This document shows positions 1 through 64,000 of a stretch of DNA of 64,000 nucleotides, piece by piece; the first letter of the stretch is position 1, and each line of letters begins with the position of its first letter. The notes beneath the pieces were generated by a model. It was not told where the DNA came from. It did not search any database and worked only from the letters and a program-made list of their open reading frames with translations. The DNA lies in assembly GCA_031213475.1 (NCBI GenBank), contig JARUPZ010000025.1, positions 4,505,980 through 4,569,979 on the forward strand. Reading direction: 5' to 3'. The position numbers and the translations under genes are program-made. Origin of the DNA: Nereocystis luetkeana (Eukaryota; Sar; Phaeophyceae; Laminariales; Laminariaceae).

Positions 1-1830
1 CGCGAGCGCGAACTCACTCCGGAGGACTCAATCGTTCTACCTTCCCGTACTCTGGGGGCTCGAGAAGACTCAGTAATATCGGTTTCAGGCGCTCTGGGCA
101 CACGCGTGGACTCAGCGTCGCTTCATTCACGAAGCTTTCGGTACCCTAGCGACTCAGTACTTCAACATGCTTCGGACTCGCGTCCCCATCACTGGTTCTG
201 GCGCTTTTTCCAGTTTCGATTTAGAGAGCGATAGGAAATATAATCCCAAAGCGAAATACAGGGTTTTTACGCTATTGCTCGGAAATCGTGTCGGCTCAGT
301 ACTTCCAGTTTTTTTTGTGTCCGACTCTGTACTCTTAACATGAGTCCGACCCGCGAGCGAATCAGTGTATCTCATGTACTGTTTATAGTTGTTGTTGTTG
401 TTGTTCTCACATTAACTCTCTGACGAAGGAGTCCGTGGTCACACAAAGGTGCTGGAGCCCTAGGAAGATCCGAAAAACCAAAAAAAAAGTCGAAAATTCG
501 GCTGCCTCAAAATACACGAGACGAAAAAAGAGCACACAAGATAAAACCAATGTGCAAAACTGAACTAACATCGCCGCGGGTATATCCTCTCAACTATAAC
601 ATAGAAGAGTACCCCCGTTCCCACCACTAACCAACTCGTGGCTGCTGACTACAGCGGATGCTGTCTGCAAGTGCTGCCTGCACCGTACGAAACGCACGGT
701 AGTCGTGAAAACGAAAGAGGAACACACCTGCCTGCTATCTGGGGTGCTGTCAGAGTGAAGACTCGCGGATATGCAGTCAAAAAAGGTGCAATCGAACCTT
801 ACTACCACACGAATATCAACGATCGCCATAATCTCTTCCTGTAATGTCTGACACAAAAAAGTGCAGCACAGTAGTTATGATCCCACGTCCCTGATAATTG
901 CGTAGGTTATTCCCCATGAAGGGTATACAACTCGTTAAACTACAAAGACCAGCAGTGACGACGTTTATAACAAGTACCGGTAGATACTATTCTGCCTCGT
1001 GAAAAACAATACCAGGAAAAAACAACCTATGACTGCTTCTCTCGTGATGATAGTGTGCGCGCAGATCATGGGTCTCCATGCACCGTCTTCCTGCCGCTCT
1101 TCATGGCCGCCTCATCGCCTTGGCCCAATCCACCCGCTCCTTTGCGCGTGCACTCGTTGCCATTCCCTTCCAGTCGTTTCCCTTCCTCCGTCATCCTGAA
1201 AAACAAAATGCTCCTCGCACTTGCGGTTCTGATCTGGAAAATAAAAATTCTCGCGCAGGGGGAGGTCAATCCGTCTCTTCCCCGCACGTCGACGCTCAGT
1301 CTCCCTCCTCCCTCGTCGTCGAATCCAGCCTCCTACCGGCGCAATAGACTGTGCCGTAGTGTGGCCTGTGGTGGCGCCTGCCTCCGCGCACGGACACCCC
1401 GATTGAGCATTGCTGCTGATGCTATGACGACTTTCGTACCATGATTCTACTCTCTAGTACGCAGTCACGTGGGAGACCATGCTGAGTCGTCCGGCAGACC
1501 ACGATATTTCTCGGCTCATGTTTCAGTCAGGTGTCAGATTGTTTTTTTTTCCAGTTTGTCAGGTCATTCGATTCCTAGGACCCTTCGAGCTCCTGTACCC
1601 GACACCTATCGCGCTTGGGACACACCAGCTATTCTAACATCAGAGTCACCCCCGCTCGCGTCAATACGGTGCAACTTTGTCTATGTCTTCTCTGTTCTCA
1701 GGCATCTCTCACCACAAAAGCTCGAGAGCGTTTCTTCTTTGTTGTGCTGTTGTTACGTGTCTGGCGTAATTATCACCGCGTGGTAGTAGAAACTCGTCTC
1801 GCACCTCTTTTGGTCCGCGTGTTGGTGCTG

Positions 1831-1934
1831 TTACGGGGGACCATAGTTAACAGGACCTATGGTATACATAAACACCATATGTTTAACCATTTTACTAACA
1901 ATATTTGGTCCTGTTAACTATGGCCCCCCGTTAT
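1831..1934 (-). mobile_element. Family A MITE, copy 1
   Basis: A 27-bp inverted repeat starting TTACGGGGGACCATAGTTAA pairs with its mirror at the right end, with one C for T change (GTTAACAGG). The interior is in the reverse orientation of the consensus. The ends are TTAC and GTTA. No coding capacity, so it is non-autonomous. Confidence 0.85.
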
Positions 1935-2141
1935 AGTAGGTACGGAGTCCTTTCCCCGTTCACTCATCTCTCATCCCGAGTCTTACATGCATTTACGTAC
2001 AATACACCCCCCTTGATTACACACGACGTAACAAACAGCTCCCCAAGTAAGTATCGGTGGGCTTTATCTTATCTTACGGCCTAGGCAATCACGCACTTTC
2101 CGCGTATTTGGGGTGCATCCACCACACCTGTTTCATCTGGG

Positions 2142-2250
2142 AGGCGCTGTTTATTTGGCCCCCTTTCCTCGACGGCACTTTCAGCATCACGATATAGGCG
2201 CTGTTTATTTGGCCACCTTTCCTCGACGGCACTTTCAGCATCACGATATA
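2142..2250. repeat. Tandem duplication, about 55-bp unit, two copies
   Basis: Two adjacent units beginning GGCGCTGTTTATTTGGCC and ending CATCACGATATA, at 2142 and 2197. They differ at few positions. Confidence 0.85.
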
Positions 2251-2431
2251 CGAGTACATCCATAACAACGATGATTTTATATGTTTTTAAACCGTACTCT
2301 TAATAGTACATCCTCCATAACATGGACGAATTACAGGATGGATTGGAACGGTACAGCAGTTCCACCCCCCCCCCGACAAATGATGCAATCCCACTTGATG
2401 GTGTGATATTCCACGGCGTATTGGTAACTTG

Positions 2432-2527
2432 TTAACCCCTTTAGAACCGCAGTCCCGTTATGTGGACAAACCACTTAATATTCAAGTAGTTTGTCCCCAA
2501 AACGGGACTGCGGTTCTAAAAGGGTTG
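2432..2527. mobile_element. Family B MITE (piggyBac-like), copy 1
   Basis: A long palindrome beginning TTAACCCCTTTAGAACCGCA and ending in the complement, TGCGGTTCTAAAAGGGTTGA. The TTAA start followed by CCC matches the target site and terminal triplet known for piggyBac elements; the right flank is TTGA, a one-base change. No coding capacity. Confidence 0.8.
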
Positions 2528-4404
2528 AAGGCAGTCTTACACACCAGTCATTTAGCCTCTAATAGTATGACAGGTACCTGGTATGTCTTTTGTGTTCATT
2601 TTGCAGGAACAAAATAAGGACGAAGATAGACTTCACAGCTTCAGCGCCATGTAAAAAGGATGTGCTGCAACACGTAGTCCGAATGTGTGGGATATTATAT
2701 ATCGATATATATATATGTCCATCCTTGGAAAAACCTGTTTTTGAACATACATACCTACCGAAAACTGTTTTGAAAGAATGCCACGAAAAACTGTGAGCAA
2801 CATGTATGTAGAAAGACCAGGAAGCAAAATGATTTTCAACTCGTCGCCTCGTTCAAAATGCACTACTACTACCGTCCGGGGGGGTTTTGAGGGGCTTCTT
2901 ATTTTTGCAATCGGCAGTAAGTACCCTCATCATCTACTCTGCTACTACTGTTGTACTGCACAACAATGTACTGCTGTAGTGTATCTGTGTCGTAGGTAGT
3001 TTCGTCGCCCCAGGGCTTGTACCTCGCTCCACACATAATAAATGAACGAGACGAAACTCCCACACATTGTGAGATGAAATCAATGTATGTGCTAAACTAT
3101 ACCTGGTACTTAACATGGCCGCGGATTCAAGAATCGGCACGGACGCTGTTTGCGCCAGATGTCGACCGGTAAGAAGAACGGTTTAATAATAGATAGTGTG
3201 AATGAACTACCCAAGACAGCAGCAGTGTCGCACAAAAAGAAAGGGCTTCTTGGTACAGTTCCCCTGCGTGTCTTCCATTACTTTTAAGGTTGCCATCCGA
3301 CAATTTGCAGCATGAGCTTCGACGTTGATCACTCAAAACATTCCTGAAAGAAGAAATCCCCGGAAACAAGGGACACTTACTAACTGTATGCACAATGTCT
3401 ATCTACATTGTACGTCTGCTTCCCTCTGCCTTGTCTACGATTTTTTATGTGTTGCCGTTGGTCCCTTCTACCTCATCTCATTTTTAAGCCGCATCTATTA
3501 AGCCGCATCTAAGCTCCATCCCCACTCCACCGGTGTGGGTCTGTCATTCCCACATACATGTCAAAACTCATGTCGGTCGAAAATCTTGTTTTTTTTCTAT
3601 CTAAAGAACTTAGTGCTATTATTATTAGTAGTAGACCTTTAGTCAGCGTTGTGTTGTTGCGTTCTCGCCCGTACTCATCAGTCATCGCCGAAAATACCTG
3701 GTTGTCACAAGACAGGCGCCTGCCAACTCTGAAGTGGGAGAATGCAAAAGGAAATTATGAAAACGAAACCCGATGATAATAAATAAGAAGGCCCCAAGTA
3801 GTAATTCGTACCAGGTACTCATATAAATACCTATACGAGTACAGTCCAGGAACTGGAGCGGATCGTAAACCTTCGCGAAAAAAACATAACAAGAGTAAAA
3901 TCGGTCAGAAGTAGGGAGTGAAAAGAGAGAGGTAGGGAAGGACAACAGTACGTGCCAGAGATCAGCCGGATTGACTGCGCACAAACGAGTGCGGAGTCTC
4001 TCCTGACCTCAATTGCACTCCTTAGTTTGATGGTTCACCCGATGGTCAGACATACAGGTATACACCATTCCATCATATTTCTTATATGGCCGTAAGCGAA
4101 ACGGTCGCATGCGCCCCCGGTCACGCGAACAACACCATGTTCCCCAAGACTCGGCTGTTTGTACACCTTCCGTCATTCATTGCGTCAGTCAGGGTATTGT
4201 GCACGCCGATACCACGAGCTATGCGTCATTCGTCCGCTATTATGAGTGTCGACAATGCTTCTCACGAGAAGCAAGCGCGCACACTCACATGCAAGCCTTG
4301 ATGACCGAACCAGTGCGTGCACCTCGTGCGTACCTCGTCCACGTTTCTGATCGTATGATAGCATCAAACAAGGGCTTCCGGTCAGGACGACATCAATTTT
4401 CCGG

Positions 4405-4497
4405 ATGAAGGGGTCCATCGCCATTGCCGCCCTACTAGGCGTTTCGCCTGCGGTTTACGGTCAGCAGACGGACGAAGCTAACGATCGCTTTGACTCG
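4405..4497 (+). CDS. Gene 1 exon 1: signal peptide and short pro-region
   Basis: Encodes 31 residues starting MKGSIAIAALLGVSPAVYG, with a basic residue, then a hydrophobic stretch, then small residues before Gln-Gln. This is a typical secretory signal with likely cleavage near residues 18-20. The exon ends in phase 0 at a GTGAG donor. It is 45 codons shorter than exon 1 of gene 2, which has an extra pro-region. Confidence 0.88.
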
Positions 4498-7400
4498 GTG
4501 AGAGGCGAAACAGGCAGCGAGCGTTATTAGTATTTCAAGGGGGTACGAGTAGGTGGTTGTGGTTTTGGGGGTTCTCCGAGGCGTATACTTCGTATCCTTG
4601 TGTAATTCCCTATTAAGAGTGAACGGGCTTCTATTTACACAGGACCAGCTGAAACCATTGGTGTAGTTCGCGTCATTCGCGCACTACCTCACGTACGTAC
4701 GTACGTATGCCCACTGCAAGACCTGCATATGTTCCGCTCTACCGAGTACTTCTTCCGTTGTTCTCCAAGAAGACTCGTTTTATCTAGCTTCGCTGCGCTC
4801 CTCAAGAGAAGCTGTCGATGACGGCCTTACTTCGCCGGTCGCTGACGCCGCCTCCCAACGCGCCAAGCAGTCGGGCATAGAACCGGTCGCGGCGTAAAGC
4901 TGCAATTTAGGTAAAAATAGTGACGTGCTCTTAAAAAAAATAATCCTGCTGTACGTACGTACGGCTGCTGTTTGTTGGTATGTTTAGATGGATGTGTCTC
5001 GTGATATAATGCCGTCTGTTCTCTTCCGTCTCAATTCGCGGCTCACAGCCGAAAGAGAGGGCGTTCAACGTGCTTGGCCACCGGAGGGACTGGTCTAACA
5101 TCTCATTCCGAGGGGCGACGAACGCCTACCACAGCAAGCTTGACGACTCTTCCTCTGCCGCTACCTTCCACAAGACTCTCCCGCACGACGAACTGGGGCA
5201 GGTGCGTAAGTAAGAGCGGGCAGTATGTGTACCACCACCCCAGGGTCCGATTAATACCTCCGGACACGAATCATAACATTAGGCACTGAATTTGCCCCTC
5301 GTGTGTACGTCCCCTGTACGTCTAGCTTTCCACACCACCCCCTGTTGTATCGGCCACCGCCTGTTGTATCGTATCGTATCATATCATACGTATTCTCCGT
5401 CTTGAAACTAGTGCGCAAGGGGCCCAAAACTATTCCACCCGCTCGTGGGCGCGGCTTTCGCCTCCTCAGTAGGTTTGCGGCAAATCTAAGCGATTGCTTG
5501 TACTTTTTGTATTTATTTGGCACCGTGAACAAAGCAGTTAGTTGCCCCCACTTGGTGGGGCTGTTGGTCGTGAGCATTTCACGACTTGCCACCCAAAGTC
5601 AGGCGAGCGAGTGACTAATAGAACTTGGAACGGCAGAGGGAACCCCGCTGGCGGCGTCTCCCGAAGAAGCGATGAAGGCGCCGCCAGAGGCGAATCAGGC
5701 GTTTTGTTGAACATAAGAAAAACGCAAAAAAATGTACTTGAAAAAAATCGTTTCACTCCATGTCCCAACCCAACGAAGAGCAAACGACTACATACAGCAA
5801 CATACCAGGTACTTCCAAACAAGGGCAAACGACTACAGACGGCAACCTGCCAGGCACTTACTTGAGAAAAATTCCTAAACGGTAGGTACTCAACTAAGCA
5901 GTTTTAGACCAAGGCCTCGTCGAGGATTGTGTCAGCTTTTTTCCAGTCGCACTGATACCTGATGGAGATTCGAGCGAACCGGGAAACTCGTGACCAAGCT
6001 ACGTCGTCAGCGGTGGGTCGAAAAATCTCAAGAAGAAGATAACGTCTTGGATCCATCCGTAATATTATTTGTTGAGCAGTGTCGCCCCCAACCTTGCGTA
6101 AAACGTGCGCATCGATAACAGCGGCAAGCAGTAAAGTATATTACTACCTACCGGTAATTGGTACCTGGTACCTGGTATGTTTATTTATGACTTCGGCTAG
6201 CAGACTGACAGCTGCAGGAGTGTCCTGCGTGTGGCAAAGCTCGTGGTTGTCTATGGGTGCCTAGCTCGCTGCTACTGTGTTTCCCCACAGCCGTTCGGTG
6301 TTAGATGTCACCATAGATTCAGATACTCGACTTGAGGCACACAGGAAGTACAAAGCTAGCGAATGCCAGGTAACGCGTGCGAAAATACCCAGATTGTCGA
6401 AGGAACGAATGCATATATATGCAACGGACTTTCCTCCCTCAGCGTTGACACCTATCACAAGTGCGCCAGAGCTGACGCTGTCGGAAACGTCGAGGGAGAT
6501 TCGTTGTTCCGCCATTTGTGCGCGTGTGCATGTGGATCTCCCGCCGCACGCTGGTGTGTCACAGGGCACTGAGGTGTCCACAACACCCGCACTAAATAGG
6601 TTTTCAAACCCTGCATCCCGTTTACTCAACACCTTCCTACCATAAGGGAAACCCAATACGTCGGAAAGCCGGCACCTACGTTCCCCGACAGACGGTCTGT
6701 CCGACTTGTAACTAATACTATTAAGAGTCGGCGACTTACGTCGCCACGACTCACAGCCCTGTATTTTGGTGGTCGTGGCTTGAACACGGATATGTACCAT
6801 GTATAGATGTGTTCCGAAAACTTTCTCTCTACACTCGTTCAGGTCTCGAGTCTTGCCGAAGGGCCACACGGGGAGTAGGGATTCGTTTTTCTCCCAGGTT
6901 GTTGATTCCTTCTGTCGTTTCACCGTTTTCGTGCCAGGTGGACGCCGAGGCCTACACCGCCCTATTGGAGTGCGTCGGTGAAGGCTCCATCGACAAGTGC
7001 GAGTCCGTGCCCGCCGGAGACCCTGCTGGCTTCCTGATTCAACCCGTTGGAGGCATCGCCGTCGAAAGCACCGGACCCGCCAGGCAAGGAATTATTATCC
7101 CATCGACGTCGACCGCCCTCTGGTTGTTCCTTGTTAAAACGATCGGTGGGGTTATTTCTGCCAGGGGAATATGAGCACGAAGCCCCCGACCGCTCTCGGA
7201 GACGGTCCTGCCTTGCCCGAAGCCCTCGTGCGTAGAAACATGGGAACATTGGGACTCCAGTCGTTGTGCGGTGGCCAAAACGGAAAGGAAGTTCGCCTGG
7301 CGTGTGTCGTATTTTTGCCCTTCACGTGTGTACGCTACTACTGCATCTTGCAGCAGCAAAGACCTACACCCCCCGTGGCACGCGTGGTCGAACTGCTGTC

Positions 7401-7828
7401 TCCAAGGTCGGAACGATTCGACGGGATTCGAGGAGAAAAGAAAATATCGCACAGCTTCGGTACATTATCTTTCATCGTCGTGGATAATATTTGAGTGATA
7501 CAACGTTAAAGCTCCTGCTGCACAAAAATCGGATGGCAAGCACAGTAATCATAGAAATAACAACAACGATAAATATAAATATACCAGGTAGTAACAAAAA
7601 AAACAAAACGTCAGACATTATAAAACCCGTACGGAGAGGAGGCTGTTTTTTTTTACTGTGCTCTACCCCCGTATCTGGCGCCACAAACCAAACTTTGAAA
7701 CGACGTTTTATGCAGCTTGCAAAGTTGAGTGTCAACTATTATATACAACGTATAACCTTAATCAGTCGAACTGACAGCCCAGATATTTATCAAAATTTGA
7801 TAAGACGTGTATATAAATCAATCAACGA

Positions 7829-7882
<54 letters not shown>

Positions 7883-10800
7883 CCATCCCATTCATTATCT
7901 TCGCACATCTTCTTCTCTCTCTCCTTCCAACTCGTAACTCAGATCCGGGGTCACATAGCAGGCTCTTCTCCCCCCTTCCCGCTACGGTACGTGCCTTCAT
8001 TTTTATCGCGAGAAGATTTCAGCCTTTTCTTCCCTCGTCGACTCGCATCGAATTGTGCCTACCCACGCTGCAAGGCGCTCTCAACAATTGAATCCTTTTT
8101 TTTTTTTTTTTTTTGCAAATAAAGTCAAAGTCCGACCCTCCTAGGGCTCGAACCCAGGACTCAAACAAGTAGAATTCGAGGTTAACCACTTGAACCACCG
8201 GGGCGAGCTACTATTAATAGTACATACCTGTATAATAGTCTGGATAACAAGTGTGAAAATATACAGGAAAACGTTGTTATATCACTGACAGGGTAAGACG
8301 TATCGCTCGTAGACCTCGGAACGCGCATGCAAGGAAGGATGTCACACCTCTCAAAGTCGTGCATGAAAGATTCCACCGGACTAGATATCGGGTTTTTTTA
8401 GGTCCGCAACGTGGACTGCGTTGACCTCACTACGAGGACCTCCAGAACCGACCCGATCAGGTAAGGTAGGTCCTTGTGGCCCTCTGCGGTGTTTCTCTAA
8501 AAACCTTAACCCTCTTACCGAATACGAGAACGAACTCTGCTCGGCTTTCGTGGGCCGCATATACCGCTACAAGGAACCTCGCTTCGCGACCTCTCCACGG
8601 CGACTTCTCCGCGGCATCATCGGCTCTCACTGCGAGCATCGTCTGTACAGGAGCTACACATTTTATTATTTGATCATGTCTGCAGCAGCAGATCTAACCG
8701 TATGTATTCGAGTGTGTTTCAGAAGTATTTACAAATAATGCAAGTCTTGCGTCTCCTTGGCGTTTACCGGTGGCTCTTTATTAGGGGTTTGGGTCGGAAA
8801 TCCGCCTTCGGAAACGGGCGCGGGTTGCCAGACTCCAGTTCGTTTGTTGTGGGGTAGGAAACTGACGTAGGCTCGCTGGATGACTATTTACAGACGTTAT
8901 CTTGCCGGCAATTGTAGCCCATATATATTCGAAGTCACTACAAACCACGAACGTGTACTGGTATATATATATATCGCTGTCCTTGTGAAATTCTCGCCGC
9001 CCCGTCCGGCCAATGCCCTGCTTCATCGCTGTCATCCCCATGTCCTTGCTTCCCCGTCCGGAATTCTTTGACCCCTTGGCTCCGTCGCTCCTCGCTTATA
9101 TTCACCGATCCCCCTGCCTTTCTTTGCGTATCGCCGGTCCTTTCGCGTGTATTGCTCCCACGTGCAACCGGTGAATATATATGCCGTTTCGTCAAATTGG
9201 TGATATCTTCCTGGCCTGTTTTTTCATGGCTCCCCTCTACGTGCTGGTGGTTTCAACCACAGCTCGGCTCTGGTCATCCCCCCCGCGGCGGCGCTCAACT
9301 CCATGGAACTGGTGCGTCCTGGCGGCTTACAACATTTCTATATGTATATTACATGATATAACGGGGTACGGTGGGTTTGAGTTATCTATGATTGTGCGGT
9401 TTTGTCAAACTGTGTTGGAAAGGGTGTTTGGTTCTTCAAGTTGCCCGCCACCGAGCTCCGGTTGTTTCCCGCAGAAACCAGAAATGAACGTGTGGTGAGC
9501 TTAAGCTATGTTTTTACCAGTCCATCGGAGGATACATTTTAGTTTAATATCATCGTCTACTGTAAGGCCCATCCGTTTCCTTCTCTCCTCTCCCTACCCT
9601 ACGAACGAGCTCAGGCTGCTAACATGGCGGAGGCGTACTGGATGTCCTTGACGAGGGACGTGCCTTTCTCCAAGTACGGCGTGGACGAGACGACGATCGC
9701 CGCATCAGGTATAGACAAATCAGTCTTACGTTTGTTCTGGGGTCGTGTGCAGCGTAGTATTCAGCTTTCCAATTCGTGTAGGAGTAGTCTTTCCTTTCCT
9801 TCCGCCCATTCAACGGGCCTTTGGATGGCCGATGCCTACGCAAGCATCTTGATTCATCACGTCATGCTCACCCCCGTGCCCGGCACTACCGTGCCACGAC
9901 CACAGAAAACTTGGCCGCCATGCCGGGTTTTGCGAAGATGAAGGGTGTCGCCGTCGATTCGGAAGGCAAGGCCGACCCACAGACTCAGCTCTTCCGGAAC
10001 AACGCAGTCGGTGCTGAGACGGGGCCATTGATCTCCCAGGTGCAGCATGGCCTCCCGCCAATTGTTTCATGGAATAATCGGGTGCTCTATTTCGCTCGCT
10101 CGGAGGCAAACATGGAGTTCGTCTCGCAGCTGTCGCCCATCGTCGTCGCTAGGCGTGCCCCAGATCCGATCCCGTAGTCCGTGATGTCTTCGCAAGCGCT
10201 AGTACCCCTGGTATATTATATTCTACTCCAAAGGCGGGAACCGAAGCCAAAGTTGGTTCGGCACCTGCGTATCGTGCCACTGCCGGTACTGGTCGTTGGA
10301 AACCCACGCTCATGCTCCGACATTCTTTTTTCGCAATCCTGCCGTTTTTTTGTTCTGAGCTCACAATGTTTTTAGATATATTCTTTGCGGTGGTAACCCC
10401 CCCCCCCCCCCGTCATACGACTACGGCCATGCATGAGATCGAGTACATCCGTCCTTATCGAGTACACCCGCCCCCCCCCCCTCCCCGACGCCGGCGTCCA
10501 TTCCGCGCAAAACTCAGTTTTTGTTGAAGGACTTTACTCTGGATTCCATCACAGTTACGCCTTTGCAAACTACCTTCGCCCCTGGAGTCGACTACATGAC
10601 CGACTACGACGAGTGGCTGAACATTCAGGTATAATGCAAAGGATATTGGAAGTTTCGTGTCTAAGCGAGAAACCGTTCATCCGTGACGATTTTTGCGAGC
10701 AACGGACAAAACCTGTGAACCCGGCAAAAAGCGAAACGAATTGGTCGATGACGAGCACTAAGTCTGGCTGTGGAAATCGTCGGAGGGGCGGCCGCTCGCT

Positions 10801-13800
10801 GCTCGTTTGTTCGCGCTGCGGAGATCTGTTGCAATATTATCGGTGTGCTTAGGATTTGTCTCCTGGACTTGCTCTCCTCTCTCTCCCTCCGTTGTATTTC
10901 CCATCACACAGAATGGCGCAGATCCTTCCATGCCAGCGCAGGTTGACCCGGTCAAGCGGTACGTCCGCAACTCCCGCGACCTTTCCAGGCTGGTCGAAAG
11001 CGACACCATCTTCACGTAAGAGTCGTGCGATGGACAATTTCAGGAGATAATTCACGGCATGTTCCTGAATCTATACCCGCACTGGTACCCGTTCACCTAT
11101 ATTTAGAGTGTACCCGGGTCACTTCCAACGTATCTAGATGATCGGCTCCGGCTGCATGGTCACACGTTCTCGCCGTCCCACGGGCAGCCGTCAGATCAAA
11201 CTGATTTAGCAAAATGAGCGTTGATCTCCCGCGTTTGCATCGCTGCACACGCGGCTGTGACCTATAAGCAGCCGTTCACCCGTGCTTTTTCAGGCGCGCC
11301 TAGTTTCTATGCCACCACTCACTGCTGTCGGATGTTTTTGCGTTTGTCTTAACTTTTCTTGGTGAACTTTGAGTTCATCGGCGTGACACCCCGGACAGCA
11401 CGGTATGTCGCTTGTGGTGTACGGCCCTTCACGCGTACCCATGTTAACAATCTTCATTAATCGGTTACTATACTGCTGTAGGTTATACAATTTTTGAGCA
11501 GATCCGTGACTTGCGGTGCACGCGTGAAACACCTTTTGCAGGGAGGCGTTCCGGGCCTCCTTGATCCTTTTCCAACAGGTGGCTATTGACAAGAGGGGTT
11601 TCAACGGCCCCTACGCCGACAGCACCCGCCAGAAGGGGTTCGTTAGCTACGGTGTGTCTCACGTCATGAGGATTCTCGGGAGCGCCGAGGTGGCCCAGAG
11701 GTCATCGTGGTACCAGAAGTGGAACGTGCACATGTACGCTCGCCCGGAGGTGAGGTTCCACTCCCTAGCCAAGCCATGGGTGAATCAAGCCGAATCGTAG
11801 GCGCTTGTGCAGGATCGGCCGAACCCCTCCCGGCCGATGGCGCGTTTTTATCGCTATCCGAGCGTGTGGCGAGCTTGACGAAACAATATATGGGCGCGTT
11901 TTCCACTATTCTGCTGAACCCCCCCACCCCCCCCCCCTCTCCATCCCGTTGGTTGTTCGTAACCTCTTCCACGGGACAGGCCGTTGCCGGAACCATCCAC
12001 AATGTCCTACTCGGCAAGCTCGACACCGAGTTCCACCCGTCTCTTATTGAGAACACCGAATTGCTTGACAGGGTGGCGGCGAGGAATGCCGAGATGAACG
12101 CGAATGGCGAGCGCACCCACATGCTTTCCCAGGTGGGTACAACTACACGGCAGTGTGCAGCGTGCGGCTTGCGAGCGCCTGCGGCTTGCGAGCGCCTACG
12201 GAGGCGGCGCGCAGTAAAAGTATCCCTCGTACCAGATACGACTATTCGGTGAATGGAGGAGTTTATCGCGTCTCCTGCAAAGCATTCCGCGCACCGCTAT
12301 TAAATAGTTGTGTTAAAAACGCGCGTGCGACTCGGTCACATCTCGACTGTTCACGGATTGTGCCGAGAGGAGGATGGCTCACGCGGAATGGTGACGACGG
12401 TTCGAAAAACCTCCTGCTGCACGAGCTTCTAACGGCGTTTCCCACAACCACGTCGTATTTGTCGTTTTGCTGCGATTTCTACCTGAAAGGCGTCAAACAA
12501 CGGATCGCCAGGGCACCCCTCCTACCCCGCTGGACACGCCGTCCAAAACGGGGCCTTCGCAACGGTCCTCAAGGTGACGTTTGCCGTCGGTGTCACTCGC
12601 GCCACCGTCACTTTGACCTATAGATAGGTTGGTCGAACTGGCAGTTCCCCCTTGTTCATTTGGGCAGGAGGGTAGGGCAACGGGTAGAACGCAAGCCAAT
12701 TCATGCCGAGCGCGTGTGTCCCGCGTGGCTCCACGCTACCCGATGCCCATTGGTATTTCGTGAACCGGGCACAATTTTGCCTAGGCGTTCAACACGTTCT
12801 GAAACCCATGCAATGCCCGACTGTCAGGCCGACTCGTAGACGACCTTCCCACGCCGTTCTTTTATTCTCAGATTTGCCAATGGGCTCAATAATCCCGAGG
12901 CATTGACAAGAGCCCTGGGGTACTTCGCCTTGTCTATCCAGCGTCCACGCGCACCTTCTTGATACGGTGCCCCGCATACCGCAGTTGGCGCATATATGCC
13001 CTGACACAGTTTACTGGACCCGCAGCTAACAATCGCGAAACAACCGACGTATGCGCAGGCTCTTGTCGGACTGGAGAGAAGCACTGACTGCTTCAGCGAC
13101 CCCGTGTTCCCAGACGACGAAGGGCTAACCCTTCTGCCCTACGATGGCTGCCTCACGTTCGAGGGAGAACTGAACAAGATGGCCGGTAACATCGCGCTCG
13201 GCAGGTTAGTGCAGAAATAACATCTGCGTGGGGTTCGTTTAGGCCACAGCGATCGAACTTCCTTGTCCGGGTAGCACGTCACCGCGTTCAAAGGACGGGG
13301 GGGGGGGGGGGGGTAGAGTTGGTGTTTGGATGCACCCAACTAGGAGAGCTCTTCAGGTATATTTGTACTCTGGAATTCCAAGAACTAAGATGGTCACTCG
13401 GCGGAGTGGCTCTCTGCGACTGAAAACGTGGGTAATTTAAGAGCGACCTCCCCTACGGTAGCAGCAGGCACAGGCGAGTGCTGTGGCAGAGACCGTTCCT
13501 GATTCATTCCGAAGCTCATCAAGCCGGTAACCCTCTCTATATCTCGCCCAGAGTTTCACAAACAACTAGTACAGATTGAATAGCGTAAAAAACCATTGGA
13601 TTTCTGTCTGCATTCGGGTTGTTGTCGCCCCGCTGCGTCAGAGCAGCAGGAAACATCTACTCCGGGCGACCTTACCTGGTACCTGGTAGTAAACAGGATC
13701 AAATATTGTTGGTGAAAATATTGAATTGTACAGATTTTTGTGCCACCGTAGGTCCTCACGATAGAAAGGGTCGCCGGTCACCGCCGACAGGCTTCTACCG

Positions 13801-14567
13801 CGACGGAAGCACTGCCCACTCTCCCGGACTATTCGTGCGGTGTGACTGAAATCGTGGCAACGGAAACTCGCGCGCACCAACCCTTCCCTGAACGGTTTCC
13901 GTCTCTGCCAGGGGAATGGACGGCGTCCACTGGAGGTTCGACAGCGAGGAAGGCCTCATCCTGGGCGAAACCATCGGTGTCCGCATTTTGCAGCAGGTGA
14001 GCACACGGCACACCTAATTGGAGCACACCGATAAAGTAGGCAATGAGCCATATCGCGGTAGGGGGGCGCCAGCAATGCCTGAACCCCTCACCTCAGGAGC
14101 TTAATATCTCGCTAAGATACAGTAGTTGGAAGAAATTCGTTCGAGCCACCCGCTAGTCCTCAAACGAATACACGAGTTTTTTTTTTCATCCAAACTGGTA
14201 CGTGCCTCAACTAAAGAAACTCCTTTGGCCCACAACGTGCAACCCCCTTGTGATACGCAGCACGGCATCCAAACGTTTACGGTTGAAGATTGCTAGCACC
14301 ACACTACGGAGTCTTAGGTGTTTCATCGTCCGCGGTAGAGCCTTAAAAAATGCTCTCTCCCCGCGGGAACGTATACCGATATCTCCTTCTCTCGACCTCC
14401 TTGTCGTCTCTGTTCGTTCGCAGGAAGTGTCGCAACTGCCTGAGGGTGAGGCATACGAGTTCCGCCTCTTTTCAGGCGAAGTCATCAAGCTTGAAATGGA
14501 CGGCTCTCACTTCCTGGACGGCAAGCTGTGCAAGGGGGAGTCGTTCACGGGCATTGAAAACTGCTAG
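4405..14567 (+). CDS. Vanadium-dependent haloperoxidase (bromo-/iodoperoxidase), gene 1, 14 exons
   Basis: Predicted secreted enzyme that uses H2O2 and a vanadate cofactor to oxidise halide (bromide or iodide; which one cannot be read from sequence). Exons: 4405-4497, 5049-5201, 6938-7083, 9263-9311, 9615-9708, 9906-10039, 10518-10628, 10912-11015, 11542-11749, 11980-12132, 12490-12573, 13059-13204, 13912-13996, 14424-14567. They join in frame to 567 residues, close to the usual length of brown-algal enzymes, and end in TAG. All introns are GT-AG except intron 3, which is GC-AG. Family hallmarks in order: TLPHDELGQVDAEAY; AEAYWMSLTRDVPF; DEWLNIQNG; SSWYQKWNVHMYARPE with vanadate-binding Lys and Arg; GSPGHPSYPAGHAVQNGAFA with both active-site His; LGRGMDGVHWRFD with the late Arg and His; FRLFSGEVIKL; a terminal GIENC. 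Ala replaces the cofactor-binding Ser of P-S-G-H. Introns hold a SINE, a poly(C)-tailed repeat and several 9-mer footprints, but none of the listed A, B or D MITEs. The start is the first ATG before a hydrophobic leader. Exons were called by reading splice sites and aligning to the paralogue; no transcript data were available. Confidence 0.95.
7831..7882. repeat. Poly(T) tract, 52 bases
   Basis: Uninterrupted T run on the + strand within gene 1 intron 3. It could be the poly(A) tail of a minus-strand retroposon whose body I cannot recognise. It lies about 210 bp from the SINE tail. Confidence 0.9.
8096..8209 (-). mobile_element. tRNA-derived SINE with A and B boxes and poly(A) tail
   Basis: Read on the minus strand, a degenerate tRNA-like head starts GCCCCGGTGGTTCAAGTGG (A-box region, 8187-8198). 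About 33 nt later comes GGTTCGAGCCC, a good match to the RNA polymerase III B box (8144-8154). It continues with a short body ending TTTATTTGC and a 19-base A tail (8096-8114). It is not a working tRNA because the arms pair poorly and a tail is attached. No clear target-site duplication is visible. It lies antisense in gene 1 intron 3. Confidence 0.8.
9263..9311 (+). CDS. Gene 1 exon 4: 49-bp micro-exon
   Basis: Encodes SSALVIPPAAALNSMEL, the Pro/Ala-rich linker before the AAxMAE helix. It enters at phase 2 and leaves at phase 0. Flanked by CCACAG and GTGCGT. The assignment is secured by the equally long exon 4 of gene 2, which reads SSAVSVPSAPMLNSEEL. Confidence 0.92.
9488..9545 (+). repeat. 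Dispersed repeat, pair with 46406-46457
   Basis: Reads GTGTGGTGAGCTTAAGCT, then TTTTTACCAGTCCATCGGAGGATA. The same block occurs inverted at 46406-46457 with few changes. The family is unidentified. Confidence 0.6.
10411..10492 (+). repeat. Family E repeat with poly(C) end, copy 1
   Basis: Reads GTCATACGACTACGGCCATG, then CATGAGATCGAGTACATC, then a tract rich in C. It sits in gene 1 intron 6. The copy is truncated at its left end, where another C run (10387-10411) abuts it. Confidence 0.8.
11542..11749 (+). CDS. Gene 1 exon 9: vanadate-binding Lys/Arg segment
   Basis: The largest exon, about 69 codons. It encodes FNGPYADSTRQKGFVSYG and SSWYQKWNVHMYARPE. The Lys of QKW and the Arg of ARPE correspond to the two basic vanadate ligands of the Ascophyllum bromoperoxidase (Lys349 and Arg357 in its numbering). 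About 52 of 70 residues match gene 2. The last third of the exon is nearly identical at nucleotide level as well. Confidence 0.94.
12490..12573 (+). CDS. Gene 1 exon 11: catalytic His segment
   Basis: Encodes 28 residues, ASNNGSPGHPSYPAGHAV followed by QNGAFATVLK. The His of PAGH aligns with the acid-base His418 and the His of GHPS with His411 of the Ascophyllum enzyme. The Ser before Gly-His is Ala here. The first four residues (ASNN) differ from gene 2 (AVKE). Confidence 0.93.
13673..13688. repeat. Double TACCTGGTA footprint
   Basis: Two overlapping copies in gene 1 intron 12, TA CCTGG TA CCTGG TA. Similar doublets occur at 6162-6177 and 20420-20435. Confidence 0.75.
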
Positions 14568-15027
14568 AGAGCTGAAGTATGAGCCGAAGCAGCAGGAGGG
14601 AGTCGTGACTGGACTCTAGAACGTCGCCAAGATTCTCCCTGTGACATTACGCACCCACATGCGTGCATTATTTGCCTTGACGAGAGGATGTGTATTTTCG
14701 CGTTTCGTGAAAAAGCCGCGCACATCCGGTATCGCTTCACCGGCGCGTTTAAGGCGATGGGGGGGTTAGATACATTTACTCTGTAATCTTAGAATGAATG
14801 TTCCAACTTGCGGCCTCATCCCGTTACAGCTTTGCAACGAGGTGGCTCGTTACTGTAACAGTACCAATATGTACTCTCTACTGTAGTAGCACCAGGATGA
14901 TTTTTCGAAAAACGTTGACGGCACAGGTTTCCCGCACCCCTTGTGCGTGCGTTGGGGGGTTACGGGGGTACCTTCTTGGCCGTGTATCGCTGCAAAACTG
15001 GAGTAATGATATGCTACGCACGGCGCC

Positions 15028-15200
15028 AACACAGGCCTAGGTGGCGGTGTTGATAAGGGCAGGTCTAGGTGACACAGGCCAGGTGGCGGTGTTGATAAGG
15101 ACATGTCTAGGTGACACAGGCCTAGGTGGCTGTGTTGATAAGGACATATCTAGGTGACAGCTGTGGATATGGACAGGTTTGAGGTCGCCCAGGTGGCAGT
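15028..15200. repeat. Imperfect tandem repeat, about 50-bp unit, 3-4 copies
   Basis: Units share AGGTGGCGGTGTTGATAAGG followed by a TCTAGGTGACACAGGCC-like segment. The last copy is degraded. Confidence 0.8.
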
Positions 15201-17199
15201 GTGGATGCGGGGTAACGGGGATATCTGAGGTTTAACACGAGTGAATAGAGTACTATTTGATACACAAGCAGGGTCGTTATGGCGCTTAGGTCACAGCGAC
15301 GTTGGCGCTATGTCTCGAGAGGCGTTGTTCAGGTGAAATGCAGTATTAAGGTACTGGTGTCCTGCAGAACGTGAAAGCAAAGGGGGTGTATTGTTGGATC
15401 TAGCGTAACTAAATATTAGACACTACCTACTGCGGTATTACAGGATTTTTCTTCTGTAGTCAAGTGTTGGAGTGGAACATGTACAATATATACGTTGAAA
15501 CTAGTGTATGTACGATACATTGGCAAATGTTAACACAAGCAAAAAAGAGTAAAAAAGTACCGTTTTGAATGGTGCACTGGATCCGAATTGTGGTTGGGTA
15601 TCTCCTTAGACGGAGGTAGCCCCGTCAGCATTGCGTGCTTAGGCTTCAACGGGTAAGGCCCACCGTAGCAACACTGTCTGCCGTTTGATAGAAGTTGGAC
15701 ATAATGTGTACGTTTGGCTACATGGGCTGTGCGTGTCGAGAGGTACGTACAAAAAGGTGCAAGCCTTGTTTCACTGGTACTGGTACTCCGTGTTTTACAC
15801 TGTCAACGATCTGGGTTATCATGAACTACTTCCAGAGCTATGTACATATAAGTTGCTCCCGATTCAAGAAGATCAGAACGGGCGATGGTATCGTTTCAGT
15901 GTTGTGGTAAGAACTTTAGTTCAAACCTCAGGCTGTCGTACATTCTTCGATGATAATTTACCGAATAAAGTATTGCTAGTGTAACGTGAGGGGGCACAGC
16001 CTCGTGACAGGTGACAGGCGGGCTAATATAGTAGCAAGTGGGCCAGGCAACGGCGGCGTAATTAGTTCGCCGTTGCTTTTTTTAGTCGGAAGTTCGCGCT
16101 CATGTGCGCCACCTATCCTCTGTCTGTAGACATGTGTATTCCTGGTCTCGATTTTTTTGTCGGTGCGACATCTTGACCAACGTCGCTCATTTTCTTGTGT
16201 GTGATCGATCAATGTGTCCCGTCGTTCGACCATGAGGCACTCTGACCATCGTACGGGGGTTCTTCCGCCCATCCATTAAGTAATCGTCTGACGATGTCTG
16301 CCGCCATTGTCGTACTCCTTCTTGCTCTATGGCTCAAATCAAAATACAACGTTCACGCACACTCTACTAATAGTCCATGGGTGTTGAGTACATGAACCAC
16401 GTTGCCCTGCGCCATGACAGGAGCCTTCAAGCTGGGGGTTTTCAAACTCGCTTCGCCAATCAGCTATACGCCCAAACTATCGTTCGTAGATGTATGGGTG
16501 GATGTGCGTACGGCTCTGCTGAGTTTGGCTAGTTCGTGTTACGGGTCGTTTGACCGAATCCCGCCAAGAAAAAAATGTAGTCGGAAATACAAAAGAAAGA
16601 ACACTCGGGTTCGAGCACCGTTTCCTATTCCAAGCTAATCGACAGACATATAGTCGGCGGAAGGATAACCGGACATTCCCGGTGGGATTCGGCCAAGCGA
16701 CAAACCACGCGAACCAGCTAGACTCCGCAGAGCCGTGTGTGCATCAGCCCATACATTTACGTTCGTTTGAGTGTATCGGTAATTCACGACGTGCATTTCA
16801 ACAACCCCGGCTTTAACGCCCCCAGCACGTCTCGTTTGGAGTCATGATTCGTGGCAATACCACACCAACCGGTATTTGGTGTTGGTTAATTGCTACAGAG
16901 ACCAGTTGGGATGGTAAGATGTTGGGCGTACACGTCTGCCTCCCCTTCCGCAAAACTGCGTGCCCGGTAACCAAGTCCGTCTTCAAGCATTGGGCGTAGT
17001 CGAGAAAAGGAAGCCATGGAATACCGTAACCCAAGCAAACTCGTCACCGTTCACCTATCACCGTGCGAGCAGGACGGCTCGACGTCTAACGAAACGATTG
17101 GTTGATCAGTGGTGGTCTAGATGCCACCCCCACCCCACCCCCCGACGATCCCCGGATGGTGTCGTCATGTTTTCTCCAGCTGTCATTGATTACACGAAG

Positions 17200-18480
17200 C
17201 ACGGCCGTTCAGCAATCAGCCAACGAGATTGGGGTTTCAACTCCGCCAAGGCGGCATAGACCCGGGGGTCACTCGTTTCGTTCCCGATCCATTCCACAAT
17301 AGGGGTGGTGCCTTGTTTTCTGAGCTCTTCTCATTAAGAACGTTATGTCTCACCCGAAGCACGAGGTCGAAGAAAAATATTCTCGCAGCCCGACTATCGT
17401 CTGTATTAGCTTGTTCTCAAACAAGGTAGAGTGGTAAAAATAGCACACCAACCGGTAGTCTATTGAGGACCTCAACTTGCCAGCCAACGTTTCCTTACAA
17501 GGCCAAGAAACAAACCCTAGCGTGGGATGTCTACCCCTGTTTTGACGAATTTGTGTTGATATAATAGATAGATGTATGATCAGGAAATGGGACCGTATCC
17601 TCTACGGGTGCCGGTGGGTTCACGAACCCCAGCCAATCAGCAATCAGCTCATCGCATTGGGATTCCAAACGGTGCAAGGACTAGGGACCCGATTGGGTTT
17701 TCACACCGTAACAGAATTAGGGACCTGATTGGGTTTCCACACCGTACAGGGATTTGGACCCGTACGGTCACCGTTTTCTACCCAGATTAATCGCAGTTTT
17801 TTTGTTCGCTAAATTACTTTCGATTCGCGTGTGGGGTGTCCCCGAATGGATCACTCGATTCACGAACCACAGCCAACAATGCGGTTGGATCTCCAAACCC
17901 TGCGGGGCAGTTTTCCCGGAGAACATGCGCTTTTTGTCCGCGGTTTGTTGGGTTGGCGGTGGATGTATGGAAATACTTTATGATTTAAGAATAGGGGACC
18001 ATTCTCTACCGTAGCTCCCACAAAAGGTGATCAGCAATCCGGGTATCGCGTTGGAGTGTCTCCACCGTGCGGGGCGCGGAGAGGTATCGATCTCCGAGAT
18101 CCACGTCTTTGTCCCCGATCCGTTGAAGGCGTGGATGTGCGGAAATACTTCTGATGAGGGGATTGACTCAACCTCAGCGGGTCTAGCTTGGTTCATTAAC
18201 CCAGAAAATCGAGCAACAAGCCAACGGCGTTGATGTTTCCACACAGGTGCCGGGAGGGGTCGACTCCGGGTAAGAGCTGCTTGAAGAACTTGCCCGCGAG
18301 TCGTTGAGCCTAGATTCATGCGCTGAAATGGTTATGACCCGGAGATGAGACTTTAGCCTCCCGGGCTACCTCGACATTGATGAACCCTAGGCCGTCAGAA
18401 ATCGAAATGAGCCGATGAGGCTGGGGTCTCCACACCGTGCAGGGCGGTATAGACCTCGGGGGTCACGGGCCTCTTCTCCG
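17200..18480. repeat. Degenerate interspersed repeat
   Basis: Several blocks resemble CAATCAGC, then ATTGGGGTTTCCACACCGTG, then a G-rich stretch and GGGGGTCAC. They start near 17213, 17640, 17870, 18032 and 18402. Divergence is high and unit boundaries are unclear. Confidence 0.5.
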
Positions 18481-20373
18481 GGTTGTGGAAATTGTTGATG
18501 TATGGAAGGATTCCAAATGCGGCGATTGGACAATGCCCGTCCCAGGTGCAGCAGACCATCGACGTATGCCGAGATGGAACTCACGCGGCGGCCCTACGGC
18601 GCCCCAACACGTAGCCGACGGCGACTGCGGGAGCCACCCTGTCCAATGGAAGGGGGCTCGGAGTTCGCTCTGTTGAACATTCAGCGTTTGGCTGTTTTAC
18701 TCTATGAGAAGCCCCAATCTCGGCGCTCATTCGGTTTCCACGTATGTATGGGTCGCGTGGAGTGGACCGTCTATAGTGTCTTTCTCCTTCACTAGAAGTG
18801 GGGTTCGCCCGTCGTTTTCAACCTGAACAATTGGAGGTTGGGCTCTGGAACTTACGTAAACGGTCCCGTGTCGCAAATGAATACCGCGTGAACGACCGCT
18901 GTATTTGGCGCTGCACCAGGGGGTAGGAGGAGGGGTACTATTACCGCATACGCGCCCCTCGGCGTTATCGGATTGCGAATTGGGCCACTCTGCTGTGTAA
19001 ACTGGTGCTACCGTAAACGGGGGGGGAGGGGGAGGGGGGGTTGGTTCTCAGGTCGTTTGTTTTCAGCATCTCAGAGTCAAGCAATCAGCCGAGTGACTGT
19101 CAATTTTCTCTTCTGTAAGCCGCCAGGAACTGTCCATCAATCTGTGATAACAACAAGTGTATTTGTTGTCCAAGTATGTGCGAGGTTCGGAGCTACTCTC
19201 CCGAGTGGCGTAAACGGAGGGGCGGGCATATTGGCATCACGCTCCGCTATCCGCAGCACCAGTCCGGTACGAACTGCTCTCGACGTACGCCGGCCGTCAA
19301 ACCGATGCGGTATGTTGCTGCAACCCGGAAACTTGACGGCCCCGGAAGCATCTACCGCAGTGTTTCAACCGGCCTCGACACCTCTTGAAGACTTCCGCTC
19401 AAGGGCCACTGATATAAAAAAGTAAGCGTAAAGTTGCGTCGCCCTTTTCACAACGACACGAGATGGTTAAACGCGCGCGAGATGAGAATGAGACCTGACG
19501 CCTCCACCGTGGTGTCTCTATCAGCTCGTCCAATAGCAAGCAGATCGACGTCAGGCCCCACTTCCTGCGCGAGTGTGTTAAGAGAGAAAGGTTTGTCGGT
19601 TTTTCATAGTGCATGCAGACATCTTCACGACGGCTGTCGCCTACAACCGGATTGTTTCGAAACACTGTGGCAACCGGGTTGTTTCGAAGCGCTGTGGTGT
19701 TTTCGCTGTTAGCGTATGATCATTTGGCTCTTCGTGATGCGCGGTAGGCGTTGGTACTATCAAGTCTTGTTTACTGGTCCGACATCATGAGGGGTACTGA
19801 AGTTAATTTATCCTCTCGCCGAAGTTCTTAGCACAAGGTTACGGTTATAAGTTGTTTCGCGCAGTTAAAACTGCAGGGATTGATGTCTCGTGGACGCACC
19901 TGCAGATAATATCATTGGTATGGCCCCATAAAGAACATGTTTTATTGTATTTAGCTACGAGTTGCTGTTGCGGTAATGTGGGACGTTCACCCACATGCTC
20001 CTTCCTTGTTTCCCCCTGCAATCGTCGACCTCGTTTGTGACCGACATCATATGGGATGTATCAAGCTAACGTCTTCACACTGTGCATTGCAGTACCTAGC
20101 TCACAGCCTAGTGCTGTTGCAGGAGTCCTCAATCCCTTGCTTATCAGCATTCAGTTTGACTGTCCCCCCCCCCAGCCAAGTTTTTTTCCCCCCGTTGTTT
20201 GCGTCAAAACCAACAAGTGTCGACGCCATTCTGGGCCTGCTAATATTTGTTCTACGAGTAGCGCAAGAAGAGTGGTTAACCAAACCTACCCTCCTCCTAG
20301 TCGACGATCGATCTCCATTCCTTCCTCGAGGCCATTTTCAGCTTAGAGACGCGGTGAGGGCTTTCTCTATCTA

Positions 20374-20490
20374 TTACGGGGGACCATATCGAATAGGACT
20401 TACGGTACACACAAACAACTACCTGGTACCAGGTATATAGTTGCTATTTTAACTACTAAAATTTAGTCCTATTTACTATGGTCCCCCGTA
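20374..20490 (-). mobile_element. Family A MITE, copy 2, with internal footprint insertion
   Basis: Inverted ends TTACGGGGGACCATA and GGTCCCCCGTA. Relative to other copies, the interior has a 14-bp insertion reading CCTGGTACCAGGTA placed at a TA (20420-20435), which makes two tandem footprint units. Confidence 0.85.
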
Positions 20491-20965
20491 TTGGGTGGCA
20501 CGTACGGGGGCTCCGGGTCGGTGGGGTATCACCTTGTCGCGGATCTTACCTCAGGCGAGGTTAAGCACACAGCGAAATACGAGAGACACGCAAGGAACGC
20601 GCTACGTCTGGCCTGCCGCTGCAGATTTAGCCAGAAATTTCTATCTGGCGCGGCTCTCTTCAACTGCGGAACTCCCCAGAGCATACTTTGTCCTTGTTGT
20701 AGGCAGCATTACTTCGTGACTAAGGTTGACCTCGAGCTTAGTGCTCGCTAGTATGACCTTCCACCGTTTGTGGGGGTTTGGGCGGGTTTGAGGTCTCCTC
20801 GAGTCAGCAATCCTCAGCAAGAAAATGGTGCTAACCCTACCCCAGCCATGGCGTGCATCGAAAGAGGCTCGTCAAAAGTACGCGAAAAGGGGTGTGATCG
20901 GTCCTCAGCGGAGCAATGCCAACGGTAGGGGTGGTGGCCTACTGCCTGAGGTCCTCTCATGAGAG

Positions 20966-21150
20966 GGCACTAAACGTCTCTTGGAAAAAAAAAGGTATTT
21001 GGCAAGGGTTTGTTCGCTCAACCTGTCAGGGTTTCTATGCGCCAGTCCAAAGATTTAAGAGGGCCTGGGCTCTAAACGTCTCTTGGAAAAAAAAAAAAAA
21101 TTGAAAGTTTTGTTCGCTCAACCTGACCGAGGTCTCCATGCGTGAGTCCA
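20966..21150. repeat. Tandem duplication, about 106-bp unit, two copies
   Basis: Both units contain CTAAACGTCTCTTGGAAAAA, then TTTGTTCGCTCAACCTG, then a GAGTCCAAAGA-like end. The A run differs in length between units. Confidence 0.8.
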
Positions 21151-22821
21151 AAGAGCAAACAAAACTCGTAACGTTTGCTACATGTACCGGTGGTTGGTCA
21201 CTCGAGGGAGTCAACCAGTCGGAAAATGTTGGGCGCGAAAAAAATGCCGCCGCTACCACGGGGTGAGTCAAAACTCTGGTTTCCTCGACAACGGTGAACG
21301 TGCCAAGATCGAACCCTGTTTGTTTTCACGGAGGGCTCTCGGACCAGATCTCAACCGGAAGCGCCTAATTTGCTCGACAGCTTGACTGCCCTCCCGTCTC
21401 GCAAAAAAACCGAGCGCTTGTTATAAACGGTTGCACCCCGGTGCTAACTCAATCAATGCTCTTTCGCGGTAAGCAGCGTCAGTGGTGTGGCACGGGGTAC
21501 CGTTTGCGCTCGAGTTTTTTCACTACTCTGTCGCGACGACTTTACGCCTTTTGGGTTTTGTTGTGAAGGGGCGAAGGGGGGCTTGATGTCTTCCATTTAT
21601 TTCCGGATGTCTAGAGCCACTCTGCCGAGGTGACTGCAGCAGTACCTTGCTTGCTTGGTGTGGTTTGGGGCTGTGAAACGAATTAGTTGCGTTCGCGGCA
21701 TGCACATGCACACGGTCACCAAAAAGACATGTTTTGCGTCCGGCTTCGAGTGGGGGGTCCGGAGCCACTCGCCGGAGTGCCGACACAGAGTGGTGATATT
21801 AGGCGCAGCCCCCGTGAGGGAGCGCCAGCCCTCGGGATACCCTCGCTCAGGGCGAGCGCGGGGCATGAGCGTTCTACAATAGCCCTACAGTTAGTCCCGC
21901 TAGCTTAGGTTGTGCTAGGGGTGGCATATCCTCCTCAACATCTCCGCTTGTGAGCATAATCTAGAGGTGCGCCTCATCAGAGCGATAGCAAACCCAACAT
22001 TCAACTCTCAAAACCAAGTAAGTATGTATGTATGTATGTATGTATATACGTGCTGACATGTCTCTGGCTGTTCTCCTATTCAGCGTTTCTGAGTGGAACA
22101 CTTTGCGTGAGAGAGCGGGTGCGCCCTGTTTTCTGGAGAACGCGCCCCCGCGCTTTCGAAACGAGAGGGTACATTGCACGTGCCACAGCGGAATGGATAA
22201 CCGAGTACTTTTGGAGATCGGGAACGGCCGCGTCCCCGCTCACCAACTCACAGCAAATATGTAGGGTTCATTTCAGGGCAATTCTCAAGCGAAATTGGTC
22301 GATCACAAAACGTGCAGTGGGTTTTCAACGATCTAGTAGTCCTGAGGTGGATAGAGGCGATGCACCCCGACGTGTGCCGCTGAGAGACCGACGTTCCGAA
22401 ACAATCGCGGCCACCCTCGCTGCCGTCCTCGACATCGCCTCGTCATGTCCTGGGTATGGTTTCTGAGAGAGGCTCCCCGAGATACGGGTGCGTGTTTTGG
22501 GAGCCTTGGAGTCATTCTGACCAGCGGAATAAACCAGGCCGGTAGTGCCCGCCTGCTGTGGCTGCCTTAACGATGCGATGGGCGAAAACTACTCCATCAC
22601 AGCGGGTGAGCCTGTCCTTTGCTCCTCAAGTCACGAGGGGAAGAGCTCATTTTTCGATGTTGTATTTGTATTTTTACATTGTTCGTTGATTATTCTTGGA
22701 ACACTTATCGACGCAGAAGATTCCAACTGCCAAAAAGGAAGACACAAGGCCCACAGACCAGCAAGTTTGCACCCGAGGCCCGAGGCCGGCTTGTCCACAA
22801 GTACTCGGGCGAAAGCGAAGG

Positions 22822-22869
22822 CGACGTGCGCCTGCATGCAGGCCGCGACGTGCGCCTGCATGCAGGCCG
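22822..22869. repeat. 24-bp tandem duplication containing a palindrome
   Basis: Two exact adjacent units of GCGACGTGCGCCTGCATGCA plus GGCC. Each contains the palindrome CCTGCATGCAGG. Confidence 0.85.
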
Positions 22870-22936
22870 CATTCATTCAAAGTATCTGTAAGAGACAAAT
22901 CGACAAAGCCGCGGAACACTCTAAACAATAACCGTT

Positions 22937-23116
22937 GCCCCAGTTACGCTTACTCATACATACCAGGTACGAAGTACCTGGTATGTGGTGAACGGCCTGC
23001 CATGCCCCCATTACGCTAGCTCGTACATACCGGGTACGAAGTATGTGGTGAATGGCCTGCCATGCCCCAATTACGCTTACTCATACATACCAGATACAAA
23101 GTATGTAGTGACTGGC
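22937..23116. repeat. Three-unit tandem repeat showing a filled/empty 7-bp insertion site
   Basis: Units start at 22937, 23004 and 23064 with GCCCC, then TTACGCTTACTCATACATAC. Unit 1 is 67 bp and unit 2 is 60 bp. The 7-bp difference is exactly the extra CCTGGTA in unit 1: GAAGTACCTGGTATGTGG against GAAGTATGTGG in unit 2 and AAAGTATGTAG in unit 3. Confidence 0.9.
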
Positions 23117-25243
23117 CGTATTGAGAAGGTACGGAAAATTTTCCATTCCCGATAGTTTTACCACTTAGTTTTACGACTGCGGACACAATTCTAACCTACT
23201 CAACAACACACTTTTCAATTCAACTACTTGTACACGTTCATTCATATTCGTACGGCAGTTTTAGCTGCGCGATACCTTACACACCTCGCAATTCCAAGGG
23301 ACGCCACGTAGCTTTCCACTCTGAACGCAATCCCAAGCCACTACGAGTGCACTGTGCCGAACAGTTTTGCCCGCACTCAACCGGGCTAGTTAATGCTCAC
23401 ACGTTGGAAACTCCCCACACATTACAACAGAGCATGACAATCGGTACAAGAGATAGGTTGCCTGGACCTTTCAGGTGGTCATGTCTGCGCAATTTCATCG
23501 GCATATATTACCGAGACCGGCTGAGCCAAGCCAACAAACACGTTTCTCCTCCGCAACACACAGCGGCACGTAGAAACCGGCGATACGAGCTTCCTTGTCT
23601 GGAGCACATCTTCGACCGCAAAAGGTGCTTCACCTCGCCCAAAGGCATAGATAGCTACGTAGCATACATACGCGAGGTGGCAGCGCCTGAGCCTCGAGCG
23701 TCTCCGTCGACGTCACTCCCTGTCCTTGAACACGCACAACTGGTACATCCCCACAACACGTCTACAGCGTACATTCTCCCTTCCCCGCAACGATGCATTG
23801 TACCCTCATATACCCCCCTTGCCCGGAATAAAGCACGCACCGGGAAGACTCGCTGTGCGCGATCCTTGAAGGGTCCCCGTAAGATACATTGACACAATAC
23901 TTCTACTGCTGAGGGCCACCACATACACGTTCGTGAAAAAACAGTTTGCCCAAATAAAAATATTTGAGATCGATAGAGCTGTTTCCTCGGCAGTACTTCG
24001 TGGCGGGGAAGCTGCCCCTTTGGAGCCCAGCTGTTAAGTGAAGGCTGCAAACATCGACACTAATGGTAAACCAAGACTACGATGGGGAGAGCGAGGTCCC
24101 CCGGATAGGGGTGGGGTCCCTCTAGTAGAGGGAGTCTCGCGATAGGGGGGGGGCGAGTAGAGGAGGTTCCCCGAATGAGGGGGTCCCCCTTTTTCACTAC
24201 GCAATAGTTTCCCATTATTCCGAGTGGCTGTGCACCTCGCTCAAAACCGTGCATGAGAATAAGGTGTTGATGTTTGGGCTCCACCTTGTAACAAACCAAA
24301 CAAGTTCCATGGGGGTGCATATCGCGAAACAGAACAGAGCAAGAACACCGTAAGCAACGACCGCAAATAAATACATATAGTAGCCTCCCACGAAAGCGGC
24401 GTAACCGACCTGCTCGAGAAAGAAGCGCCCCCCCCCCCCCCCATTGCCGTAGCCTTCGTCTAAAGTACAACAGAAGGGATCATTCCCCGTTCCAATTCAA
24501 GTCCGTAAAATAGCTCCGAAGACGTGACAAGTATATAGCACAAGGCGGCGCCCTACATATCGTAGTCTTACTCTTCTCCGTAAACTCGACTTGCTGGCCA
24601 TAAAACCCCCAACCGTGACATCACCTATACGAAATTCTACACAGTACATATTCCAGTTACTCCGGCCATCCCCACTACCGTCATCCGCCACTCGTAAATC
24701 CAAAGCCCTGACCGAAGCGCTCACATGACAGTCCAATATTCGCACATCGCGGACGCCAAAGAATCCGCATCAATCGCAAAACAAAACGTGCGCTTGAGGC
24801 TCACGTACGTGTGACCATGGCCTCGCTGGGGCGGGGGGGGGAAGGGGGGGTAACCCTTGGTGCCCGAGTCCACCGATGAAGGTTTCAATACACAATACAA
24901 CGCCATGGAGACGGCGTTAGTGTTTCAACCAACCTTCCCCTTTCGGCATCGCCTATTGCTAGTGCCCCTCACCATAAAACGCGGCGGAACTGACATATGC
25001 GTTACAAATCATGCGCCAGGAGACTACGCCGGCTTTCCGCTACGGAAGGAAGGAGCGATGCAACAAGCGTCACTGAAACGTATCTACGGCGGAAAACCCA
25101 GATTGGCCATTGAGAAAGGCTTTGGAACACTTCATTCGCGGATGAGAACGCACGATAAATTGCAACCATTTGCTACGCGTGTTTTCGGTTTTACATCGGT
25201 TTTTCACCCGCAGCCCAACCATTGCGCCCGTTCACGCCCGTTT

Positions 25244-28200
25244 TTAACAAAGATGGGCGCCCATGAACAAGTCCTCCTCGCATTTGTAGTTGTCGACGTA
25301 AGAGGACCCGTCGGGCTCGAGCCTGATCGTTTGCCCTGACATGAGGCGGAACTCGTACGGCTCGTTCTCCGGGAAGGCTACCACCTCCTACAAAAAACGA
25401 AAAACGTAGGGGACGAAGAAGGGTGGCGATAGAAACGAAGCAGCAAGCACGGGGGTCGTTGCTGCAGGGTCAAAACGTTTGCCCGGCTCGACGGGTGACC
25501 AACCGGTTTGCATTGTTAGTGGAGAGTGGCATTTGCGCACGACACGCTTTGATACTGGACCAAACGTCAGCCAGGCCAAACATTTGTAGGAGTTTTTCGT
25601 GGGCGGTGTGCCCCGAGTTCGTTGTCATGGTGGTCCAATTGAAGCGTGTGCGTATGTTCTCTCGCCTGCTGCAGCATCCGTACGCCGACGATCTCGCCCA
25701 GGAGCAGTCCTTCCTCGCTGTCCATCCTGTAGTGGACGCCGCACATTTGCCTGCAAGGTGAAGCAGCACGGGTGCGCGACGGGTGGCAAAGGTTGTGCGC
25801 AGCTCATAACCTGCTGCTTGACTATTACGGGGGACCATAGTTAATAGGACCAAATATTGTTAGTAAAAATGGTTAAATATATAGGTTTTTATGTATACCA
25901 TAGGTCCTATTAACTATGGTCCCCCGTAATAGAGAGTGGAGAGGAGACGCGGTTTCTTCGATAGAGATGGCGCATTTCCGCTGAAACTATTTCTTGATGA
26001 CGGGGTTCCTTCACCCAAAATCATCGGATTACCAATCTCGCTTCGAAAGATGACGTTTTCGTAAAATTTGCACATGGGATTATTCATCGAGACGCAATTT
26101 GATTTTTGCTGGAGTGAGGTTTCGGGTGAGGTATGGAACTCCCTCCTTAAGGGAGGAGCTTCAGAAAACATAGGGCGAACCTCTATCGTAGTACGCCCCA
26201 GGAGATAGACACACATTCTTCACCCGAAAGGCCGACCTCAGGCCTCGAGGGAAGAGAGGGGTCGACGACAGTTTTCAGTCTTCAATCCTGCCCAAAGAGA
26301 TAGAAACCCTTCTGTTCGGTTACACACAATGCTGCTCATTTCCTCTGTATACTTGCTACGGAAAAGAGGGTACGACGCTCTGAGACTGTACACTTCGCGG
26401 TAGACGGAGTCTTCTCAACTTGCGTAGTGGTACTGCCGTGCGTCTTGATTAGTGCCTGTTTGGGTTTTCCCATCGAGGCGCGTTTTGTTTAGTTCAGGCA
26501 GGTAGGTGACCGCGGGGTAAGTTTAAGGGAGATGAGCTCATCATTATTCCCATCCTCATCATCATCGTCATCCTCATCGTCGGCATGATCATCGCCCCCA
26601 TCATCCAATCAGGACGTTCCCAGAGTGGCGTGGCAGCCCTATGTAGTTGTATTACGGTGCTTGGCAATTGTGTGTCGTAGTTTGCCTATTACGAGGGAGC
26701 ATGGGAATCAGAACGCACGGCGCGATGGACCCGAAACCGAAGTGTCCTCCAATGTATTCGCACACCGTGTTTTGGCCGTGACTACTACAATATGCCCTCC
26801 GCCCGCATCAGCATCTGTTGATTACCAGGTAACACTAGGACTGCTCCTTGGGTGACAGATACAGCGCTGTCTCGATCGGCAGAGCGCACAGGTCGCCGAG
26901 ACACCCCCCCGCGCATACCCCAGGCTCGGAAGAGGCGTTCTACAAGAGAAGCTCACTCTAAATTTTCTGAGGTCCCTCACTTAAGGAGCTCCATACCTCA
27001 CCCGAACGGACTTCAGCAAAACTCAAATTGCATCTCGATGAAAAATCCCATGACCTCAATCAAGTACACAAATAAACGTTTTTTCCCCGAAACAAGATTG
27101 ACATTCCGACGAATTTGGGATAAGGGCAAACGTTATTCAGAACACGTTTTAGCGCAAATGTGCTACCCTCTATCGTAGAACGCATCGGTAACCAACTGCT
27201 TGGTGAAGACATTGAACAATGGATCAAAACGCCTCAAAGTGTCGACCACCTCTCGATTTCGTTACACCCATCTGCTTATTGTGCTTAAGTTGGGGTGCCC
27301 CAACGTTTTTCTGGGGGGGGGGCTCGGTTAAGGGTAAAAACACATTTTTACTTCGAGAAGGAACAACAAATCGCAAAGACACGGTAGACTGGGGACACAG
27401 CGGAGGACACGCGAAAAAAACGCAAGCTAGATGGGTTTTAACCCTTTTACGACGGCATTCCCGTTTCGGGGACAACCCATTCAACCTCACTCTGAGTAGT
27501 CTGTCCCCACAACGGAAGTGGCGTCCCAAAAGGGTTGAACGGTCGGTACCGGTGAAGTAGAAACTTATCGGTTTAAGGAATATGGAGCCCAGATAGCATC
27601 CTAAACGGTTTCGTCGAAATACGACACCCTTACAGTATATATCAAAGAATGGGTTATGCAGCTATTTGTACTAGGAAACAGGCAGGTCACTACCAGTAAC
27701 GACTGGGGCTACGGATCTAGGGTATGGGGGGGGGGGGGAGCGGGGGTTCGGTTCAGACGCGTTTCGCGATGATAGAGGTGTGTGCATAGGACATTTTGGT
27801 GAAATAATGTATGAGTGGTGGCGGGGGGGGCTTTTCCACTGGGAAGGAACCACCCAAGATTTTCTGCCTCAACTAAACTATACATTGTAGCGACCTACGA
27901 GTACTAGGCCATCGGAAAAAAAGACAAGACCAAGCATTTGGTAAAGCGCGCAATTGGGTCTATATCCCCTTTAGTACTGCAGTCCCAACTTGGGGACAAA
28001 AGCATTCTAAGTCCGAGTGGTTTGTCCCCAAAACGGGACCGCAGTACTGAACTGGTTTATAGCGGGTGTTCCCGTGATGCGGTACGCAGAGCTCCCCAAG
28101 TCCGAGAGGGGCCTCGGAAAAACCGCAGGGCCACCCGCCCCCTACCATTGGGCCCCTCCTCTCGGAGGCACTCGGCTGCGTGTGGCCACCTCAATTAGTC

Positions 28201-31200
28201 GGCCTCTTCATTCAGGTTTTATTTTTACGTGGGTTTCGGGATAGACTACTCCTCCCTTGTGGGGGTTGTTGCCCTGCGCTGCTGCCCCTACATAATAAGA
28301 CGAAATCAAGCAAAGTTGCGAGCGAGGTTCACAGAGTCACCCACTTAGGGGGGGGGGGGGGGGGGGGGGGGGGCACATCACGCGGAGAATAACACCTCTG
28401 TGGGCGTAAGCATGAGAAGACGAAGCGGCCCTTCCTTACATTTCCGGCCAGAACGGGATGGCGGTACCCTCCCTCCCCCCCTCCCCCCCCCCCCCCCCCC
28501 CCTTACCTCATGGCAATTTGTCTTTGTGCAGTAGATATTTAGCACGGGTGGGAGGTCGTGACTCTTGTATTACGCTGCATTGCACAGAAACCTAACTATG
28601 ACTCTAATTTCAGGTGTTACGGGGAGGGGACTCTATTAAATAGGACCTACGGTAGTTCGCTATTATTACCAAACATATGCGGTCCTATTTATTATGGTCC
28701 CCCGTAATATTGTGGTATGTCCCTAAAACGGGAGGGTGCAGTCCCAACAGGTTAATGGGACGCATCTACGTGTACCAGGTAGCGGTTACTATCGCCTTTA
28801 CTCCAGGGAAAATGTACCTGCCGAACGCGACGTTGACGGCCAATTTGTTGATCTCTCCCTCGTACGTAAGGCACTCGTCGCTGGTGTAGGGCAAGAGGGA
28901 CAGCCCGTCATCGGCGGGGTAGACGGGGTCGTTGAAGCAGTCAGAGCCACGCTCCAGTCCGACAAGAGCCTGATATTAGGTGGGGAGAGACGGAAGCGGC
29001 GGCGGTGAGCGTGCTACGATCGACACGGGTATCTCTTGCGCTAGATTGTGTCGTGAGTGTCCCCCAAGTTTAGACTGCATCGACGTACCCCCAGTTCTGC
29101 GACTCGAGCTGAGATTGATGCCTGCCTTATCCGGCTCCGGTTCCGGGCCACGGTATAGGCATTACCCACCCTACTCCCAGTTCCGTAACTCAACCCGGAG
29201 CTGATACCACCATTTCCCTCATCCTGCCGAGGCAAAGGTGTGGGCATGACCGCCGTGTTCTCGGAACCCGAAACTATTTGCGGGGTGAGCGGTGAACGAA
29301 CGGTAGACGGCACAGCAGTGACTCACCTTGAGCACGGTCGCGAAGGCGCCGTTCTGGACGGCGTGGCCAGCGGGGTAAGACGGGTGGGATGGCGATCCTT
29401 CCTTGACTGCCTGTGACGGGGGAAGCACAAGCGACAACAAGATAGAGCATCAAAGCGGTGTTGCGCTGACTTACACCAAGATGCGTTTGCCTCGGGGATC
29501 GGTAGACGCCCTACACGAAGTAGTTCACCCCCCCCCTACCCCCCCCCCACCCCATTGTGTCCTACGTCCGGAGCAAACATCTCGAGACTGCAAGTATGAT
29601 AGCGGGTGTATGACCTGGCATGAGAGGGCGGGTCTAGTACTTGATGAATCAGATAAAATATTGGTTTCTTCCAACAAAACAATACACCTGCTTTGCAGCT
29701 AACAACCCAAGGTACATGTCGGTTACGGCTGGCAGCTACACAAGTATACACCGTGCACTACTCCAAACCTCATGTTCAAGCCGTCCATTCTTCGGTTGCG
29801 GGAGAAGGACCCGGAGCGCAACTTTCCCACTTGGGGTGGGTGCTACAGCTACCTACGTGGTCGGCTTAGTGGGATGGGTAGAAGGCGCATCCCTTATTCA
29901 TTTGAGCTAGAGATATACAGTAGATGAACGTTTTACCCCACATTACGATACTTCCAACGCAGCAGTCATGATCAGGGGCCAGTGAGCTGATTTTCAGACT
30001 TCGTGCTGAGGTAGGGCTTCATGGTATCTAAATTTTTTGAGAAATTTCTGAGGGTCTTCACAGCAGTCAAGGAGGCATATCCCTCCCACCCAAACACTGA
30101 CCCCCTTGACAATACGACGAACGGGCAGCCCGACCAGTATTCCTACGGCCCACGCATTATAAAGCGTAGGGTTGTACACATATGGCACGCCCTATTATCG
30201 CCAGTTACAAATATGCATGGCTTACTACCGCCTATTACAAATATGGCATGCCTTATTACCGCCTACTCATAGGTCATACCTCAGTTCATTATGAAACGTT
30301 TAGACTCGTTTACGAAACATTGCACCACCCTCTATCATACGCAGCACGCGCTTATTTTTGTTTTTGGTTCACCATCGACAGAAGATAGGTTCGCGACTCG
30401 TCCGCGTTCATCTCCGCGTTGTGCGTCGCCACCCTCTCCAGCAAAGCTTCGTTGTCGATAAGCGACGTGTCAAACTCCACGTCGAGGTTGCCGTACTTGA
30501 CGTTGTGGATGGTGCCTGCGATGGCCTATCACGCGTCGAACGATTTCGCGACACGCGACACAATGCGTGGGTGGGGGGATCAAACCAACGAACACATTAA
30601 AGGGAGGGGGGGGGGGGGGGGTGCAACCGATATCATGATTGACCGTGATCGTAGGATGGATATAGACGATCACAACCTTACAACGCCGGGACGAAGCACG
30701 TCGGGGGTTTTACCGACCAGGCAGACGTTTCTTGCGCCAAGCGCGAAGTACCGTGAGGTGTCCCACGAGTCGCGTGAAAGATGAGCTGCAACCTACCAAG
30801 GACCGCTTGTGAGGCGACGATTTGCTCATATGGACAGTCCCTTCAGCCCCAAAGAAACGCTGAGAGAAAACATTACCCCTGTCGTACAAGCCCTCGGATG
30901 GAGGCGTTCTACGATAGGGGTTAACCCTAAATTTTTTGGGGCTCCCCGCTTGAGTGGAGCTCCTTATTCCACCCGTAGCCTGACTTCAGCAAACATTAAA
31001 CAACATCTCGATGAGTAATCCCATGGACCAGGCAATACGAAGACGTCGTTTTTCGAAGCGAACGAGGCGTTCCGCCGAGTTTGGATTATGGAACCTCGTC
31101 ATTCAGAAAAAAACATCGCGGAACCGTGCTACCTTTATCGTGGAACGCGGCGATACACTCGTAGTGCGGGTTGCCGCTATGGTGCCGGTATGTGCCTGCC

Positions 31201-33424
31201 AACAATGACGGCACTACTGCAACAACCGGCACCAATTGCTTCGCACACTGCCACACCGGCTGGTGACTTTCATCCGTGCCCAGTGATTCTACAGGCATTC
31301 TAGCGGTTGCGACAAGCACTATAAAAGGGCACCAGCCACTACCGTAAACTTTGAAAAACAAAAACTCACCTCCGGACGCGCGAACAGGTGCACGTTCCAC
31401 TTCTGGTACCACGATGACCTCTGGGACACCTCGGCGCTTCCGAGAATCTTCATGACGTGAGACACGCCGAAGCTGACGAAGCCCTTCTGGCGGCTGGTGC
31501 GGGCGTAGGGGCCGTTAAACCCGCCCTTGCTGATGGCCCCCTCGTCAAAAAGGACAAAGGCGCCTCGTAACGCCTCCCTGCGAGGCGTGTGGGTGAACGA
31601 AGTACGTTGATGGGCTGGCGTTGACGATTTCATGGACGGGCGGGAGAAGAGCCATAAAATTGCTGGACTGTCCATGAGATCCCAGACTAGAGAATAAAAA
31701 AACATTGCTGGAACATGATATTCCAGATTGAAAGCAGAGCGCGTGTCTCGATGCACGAAGTATCGATGGATCTCGAGCCAGACGTTTTGTCGTCGGCCCG
31801 TTTTCACGGTCGAGGTGTTTCCCCATCCCTAGATCTCTTGGGGTCTCCGCGCGATTTAAGGGCTCGGTTGTACCTCGCCTGCTGGGCTGCGTTCGGTAGG
31901 TGTCCTACATTGGAGGGGTTTGGTAAAGATGTAGGATGGCTCTTCAGCTAGAGGACCCCGTCAGTCAGAAGCTAGTTGTTACGGAGGGCCATAGAAAAGA
32001 GGACCAAATATTATTGGTAGAAATAGTGAAACATATAGGTTTTGTTGTGTGTGTAGCTTAGGTCCTATTTACTATGGCCCCCCGTATTAGGAGAAGGCGT
32101 GCAATGCCTATCGTAGAGCGCGTCTTTTTTTTTTGTTGTGAACGTAAACTTTGCTGGAACATGAAATTCACATCAGACGCGGAAACGGGTGGTGGCTTGT
32201 CATACATATGGTGTAAACGTTTTCATTCCGCCAGAGTGAGGGGGGTCGACCGCAACCGTTGTGCTGGACCGTCAAGGTCGACCTGAAGGAAACGCAACGG
32301 AAAAAAAGAAACGGTACTATACCATCTGCCGGTTCGCGGCAGTTGCAAAAACGTCGGAGTGTGTGAGGTTTGGACCGATCAAAGTGGTTGAAACACAACG
32401 TTGTAAGCTGCGCGAGATACGCCGTACCAGGTGTGTTACGGCATTACCGCGCAGGCGTTGGCGGGATGAGCACTCACGTGTAGATGGTGTCGGTGAATAC
32501 CAGCCTCGAGAGATCGCGGGCGTTGCGGATGTACCGCTGCTCCGGGTCTTCTGCCTCGGGCGAGTCGGGTTTGCCTCCGTTCTGAAGAGACGAGTCAGCG
32601 GAGGCAGCAAGCGCTTACGTTTCAGAGTGCTGCGCGAAACTTGACAGCGCGATCGCCACACATGGCTATCCTCAAGCGGAAACCACGTCCATCCCGACCT
32701 TCTGAACCCACGCGGACCTGATCGCATCCGCATGGTGCCGTCGGAAGCCCACCACAACGACCCTTACCGTGCTCGGACTAGACCCCACCCGGACTCGAAT
32801 CCGTCAGGCCCTTCGACTCGCTAGTGGTGTTCTGGCCGAATGCTCGAGTTTGCGAGGATTGAGAAAATTGACCATACGAACACTATATGCGTACGAGTAC
32901 CAACCGTCGGGTGCCAATTACCCGGTGTGCTGTCACGCTGCTCGCCCCCAATTAGTGGTGCCCTGCCGTCGACGCCGGTTTCATGAGTTGTGGCAGGATT
33001 GTGGGCAGCGGCAACGCGAACACTATCGTACAGCACCGTTGATTTGTCGATCGAGCGGTTCTTGGTCGGGCAGTGTTTTCGCTCAATGCGAGGTGGACTG
33101 CCACCCCACCCCCGCCCCCTTGCTCGACTGCCTGGTGGGTGAATACCCGGCATTCTCCGTCCCTTCGTTGTAGGGGTGCGACCGTCTGTGGTCATACAAC
33201 TAAGGCCATGCATGAGATCGAGTATATCTCTCTCCTCGGGTATACCCCCCCTCCCCCTTCCCGTGCAGGCGCGGTTGTGCCGCTTCTTGTCCCGTACTCT
33301 GGGAGATAATACCCAGCACTTTCGATTAAAGGAAACCTACTGTCACGCCCCCTGTTTGCCAAAAGATCTTCGCGTCGTGCACCTACGCTCACAGAAACAT
33401 GATTCTCGTGGTTGGAGACAGTTC

Positions 33425-33481
<57 letters not shown>

Positions 33482-36400
33482 TATGCTCACAGCGAGGGAT
33501 ATTGTATGGAAAATCCGTGCTAACAAACAGGCAACGAGAAACTCCACTCCTCCTTCTCGTTCAACGGTTTTCCATTCTCGGCGCAAGCTCCATTCCATTT
33601 TGACCGAGAGTGTTTAGAATCTGGTTTCCGACCACCACTTCTTTTTTTACCCACACGCGCTACGACAGCAGGAGATTTATTTTGACCAAACTGTCGCTGG
33701 AACTGACCGGTCTTCTTCACCGAGAAACTACCCGAACACAGTTTGTTTTGTTTACAAACAAAATGAAACAAAACGATGCGCGGGTAGAGACCTAGAGCAT
33801 GTAGGGGATGGGGATTGCGTGCTCGTCGGGGGTATGCAAGCGCGCACGTTTTTTCGAACCCGTGTTCGGGGGGTATCACTCTGTCCGTATATATATATAT
33901 GCACCGTTTGCAGACGAGTACGTCACTGAAACGGTCCTAAACGTTTAGCACAAAGCGGTATGGTACACAGAGCTCGTCGAATGAGGAGCCTCAGGCAGTT
34001 GCAGGTCGCGCACCCCCTACACATTCCGTCGCGTGCAGTCTAACCTGTATGAAGAGCCACTCGTCGTAGCCAGTCATGTAGTCTATCCCGGTCGCATACG
34101 TGACCTGGCGGGGCGTGACCGTCACGGAGTCAATCGTGTAGTCCTTCACCAGCAGCTGTGTTTTTTTTTTTTTTTTTTCCAAAAAGAGAAACAACGGAGA
34201 GCGAAGGAAAGCGGTTGCGTTGTGAAAGAGCGAAACTTCGTTCTTCAAGCGCGGAGCAACAGAGAGCAAGGCCTGGCTAGGAGTGGGGGCTATTTTGTGT
34301 GAGCTCGACACACGGACAGCAGCTCACTCAGCGTTTCACCCGAAACACATACTTTTGAGGAACGTTGGTTCGCGAAACCCGACCAACATTTTGTGTGCTA
34401 GATAGTCCTGAAACAACAAAATATATGTTTGATAGCTGCTCGTTAGAGGGCCTCAAAGGATCATAATTTATTGCCTCAGAAAGCTAAATGTGCGACCCCT
34501 ACACAATTTAATAAATCAAATTATGAAATACGTCAGCTGGCTGTGAGTTCGACTGATAAAATAGTGAATACTCAACTTTGCGAGCTGCATAAATACGTCT
34601 CGTCTGTGTCACATGTTTTACTCATTTTAAAAGTTGTATGATAAAGCCGTTCGTGCGTGTTCTATATGTATTTCCTTGTCAAGGATATAGGCCAGCGACT
34701 CCCCTGGATGCTACCCGGGTCAACAGTACATAAAATTGTGATGTGAAAACATTTCACGCAGCTGTCGCCCTAAGTTCGTTTGTAGTCTGAGATCCATGAC
34801 GCGATTCTTGTTTCCGACCAGCGGCCGGAGACTACTATCACGCGCGGCTTCTGCCCCCGCGTTGATTCGCCGTTGACCAACCAACCCGGCAACCTCGACA
34901 AGAGGACCACCCCATGCTCAGCACAAGGCACCGAAACGCACCCCGAAGAACAGGAGAGACAAACCGAACGGAAGCCCGCACCAGAGACTGCACTGTCCTA
35001 GGCGATCATAGACGGGGGTCTTCAAAATGTTCCCGAATACACCTCGACGAAGCCTCGCGCGTCGCACCTGGGAAATCATGGGTCCTTTCTCGACACCAAG
35101 AGCCGACGACCGAAAGAGCTGCGTCTGTGGGTCCGCTCTGCCGTTCGCGTCGACGGCGACTCCGTTCATGTGGGCGAAGCCAGGCATGGCGGCCAGGTTG
35201 TCTGTTGATTCCATTCAAGATGCAGATCAATCGAAGGGCACCGGTTAGTCCTTAAGAGGCATGCCATCCAACTACAGCGCGGTAGATGGGAGAGCCATTG
35301 CGATGGTAGGACAGACACCCATGCCTCTCCCGCGGGGGGGGTTGTACTCATACCTATACATGGCCGTAGTCGTGTGAACATGGACCCTTGCATCCCTACA
35401 ACGCCGGGACGGATCACATCGGTCCTTCTCGCCGACTAGGCAGGCGTTTCTCGCGTCATGCGCGAAACGAGCGCAGTGAGGTCCTGGGTAATTCGCTACG
35501 ACTGGTGTGCTACATCCTACTTAGAGCCGCTCGTACGAGGCGGAAATTCTTTCGTTGGATATCTCCGCAATGCGTTGACGTTTTCGTGGTTGGCGGGGGA
35601 GGGAGGGGGGGCAGGTGAAGCAAGCGATTCAGTCATTCTGCCATCGAGTAAAGTGGTGAGCGTACTCAGACAGGGCCACCGATTGGTGAAGTGGCTGTCA
35701 TTTGAGCATCTGCGTGCTAAGCCTCTTGGGAGTTGAGAAGAGAAAAATGGACGATTGAGTGTTCCGCTCGCAGCAACGGCCTCTGCGTGATTGGGGACGA
35801 CACACAGACTGGCGTCCGAGTTGCAACCCAGGACATCGTTCGGCACAGAAGTAACATGGTCCTGCCCCTACTGACTGCCCGGCGCTCGCGTCGCTCGCAG
35901 GTGGCTGATAATACAACGGATACTACATTAGAGTACCGATGTCGTGGGCCAACGGAGGTTGGTGGAAAGTCGACAGTTTGCGTGGAACGCCATTTAATAA
36001 ATGACGATGTTGACGGGAGTTGGAAGCATGAAAACGCTTGCTAGTACGAGTCCCAGCGTTTGCGCTCGGAGTCAAGTATCGTACTTCCATATATTAGATG
36101 CCGAACTGTTCTTCGGCGCTGGATGAGGCTCTGAATCGCTGTTGGCAGGCGTGAAACCGTTTGGCAGGCCGTTTAAATGATACTAAAGCAATTTTGATCG
36201 TGGTCAAACCGCAATTGGCTTGTGCTCGGTTTGGCGAGAGCGACGGTTCAAGGTAGACCAGGTTTACACGCGCAACGCCGCTGTATAATCCCGTTCTTCT
36301 AATACTGTTCCCGATAGCGTCGACGGTTAGACAGTATACCATCAATGACATGTTTGTCAAAGCGTCTACGGAAAAGCGATGACGATATCCGTCAAACGCC

Positions 36401-39400
36401 TGTGTACGTACATAATATGTGGACGAATGTGATGATACATGTTTGCAGGAACTACCAACTAATGGTTGTCCGACGGTCCTTACATGTTCGACGCGTTCTG
36501 CGACAGGGAATGCCTTACAGCCCATGTTTGGGCAGAATGTGTCCCACTGGAGGGCGCTGAGGGCCGCAGCCCCCTCTTTGGGAACAAACTAATGATAACT
36601 TGGGTGGTCAGTCTCTGCACCGAGTGTACAGTCTTGAGGGGGCTATTCCAATAGCTATCAAATGTCACCGGGATTATGATCGTGTTCGCTACAGACCGAG
36701 GCCATGCGATTTTGCCCTTCGAGTGAAGTGTGCAACTTATTTATCTCGAAGCAAACGTTTTTTTACATAGAAGGTGCTCCAGCTAGGAGTCTCGGAAAAA
36801 TTGCGCAGGTGCAGCGGTTCCGTACCACACGGGACCCCACCACCATGCGCGGCGAACCCGTCACTTACCTGCTGCGGCCACCGTGGCCGGGTCCTCCCCG
36901 TACTGGGAGAAAGGCACGTCCCTCGTCAAGGACATCCAGTACACCTCTGCCATTTGGGCGGCCTGTGGGGGTCAATAGTGTCGCAACACAACACGTTAGA
37001 GACTAACGACATACGATCAGGTGTGCGTTTGACGGGGCATCCGAAACGCACACCAGGTACCTGGTGCAGTAGAATGTAGCAAGGGCGTAGCTTTGTGGCA
37101 CAGGGCGGACCACGCTCCCGGCGGCGGGAGGTATGTGCTCGCTAAACTGACGCGTGCATCTCTACAGAGGTCAGAGTGGCACACGTTGGTAGCAGCGGCT
37201 CTGGCTGGCGGTGCTCCTCAGCCAAGGGTCTGCGCGATGAGGCATGCCACATCCGGTTTGTGTTTGCTCTTTAGTTTTCGTTAGTACCTGGAGGAATGGG
37301 GTTGTTGATCGTGAGGTTAAGGGGCGTTGTGTTGTCGGAGAGCCTTTGGCTGACCAAACCTTCCACGTCTGTGATGTGATATAGTTTCCATACTAGCGAA
37401 ATAATACCCTGCGTATCTGCGCAATTGTTTTCTTCCTATATCTGTGGGGTCGAGCAGAGAGCACACTGTCAGGAGAATAAAAAACTTCACAAACCTTGGA
37501 AATCACTCCACAAATAAGGACAAAAGCACAACTATCTCCAATTGTAACGGCTGTGAGTAAGCCTGCACATTTTCTCAGACGTCTGTTCTGGGTGGCTTGC
37601 TATGAGCAGGGAGCTCTCATCGAGCGAGGAGCTCAGACGGTGCAGGTGCTCGTGCACACCCCTGTCCTGGCGCGCGCCAACCAGAACACGGAAACGTACG
37701 GGCACACCTGGCCGGTATCTACGCCATGCGGTACTTTCTCGCTCATCATAGACGGCGCCCAGGGCACAACACGTTTGATCACGGAAGAGCTCCACGGTCG
37801 ACGAAGGTTTCGTTTTGCATCAGCTTAAGAAACATTCTACGATATAGAGACTCGCCCTAATTTTTCTGAGGCTCCTGTGTCCTCCCGACGGGTACTGCGG
37901 AATTCAACAGGGATGAACACGTGAATACGCTCCTGTGTCCTCCCGACGGGTACTGCGGAATTCAACAGGGACGAACACATGAATACGTACGGATTATGCC
38001 CAACAATTTAGAGCTAAAATTACGTATTCATCCTTCAGCTGCCGCCGGGTAAGGACGAGCCGTTGTGGCTCCGTGACATTTTCCCAACAAAACGAATTAA
38101 ATATATCGTAGAACGCCTCTCAACGCGGCTACGACTCACCAGCTCTTCGGAGTTGAGCATCGGGGCGCTGGGAACGCTCACGGCGGAGCTGCGATTCGTT
38201 TCATCGGAGTGGTTTCCGAAGAAAGAACCCATCGATCGTGTCAAGCGTTATCGTCAAAGTCAAATCGTCCACATTTTCCGGCGTAGAGGTTGCGCCAACG
38301 AAGCCACCGCCACGATCGTTAAACGCGTCGAAGAAGCCGCCGGGGAGGGAAGGCAGGCAGACGCGTGCGAAGAAGAACCAGTCCGTCGAACCACCGAAAC
38401 ATCAGGACCGCAAGACCGTTTGGGCGACGACACATCAAAGGAAGGTGGGAACATGAAACCGAACCGAACGGTGGGGGCGGGAGCGGGTGGTAGGTGTTAT
38501 AGAGAAAAAGCGAACGTCGTTGCAGCGAACAGCGAGCGGAGAGAGCTGAGTCTCGTGAACAGACGAGCGCGGAGAGCTAAACAGGCCCCGAAAGAAGGGA
38601 AAAAAATATGTTTTCGAGCAAACCGATCTAGGGTCGTGCCGTTGGCATCTGTAACGATATTTGTTAGGGTCCCAGTAGCGACGAACCTGGGGAACCGTGT
38701 ATACCGCAAGTGGGCACCCGCACGTACCCCAATCATATCTGGTGCTGTGCCTCCCTCACCACTCGCGGTGGTCAGGGTCGCGTCGCTTTGTCTTGCGGAC
38801 CCTTCTATCAGATTGGTTCAGAGACCGGCACCGGGTGCGAGTTCCGCGATTTGCCACACCGAGCCTAAATTCAGCGCAGTCATTACCGCGCTAAGCTAAG
38901 ATGAGGGTGCCACTTTCTTTTTAGATCTCAATGCTTCCGAATCGGTCAAGCGCGCTCCCTCCAAGCGAGCAACCTACCGGCTAGCGGTAGCGTGACACCT
39001 TTACTGGTAAGTTAGTTTCGGGACTCGCGCGCGTGGACACGTTGGTCGGGGTGAGGCGACCCCCCCACTACGGGTGTGCGGAGCTCGAGACACCAAACCA
39101 CGGTAACCATACCGTGGCATTGTTCCGTTCCTGTCGATCAAGGAAGCCGCGGGTGTAACGGTCGACCCACCCGCCAAGAAGCGGTGTGTCTGAGCTCTGG
39201 AGCCGTAGCCGGTACGAGTAGGTGCAGCGCAACAGTACAGCGACGAAAAATGCCCTTTTCGTCTGCGTCAGCCCCGGTGTACACTACGATGCTGTGAGAT
39301 ATCCGGAAACCCGTGGGCAGCGAGATACACCTCTCATTCTTGTGCAGTAAAATGATGAGTGCTTCTGATAAGAATAGGAGTACCTAGCGGGTCCGAGCAT

Positions 39401-42189
39401 GTCGACGGCGGTACCCCCGATCGGGTTGATGAGGAAGCCGTTCGGGTCTCCGGCGGGGACCTGCTCGCACTTGTCGACGGTGCCCCCGACCACGCACTCC
39501 TCCAGAGCGTAAAAGGCAGCGGGGTCCACCTGAAGAAGAGGGACGCCAGCATCCCAGCAGCAGCAGCAGCAGCAGCACCAGCACCAGCAGCACCAGCAGC
39601 ACCAGCAGCAGTAGCCACACAAAGCGTCCAATAGAGGGGAAAGAATGTAAGCAAAAAGCGACACAGTCGTGTTAGGATGGTAACACAGGCACGTCCCAAG
39701 ACACGAAGCAACCATTGAGCGCCATCTGTCTGAGGTCGTAGGTCCGCCATGCACTCGTACGTCCCCACAGGTATATCCCCCCCACGTCTATGTTCATACG
39801 ACTACGGCCATGCATGAAATCGAGTACATCTCTCCTATCGAGTACACCCCACGTCTATGGTCATACGACTACGGCCATGCATGAGATCGAGTATATGTCT
39901 CCTATCGAGTACACCCCCCCCCCCCCCCCACCGACTTGTGGACGTACCCGACGCGTGCATATGTGTGGCTTCGTACGCCAGAGGGAATGCGCTCGGCGAC
40001 GCTCGATCAGACGAGAATCGAGTAAAAGCTAAAAGTACACATGCTGTCCCCCGAAGCGCCGAGCATAAATATTTTCGGCGACGCTCGAATGACACGAAAC
40101 AAAAAGGAAGGAAACCACTCTTTCTACGGTAGTATTGGAGCGGGCAACACGATAGAGGTGTGCTGTACCTTTCATAAAGCCAAGAAAACAACTTACGGGC
40201 GGGGTGCCTGAGGAAACCGACTGCACTGAGGAAGTATACACCCAACAAGGCATGCCTTACCGCTAATCTCAGTTTGTGTCACGCCGTTATTTGGGCAACA
40301 CCCACGATAGGCCGAGGCTAAGCCTTTTGGAGCTGCAGTCCCATTTCGGGCAGAAACCGCTCGATATTCAAGGAGTGTCTCCCCGAAGCGGGACTGCGGT
40401 TCAAAAAGGGTTTAGCGTCGGCTACTTTTCTGATCTTCAGGTTTATGGGGAAGGTATTGAGCTCCTCAGCTGAAGAAAGCTTCAGAAACAATTTAAAAGT
40501 GGTAACCCTGCCCCGTATCACGCATAGTACCATTGTTAATGGTACCTTCGCGGAAAAATAACTAGTGCTGAGGAACAACGAAAGCTCAACCTGAGGAACA
40601 GAGCTGTAGCCCGCGGCTTTATATGTCATGAGACACGAATACTGTGGTGAATCTTAAACGAGATTTGGTAGTCCCCCCTCAGCCAAGGAGAGCCGCCCCC
40701 CCCCCCCCCAATCGAACAGAAACCGTTCGGCTATTTGTCTGCTTCTGGATCTGCAAAATACTTGACCGCATATGTTTTGCTGCTGAATCTGCGAAATAAA
40801 CACGGAGAGCACCCTACTCTCCTCGGTACACCCATGCCGCGATAACGTTCCTCAAGTTTAGTGCTCTAACCAGTCCATCGTGTATATATACAGTACTGCA
40901 GGCAGACGTGTACTACCGTGGGGACTAGTCTCCTCGCTGGCACGGAGGATTCGCACTCCCGGCGCGCACGCCGCCTCAGCGGGACTGTGCTTCTGAGGCT
41001 ACTATTACGGGGGGGGCATAGTTAATAGGACCAAATATTGTTCGTAAAAATTGTTAAATATATAGGTTTTTATGTATGCCATTGGTCCTATATAGGTTTT
41101 TGAGTATGCCATTGGTCCTATTAACTATGGCCCCCCGTAATAACGCACGAGCACGGGAGCAAGCCCCTCCACACGTGCGCCGCGACGACATGTGCTTCCC
41201 CTTGCATGTACAGCGGCAGTAGGGGTCACACCTGCCCCAGGTCGTCGTGCGGCAGCGTCTTGTGGAACGTGGCCGCGGAGGACCGGTCCCCATTGGTGAC
41301 GTGAAACGTCCTCCGTGAAGCCCTGAACTCGGCGTTCGCCCAGTCTTTCCGCGTCTGCAGCGCGTTGTTAGCCCTCTGTTTAGGCTGTTTGTCGCGGGGA
41401 TGGAAAGTGGGGGAAAAAATACGGGAAAACGAACATGAGATGGTGCGTGCGCCTGGCACGTGTTCACTACACTACGTTAACTCTCTACACCTCGAATACA
41501 CACTGGCTTATCACGAGAAACAGCCGAACATGCGTACGAGTGCAATGGCGTAGGCATATGCGGCGAATAAATATGGAACGCACAGCCATGATTCCGACGA
41601 CATTGCTCCGGCGGGTAGAATCGCGGGATTACCGGGGACTGCCCACGAGCTACGTGATAGGCAGGCAGGTGCCGGGCTGTGACAGCCACATGCGACGGGC
41701 ATGGTGAGGAATGTTTCGCAGTGCTGCCTGTACGATACAGGTCTAGCCTGCAGCAGTCTACAACTGCTGTACCCTCATCATTTGGTAGAAACTGCAGTAC
41801 GTACGTACTGTGGGCAGTACGTACGTACGTACTGCGGAAGTCCAGAAGAGCAGCAGTGAGGATTGTTTTTTTGTTGTCGCAGATTACAATGGCCTCAGAG
41901 ATAAGGGCCCGAACGTCTTCAAATGAGGAGAAGGACGGGCGTCTGCGCCACGAGTACTTACAGTCCCGTTGACATCGAGGGCGTCGTCGTTCCGGTTCTT
42001 CTTTTGGAGCCGACGCGAGGGGCTGCCGTCCAAGTCTTGCATCGCCCGCGAACCCACCGTATCCGCCGTCCTTCCGACCTGGCCGTTCCCGGCGAGCCCC
42101 TGCCTCACTGATTGCCCGTTCGCTCCGGGAGATGCACCCAGGGCGATTACGGTGGCGGCAGCACCGACGGATTTAGCAAGAACCTTCAT
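25244..42189 (-). CDS. Vanadium-dependent haloperoxidase (bromo-/iodoperoxidase), gene 2, 14 exons
   Basis: Paralogue of gene 1 in convergent orientation, predicted secreted and vanadate-dependent. Exons in transcript order: 42189-41962, 41384-41232, 39529-39384, 38188-38140, 36962-36869, 35201-35068, 34155-34045, 32581-32478, 31577-31370, 30525-30373, 29410-29327, 28969-28818, 25750-25666, 25387-25244. They join in frame to 614 residues and end in TAA. Every intron position and phase equals gene 1. Lengths differ only in exon 1 (228 against 93 bp) and exon 12 (152 against 146 bp). Hallmarks: TLPHDDLGQVDPAAF; AEVYWMSLTRDVPFSQYG; GYDEWLFIQNG; SSWYQKWNVHLFARPE; GSPSHPSYPAGHAVQNGAFA; FGRQMCGVHYRMD; FRLMSGQTIRLEPDG. 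Catalytic His, Lys and Arg residues are all present, and the P-S-G-H Ser is Ala. Intron 13 is GC-AG; the others are GT-AG. Introns total about 15.1 kb and carry many A, B, D and E insertions, but no exon is interrupted. Halide preference is unknown. Confidence 0.95.
25388..25665 (-). other. Gene 2 intron 13, non-canonical GC-AG
   Basis: Exon 13 ends CTGCAGCAG and the intron begins GCGAGA, so the donor is GC. Gene 1 has GTGAGC at the same position after the same CAGCAG codons. The acceptor is TTTTTTGTAG before GAGGTGG. Confidence 0.85.
25825..25929 (+). mobile_element. Family A MITE, copy 3 (reference copy)
   Basis: Complete 105-bp copy with perfect 27-bp inverted repeats and TA on both sides. 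It lies in gene 2 intron 12, with its nearer end about 73 bp from the acceptor of exon 13. The transcript could form a strong hairpin close to the branch-point region. Confidence 0.92.
25945..26198 (-). mobile_element. Family D MITE, copy 1
   Basis: About 250 bp, ends resembling TTCGATAGAG and CTCTATCGTAGTACGCC. The interior contains CATGGGATTATTCATCGAGA and a GGTATGGAACTCC block shared by the family. It sits in gene 2 intron 12, next to family A copy 3. Confidence 0.82.
26528..26610. repeat. Imperfect CAT/CCT microsatellite
   Basis: A run of ATC/CATCCTCATCATCATCGTC triplets in gene 2 intron 12. Confidence 0.7.
26932..27185 (+). mobile_element. Family D MITE, copy 2
   Basis: Begins GAGGCGTTCTACAAGAGAAG and ends CTCTATCGTAGAACGCAT. 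The interior has CTCCATACCTCACCCGAACG and CTCGATGAAAAATCCCATG. It lies in gene 2 intron 12. Confidence 0.85.
27438..27540. mobile_element. Family B MITE, copy 2 (diverged)
   Basis: TTAACCCTTTTACGACGGCA pairs with GGCGTCCCAAAAGGGTTGAA. The centre keeps CGGGGACA and CTGTCCCCA. It lies in gene 2 intron 12. Confidence 0.75.
27965..28060. mobile_element. Family B MITE, copy 3
   Basis: ATCCCCTTTAGTACTGCAGT pairs with ACCGCAGTACTGAACTGGTT, with the family centre GTTTGTCCCCAAAACGGGAC. Both TTAA ends are decayed. It lies in gene 2 intron 12. Confidence 0.75.
28348..28373. repeat. Poly(G) tract, 26 bases
   Basis: Uninterrupted G run in gene 2 intron 12. A C-rich tract follows at about 28466-28502, so the pair could form a G/C hairpin. 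Confidence 0.9.
28617..28707 (-). mobile_element. Family A MITE, copy 4 (diverged)
   Basis: Left end TTACGGGGAGGGGACTCTAT, right end ATTATGGTCCCCCGTAA. The interior is shortened to 91 bp in total. It lies in gene 2 intron 12. Confidence 0.78.
29327..29410 (-). CDS. Gene 2 exon 11: catalytic His segment
   Basis: Encodes 28 residues, AVKEGSPSHPSYPAGHAV followed by QNGAFATVLK. The His of PAGH and the His of SHPS match the acid-base and proximal His of the Ascophyllum enzyme. Ala precedes Gly-His, as in gene 1. Confidence 0.94.
30600..30790 (-). repeat. Family E repeat with poly(G)/(C) end, copy 2
   Basis: A G tract (30606-30621) is followed by diverged family sequence, then ACAACGCCGGGACGAAGCAC and ACCGACCAGGCAGACGTTTC. 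The distal end contains CCAAGCGCGAAGTACCGTGA. It lies in gene 2 intron 9. Confidence 0.75.
30901..31150 (+). mobile_element. Family D MITE, copy 3
   Basis: Starts GAGGCGTTCTACGATAGGGG and ends TTTATCGTGGAACGCGG. Interior CATCTCGATGAGTAATCCCA matches the family. It lies in gene 2 intron 9. Confidence 0.85.
31370..31577 (-). CDS. Gene 2 exon 9: vanadate-binding Lys/Arg segment
   Basis: Encodes EALRGAFVLFDEGAISKG, then FNGPYARTSRQKGFVSFG and SSWYQKWNVHLFARPE. The Lys of QKW and the Arg of ARPE are the predicted vanadate ligands. The exon is the same length as exon 9 of gene 1. Confidence 0.94.
31979..32087 (+). mobile_element. Family A MITE, copy 5
   Basis: Left end TTACGGAGGGCCATAG, right end CTATGGCCCCCCGTA. 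Interior AATATTATTGGTAGAAATAG matches the family. It lies in gene 2 intron 8. Confidence 0.85.
33129..33260 (+). repeat. Family E repeat with poly(C) end, copy 3
   Basis: Reads ACCCGGCATTCTCCGTCCCT, then GTCATACAACTAAGGCCATG, then GAGATCGAGTATATCTC, and ends CCCCCCCTCCCCC. It lies in gene 2 intron 7. Confidence 0.8.
33431..33478. repeat. (AT)24 microsatellite
   Basis: Perfect AT dinucleotide run of 48 bp in gene 2 intron 7. Confidence 0.95.
35334..35470 (-). repeat. Family E repeat with poly(G)/(C) end, copy 4
   Basis: A short G tract, then TTGTACTCATACCTATACAT, GGCCGTAGTCGTGTGAACAT and ACAACGCCGGGACGGATCAC. It lies in gene 2 intron 5. Confidence 0.8.
37051..37066. repeat. 16-bp perfect palindrome related to the dispersed 9-mer
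   Basis: CACCAGGTACCTGGTG lies in gene 2 intron 4. It resembles the doubled footprint TACCAGGTACCTGGTA with both outer T to C and A to G changes. Confidence 0.6.
37827..38118. mobile_element. Family D-ended element with an unrelated, internally duplicated core
   Basis: Starts ATTCTACGATATAGAGACTC and ends ATATCGTAGAACGCCTCT, which are family D termini. The core carries a 58-bp direct duplication (37871 and 37929) beginning GCTCCTGTGTCCTCCCGACG that other D copies lack. The element ends about 22 bp from the end of gene 2 exon 4, so it lies close to that exon's 5' splice site. Confidence 0.65.
38140..38188 (-). CDS. Gene 2 exon 4: 49-bp micro-exon
   Basis: Encodes SSAVSVPSAPMLNSEEL, a linker before the AAQMAEVYW helix. 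The acceptor is CGCAG and the donor GTGAGT. Same length and phase as in gene 1. Confidence 0.92.
39556..39612. repeat. CAG/CAC trinucleotide microsatellite
   Basis: A run of CAGCAGCAGCAC-type triplets in gene 2 intron 2, starting about 25 bp upstream of the exon 3 acceptor. It may contribute the polypyrimidine tract on the minus strand. Confidence 0.85.
39784..39930 (+). repeat. Family E repeat with poly(C) end, tandem double, copy 5
   Basis: Two 67-bp units starting ACGTCTATG at 39784 and 39851. Each contains TCATACGACTACGGCCATGC and TCTCCTATCGAGTACACCCC. A long C tract follows only the second unit. It lies in gene 2 intron 2. Confidence 0.85.
40319..40415. mobile_element. Family B MITE, copy 4
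   Basis: AAGCCTTTTGGAGCTGCAGT pairs with ACTGCGGTTCAAAAAGGGTT. It lies in gene 2 intron 2. A fragment resembling family D (TTGAGCTCCTCAGCTGAAGA) follows at about 40458. Confidence 0.75.
41005..41140 (+). mobile_element. Family A MITE, copy 6, with internal duplication
   Basis: Standard ends TTACGGGGG and CCCCCCGTAA flanked by TA. The segment TATAGGTTTTTATGTATGCC with ATTGGTCC occurs twice in a row near the right end, which lengthens this copy to 136 bp. It lies in gene 2 intron 2. Confidence 0.88.
41962..42189 (-). CDS. Gene 2 exon 1: signal peptide and pro-region
   Basis: Encodes 76 residues starting MKVLAKSVGAAATVIALG, a basic start and hydrophobic core followed by ASPGANGQS, typical of a secretory signal. 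About 50 further residues follow, including RRLQKKNRNDD, a basic segment that could be a processing site. It ends in phase 0 at GTAAGT. The start is the first in-frame ATG before the leader. Confidence 0.9.
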
Positions 42190-43900
42190 GTTGAATGCCG
42201 TGGTTGGCTTGAGAACGTGCGCCGTTTGTTGGTGTTGAGGCTGGTGAAACGGAGGAGAGGCACGAGAGGGGCAAGGGCCTCGGTAGCGTCAGTCTGGGTT
42301 GTTGTTCAAGGTAGTCGTCGCTTGTCGCGCTTGGTGACTGGTGTCCGTCGACGACATTGCCGCAAGGTATCTACGCGGAGAGTGAAATGGCGCTTCGATT
42401 CAAAACCTCACACATCGCACACGCAAAATAAAAGCAAACAACAAAAAACAAAAACGTGTTTTCACGTTTGATCGGTGATCATCTGGATGCGTGTGCCGTG
42501 GACGATTTCTCGGACAAAACACGCCACCAAGCAGCCCTATCTTGACCTCGAATATGCGATACGTGGTGTGTCCACACACGAAAATTCCCCGTCAGGCCAG
42601 AGTGGTAAGAAAGACCCTCCACAAGACCCACTGCACCCACCCTGACAGCTTCGGATACAGCAGTTTCCGGATATAATTTTCGGGCAAACGATAATTATGG
42701 TGTGTGCGGATGTCCTGCTGCAGCTCGAGTGGAAACTCGTTCTACGGTAGCACCGGCGGGGGTGCCCCTGTTTCCATCGCCGCGTTGAGGCCACACTCGC
42801 GGGTGAGATACCCCTTGTGTATCCCGCTCCAAAATGTTTCGGCGCGGCTGAATCCCCTTCAGGACTGAAGTCCCTCTCAGGGGGCAAGATACTCACAACG
42901 ACTCGAGAGGCCTGTCCCCAGACCGAGACTGCAGTCCTACAAGGGGTTAGCGTGCAGACCCACACAAGGCGGAACATTTCGCGAGACCTACGTGGAGACC
43001 GCAAAGCAGTAGTACCGAAGTCCCTCAGCCTGAATGCTCTAAGCGGCTGGAATCTGTAGGACGTCCACGCTTACTGTTGCTTCGTATCGAAAGGGACGCG
43101 TGGTCAATGTGGTCAGATGGCTTAAGTCAAGCAACAAATATGTACCCCCCACCCCACCCCAACCCCCCTACAGTACGATTACAACCAGTCAGTCTGGAAG
43201 CCACCCTTCTTCTCAAAAGAAAAAAATCAAGTTTGATACCGCTCTGGACGTAAATATAAGGACCGTTCAAAGATGAATATCGACACCAAGTGGTCTTCAT
43301 ATTTACGCCCACGAAGGTGTATGTTACAACAACCTCCTCATGGACCAGCAACCCCGGGTTTCTTTAGTTCGCTTTTTTTTTAGGCCAGGACTGCGCGACT
43401 TGTCCATTGTACCAACGTCAAGGTCATCGCCGAAGCGCGCAGCTAGCCGATGAACCGCGCTCTTTCAGACAGACGAACAACCTGGCACAGCACGGTTAAA
43501 CGCTGTGTGCGATGGCGTCCTGATGCGCTTGAAGTTGCGTGCGGCCTCAAGTATGTTTCGCGCGTTGAGCGGAGGGATGTGCACGCAGCTGCCGCCACAG
43601 TATGGACTGGCACGTGCCAGAAAAACGGAGACGGGCCTCCACAAAGCGGGATAGCAACTCAAACAAAAGTAAACGAATCATCGCTCCAGACATCACACAC
43701 CTGGTCCGAGTCCTTACGTCCATACAGCATAGCGGTGGGGATTTTATCAAGGACAAAGGTTTACCAACATGTAGATGCGTCGTAAGACAGGCTTGCCTGT
43801 CTCCGTGAGCCTGGGTGCGCAGCCACCACCAACAATATACTCTGCTGGTACGCGTTAGTGCAATTATTGCGTGCCATTAATAGAAGAGCGGGAGGAGAAG
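42190..43900. other. Upstream region of gene 2, no further gene seen
   Basis: This stretch should include the promoter and 5' UTR of gene 2, but no clear core promoter motif is visible. It holds one family B MITE. Open frames are short and resemble no family I know. Confidence 0.5.
42851..42950. mobile_element. Family B MITE, copy 5 (diverged)
   Basis: AATCCCCTTCAGGACTGAAG pairs with ACTGCAGTCCTACAAGGGGT. The centre keeps GGGGGCAA and TGTCCCCA. Confidence 0.75.
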
Positions 43901-44073
43901 AGCGCAAGAATTAGAATCGCCTTGGAAGCTCGACTCGAAAAATCGGTGGTGTTACGCGAGATGTTCACGAGCATCCGCTCAAACCTGGAAAAAAGGAACG
44001 CAACTTTACGTACTGTTCCTTCGCACCTACCTGTGGAATATTATTCACATTTATTTATTATTGTATACTATTA

Positions 44074-44186
44074 TTACGGGGGACACTAACAAATAAATAG
44101 GACCAAAAATATTGTTCGTAAAAATACCAAAATATAAAGGGTTTTTTGTGTGTACCATTGGTCCTGTTTAATATGGCCCCCCGTAA
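44074..44186 (+). mobile_element. Family A MITE, copy 7
   Basis: TTACGGGGGACACTAACAAA to ATATGGCCCCCCGTAA, flanked by TA on both sides. The left inverted repeat carries a short rearrangement. Confidence 0.88.
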
Positions 44187-44702
44187 TAGTGAAGGCGATA
44201 TTTTTGAAAACAAAACAAAATAATGCTGAAAATTATTGCCAAGCACCTCTGCCTATCACATAACATACATACATACATACATACGGCGGTCTCGCATTCA
44301 TCGAGGGATGTTTACGTCGCACGGTCTACAGTCCCAAAACACCGCACGCGCGTCGGTCATCGAGTAGTAGTATTGCATTTATTTCAAGACAGCGATTGAT
44401 TGATACCTGGTATCATACAGTAGTACGTGTGCTCAAGTCCGAGGCTCGCTCGTCCTATCTATTATACAGGAATCAGACCCAGAAAAAGCGGCGTGGTACG
44501 CAAGAAGAGGGCGAAAATTCGGGAACCCTTAGATTTCCCTCCTTTGTATGTAGGAGATAGATGCAATCAGGAAACAAGCGTGACAAAATAAGCCCAAAAA
44601 AAGGGGAACCGAACAGGAAAATCTTGACATTCGGGCCACAATTAATTGTTGCGAGGTAAATAAAAGCCGTATCGAAATCTCCTCTCCTTTGCGCGTTCTG
44701 CT

Positions 44703-44798
44703 CAACCCCTTTAGAACCGCAGTCCCGTTTTGGGGGCAAACCAGTCAACTTTCAAGTAGTTTGTCCCCAAAGCGGGACTGCGGTTCTAGAGGGGTGAA
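44703..44798. mobile_element. Family B MITE, copy 6
   Basis: CAACCCCTTTAGAACCGCAG pairs with CTGCGGTTCTAGAGGGGTGA. A second element of a related subfamily begins at the next TTAA. Confidence 0.88.
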
Positions 44799-44901
44799 TT
44801 AACCCCTTTTAGCACCACACTCCCACATGTTTGTGGGGACAAACCTCTCAAATTATGAGTACTTTGTCCCCAAAACGGGACTGGGGCCCTCAAAGAGTTA
44901 A
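44799..44901. mobile_element. Family B MITE, subfamily 2, copy 7
   Basis: TTAACCCCTTTTAGCACCAC pairs with GGCCCTCAAAGAGTTAA, so both TTAA flanks are present. It is directly head-to-tail with copy 6. Confidence 0.85.
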
Positions 44902-45013
44902 ATTAATGAGGAAATGTTGATTGAAGATATATATATATCTATATCTATATACGTGCGTATATAGTAACAGTAGTATTAGTATTAATAGTCAGTAAGTAAG
45001 TAGTGGTTTTTGC

Positions 45014-45369
45014 CAAGTCTTAGTGGTTAGCAATCCAGTCTGTCGGATGTCGGGTGCTTGTCTCTTCTACTCGTAGTAGTACGTGTTCCCGTGCACCTCC
45101 TGCAAGTCTTAGTGGTTAGCAATCCAGTCTGTCGGATGTCGGGTGCTTGTCTCTTCTACTCGTAGTAGTACGTGTTCCCGTCCACCTCCTGCAAGTCTTA
45201 GTGGTTAGCAATCCAGTCTGTCGGATGTCGGGTGCTTGTCTCTTCTACTCGTAGTAGTACGTGTTCCCGTCCACCTCCTGCAAGTCTTAGTGGTTAGCAA
45301 TCCAGTCTGTCGGATGTCGGGTGCTTGTCTCTTCTACTCGTAGTAGTACGTGTTCCCGTCCACCTCCTG
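45014..45369. repeat. Minisatellite, 89-bp unit, four near-identical copies
   Basis: Unit starts at 45014, 45103, 45192 and 45281, each beginning CAAGTCTTAGTGGTTAGCAA and ending CACCTCCTG. A single G/C difference (GTGCACC against GTCCACC) marks the first unit. The unit contains the palindrome CTACTCGTAGTAG. There are no spacers. Confidence 0.95.
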
Positions 45370-45649
45370 ACTTATCGACCTTGAACATAGTATATATATA
45401 TATGCAACCAATAATATCAGCGCTATGCAGCGTCCAACGGATATCCCCGGTGCCCCATACCCAATCACGCCTCTTATTGTTAGCTTCTCTCCCGCTCCAC
45501 AAACCCCAGATCAGATGTCGCACGTACTCAGTACGTACGTACGGAATAATAGGTACGCTTGGCTTAATATTATTCGTTCGGTATGAAGTCTTCCACGCAC
45601 ACTTACTTGGCATTATTCCAGAGGCCCCCAGACAACTATTATTGTTCTA

Positions 45650-45754
45650 TTTCGGGGGACCTTAGTTAATAGGACCAAATATTGTTGGTGGAAATGGTTG
45701 AATATATAGTTATTTATGTACAAAATAAGTCCTATTAATTATGGTCCCCCGTAA
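45650..45754 (+). mobile_element. Family A MITE, copy 8
   Basis: Left end TTTCGGGGGACCTTAGTTAA, right end TTATGGTCCCCCGTAA. The interior matches the consensus in the forward orientation. Confidence 0.88.
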
Positions 45755-46405
45755 TAGTTGACATTATTATATGAATGTGCGTTAAAAATCTGCTTATTTT
45801 TGCTTATTTTGCCAACGGCGGGGAGATTTTGCTTAACCTGATTGCTGTACGCGTACGTACAAGTTTTTTATATATCAAAACCAAAAATAAGACGGGTAGA
45901 AAGTCTCCGCCGGTAAAAAACCAGAAATTCCGGAACAGATCCAGAGAGCCGTGATTTTTGTTCTTTATCTTGCCCCGTCTTACCGCCCACTCACTGCTCT
46001 AATTAATGTGTAATTAATGGAAGATATATATGAACCGCTTTGAGACTGTTAACGCAATAATAACTGTAAATAATTACATATATAATCCAAAGGGTCCTGC
46101 GTTTCCGAGCAGAGCGTTTTACACAACAACAAATACAACACAAACAATCAGGTTTTTCCCCGAAAGACATGGATGTCCTAACCCATCTACGGACGGGTGT
46201 GTGCATCCATTCGAAAACGTGCAAGTAAGTAAGTAAGTGCAGAAACCTCTCTTCTTCCAGCTGTTACACCAATGCTCCGCGGGTCGGCGTTTGTTTCTAG
46301 ATGATCAATGAGCCGAGGAGGGCATGAGCTCACAGTGCGATCCGGGCCATCCAAGCTTCTTCTGCCGTAACTGTTTTTATTGGCGATGCTTTTTTTTTTT
46401 TTTTT

Positions 46406-46457
46406 TTATCCTCCGACGGATTGGTAAAAATAAAGCTTAAGCTCACCACACTTCCAC
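46406..46457 (-). repeat. Dispersed repeat, inverted partner of 9488-9545
   Basis: Read on the minus strand it gives GTGTGGTGAGCTTAAGCTTT, then TTTTTACCAATCCGTCGGAGGATA in near-match to the 9.5-kb copy. It is followed by a T run on the plus strand (46388-46407), which would be an A tail on the minus strand and is consistent with a retroposon 3' end. Confidence 0.6.
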
Positions 46458-46725
46458 GTTCGTGTCGTGTGTCAATTTAGCCCAGTTGGGCACGTTGACC
46501 CGACCTGCCGCACGCAATTTTACGAAATTTGACGTGCATTCAGTCTCAGCCTTGCATCGTTTTTGTTTCTGACCAGAAGTTGGCCGATTTAACGATCCCA
46601 AAAAATAAAATATAGAATGCGGCAAAAAATCTAGAGGACAACTGAAAACTAAAAAGGCCAGCATTCAAGATTGCAATATATATATACTCGTATAAATACT
46701 ACGTGTGTCACAAAAAAATGAAAGA

Positions 46726-46802
46726 TATGAGTGATCCATGTTGAAGATCATACTGCACATACATTCAATGTCGGATGGAAAGAGAAATAATAATATGATA
46801 CG
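46726..46802. repeat. Dispersed repeat, partner of 54276-54352
   Basis: Reads ATGAGTGATCCATGTTGAAG, then ATCATACTGCACAT, then GTCGGATGGAAAGAGAAATA. The partner at 54276 has the same order with small indels. Confidence 0.75.
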
Positions 46803-47334
46803 GTGTGAATCGTTCGCGGATCGAAATTCACTAAATTGAGCAGCCCATACAGTATAATAGTACGAAAATATATATATCAGGTACCATGTTCTCGGCATTA
46901 CTTTTTTAGTTTCTAAAGAAAACCGGTTTGTTTTTGGTCATACTCTGTAAACTTTGATGAGTGACGATTTGAGCAATGTCACTGCTGCTACCGATCGTCT
47001 TACAACGTCTTCAGCGGCGCCTGCAACAATTTCTCGGGAACGACGAGGCTTTGACCTGTCATCTGGAAAATATACGTACAGGTAGTCAAAATGTCGGCAA
47101 AGAAATAGATTCTTTAGGACAGGAGATATTTTTGAGTCGTTTCGCATAATAAACTCGGCGACATCGCCTCGGATTATAGAAACTACCAGATGTAGACAAT
47201 GTATTGTGCCACGGTCAGTGCCTCCACGTTTGAAGGCCAAAATAGTAAAAGCGGGGACGTCTATCGCTGACGAAAAGATCGTCACATACATGCTTGCCTG
47301 GCCCAGTTTTCTTAGCTGTTCTATGCTGCTACTA

Positions 47335-47439
47335 TTACGGGGGACCATTGTTAATAGGACCAAACATTGTAAGTAAAAATGGTTAAATATATAGTTTTTT
47401 ATGTATACCATAGGTCCTATTAACTAGTGTTCCCCGTAA
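47335..47439 (+). mobile_element. Family A MITE, copy 9
   Basis: TTACGGGGGACCATTGTTAA to AACTAGTGTTCCCCGTAA, flanked by TA. Two changes lie in the right inverted repeat. Confidence 0.9.
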
Positions 47440-48726
47440 TACTACTACTGTACAGTGTAGCATTATTAGCTGCGACGCTGCCCAAATCGTCGTGAAATCC
47501 TTGCAGCTTGGCAAATGCTCGCAGCTTCGCAAATGCTCGCAGATTTTTGCGAAAACAGAGCGCAATTCGTTGGCCTGGCTCGTCCGGTAGCTACCATCGA
47601 ATCCACACCAGGGGACCTGTAGTCTTCGCGAATGGTCAAAGGGCGTTGACGTCCCCAGATGATGCACGAGGGGGTGAATATAGAGGTCAAGATCTAATCT
47701 GTTGTCGCACGGGAAACTATCGAGTATACCTAGTATGCGTTTTTAAATGCTCAAGCTGGGAGGGCGGCCGTGTTCGGCAGTCATATACTACAGCAGTTAC
47801 TGTATGTAACCGACCGCTGTCGGCGGATACAGCAGCATATCAGCCCTCTTGCACGCAATCCTGATTTCAGATGTTGAGCTTGAGCTAGGGAATCGTTGTC
47901 CTCTGGCGAACTGAGAAGGGTGCCCTATTGATAGTGTAGATGTTTTCCCATTATTTCCTTTAGGCGGCGAGCGCCTATTCTTAGGTTGAACGTTTTTTTT
48001 ATAATAATAGGGAAATATTTTTTCTACGCTCTTATTAATAGATTTCCTCGGGTCTTAAAGACTTGTTTCGTGCGAGAGGACCGATGCTCACCGCCTGTAG
48101 CTCGAACAACCGGCAAACAAGGTACGCACGAGTACTCGTTCGCCGCCGGTTACAGAATAAAAAGAACGCGAGATAACTAACTCTACACGCAGCCCAGCGG
48201 GAACGAGTTTCCGAGGCGATTTTCTCCGAAGCAAGGGGGGCCCCCAGACACGACTAAAATGTTGTTTTTCGCAAAACCGCGTTGGAAATACTTCCTCCAT
48301 GAACGCGTATTGCTCGGCGTTTGCACCCTTCCTTCCCCGTTCTCGAAAAAAAGCAAAACAGCTTCAGGAGCTAAATTATGTCCGACGGGGTGTGGCAGCA
48401 TGCGTGCTACTCACCAGTGCAACGGAAACGGCTGTCCCGCACCCTAACTAGACTGAATGTGGGAAACCGCTCACTTCGCCTGACGCGGATTGTCCGTCGC
48501 TTTGGAGGGGAGAGTCATGCCACCCTAACACGTTGGGCTAACCCGCGCTTTCATCCAAATAAATGGGAGAGTTTTTTTAGTTGCCACAGATTCTAGAAGG
48601 CGAGCTTCGTTTCCTACATTTTATTTTCTGTGTTATTGGATATGTTGAAAAAAAGATAGTCTTGACGCTTCAGTTTAGATGTCTTGCATGTATGTGCCTG
48701 GTGCTTTTTTACTTGGCTGTTGCTAC

Positions 48727-48785
48727 TATAGCAGCACTAGCAGCAGCAGCAGCAGAGGCAGCAGCAGCAGCAGCAGCAGCAGCAA
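48727..48785. repeat. AGC trinucleotide microsatellite
   Basis: A run of AGCAGC triplets with a few interruptions. Confidence 0.9.
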
Positions 48786-48906
48786 GACCACCAGAAGAAT
48801 CACGTGCAACTGTTTCCAAGTAGAAAGTGCCCGAAGCTGATGCCGGCCGCTCTTTTCTGACACCAAACCTGTATGAAAGCTACTACTACAACTACTACTA
48901 CTACTA

Positions 48907-49011
48907 TTACGGGGGACCATAGTTAATAGGACCTATGGTATACATAAAAACTTATATATTTAACCATTTGTACTAACAATATTTGGTCCTATTAACTATG
49001 GTCCCCCGTAA
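48907..49011 (-). mobile_element. Family A MITE, copy 10
   Basis: Complete copy with perfect inverted ends, inserted inside a CTA-triplet repeat. The CTACTACTA on the left and TACTACTAC on the right show that the target TA was duplicated. Confidence 0.92.
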
Positions 49012-49639
49012 TACTACTACTACTACTACTGTTGATGCTGTAGGTGAAAGGCATTCTATACATACGGAGAGAAGGGAAGAAAACGAGGCAGGGGTCGCGC
49101 TGGGTTTTAGTACTCGCGGCGGGGTAAGCTCCTACAATTAATTAGACTATTATTATTCAGAACGAAACTCGTAATACAACAAGCTATGAGACAACTAACT
49201 GCAAACACAGCAACCTCGGGCAGACAGCTGCAAATAAGATAGTCACTACAATTAATTGGCATCCTATTCGAGTAGACAACCATTGTATGTACAGCACGTG
49301 AAGATAGATGTACGTACAACGGTCAACCCTTCCTTGTCTTTCCGCTGCCTAGAACGATCCTGGGAAGTCCACGCTGGTGCCGAGGGCAGGCAGACCAGAC
49401 AGATCAACACAATCGATGCGATAATTTCACTTCGTTGCGCCCTCCTCTCACCTTTCCAAAGCAGGCGACGTGTGGTTTTCTCTGTGCGACTGAACGGGGG
49501 TGGTGCTGATGATGGTGACGGTTGTGGTTGTGATTTGTGCAATGGTTGGCGAATGTGGACTGACAAGCGAGGGTGGGGGCTTTCCAGACAGAGCTCCAAA
49601 GCTTCCATGTATGTCTGAGAACAAAATCAGTTTACTCTC

Positions 49640-50410
49640 CCATCCGCCATTAAGTCGGAACATTATATTCTCAGAACGTTCCCTGGGTAGGGCACCGCCG
49701 CGTCGAAACTTGAAAAGCGGAATAGGGATATCATCAAAAATATGCGTGGATGTGGGATTAGAAAACATTCTTCCTTACCGTAGCTTAATTGAATGAACGT
49801 GATGTTCATTTATTTACGATCCAAATATTTCCTATGTTTTTTATCTTCTTTCAACTGAACTCTCCGATCGCCCACCCGGCGATCGAAAACATACCTGCTA
49901 CGCATAAGTCTGCACACCAGAATTTTTTCCGAGATAAACGAAGGCCAGTCGAGCAGAACCATCACCATTTCGGAACGTTCCGGAGGCGGAGAGCCGCCGC
50001 GTCGAAACTTGAAAACTGGAATCGGGATCTCATCAAAATAGGTTTGATGGATTTAGGACTAGAAAGCAATATCCCTGAAAACATTATTATGGATTTTTGT
50101 TTCAACTGTTCATCTCTGATCTAAATGTATCCGTCAGAGACTCCGCCCCCAAAAATGGATTTGGGGGTCAAAGGGCGTCACCAAGCTAGCTGCTGATGTA
50201 TGACATATCTATATATTTGGAACGTTCCTGGGGTGGAAACCCGCCGCGTCGAATCGTGAAAGCTTAATTTGGCATCTTAATCTCATGAAAATGTGAAAGG
50301 ATTCAGGATTTCGAAAGCAAAATCCAAGAAAAACATATGTTGGAAGAAATTGGTGTTCATGCATTATCTATAAATATCTCCGCTATAGACCCCGCACACC
50401 CTAGAAACGG
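49640..50410. repeat. Three diverged tandem copies of a repeat of about 270-290 bp
   Basis: Each unit has a GAACGTTCC core, then CCGCCGCGTCGAAACTTGAA, then a CATCAAAAATATG-like segment and TTAGGACTAGAAAGCA. Core starts are near 49674, 49972 and 50219. The third copy is the most diverged. No coding capacity found. Confidence 0.75.
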
Positions 50411-50515
50411 TGCGGTGAGTGTGCGTGAGATTTAACCCGCAAAATATCACACACACCCTCTGGAAAAAGTTTTCAAGCCGAGCTTCTCTGGAACAAGGGG
50501 GGGAAGGGGATCACA

Positions 50516-50577
50516 CAACAGCAACAACAACAACAACAGCAACAACAGCAACAACAACAACAACAACAACAACAACG
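50516..50577. repeat. (CAA)n microsatellite
   Basis: A run of CAACAACAACAG-type triplets. Confidence 0.92.
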
Positions 50578-50934
50578 ACGACGCTTTGGAAAAACCGCGT
50601 CGAGACCTCTCCATAGACGCACGTTCATTTATCGTAAAGAGTCAATGTGCCCGTTAATAGTCCGCAATCCAGGGTGCTCGGTGAGTTTACGTAAGATATA
50701 ACGCGCAAGATAGCATTACACCCCACCAGTGTCGGTGAGGGGTGAATTTTCCTCAGGTAGCTGTTTTCGCGCTCTGATGACTTGGAGGGTCTTACATGCG
50801 CGGCCCAATGAGCCTACGAAGAGAGTTTCCGAAGCCACAGCATGCCGACCCGGCCGAATCAGCCCAGAATGATCTCAAAGAAGGGGCACACAAACTGGAA
50901 CTAACTGGTGGCTTTTGGAAAAGACCCGTCGAGG

Positions 50935-51303
50935 GAGGCGTTCTACGGTGGTGGTAGAGGTTCACCCTAAATTTTCTGAGCTACTTACTCACTTGAAGAG
51001 CTCCATACCTCACCCGAAAACTGACTTCAGGCAAAAAAACAAATTGCAGCCCGATGTATAATCCCACGGCCCAAATATACAAAAAACGTTTTTTTTTTCG
51101 AAACAGGAATAATAGCATTCCGAATATTTTAGGTTGAGGAGCCCCGTCATTTATCCCCTTTAGAACCGCAGTCCCATTTTGGGGACAAACCAGTCAAATT
51201 TCAAGTAGTTTGTCCCCAAAACGGGACTGCGGTTCTAAAGGGGTTTAAGAAAGATTTTAGCTGAAATGTTGATACCTCTATTATTATCGTAGCATGCGTC
51301 GAG
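50935..51303 (+). mobile_element. Family D MITE, copy 4, carrying a nested family B MITE
   Basis: Starts GAGGCGTTCTACGGTGGTGG and ends ATTATCGTAGCATGCGTC. Interior CTCCATACCTCACCCGAAAA and CCCGATGTATAATCCCACGG match the family. A full family B element interrupts it at 51152-51246, so B inserted later. Confidence 0.82.
51152..51246. mobile_element. Family B MITE, copy 8, nested in family D
   Basis: ATCCCCTTTAGAACCGCAGT pairs with ACTGCGGTTCTAAAGGGGTT, a nearly perfect palindrome. Among the best preserved copies in the window. Confidence 0.9.
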
Positions 51304-51310
51304 AATCTTC

Positions 51311-51530
51311 GGCGCGTTCTACGTTAGAGGTGCTGATAGCAAAGATCCGCTCGAAAAAAAAGTTAACGACGGGGCGTCTTGACCCCATAATTGTCGGAAT
51401 GAAAATCTTGTCTCGAAAAACGACGTACTAGTTGTATACTTGGGCCATGGGACTATTCATCGGGAGGCAGTTTTTGGATGACGTGGGAAGCCTAAAAAGG
51501 ATAGAGTGAACCTCTATCGTAGAACGCCTC
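51311..51530 (-). mobile_element. Family D MITE, copy 5, internally deleted
   Basis: Starts GGCGCGTTCTACGTTAGAGG and ends CCTCTATCGTAGAACGCCTC. Contains GGGCCATGGGACTATTCATC. The GAGCTCC block is missing. Confidence 0.8.
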
Positions 51531-51643
51531 CTTCTATATACGAGGGATCATTCCACTCCAGAGTGTTTTAACAGCCTGTTTTACTCGAGTGTAAACCACG
51601 GGGCTGGATTTTGGGCTGTAAATATGAGCTAATAATAACGTGG

Positions 51644-51779
51644 GAACAACAGCAACAACAACACAACTACAACCCTAACAACAACAACAACAACAACAAT
51701 AACAACAGCAACATCAACAATAACAACAACAGCAACAACAACAACTACAACAACAACAACAACAACAACAACAACATCT

Positions 51780-51836
<57 letters not shown>
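51644..51836. repeat. Long imperfect (AAC)n microsatellite
   Basis: About 190 bp of AAC triplets with TAC, ATC and AGC interruptions. Confidence 0.93.
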
Positions 51837-52145
51837 TTCGTCTGCAGACGTACATCATTTCATTTTCAAAATAAGCCCGCTATGGGTCCGTACCCCAAGT
51901 TGTAAGGTGAGCGATGAGAGTGTACGTAACGACCGAAGGTAAGCCATCCCTCTGGGAGGAATCTATGAGAGGATTATCCCGAAAGCAAGGGAGGGCTCAC
52001 CCAACGAAAAGCATGTCTTTGACGCCGAAGCCCTTTTCTATAGACAGACGCGTATTCTCGTACCATGTGTGTGAAATAGTTGTACCCGCTATCAGTCCCC
52101 GCACACCAAGTTGTGTCACGAGCGTGTGCGTGTGTTGTGTTCACC

Positions 52146-52240
52146 TTAACCCCCTTAGGGCCGCAGTCTCGTTTTGGGGGCAAAATACTTGAAATTTGAC
52201 TGGTCTCTCCCCAAAACGGGACTGCGGTTCTAAAACCGTT
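52146..52240. mobile_element. Family B MITE, copy 9
   Basis: TTAACCCCCTTAGGGCCGCA pairs with TGCGGTTCTAAAACCGTT. Confidence 0.82.
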
Positions 52241-52490
52241 CTTTCTACCCAGCTTCGTCAGACCACCCAGCGCCCGTCCTGATTCATTTTCCTACTGAGA
52301 TACAAATTTTGTGGCCAGACTGTGAAACAGATAGATAGATGAACACAACAAAATGAGTGTATACGTAAGGTGCAACGCGCAACATAGCACCGTTCTCGTA
52401 TAACCACAAACACTCGCTGAAGGTTTGGAGGCGTGACCACACCCACCCGTCCATAGGATAAATTTCCAGAGCCGACTTCACCCAAAGCTA

Positions 52491-52595
52491 TTACGGGGGA
52501 CCATAGTTAATAGGACCAAATAGTGTTAGTAAAAAGGGTTACATATACAGGGTTTTATGTGCACCATAGGTCCTATTAACTATGCCCCCCCGTAA
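52491..52595 (+). mobile_element. Family A MITE, copy 11
   Basis: TTACGGGGGACCATAGTTAA to AACTATGCCCCCCCGTAA, flanked by TA. Confidence 0.9.
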
Positions 52596-52656
52596 TAGGG
52601 GGGGAGCATACACAAAAAAAGAAAGAAAGTGGTGTTTTTTTTTTTCATAATAACTA

Positions 52657-52761
52657 TTACGGGGGACCATAGTTAATAGGACCTATGGTATACATAAAAA
52701 CCTATATATTTACCCATTTTTACTAACAATATTTGGTCCTATTAACTATGGACCCCCGTAA
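52657..52761 (-). mobile_element. Family A MITE, copy 12
   Basis: Complete copy flanked by TA, in opposite orientation to copy 11 and only 61 bp away. The two together form a larger inverted pair. Confidence 0.92.
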
Positions 52762-53094
52762 TAGTAACTCGCTGAGGTCTTCCCATAGTACCTGGTAGGT
52801 ACTATGCCAGTCTAGAGCTTGGTCTGGCCTGTCTGTCCTGTCGCCGTGGACCAGAGTTTTTTCGTCGATCACTCAATGTGCGAACAACCAACAACAAAGA
52901 TGGGCGCGCGTCATCAAGTCACGTCGTGGTCTAGTTTAAATATATATATGCCCGCTACACCGGCGAGGTTACGTGAGATATAAGACGCAAGACAGTATTA
53001 ATAACAACAATAATACAAGTAAGTATTAATAGTCCCTTCTGGGTGTGAATCTTGGAGCGGGTTTCCCTCAATAATTCAATCAAAGACGCTTCCT

Positions 53095-53350
53095 ACGATA
53101 GAGGAGGCATGTTTCCGCTAAATAAAATGATTCTGAAATGACGGGGCTCCTTGACCCCAATATAGGGTTTCAAAAAATGGCGTTTTTGTATACCTGGTAC
53201 CAGTACTTATTACGAGGCCATGGGATTATTCATCGGGATGCGAGTTGATGTTTGCTGAAGTCAGTTTTCGGGTGAGGTGTGGAGCTCCTCAAGTGAAGAA
53301 GGGCCTCTGAAAAATTAGGATGAGCATTCGTCTCTGTCGTAGAACGCCTC
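53095..53350 (-). mobile_element. Family D MITE, copy 6, with a footprint insertion
   Basis: Starts GACGCTTCCTACGATAGAGG and ends TCTGTCGTAGAACGCCTC. At 53191 the family sequence GTATA is followed by CCTGGTACCAGTA, absent from other D copies, for example GTATACTTGGGCC at 51435-51447. Confidence 0.85.
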
Positions 53351-54275
53351 GAAAGCGAGGAGGGAATGCACGTACATACAGCGAAAATTGGTGGTGTTTT
53401 CAGAAAGAAGTCGTCTATTATAGGCCTCTCCACAGGTAGGTATTGTTTTGTTCTACTCTGGAGTTTGCTTCAGCCTGCCCTGTGACCACGGCCGGGAATA
53501 TTTGGCGGTGAACAGCAACACAGATACTGGTTCGTTTTAAGATCTACGAATACCCGCTGTGAGCCCTCACACCAATATTGTGCGGTAGGGCCACGTAAGA
53601 TATAGCGCGCAACAAGAGAATAGCACACCCCTCCCTCTGGGGTGAGTTTCAGAGCGAATTTTCCTCCAAGGTAACGGCGGCTTACAGGGGGGGTATACAC
53701 AGCGAACGTTAACGTTGTGCTGCTTCGGGTAGATAGAGCTTTCTCAAGACGCTTGCATAGAAACGCATTGACGATCGCTGTGCGTTTGCTCTCTCTCGCA
53801 ATATCCACGCCGCTGTCGAGGTATTAATTAATTATATCCGTGTTGCATGTATGTGTTTGTATGTATACATACTACGCGGAATGAATGTGTTAAGTTAGTA
53901 GTCGTACTGCTTTTATGCCGCACTGTTGCACCGCAAACAAACGCCTGTCACGGTAGTAGTGGTGCACTGAATGTTGCTATGAAAGGATCCTCCTCCTCAC
54001 TTCAGGAGAGCTCTCCATCAGATGATCTCCACGCAAAAAACGCTGACGACAACACAAAATACTACATCATCAAGGCGAGCGAGTGTCATAATTACCAGTC
54101 CATGTATTCCTGCCGCCAATGGTACTCCAACGATAAGCCATAGTAGTATGAGAAGGAAGGAGCAAATACAGCAAAAAAAAAAGAGTAGACAAGCTGAAAG
54201 TTGGCACGGAAGGGAGGTAGACTTGGTGCATGGGTTTCCTCTTGTTTCCGAGGTTTTCTTATTCTTTCGGGAAAG

Positions 54276-54352
54276 TTATGAGTGATCCATGTTGTTGAAG
54301 ATCATGCTGCACATTATTGTCGGATGGCAAGAGAAATAATAATAGTATCGGG
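54276..54352. repeat. Dispersed repeat, partner of 46726-46802
   Basis: ATGAGTGATCCATGTTGTTG, then AAGATCATGCTGCACAT, then GTCGGATGGCAAGAGAAATA. Confidence 0.75.
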
Positions 54353-54399
54353 TAGCGCTTTTTGGTTAATAATAGGTGTCACTGGGACTGACGGGACCC

Positions 54400-54497
54400 C
54401 TCAACGCTTTCAGGAAAACTGTCCCGTTTTCGGGGCTACTTGAAATAAATGTGAGTGCTTTGCCCCCTTAACAGGGCAGCAGTTCTAAAAGGATTAA
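54400..54497. mobile_element. Family B MITE, copy 10 (diverged)
   Basis: CTCAACGCTTTCAGGAAAAC pairs loosely with GCAGCAGTTCTAAAAGGATT. The centre keeps CTGTCCCGTTTTCGGGG. Confidence 0.65.
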
Positions 54498-54615
54498 TAA
54501 CCCGATATCGTTTGACTGTGATGCCAGTCAGTGAGTGGTGTTTTGCCGTGCAAATTCATTCGTGATAAGCTCTGATCTGGCTGGAGGCGTTAGGGTTACT
54601 TTCCGGGTTGCCACC

Positions 54616-54713
54616 TTAACCGCTTTAGCACCGCACTCTCCTATGTGGGGACAAAGTACTCTAATTATAAGTAGTTTGTCCCCAAAACGGGACTGGGGTC
54701 CTAAGAGGGTTAA
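54616..54713. mobile_element. Family B MITE, subfamily 2, copy 11
   Basis: TTAACCGCTTTAGCACCGCA pairs with GGGGTCCTAAGAGGGTTAA. Both TTAA flanks are intact. Confidence 0.87.
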
Positions 54714-55790
54714 GGGGATGCTGGCACGCTCAGGAATGCGTCGTTAACTACCCGCGCGTAGGTGTTCCGGCAACATTTACATACGGCTTGGAATTAGAGG
54801 AAGGGATTTGCAACCAAGATCCGTATTTATTTCGGGGTTTTAGAATGGTTGACGCAATTATACGAGAATCCTGAGTTTTTTAGCCCATTTTTGCACGTTT
54901 TTGGGCCGAATAACTTACTACCCATCATGGGATGGTGGTTTTGCGCCAGCCAGCACCTTCGGCGACGACTGCCTAACAGCCACATCAGCCTGGAGAGCAG
55001 CAACCTTCTAGTGAAAGTCGATTCTTCATCGGTGACGTGGTCAGTGTGCTATGCTCCCTCGCGTGAAATAAAATGAAGCATTTTAGCGTTTGTTTGGGCG
55101 AGTTTTTTGCGCTGCTCGGTCGCGACGTCGGACTCACGAAAACACCTTTCGAGTCGTCTCTCGCTTCCTACAATTAATTGCGGCCTGGCGCACCCGACGC
55201 CCTCGCAGATCAATTTCCTGTGAAGAGTTGCAGCCGTCCGCAAGTGAAGTTCGAACGTTCAGTTAGTTGAGGGTTGTTGTCTCTTTTTTTTTTGCACCCC
55301 AAATTTCGGCCAATTTCGACCACTACTGGAGCACCTCTCGGTCGAGGTGTAGGGGTCTCCGTCGAAAACCTGCGGGGGATCAATCAAGAGAGAAATACAA
55401 GCTGCGGTGTGATGAACCTCTAGCAAGTCGCCGTCGCTATCCGGTGAGTACGGGCCAGCCTACCAGGTACGTTCTAAACGCAGCTAGATAAGATAGCGAT
55501 GTTTTGTTTTATTATGTTCCGATGAAACATCTAGGGATTATTAGAGAGACCGGAAACCCGGGAACCAGGGGACGCTTGGGTGCCACAGCATCCCCTAAAG
55601 CAAGTTTCTACATCCGTTTGTGGACGAAATACTGATAGTATCGAGATCCTTGAAGTGAGAAGGCAAACAAGGCGCCGTCTCTACCGTGGCACGCTTCACT
55701 GGGGGGGGGGGGGGGGGGGTCACGGCTTTTAGTAGCCTCGTCAGACGCGGGTTACGGCAGGCGTAGGGTAGTACTTTTCGGCTAAGACAA
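54714..55790. other. Non-coding stretch, nothing recognised
   Basis: Short open frames only, none recognisable. Contains one TACCAGGTA 9-mer at 55461 and a G tract near 55700-55719. Confidence 0.4.
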
Positions 55791-55794
55791 CGTT

Positions 55795-55985
55795 TGCGAA
55801 ATGACGGGGAAAATTTCTCTAGACCCAAACCGTCAGAACGTTTTACCTTTTTTTTTTGGCGATAGTAGCCCTTCTACGCATGTGTGAAGGCCATGGGATT
55901 GTTCATCGGGGTGCACTTTTGAATTTGGTTATCAAAATCAGCGCTTTCTTGGTTGGAATAGAGCTCCTCAAACTGGGAACCCCGG
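55795..55985 (-). mobile_element. Family D MITE fragment, copy 7
   Basis: Contains GCCATGGGATTGTTCATCGG and AATAGAGCTCCTCAAACTGG, in family order. One terminus is missing; a family E G tract abuts the fragment. Confidence 0.7.
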
Positions 55986-56001
55986 AGGAGGCGGAGGCGG
56001 A

Positions 56002-56232
56002 GGGGGGGGGGGGGGGGGGGGGGGGGGTACTCGATAGGAGATATGTACTCGATATCATGCATGGCCGTAGTCGTATGACCGTAGAACCTCGCATCCCTAC
56101 AATGCCGGGACGGAGCATGTCGGGTTTTCACCGACCAGGCAACAGACATTGCCTGCACCAAGCGCGAAGTGCGGTGATGTGCCTGGCGAGTCGCATGAAG
56201 AGTGAGCTGCATCCTACTAAGAACCGTTTTTG
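56002..56232 (-). repeat. Family E repeat with poly(G)/(C) end, copy 6 (longest)
   Basis: A G tract (56002-56027), then TACTCGATAGGAGATATGTA, CATGGCCGTAGTCGTATGAC, ATGCCGGGACGGAGCATGTC, and a distal part ending GAGTGAGCTGCATCCTACTA. About 230 bp, the fullest copy. Confidence 0.85.
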
Positions 56233-56271
56233 AGGCGGACTTGCATATATATGGATGCCAGCTTCAATGAG

Positions 56272-56273
<2 letters not shown>

Positions 56274-56318
<45 letters not shown>
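56274..56318. repeat. Poly(G) tract, 45 bases
   Basis: Uninterrupted G run, the longest in the window. It is followed by TGCACCTCTTATGG and no family E sequence, so it may be the remnant of another element's tail. Confidence 0.95.
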
Positions 56319-56319
<1 letters not shown>

Positions 56320-57710
56320 GCACCTCTTATGGAGTGTGCGTCCCCGTTAGCCAGAAACGGTATTTGATAAAACGGTGTACCTATGTATCACCATCTGGAC
56401 GCACAGTTCCCTGGACACAGTTGCCTGGACACAGTTGTCTGCGTTGCACAATGGAGGCGAAAGAGGAAAAGTTGTACCAGAATTGCATTCAGCACTGTAG
56501 CAGCAAACCCCACAACAAGGTGTCGTCGACAAGGGCTCAATTCGGCATGCCAAAGACGCGCTACGTTGTTCTTCAATCTCTCCTCCGTGATTGGTCAACG
56601 CGCACACTGAAAAAAATAAAATGTGGAGTGGGGCGGGGCGGGGGGGGAGGAGCAACCTGTGCCGTTGATCACCTACCAGGTACATACTAATCTGCCGTGC
56701 TACGAGATGTGGTTGTGCAGGATCTGTACGTTACACACCCGGCCCAAAGCAACACATCCTGGAACAAGCCGGTTTTACGGCTCTCTCCCGCTACCGAAAA
56801 GGAATGAATGTTCATGTCCTATTCCCTGAAAAAGACTTAGCGGGTAGATCGTAGAAAGTGGAAATAGAGCACCTATCCTCGATGTGCGGAGACAGTCGAC
56901 CCCCGGACCCCTTGCTCGAATACACCTTGAGACGTTGACGCATTTGTCGTCACGAAACGTCAAGAGGGCATGAACAAACATTCGTGCACGTATACCTAGC
57001 ACTGCGGGGCAACCAAATACTTGCGCACACAACGTCGACGCGTTGCTTGAAAATGCGAAAGCATGACGAGGTCGAAGATTACCCAAGAGGGAGGAGAGAG
57101 AGCAGCGCGCTTGCGAGCAACACCTCCGAGGCCCACATGGTGGGCGTCCACGCCTAGCGTTGCTGCCCGTAAAACGTCTGCACGGTGGTACCCAGCAGCG
57201 ACTTGGAGGCAGGGAGACGGCGGTGTACTTTAACGTGCATGCCGACGACGCCATGGCGCACGTCCATACCAAGCGTTGCTCCCATGACTCCTCCCCACAT
57301 TTCAAGCTGTGTATCCTCGTTCGAATTTTATGCGAGCGTCAACACACGTGTGTCATGTTTACATTCCAATTATTTTTTCACAGGCCTAAGCGTAGAAAAA
57401 AGCCGTTTGGGAACCCCCCCCCGGGGGATACCGACTATAACAATGATTATACCCATAGTTGTATCAACCGTTCTACGAGCAGCGTGAGGGCCCGGAAATT
57501 TGGGTGGATGATCCTGCTTCGCCCGCCCCGTATGAGCCCGTTTCGTTCATAAACCCGGACGCCAACTTCCAATCACGCCCCAGTTCAACCACGAAATGGC
57601 CGTCGCTGCACAATCGTCACTTTCAACGATCAACGTTTATTTCCCTTCTGAAGTAAAAAAAGGGTCAAGCGCGCGTTATTGTGTTCCTGTTTCTGTTATT
57701 TCTTCCACAC

Positions 57711-57811
57711 GGTCTTTAGGACTGCAGTCAGTCCCGGTTTAGGGGATAAACTGCTCAGAATTTGGAGTCAATAGTTCCGTCATAAACGGCACTGCCGCAA
57801 GCCCTGAAGGG
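57711..57811. mobile_element. Family B MITE, copy 12 (highly diverged)
   Basis: GGTCTTTAGGACTGCAGTCA against ACTGCCGCAAGCCCTGAAGG. Order and spacing fit the family, but many positions have changed. Confidence 0.55.
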
Positions 57812-58535
57812 GTCAACGCCGTCTTTGTTTTTTTTCGGGGGGGGGTGAGGTACATACAAGATATGCTCATAAGTGAGGACCCGCCAGAAAACGAAGCAGC
57901 GGGTGCAGTCCCCTACCGTAGCATGCGTGCTACGGTGCGGCTACTCTCTGGCTCCTCTCGCCTGAGGTACTGGAGGAGCTCCATACCCCCCCCAAGAGTC
58001 CTACGTACCTGGTAGTTTTATATGGTAGGTTACTTGTCTCTGGGTCTCACGAATGGGTTACTCCCACTACTACCGTTCTCCTCGGCCTGCCTGGGTGCTG
58101 CCTGACTCAATATATATGCACGGCACAAATGGACTAAACCGGGTGATACTTCCTCGGTGGCGGGCGCCCGTCGATCCCAGTGACATTTTGGGTAAAAAAT
58201 ACGCGACCTCAAGGCCGTACACGTCGCACGATTCCGGTAGCATGCGTCGAAGAAGCCGTCTGACTTAAAGTATTTTCCGAGGCCTGCTCGCTATCAAGAG
58301 GCCGCCACACGCCTTACCCGCAAAAAAAAACAAAACTGATCTTCGACTAAACTGCTGTTGTAGGGGCTTAAATTCCCGATACCCGGGCGAATGGGATCCC
58401 ATGGCCTACGTAGTAGGGGGTAGTATAGGACGAAACACAGTGCGCATCGTCACATGCGGGACTTATCTCAAGCCCTACGGTAGTAGGCCCTCGATTGAGG
58501 ACCGCGCCATCAGTCTGAAGTGCCGCAAAGGGCGC

Positions 58536-58908
58536 TAAGACGCATGCTACAGCGGAGTTGCGTCATTTGTTTTCGGAGGCATCTCACATAAATAAGGGAG
58601 CTCCATACCTGATCCGAAAACCGACATCTTCGAGAATCAAATGGCCTCCCGATGGATAATCCCATGGCCCAAGTGTTCAAGAACAAATCGTTTTTCGAAA
58701 CATGAATGGCATTCCAACGATTTTGGGTCAAGGAGCTCCGTCATTCCATTTTCAATAAACGACGGAAATGCTCTACCTCTATTATGGGGGACCATAGTTA
58801 ATAGGACCAAATATCGTTAGTAAAAGTGGTAAAATATATAGGTTGTTATGTATACCATAGGTCCTATTAACTATGGTCCCCCGTAATATGATATCGTAGA
58901 ACGTGTCT
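58536..58908 (+). mobile_element. Family D MITE, copy 8, carrying a nested family A MITE
   Basis: Interior CTCCATACCTGATCCGAAAA and CCCGATGGATAATCCCATGG match the family. The right terminus TATCGTAGAACGTGTC follows directly after a complete family A copy at 58782-58886, so A inserted into D. Confidence 0.8.
58782..58886 (+). mobile_element. Family A MITE, copy 13, nested in family D
   Basis: TTATGGGGGACCATAGTTAA to AACTATGGTCCCCCGTAA, flanked by TA. Confidence 0.9.
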
Positions 58909-59455
58909 TACTAGACTCCACCAAAATATGGGAGTAGTTGCGATCGTTTTTGGTTTTTAGTGCTCGTTTCCTCGGCAAGGGAAAGAATGTGACAAACGTC
59001 GAATATTTGTATTCTCGGAAGGGAAAGGCTCCAACGACACGGAGAATATGTTCCGCACAACGCTGTGTTTTGTTGTTTCGGTGTTCGAGAAACCTTCACG
59101 TGACTGGAAAAAATTGGAACCCTGGAAAAACGAATGCATTCCCGGTGCGAACCTATCACTTTTTTTTACGATATGTCGGGCCAAACACACTGGGGACCAG
59201 AGTGAATTGTAGAGCAGGGCAAGCGTTGCCCTGCCGTTCCCTAGGTGTTATCATTCGCTACTAGGTTGGACGGGGGTATGGAAATTTCAGGGATTGGCCG
59301 GGCCCAGAAACGTGGCCAAAAAGCAGGAACGATACGTTCGCAAAGACGTCGGCCAGAAACAATAGCAACACGTGCGTTTGGGGTAGGAGCGAAAAAAAGC
59401 AGCAGCGATACCACAACGCTATACTGCAGAGGTCATATGTCGGGCCGAGCACACT

Positions 59456-59518
59456 TATCCGGGGGGGCATATTAAACAAGACCTACGGTACACACTAAAA
59501 CCCGTATATTTACCTATC
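59456..59518 (-). mobile_element. Family A MITE, copy 14, truncated
   Basis: Keeps the left half only: CCGGGGGGGCATATTAAACA, then GACCTACGGTACACAC and CCCGTATATTTACC. The right inverted repeat is lost. Confidence 0.7.
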
Positions 59519-60438
59519 GCAGCCCACGCGCGCGTCGTTTGGCGGGTACAAGAAGCACTTCACGGGAAGGTTCACTCTCAGATGTGTCGTAAACACTTGA
59601 CTCTCTACAAAGTGTGTGACGCCCCAACATCGTTGGACCGAGTCGCCTCTCCTCGGGTTAAATATCCCAAACCTTTAGTGTCGTTATTATCTCGTCAGGT
59701 TCAGCTTTCGTCCAGTGAACATCCCTCCGTCTTGATTTCCGCCTCCTCGTCAGACGCAAGGCGTCGCTCTCCGCTCTCTTCGCTCCACCCTCCCCCCGTC
59801 GTGTGGAAGTGTTTCATCTCGTGTCTCACCTCCTTGTCGCACTCAAGGCGTCGCGCTCTCGCTCTCTGCTTTCCCTATACGCCCTGCGCCCTCATCCCTC
59901 GACCTCTCCTCGATCTCTGTCGGGTGGGCGGCTGTTGAGACCTTCTCCCCCCCAAAGCGTCACGCATATATATCGACCACGAGGTCCGTGTCTCGCAAAA
60001 CAAAATCTTCAAGTAAGCCATCGCATTTATTTATTCCGTCGGGTATCATCCCACGTCACTCCCACCGATGCTCGGACTCCAGGCATAGCTCCCTTGCCCT
60101 CCACCACACGCGCCCCCCCCCCCCCCCCTTCCCCTCCATAAACCCCTAAATCAGCCTCAAGCTCTGTCTACCGTAGCGTTCCTGCTGAGATATCCCTCCT
60201 TCAATGCACACACAACACACTTCGCCAGGCTCAAGCTGGACCCCGTCTTCTCTCACGCCCTTCGCCGCCTACACCCTTCCCCAACCCTCCCCTCTCGTCG
60301 AGATGCCTCTTGATACTGTCGATGCGCGCTGCCTGTACGACAGAAATGCAACCTTGTAGTTTCTGGGGGTCCTTGCGTGAGGCAGTTTCCGTGCGCTGAC
60401 TAAAAGTAAACCCACCCCAATCTCGAGATAGAACGTCT

Positions 60439-60535
60439 TTAACCCTTTTAGCACCGCACTCCCATAAGTGGGGACAAAACACTCTAATTATAAGTAGCTT
60501 GCCCCCAAAACAAGACTGGGGTCCTAAGAGGGTTA
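60439..60535. mobile_element. Family B MITE, subfamily 2, copy 13 (reference copy)
   Basis: TTAACCCTTTTAGCACCGCA pairs with GGGGTCCTAAGAGGGTTAA. Perfect TTAA flanks with CCC...GGG ends, as expected for a piggyBac-type non-autonomous element. Confidence 0.88.
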
Positions 60536-60611
60536 AGTGGAACCCTATAGCCAACGCTCATGGCTCAAATATTTATCAAAAGGTAGTGGAAGGCACAAAC
60601 TTACAAACTAT

Positions 60612-60720
60612 TTACGGGGGACCATAGTAAACAGGACCAAATATTGTCAGTAAAAACGGGTAAATATATAATAGGTTTTTGTCTGTATCCTAGGTCCTTT
60701 TTGCTATGGTCCCTCCGCAA
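60612..60720 (+). mobile_element. Family A MITE, copy 15 (diverged)
   Basis: TTACGGGGGACCATAGTAAA to TGCTATGGTCCCTCCGCAA. Confidence 0.85.
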
Positions 60721-60739
60721 TATTAATACGGCAATACTA

Positions 60740-62180
60740 TTTCTAGGTTGTTACCTCTTGGTTGAGGACTTTCGTCAGTCCCAGTGACTCTTTGACCAAA
60801 CATTGCGAGGCATTACTCGGCACGCCTTTTCCGATTCCGGTACGATACCCCGAGGGACTCAGATACCCCGGGACCCGGGACCGAAAAACGGTACTATTTG
60901 TACGGGATGTGGCCACCGCGGGACGCGTCTTAAGGGTCATTCTTATCGCAGAGCTTTTTGTCCAAATTTTCGACATTTTTTTCGCGCAATTTTTTAATCT
61001 TCCATATTTTCCTGTTTTGTTTTTTTTTTTCAAATATTGGAATGTTAACGAACTTGATATTTTTGCTTCAGGAGAATTTCACGAATAGCGACAGAACGCC
61101 TCCGTATATTGATACATATCTCCAATTGTTTCCAAACTTTGGAAATTTTGGAAAAAAAAACGCTCTCCGATAAGAATGAACCTTAGCGGGAACGGGGATG
61201 TTGGGATCTGCACGGAAGCGTCCCATTCTTCAACGTACCACGGGAATATCCCCGAGTGTCTCGCACAAAGACCGCGAGATTTCTGGCTGGCTTCGACTGC
61301 CGCTTGGTGCACCCGACGCCCTTCACACAACTCGTAACAAAAAATGAAAAACGCGTGGCCCGAATCATTTCGTTGTGGTTTCTCGCGGGGAGCTATCTTA
61401 GCTGCCCGAAAGTTAAGACCTAGGTGCGAAACGCTCAGCTGGGGTTTGTTCTTGTTTTTTTTGTTTCTCTGTTTGTGCGGGGCATGCTTGTGAGGGAACG
61501 GGAGATTGCGATTTTGTGCCGGACGCTTCTGTGCGGGGGGGAAACGGGATTTACACTTATTCCGTGGCGACGCGGGGAGCGGGACACTAGAGTTTGTGCG
61601 GGCCCGCGGATCACACATTTTACCACGGGACCACGGGGATTATCCCGAATCCCGCAGAAAAAACCTGGATGAATTCCGCGGGAGTAAATGCCGAGAAGTG
61701 CCTTGAGCAATTGCTACCTCAACCGTAAGGCGCGATGGATAGTGCACCGCTGTAGCCGGTTTATCTTGCCATCGTTCGTTTTCTCTCAACGCCCACGCGA
61801 CGCATGCTGCAGTTAATAAATAATACGGCCCTGCTATTGATAGGGTATTGTTGACGACCGCTTGCCTATCTACCTTCTCGCTCTTCGAGAGAACCGCGGC
61901 GGGCCAGCTCGTATGCGATCGGATTACTCGCCTCCTCTTCACCCCTCCCCCCCTTTCCTACTCTCCCCCTCCTCCCCTCTCCACCCCTCTCCACCACCCC
62001 CCACCCTCCCCCCACCCTCCCCCCCGCCCCGCTATCCCTCCCTCTCCCGTCCCTCGATAACGTCGAGGTGGATCTTGGGCTGGTGTTATCTCTCTTTTCC
62101 CCTGACCCCACTCCACCCCCCCCCCCGCCCCCCCCCCCCCGGCTCCCCCCTGGCCCGGGGGAAGCTGGAAGCTCGGCGTG
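60740..62180. other. Non-coding stretch with a C-rich segment
   Basis: No gene recognised. From about 61930 to 62045 and 62115 to 62145 the plus strand is almost all C and T, which produces long apparent Pro-rich or Gly-rich frames without coding meaning. Confidence 0.45.
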
Positions 62181-62189
62181 CTCCTCCGC

Positions 62190-62272
62190 CCCCGGCATGG
62201 TAGGGATGCAAGGATATATGGCAATACAACTATAGCCGTGCATGGCGTGTGTACACCCCCCCCCCCCCCCCC
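62190..62272 (+). repeat. Family E repeat with poly(C) end, copy 7
   Basis: CCCGGCATGGTAGGGATGCA, then TATAGCCGTGCATGGCGTGT, then a C run (about 62256-62272). It has an internal deletion relative to other copies. Confidence 0.7.
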
Positions 62273-62366
62273 CGCGCCCCCAATTACTGCACTGTAGAGG
62301 CATGACTCTCTGCCCTACTGCGGGGCGGCTCTCTCCCCTACCGCACTGTAGCGGCATGACAGGAGC

Positions 62367-62367
<1 letters not shown>

Positions 62368-62400
<33 letters not shown>
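62368..62400. repeat. Poly(C) tract, 33 bases
   Basis: Uninterrupted C run after GGAGCA. The two flanking copies of TACTGC/ACCGCACTGTAG with GGCATGAC suggest a local duplication upstream. Confidence 0.93.
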
Positions 62401-62872
62401 ACCCTCTTTCAAAAGCTTAAAGCTCGACATTTGGTTGCTGCTGCTGCTGCTGCTGTCGTTGCTGCTGAGTCCCTCGTTTGACGAGGGCGAGCAACTGCCC
62501 CTGCACCGGCTCACCGCCTTCTTTTCGAGGGGACATCTCCCTGTAGTGGGCCACGTCGAAACCCAAGCTGAGCGGTGGGGGACGGACCGGAAGGCAACGG
62601 GAGGGGGGCAATAAAACCGGTCAGGACATAACTGGGCAATCCTCCCGGGGATGCAAGCTACGGGCGACGCGCTTCCACACGATGTAGCAGGGATCGCAAC
62701 TTCTGGCCGAAATATTATTTCCGACCAGTTGGAGCTTGTTTCGTCAGCAGAGGTACCATTTTTCTCCCCTTCTATTAATACTATTAATGGACCGTTTTCG
62801 TTACCGACTTGGGCAATAGAATTGGATAGTGGCATGCCTCTTAAGGCAAGGTATCTTGCGAAAAGCTTTGGG

Positions 62873-62875
<3 letters not shown>

Positions 62876-62907
<32 letters not shown>

Positions 62908-63030
62908 ACTCGATAGGAGAGATGTACTCGATCTCATGCATGGCCGTGGTCGTATGACCATAGACCCTCGCATCCCTACAATGCCGGGACGGAGCATGTC
63001 GGGTTTTCACCGACCAGGCAGACATTTTGA
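62876..63030 (-). repeat. Family E repeat with poly(G)/(C) end, copy 8
   Basis: A G tract (62876-62906), then TACTCGATAGGAGAGATGTA, CATGGCCGTGGTCGTATGAC and ATGCCGGGACGGAGCATGTC. It agrees with copy 6 over most of its length. Confidence 0.85.
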
Positions 63031-63268
63031 GGAAGCGCCGAAGAAAAACTTAGCGGCATGCCTCGTTGGGCAAGTGTTCAAACATCGCAGGGCAGACCTC
63101 CTGTCTCGGTGGTCGGGTGTGTTTTTTCCGCAACGTCCGGTTGTTAACCTCTTTGATCAGGTTTCCCGATTTCGAAAGCTGTGTCAGCTCCGACAGCTGC
63201 ATGTTTTTTTTCACCGCGCCACCGATTCCCGCTTCTTGGTATTTGTATCTTCCAAGGCATATACAGTA

Positions 63269-63379
63269 TCACGGGGGACCAAATATTGTTATAAATACCT
63301 GGTAGTAGAAATGGTTAACTATACACCTTGGTAGGTTTTTATGTATACGACAGGTCCTATTCACTATGGTCCCCCGTAA
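63269..63379 (+). mobile_element. Family A MITE, copy 16, with footprint insertion
   Basis: Left end TCACGGGGGACC has lost the ATAGTTAATAGG segment. At 63295 the consensus TTGTTAGTAGAAATGG is interrupted by an insertion that contains TACCTGGTA. A second, imperfect CCTTGGTA lies at 63326. Confidence 0.82.
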
Positions 63380-63784
63380 TAGACCCCTGATCTGCGTGAT
63401 GACCTGAAACATGACGTTCCCTTGCCCGGTAAACGGCGCACAACCTGAAATTGAACTGCGGTATACCGCGCACGCTTTTGCTGCGATGCATCAGCTCGGC
63501 ACGGGCCCTGCAAAACGCCTCCCAGCGGCAGGCAGGAGTTAGGGTCTGCAGTACCAATGGGAGGGCGGAAAATTCGAGGAAAGCTTCCGAAGTCTTCCAT
63601 CGAAAAACACGCCTGAACATTCCTCGTGCTTACCCCCAGAGCGGTATAAGAGTACCACCCACAGCACAACGTATCCGGCGTGTGATATTACGATAATAGT
63701 GGTGTTCGGATGAAGCGCTATGGCCGCTGATGCCAGCACCACTTTTCTCTGGGGGGAAAAAATATGGTGATGAAAAAACACATA

Positions 63785-63889
63785 TTACGGGGGACCATAG
63801 TTAATAGGACCTATGGTACACATAAAAATCTATATATTTAACCATTTCTACTAACAATATTTGGTCCTATTAACTATGTTCCCCCGTGA
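63785..63889 (-). mobile_element. Family A MITE, copy 17
   Basis: TTACGGGGGACCATAGTTAA to AACTATGTTCCCCCGTGA, flanked by TA. Confidence 0.9.
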
Positions 63890-63920
63890 TAGCACCACCA
63901 TGCGAACTCCACCGTCCTTG

Positions 63921-64000
63921 GCCCGTTTAGCACTGCAGTCCCGTTTTGGTGCCAAACTACTCGGAGTTTGACTGGTTTGTCCCCCCAAAACGGGACCGCG
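63921..64000. mobile_element. Family B MITE, copy 14, cut by the window end
   Basis: GCCCGTTTAGCACTGCAGTC, then TTTGTCCCCCCAAAACGGGA. The right end lies beyond the window. Confidence 0.8.

Follow-up and report, generated by a model that had tools for sequence, protein, structure and literature searches.

The stretch of Nereocystis luetkeana DNA analysed here (64,000 nucleotides, hereafter the window) raises the question of what produced a dispersed palindromic 9-mer, TACCWGGTA, for which the first-pass annotation had counted 22 exact copies against about 0.5 expected by chance. All 22 copies are present in the window, the computed expectation is 0.50, and none of 100 dinucleotide shuffles of the window reached 22. 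The one-mismatch neighbours of the word occur 0 to 2 times each in the window. Twenty of the 22 coordinates originally listed were exact, while two were off by one (26824 is 26823, and 63295 is 63296). The statement that no copy lies in an exon holds for three bromoperoxidase-like open frames, to which its scope is confined and which contain none of the 22 copies. A Pfam scan of 10 open frames of the window revealed no families, and the Rfam and tRNA scans gave no matches.

Exact single copies, none of them assigned to a strand, were found at 2575..2583, 3100..3108, 3809..3817, 5803..5811, 7582..7590, 26823..26831, 28773..28781, 44404..44412, 52789..52797, 53191..53199, 55461..55469, 56674..56682 and 58006..58014. 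Directly after the copy at 53191..53199 stands CCAGTA, which may be what is left of a second unit. As the first-pass annotation had noted, some copies form doublets with a common TA, and there are three of these, likewise without strand: 6162..6177 (copies at 6162 and 6169, exact match), 13673..13688 (13673 and 13680) and 20420..20435 (20420 and 20427). The second lies inside a MITE relative (family D17), other copies of which have ..ACCATAGTTAATAGG.. at about that place (comparison by eye), and the third inside the MITE copy 20371-20496. The remaining copies, also unstranded, are associated with repeats. The exact match at 22961..22969 is located within a 60-bp tandem repeat whose sister unit carries TACCGGGTA, so this footprint is probably older than the tandem duplication. 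The copy at 22975..22983 has a sister unit (23003-23117) with an empty TA, and the one at 63296..63304 lies within a MITE copy, although the BLAST gap is not cleanly placed there.

The excess is not confined to the window. Across the 465-Mb genome, the word was found 182,395 times, far above the 1,744 occurrences of the reversed word, which corresponds to a density of about one copy per 2.55 kb. The 282-kb sample comprised the window, 20 stretches of 10 kb picked blind to the word, and six 3-kb loci picked for containing it; loci L005 and L006, which overlap with L004, were left out, and L007 and L008 overlap each other. The copies in this sample number 110 and fall at 102 sites, of which 8 are doublets; the 20 stretches contain 77 copies in their 200 kb. 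Decayed copies accompany the exact ones: one-mismatch forms occupy 119 sites, as compared to 40 in the reversed controls and 110 exact copies.

The claimed conversion of TA to TA-CCWGG-TA, a gain of 7 bp, was observed directly at paralogous empty sites. BLAST comparison revealed exact 7-bp gains at window position 22975 and at L026:7056, and a 14-bp gain at the TA occupied by the doublet at 20420, where other MITE copies have a bare TA. The reference MITE copy (25823..25934, no strand assigned, TA-flanked, ends TTACGGGGGACC) is empty at the TA that carries scars at 20420 and in locus L026. Insertion at TA with duplication of the TA is in this case read from the scars rather than from an intact copy. 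At one TA within the dispersed MITE, 1,942 places were scarred and 7,520 empty (controls, 0); the scarred fraction is an overestimate, since the empty count also requires TATATTT on the right, and the scar count is inflated by MITE copies with an inherited scar. Both the A and the T form, as well as many variants, are found at this site on varied MITE backgrounds. In a within-sample comparison, 83 of 100 sampled sites had flanks unlike those of any other non-neighbouring site, and most sampled scars therefore look like separate events.

The target preference shared by the emptied sites is palindromic, W(-7)A(-6)..A(-3)T(-2)R(-1)TA (p = 1.8e-14 at -7 and 2.0e-13 at -6, both orientations pooled), as is expected of a transposase. 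T immediately 5' of the scar TA is depleted (0.07 vs 0.19). PIF/Harbinger elements duplicate a 3-bp TWA target, and membership in this group was rejected because of that depletion and because the gain repeats the 2-bp TA only. Membership in piggyBac, characterized in the abstract of PMC7351741 by a TTAA target and scarless excision, was rejected as well, since the present sites are TAs of varied context at which a scar stays behind.

Within the 282-kb sample, the scar products were CCWGG (110), CCAGGG (8) and CCAGGGG (3), and a by-eye count among 100 rows listed of 194 gave 85 CCAGGG against 3 CCTGGG. The predominance of CCWGG over CCSGG (110 vs 12 sites) is that of a short palindromic scar with an A/A-mismatch centre. 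In Tc1/mariner-type footprints, the choice between A and T comes from such a mismatch, and the IS630-Tc1-mariner-pogo superfamily makes a staggered cut of 2 to 4 nt. The first-pass annotation had proposed a Tc1/mariner-like source that leaves two 3-nt CCA overhangs meeting at a central A. Its TA-targeting cut-and-paste character and the derivation of its central W from an A/A mismatch are supported by the empty sites, the target preference and two parallels in the same genome, whereas the 3-nt overhangs are not supported. No bases pair in that geometry, and TACCATA and CCATGG would be further products of it. The count of TACCATA does not exceed its control (46 vs 50), and CCATGG occupies 2 sites in the sample as against 110 for CCWGG. 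With a 5-nt CCAGG overhang, four of five bases pair and the order of the main products is predicted. Because CCAGGG greatly exceeds CCTGGG and CCAGGGG also occurs, the minor products appear to fit the 5-nt overhang better than the 3-nt one. CCSGG, CCATGG, CCAAGG (2 sites in the sample) and TACCTGTA (15 vs 4 in the reversed control) are products outside the prediction of the 5-nt model. Pieces built as CCWGG-filler-CCWGG, 29 to 37 bp long, were seen at three places, L007/L008 being counted as one.

It is highly probable that TACCWGGTA was left behind by the excision of a TA-inserting cut-and-paste DNA transposon with 5-nt CCAGG overhangs. Such an element would insert at TA, with the TA duplicated. 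At its exit, the transposase would make a staggered cut, with one strand severed at the very tip of the element and its partner roughly five bases further in, so that each flank would keep a 3' overhang CCAGG. The overhangs would then pair as C:G, C:G, A.A, G:C, G:C and be ligated, and repair of the A/A mismatch to A or T would yield TA-CCAGG-TA or TA-CCTGG-TA, while pairing slipped by one or two bases would give the minor scars CCAGGG and CCAGGGG.

Two further enriched TA-palindromes of this genome fit identified TA-flanked elements, and on this ground, together with the empty sites and the target preference, TACCWGGTA is read as an excision footprint too. The word TATTAATA occurs 93,112 times genome-wide (vs 10,689), has the flank T(-3)A(-2)C(-1) that is also found at 38 MITE ends, and fits the palindromic scar of a TA-flanked MITE ending TTACGGGG. 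TACWGTA (162,074 vs 54,742 genome-wide) fits the word predicted by TA-flanked pogo-type elements ending CAGT; the terminal inverted repeats (TIRs) of the DDE_1 loci L029 and L110 have CAGT ends. The MITE with ends TTACGGGGGACC resembles the system considered here in its TA target and in a palindromic scar, TATTAATA, which shares the target preference of the insertions, but differs in its many resident copies and in its target, TAC-TA-GTA rather than WA..ATR-TA. The pogo-type DDE_1 elements (ends CAGTGGGG and CAGTACCGG), the likely source of TACWGTA, are similarly TA-flanked and of low copy number, but end in CAG rather than CCAGG. When one mismatch is allowed, 200 ends of the CAGTACCGG family are counted genome-wide, hence some 100 to 200 copies.

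The element with CCA...TGG ends that had been anticipated was recognised neither in the 282-kb sample nor in the MITE-site copies and DDE_1 loci read. A search of the 282 kb for TACC...GGTA TIR pairs up to 8 kb apart (at least 13/20 bases matching) returned 38 pairs and no recognisable CCW-ended element: the only TACCW..WGGTA pairs were scars, and pairs starting CCWGG were dismissed as scars paired by chance. No intact element with terminal inverted repeats was recognised in the sample; the palindromic scar implies matching ends. None of the best 90 repeat boundaries starts TA-CCWGG; these are mainly those of TTACGGGG and TTAACCCCTTT MITEs, together with a few other repeats. Among 70 non-canonical MITE-site copies read (10 of 230, 20 of 194 and 40 of 57), no trapped element ending in CCAGG or CCA was recognised, and 68 of the 70 run on as MITE after the scar. 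Of the remaining two, L035 is no MITE copy, and L096, which is without MITE in the 78 bases read, is a possible trapped element. The DDE_1 profile gave 28 matches; no TA-CCAGG..CCTGG-TA pair surrounds the domain at the 8 of them examined, and the ends read, in two families, are both CAGT. The DDE_3 profile gave no matches, with controls positive in 3 of 14 genomes, and neither did Transposase_1 (PF01359), whose control was positive nowhere. The interval 678-2518 of L030 (TACCAAGTAC) was set aside, as open frames that resemble the ones lying downstream in L029 extend past its end; by a rough estimate, TIR pairs of this kind are not rare. A viral_contigs scan for the MITE gave no matches. We infer that the source transposon now has few copies, has died out or has been excised nearly in full.

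It is unlikely that pogo-type (DDE_1) relatives make the CCWGG scars as a by-product of integration or excision, or that some of them truly end CCAGG, in which case the source would not be missing. Three of the 13 pogo-type ends read adjoin CCWGG (L031, L110 left and L117), for which the main model has no explanation, against a background of about 1% of TA preceded by CCWGG, and the L110 inverted repeat is readable outward to TACCAGGTACAG.. and TACCATATACAG.. (14/16 matching). However, the pattern is post hoc and small, with the 13 ends coming from at least two families; the L031 end adjoins TTCCAGG and not the full 9-mer, and two more TACAGTGGG words (L022 and L036), candidate element ends, have no adjacent CCWGG. 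Moreover, these elements have CAGT beside the TA and differing outer flanks, which predicts TACWGTA, the word that is in fact enriched, and TACWGTA stands directly after CCWGG in 2 of 200 cases (both strands). A slightly lower probability is given to a mechanism without any transposon, in which TA is cleaved by an enzyme and the repair itself introduces CCWGG as a 7-bp micro-insertion. Such a process would suit the very large number of scars and the failure to recognise an intact element, yet low copy number would explain that absence too (cf. the CAGTACCGG family). The two parallel scars fit real TA-flanked elements, and a symmetrical target preference combined with a mismatch-resolved palindrome is the kind of outcome that transposase excision gives.

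Less probable still are two other explanations, between which we make no distinction in likelihood. The exactness and symmetry of the 9-mer would be those of a functional palindrome, a protein-binding or recombination site maintained by selection, but the 7-bp gain occurs at unrelated TAs, in MITEs and in a tandem repeat, and the word decays, as judged from the one-mismatch sites. Spread of scar copies mainly within other repeats, not by separate excisions, would accord with the up to about one fifth (an overestimate) of MITE copies with the word that are scarred at one TA; against it are the dissimilar flanks of the 83 sites in the within-sample test and the A and T forms and variants on varied MITE backgrounds.

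The proposed excision footprint of a CCAGG-ended transposon may be compared to known systems. Mos1 mariner ends 5'-CCAGGTG... and is cut with a 3-nt stagger. It shares the TA target and the CCAGG start, but its stagger predicts the scars TACCATA or TATGGTA, for which there is no enrichment here (46 vs 50). According to PMC7827188, Sleeping Beauty footprints are its 3' overhangs, 3 nt for both Sleeping Beauty and mariner, and the forms given in PMC4378557 are TACAGTA or TACTGTA. This Tc1/mariner element is alike in its TA target, in a scar that equals the 3' overhang and in the two forms (A/T), and unlike in that its overhang is 3 nt rather than the putative 5-nt CCAGG; here, in addition, the element is unseen and exact scars exceed 10^5 in one natural genome. 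In Ectocarpus, the transposon passages of PMC12477816 describe 17 Mariner-Tc1 families, most copies being non-autonomous, which are likewise brown-algal TA-type DNA transposons; 'footprint' is absent from its main text, and those passages do not mention a CCWGG scar. A literature search with the 9-mer itself yielded, among the matches listed, other subjects only, and titles and abstract openings held no description of algal or genome-wide excision footprints of this sort.

Repeat annotation tallies resident copies and misses jumps that left no copy. On the footprint reading, each scar stands for an insertion followed by an excision at a TA whose position is known, and the extent of its decay gives an approximate date; given 182,395 exact scars without a recognised source, the genome would record very many past jumps. 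A tentative reading, held at somewhat less than even probability, is that a TA lineage with a 5-nt CCAGG stagger went through several hundred thousand insertion/excision cycles over a long period in one germ line and all the while stayed at tens of copies or fewer, or that its removal is so thorough, in the manner of ciliate-like programmed excision, as to leave nothing but scars. If this is true, scars and not copies would be the dominant product of DNA transposition in this genome, with several families in parallel. The scars would allow the lifetime number of transpositions, the target preference, and the outcome of end joining and its change over time to be obtained from one assembly, and excision would be a large source of 7-bp insertions in this alga, including exon frame-shifts and strain markers.

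The window contains 22 exact copies of TACCWGGTA (hereafter the scar), in agreement with the first-pass annotation (at least 22 against about 0.5 by chance); 0.50 are expected, and none of 100 shuffles reached 22. The genome-wide count suggested there bore this out: in the whole 465-Mb assembly (1,987 contigs; window, G000:C25:4505980-4569979), the word occurs 182,395 times, or about once per 2.55 kb, while the reversed word occurs 1,744 times. A 282-kb sample, which includes six loci (18 kb) picked for holding the word, yielded 110 copies at 102 sites, eight of them doublets. The 20 stretches picked regardless of the word held 77 copies in 200 kb. The flanks (60 bp on each side, E 1e-3) of 83 out of 100 scar sites had no likeness to another non-neighbouring sampled site, and the remaining 17, with similar flanks elsewhere in the sample, were mostly MITE or AT-rich.

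Comparison of repeat copies with and without the word revealed that TACCWGGTA is a gain at TA. The 7-bp step from TA to TA-CCWGG-TA, as proposed earlier, was seen at window position 22975 against the sister repeat unit 23003-23117, and at position 7056 of locus L026 against window 25823-25934. The doublet at window 20420 is a 14-bp gain relative to the same MITE family. At L012:3808, the difference is 8 bp, and other matches of that comparison were not clean. Within the MITE, one TA (word CAYAAAAACC-TA) carries the scar at 1,942 places genome-wide and is empty, with TATATTT next, at 7,520 (controls, 0); these figures are not an event count, because their right-side requirements differ and a scar can be passed on as MITE copies multiply. 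Another MITE-like family, about 95 bp long (TTAACCCCTTTAGAACCGCAGTCCCG...), occurs at window 2432-2526, 44702-44796, 51151-51245 and elsewhere.

Once the scars are closed, the 102 TA sites show a symmetrical preference for W at -7, A at -6, A at -3, T at -2 and R at -1, with p values against other TAs (1.8e-14, 2.0e-13, 4.8e-4, 1.2e-4 and 1.3e-8, respectively) that are optimistic because orientations were pooled. A TA at -7 is found at 26% of the scar sites versus 7.5%, and part of these TAs look like decayed neighbouring scars. Ten scar pairs lie less than 50 bp apart (random TAs: mean 2.6, maximum 9 in 1,000 draws); the excess is weaker at 300 bp (20 versus 12.3, maximum 25).

Two other words in this genome behave similarly. 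TATTAATA occurs 93,112 times (control, 10,689), including window positions 8212, 44980, 48033, 52996, 53024, 60721 and 62773. An abundant MITE, flanked by TA, has the ends TTACGGGGGACC, and its 38 sampled ends favour T(-3) (0.55), A(-2) (0.66) and C(-1) (0.66), the same bases as the TATTAATA scars (0.63, 0.60 and 0.49). TATTAATA is most plausibly the scar left on excision by the TTACGGGG MITE, whose target preference it shares. The DDE_1 transposase has 28 matches in the genome. Ends of the type TA-CAGTGGGG were found in L029 (38-2061), once in L031 and in a 212-bp relative at L016:8695, and those of the type TA-CAGTACCGGCCCGC in L110, where a 1,978-bp DDE_1 element (575-2552) is bounded by inverted repeats (TACAGTACCGGCCCGC...) some 27 bp long. 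The L110 family has 200 ends genome-wide at no more than one mismatch; 97 are exact, and the reversed control gave 3. Such pogo-type elements, ending in CAGT, predict TACWGTA as their scar, and this word occurs 162,074 times versus 54,742 for its control (13 in the window). For comparison, the published footprints of Sleeping Beauty are identical to its 3-nt overhangs (PMC7827188) and have the forms TACAGTA and TACTGTA (PMC4378557). Thus, since both TATTAATA and TACWGTA match elements present here, the rule that an over-represented TA-palindrome is an excision scar fits identified ends twice.

TACCWGGTA itself is very probably an excision footprint, as the first-pass annotation proposed. Such a footprint is a known kind of product; its amount here is extreme, the inferred stagger is unusual, and no source element with CCAGG ends was recognised in the 282-kb sample, among the non-canonical MITE-site copies read or at the DDE_1 loci examined. 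For a source of similar copy number, not seeing it in the sample is unsurprising, because a family of 100 to 200 copies per genome leads to 0.06 to 0.12 copies expected in 282 kb. The non-canonical MITE-site forms comprise CCWGGV (194), CCWGGTB (57) and CCWH (230), of which 20, 40 and 10 copies were read, respectively. In 68 of these 70, MITE sequence resumes past a scar that is decayed or variant, past a doublet, or past a difference between subfamilies. L035 is a chance match to the MITE word rather than a MITE, and L096 (G000:C9:10867141-10867230) is the only other copy read with no recognisable MITE past CCW, in 78 bases. It could be a rearranged MITE copy or an insertion. No element with the CCA...TGG ends sought earlier was recognised in these searches. 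CCWGG directly adjoins 3 of the 13 pogo-type ends read (L031:1222, L110:575 and L117), compared with about 1% of TAs, which is a puzzle. The L110 repeat can be extended outward with 14 of 16 matches, which takes in CCAGG at one end and CCATA at the opposite end. Pieces of CCWGG-filler-CCWGG between TAs, 29 to 37 bp long (L107:1013-1049, L031:1194-1223 and L007:2208), are either filler scars or chance.

Given a transposon, a 5-nt stagger appears the likelier, rather than the 3-nt CCA overhang proposed at first. In an enumeration of possible joints, a CCA overhang gives TACCATA, CCAG, CCWGG or CCATGG, each with no paired base, whereas a CCAGG overhang gives CCWGG with four pairs, CCAGGG or CCCTGG with two, and CCAGGGG with none. 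The sample contained CCWGG 110, CCSGG 12, CCAGGG 8, CCAGGGG 3, CCATGG 2 and CCAAGG 2 times, and the window plus the 20 neutral stretches had nearly the same spectrum (99 W, 12 S, 8 AG/CT and 3 AGG/CCT). Versus their control words, the counts were 13 and 8 for the CCGG product, 46 and 50 for TACCATA, 29 and 18 for TACCAGTA, and 15 and 4 for TACCTGTA. The unpaired joints, the control-level TACCATA and the scarcity of CCATGG relative to CCWGG speak against the shorter overhang; CCSGG, CCATGG, CCAAGG and TACCTGTA are outside the predictions of the 5-nt CCAGG model. Among 100 listed of the 194 CCWGGV copies at the MITE site, 85 CCAGGG and 3 CCTGGG were counted by eye, and ten CCAGGG rows read comprised seven CCAGGG-TA, one CCAGGGG-TA and two decayed forms. 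Simple G slippage as the origin of CCAGGG is disfavoured by this A bias, as both the A and T forms should be affected. The 5-nt stagger is preferred because of the enumerated joints, set against the products seen, together with the A bias. A remaining puzzle is that, at the oriented MITE site, the A form outnumbers the T form by 65 to 35 (100 scarred rows among the matches listed, counted by eye).

Among other features of the window, three open frames on both strands (9788-10174, 11528-11797 and 31322-31828) match vanadium bromoperoxidase, with the best hit to 1qi9, the Ascophyllum enzyme (E-values, 1.6e-23, 1.4e-23 and 1.9e-8), which points to a brown alga as the most likely source of the DNA. 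A 229-bp inverted duplication accompanies these frames (11529-11757 and 31362-31590), and a near-perfect 89-bp tandem repeat of four copies is located at 45014-45369.

Besides the 110 exact copies, one-mismatch variants of the scar were found at 119 sites, versus 40 for the reversed controls, and transitions make up several of the largest one-mismatch classes. The scars span fresh to decayed, and this range suggests that the scar-making activity in this genome persisted over a long period instead of a single burst.
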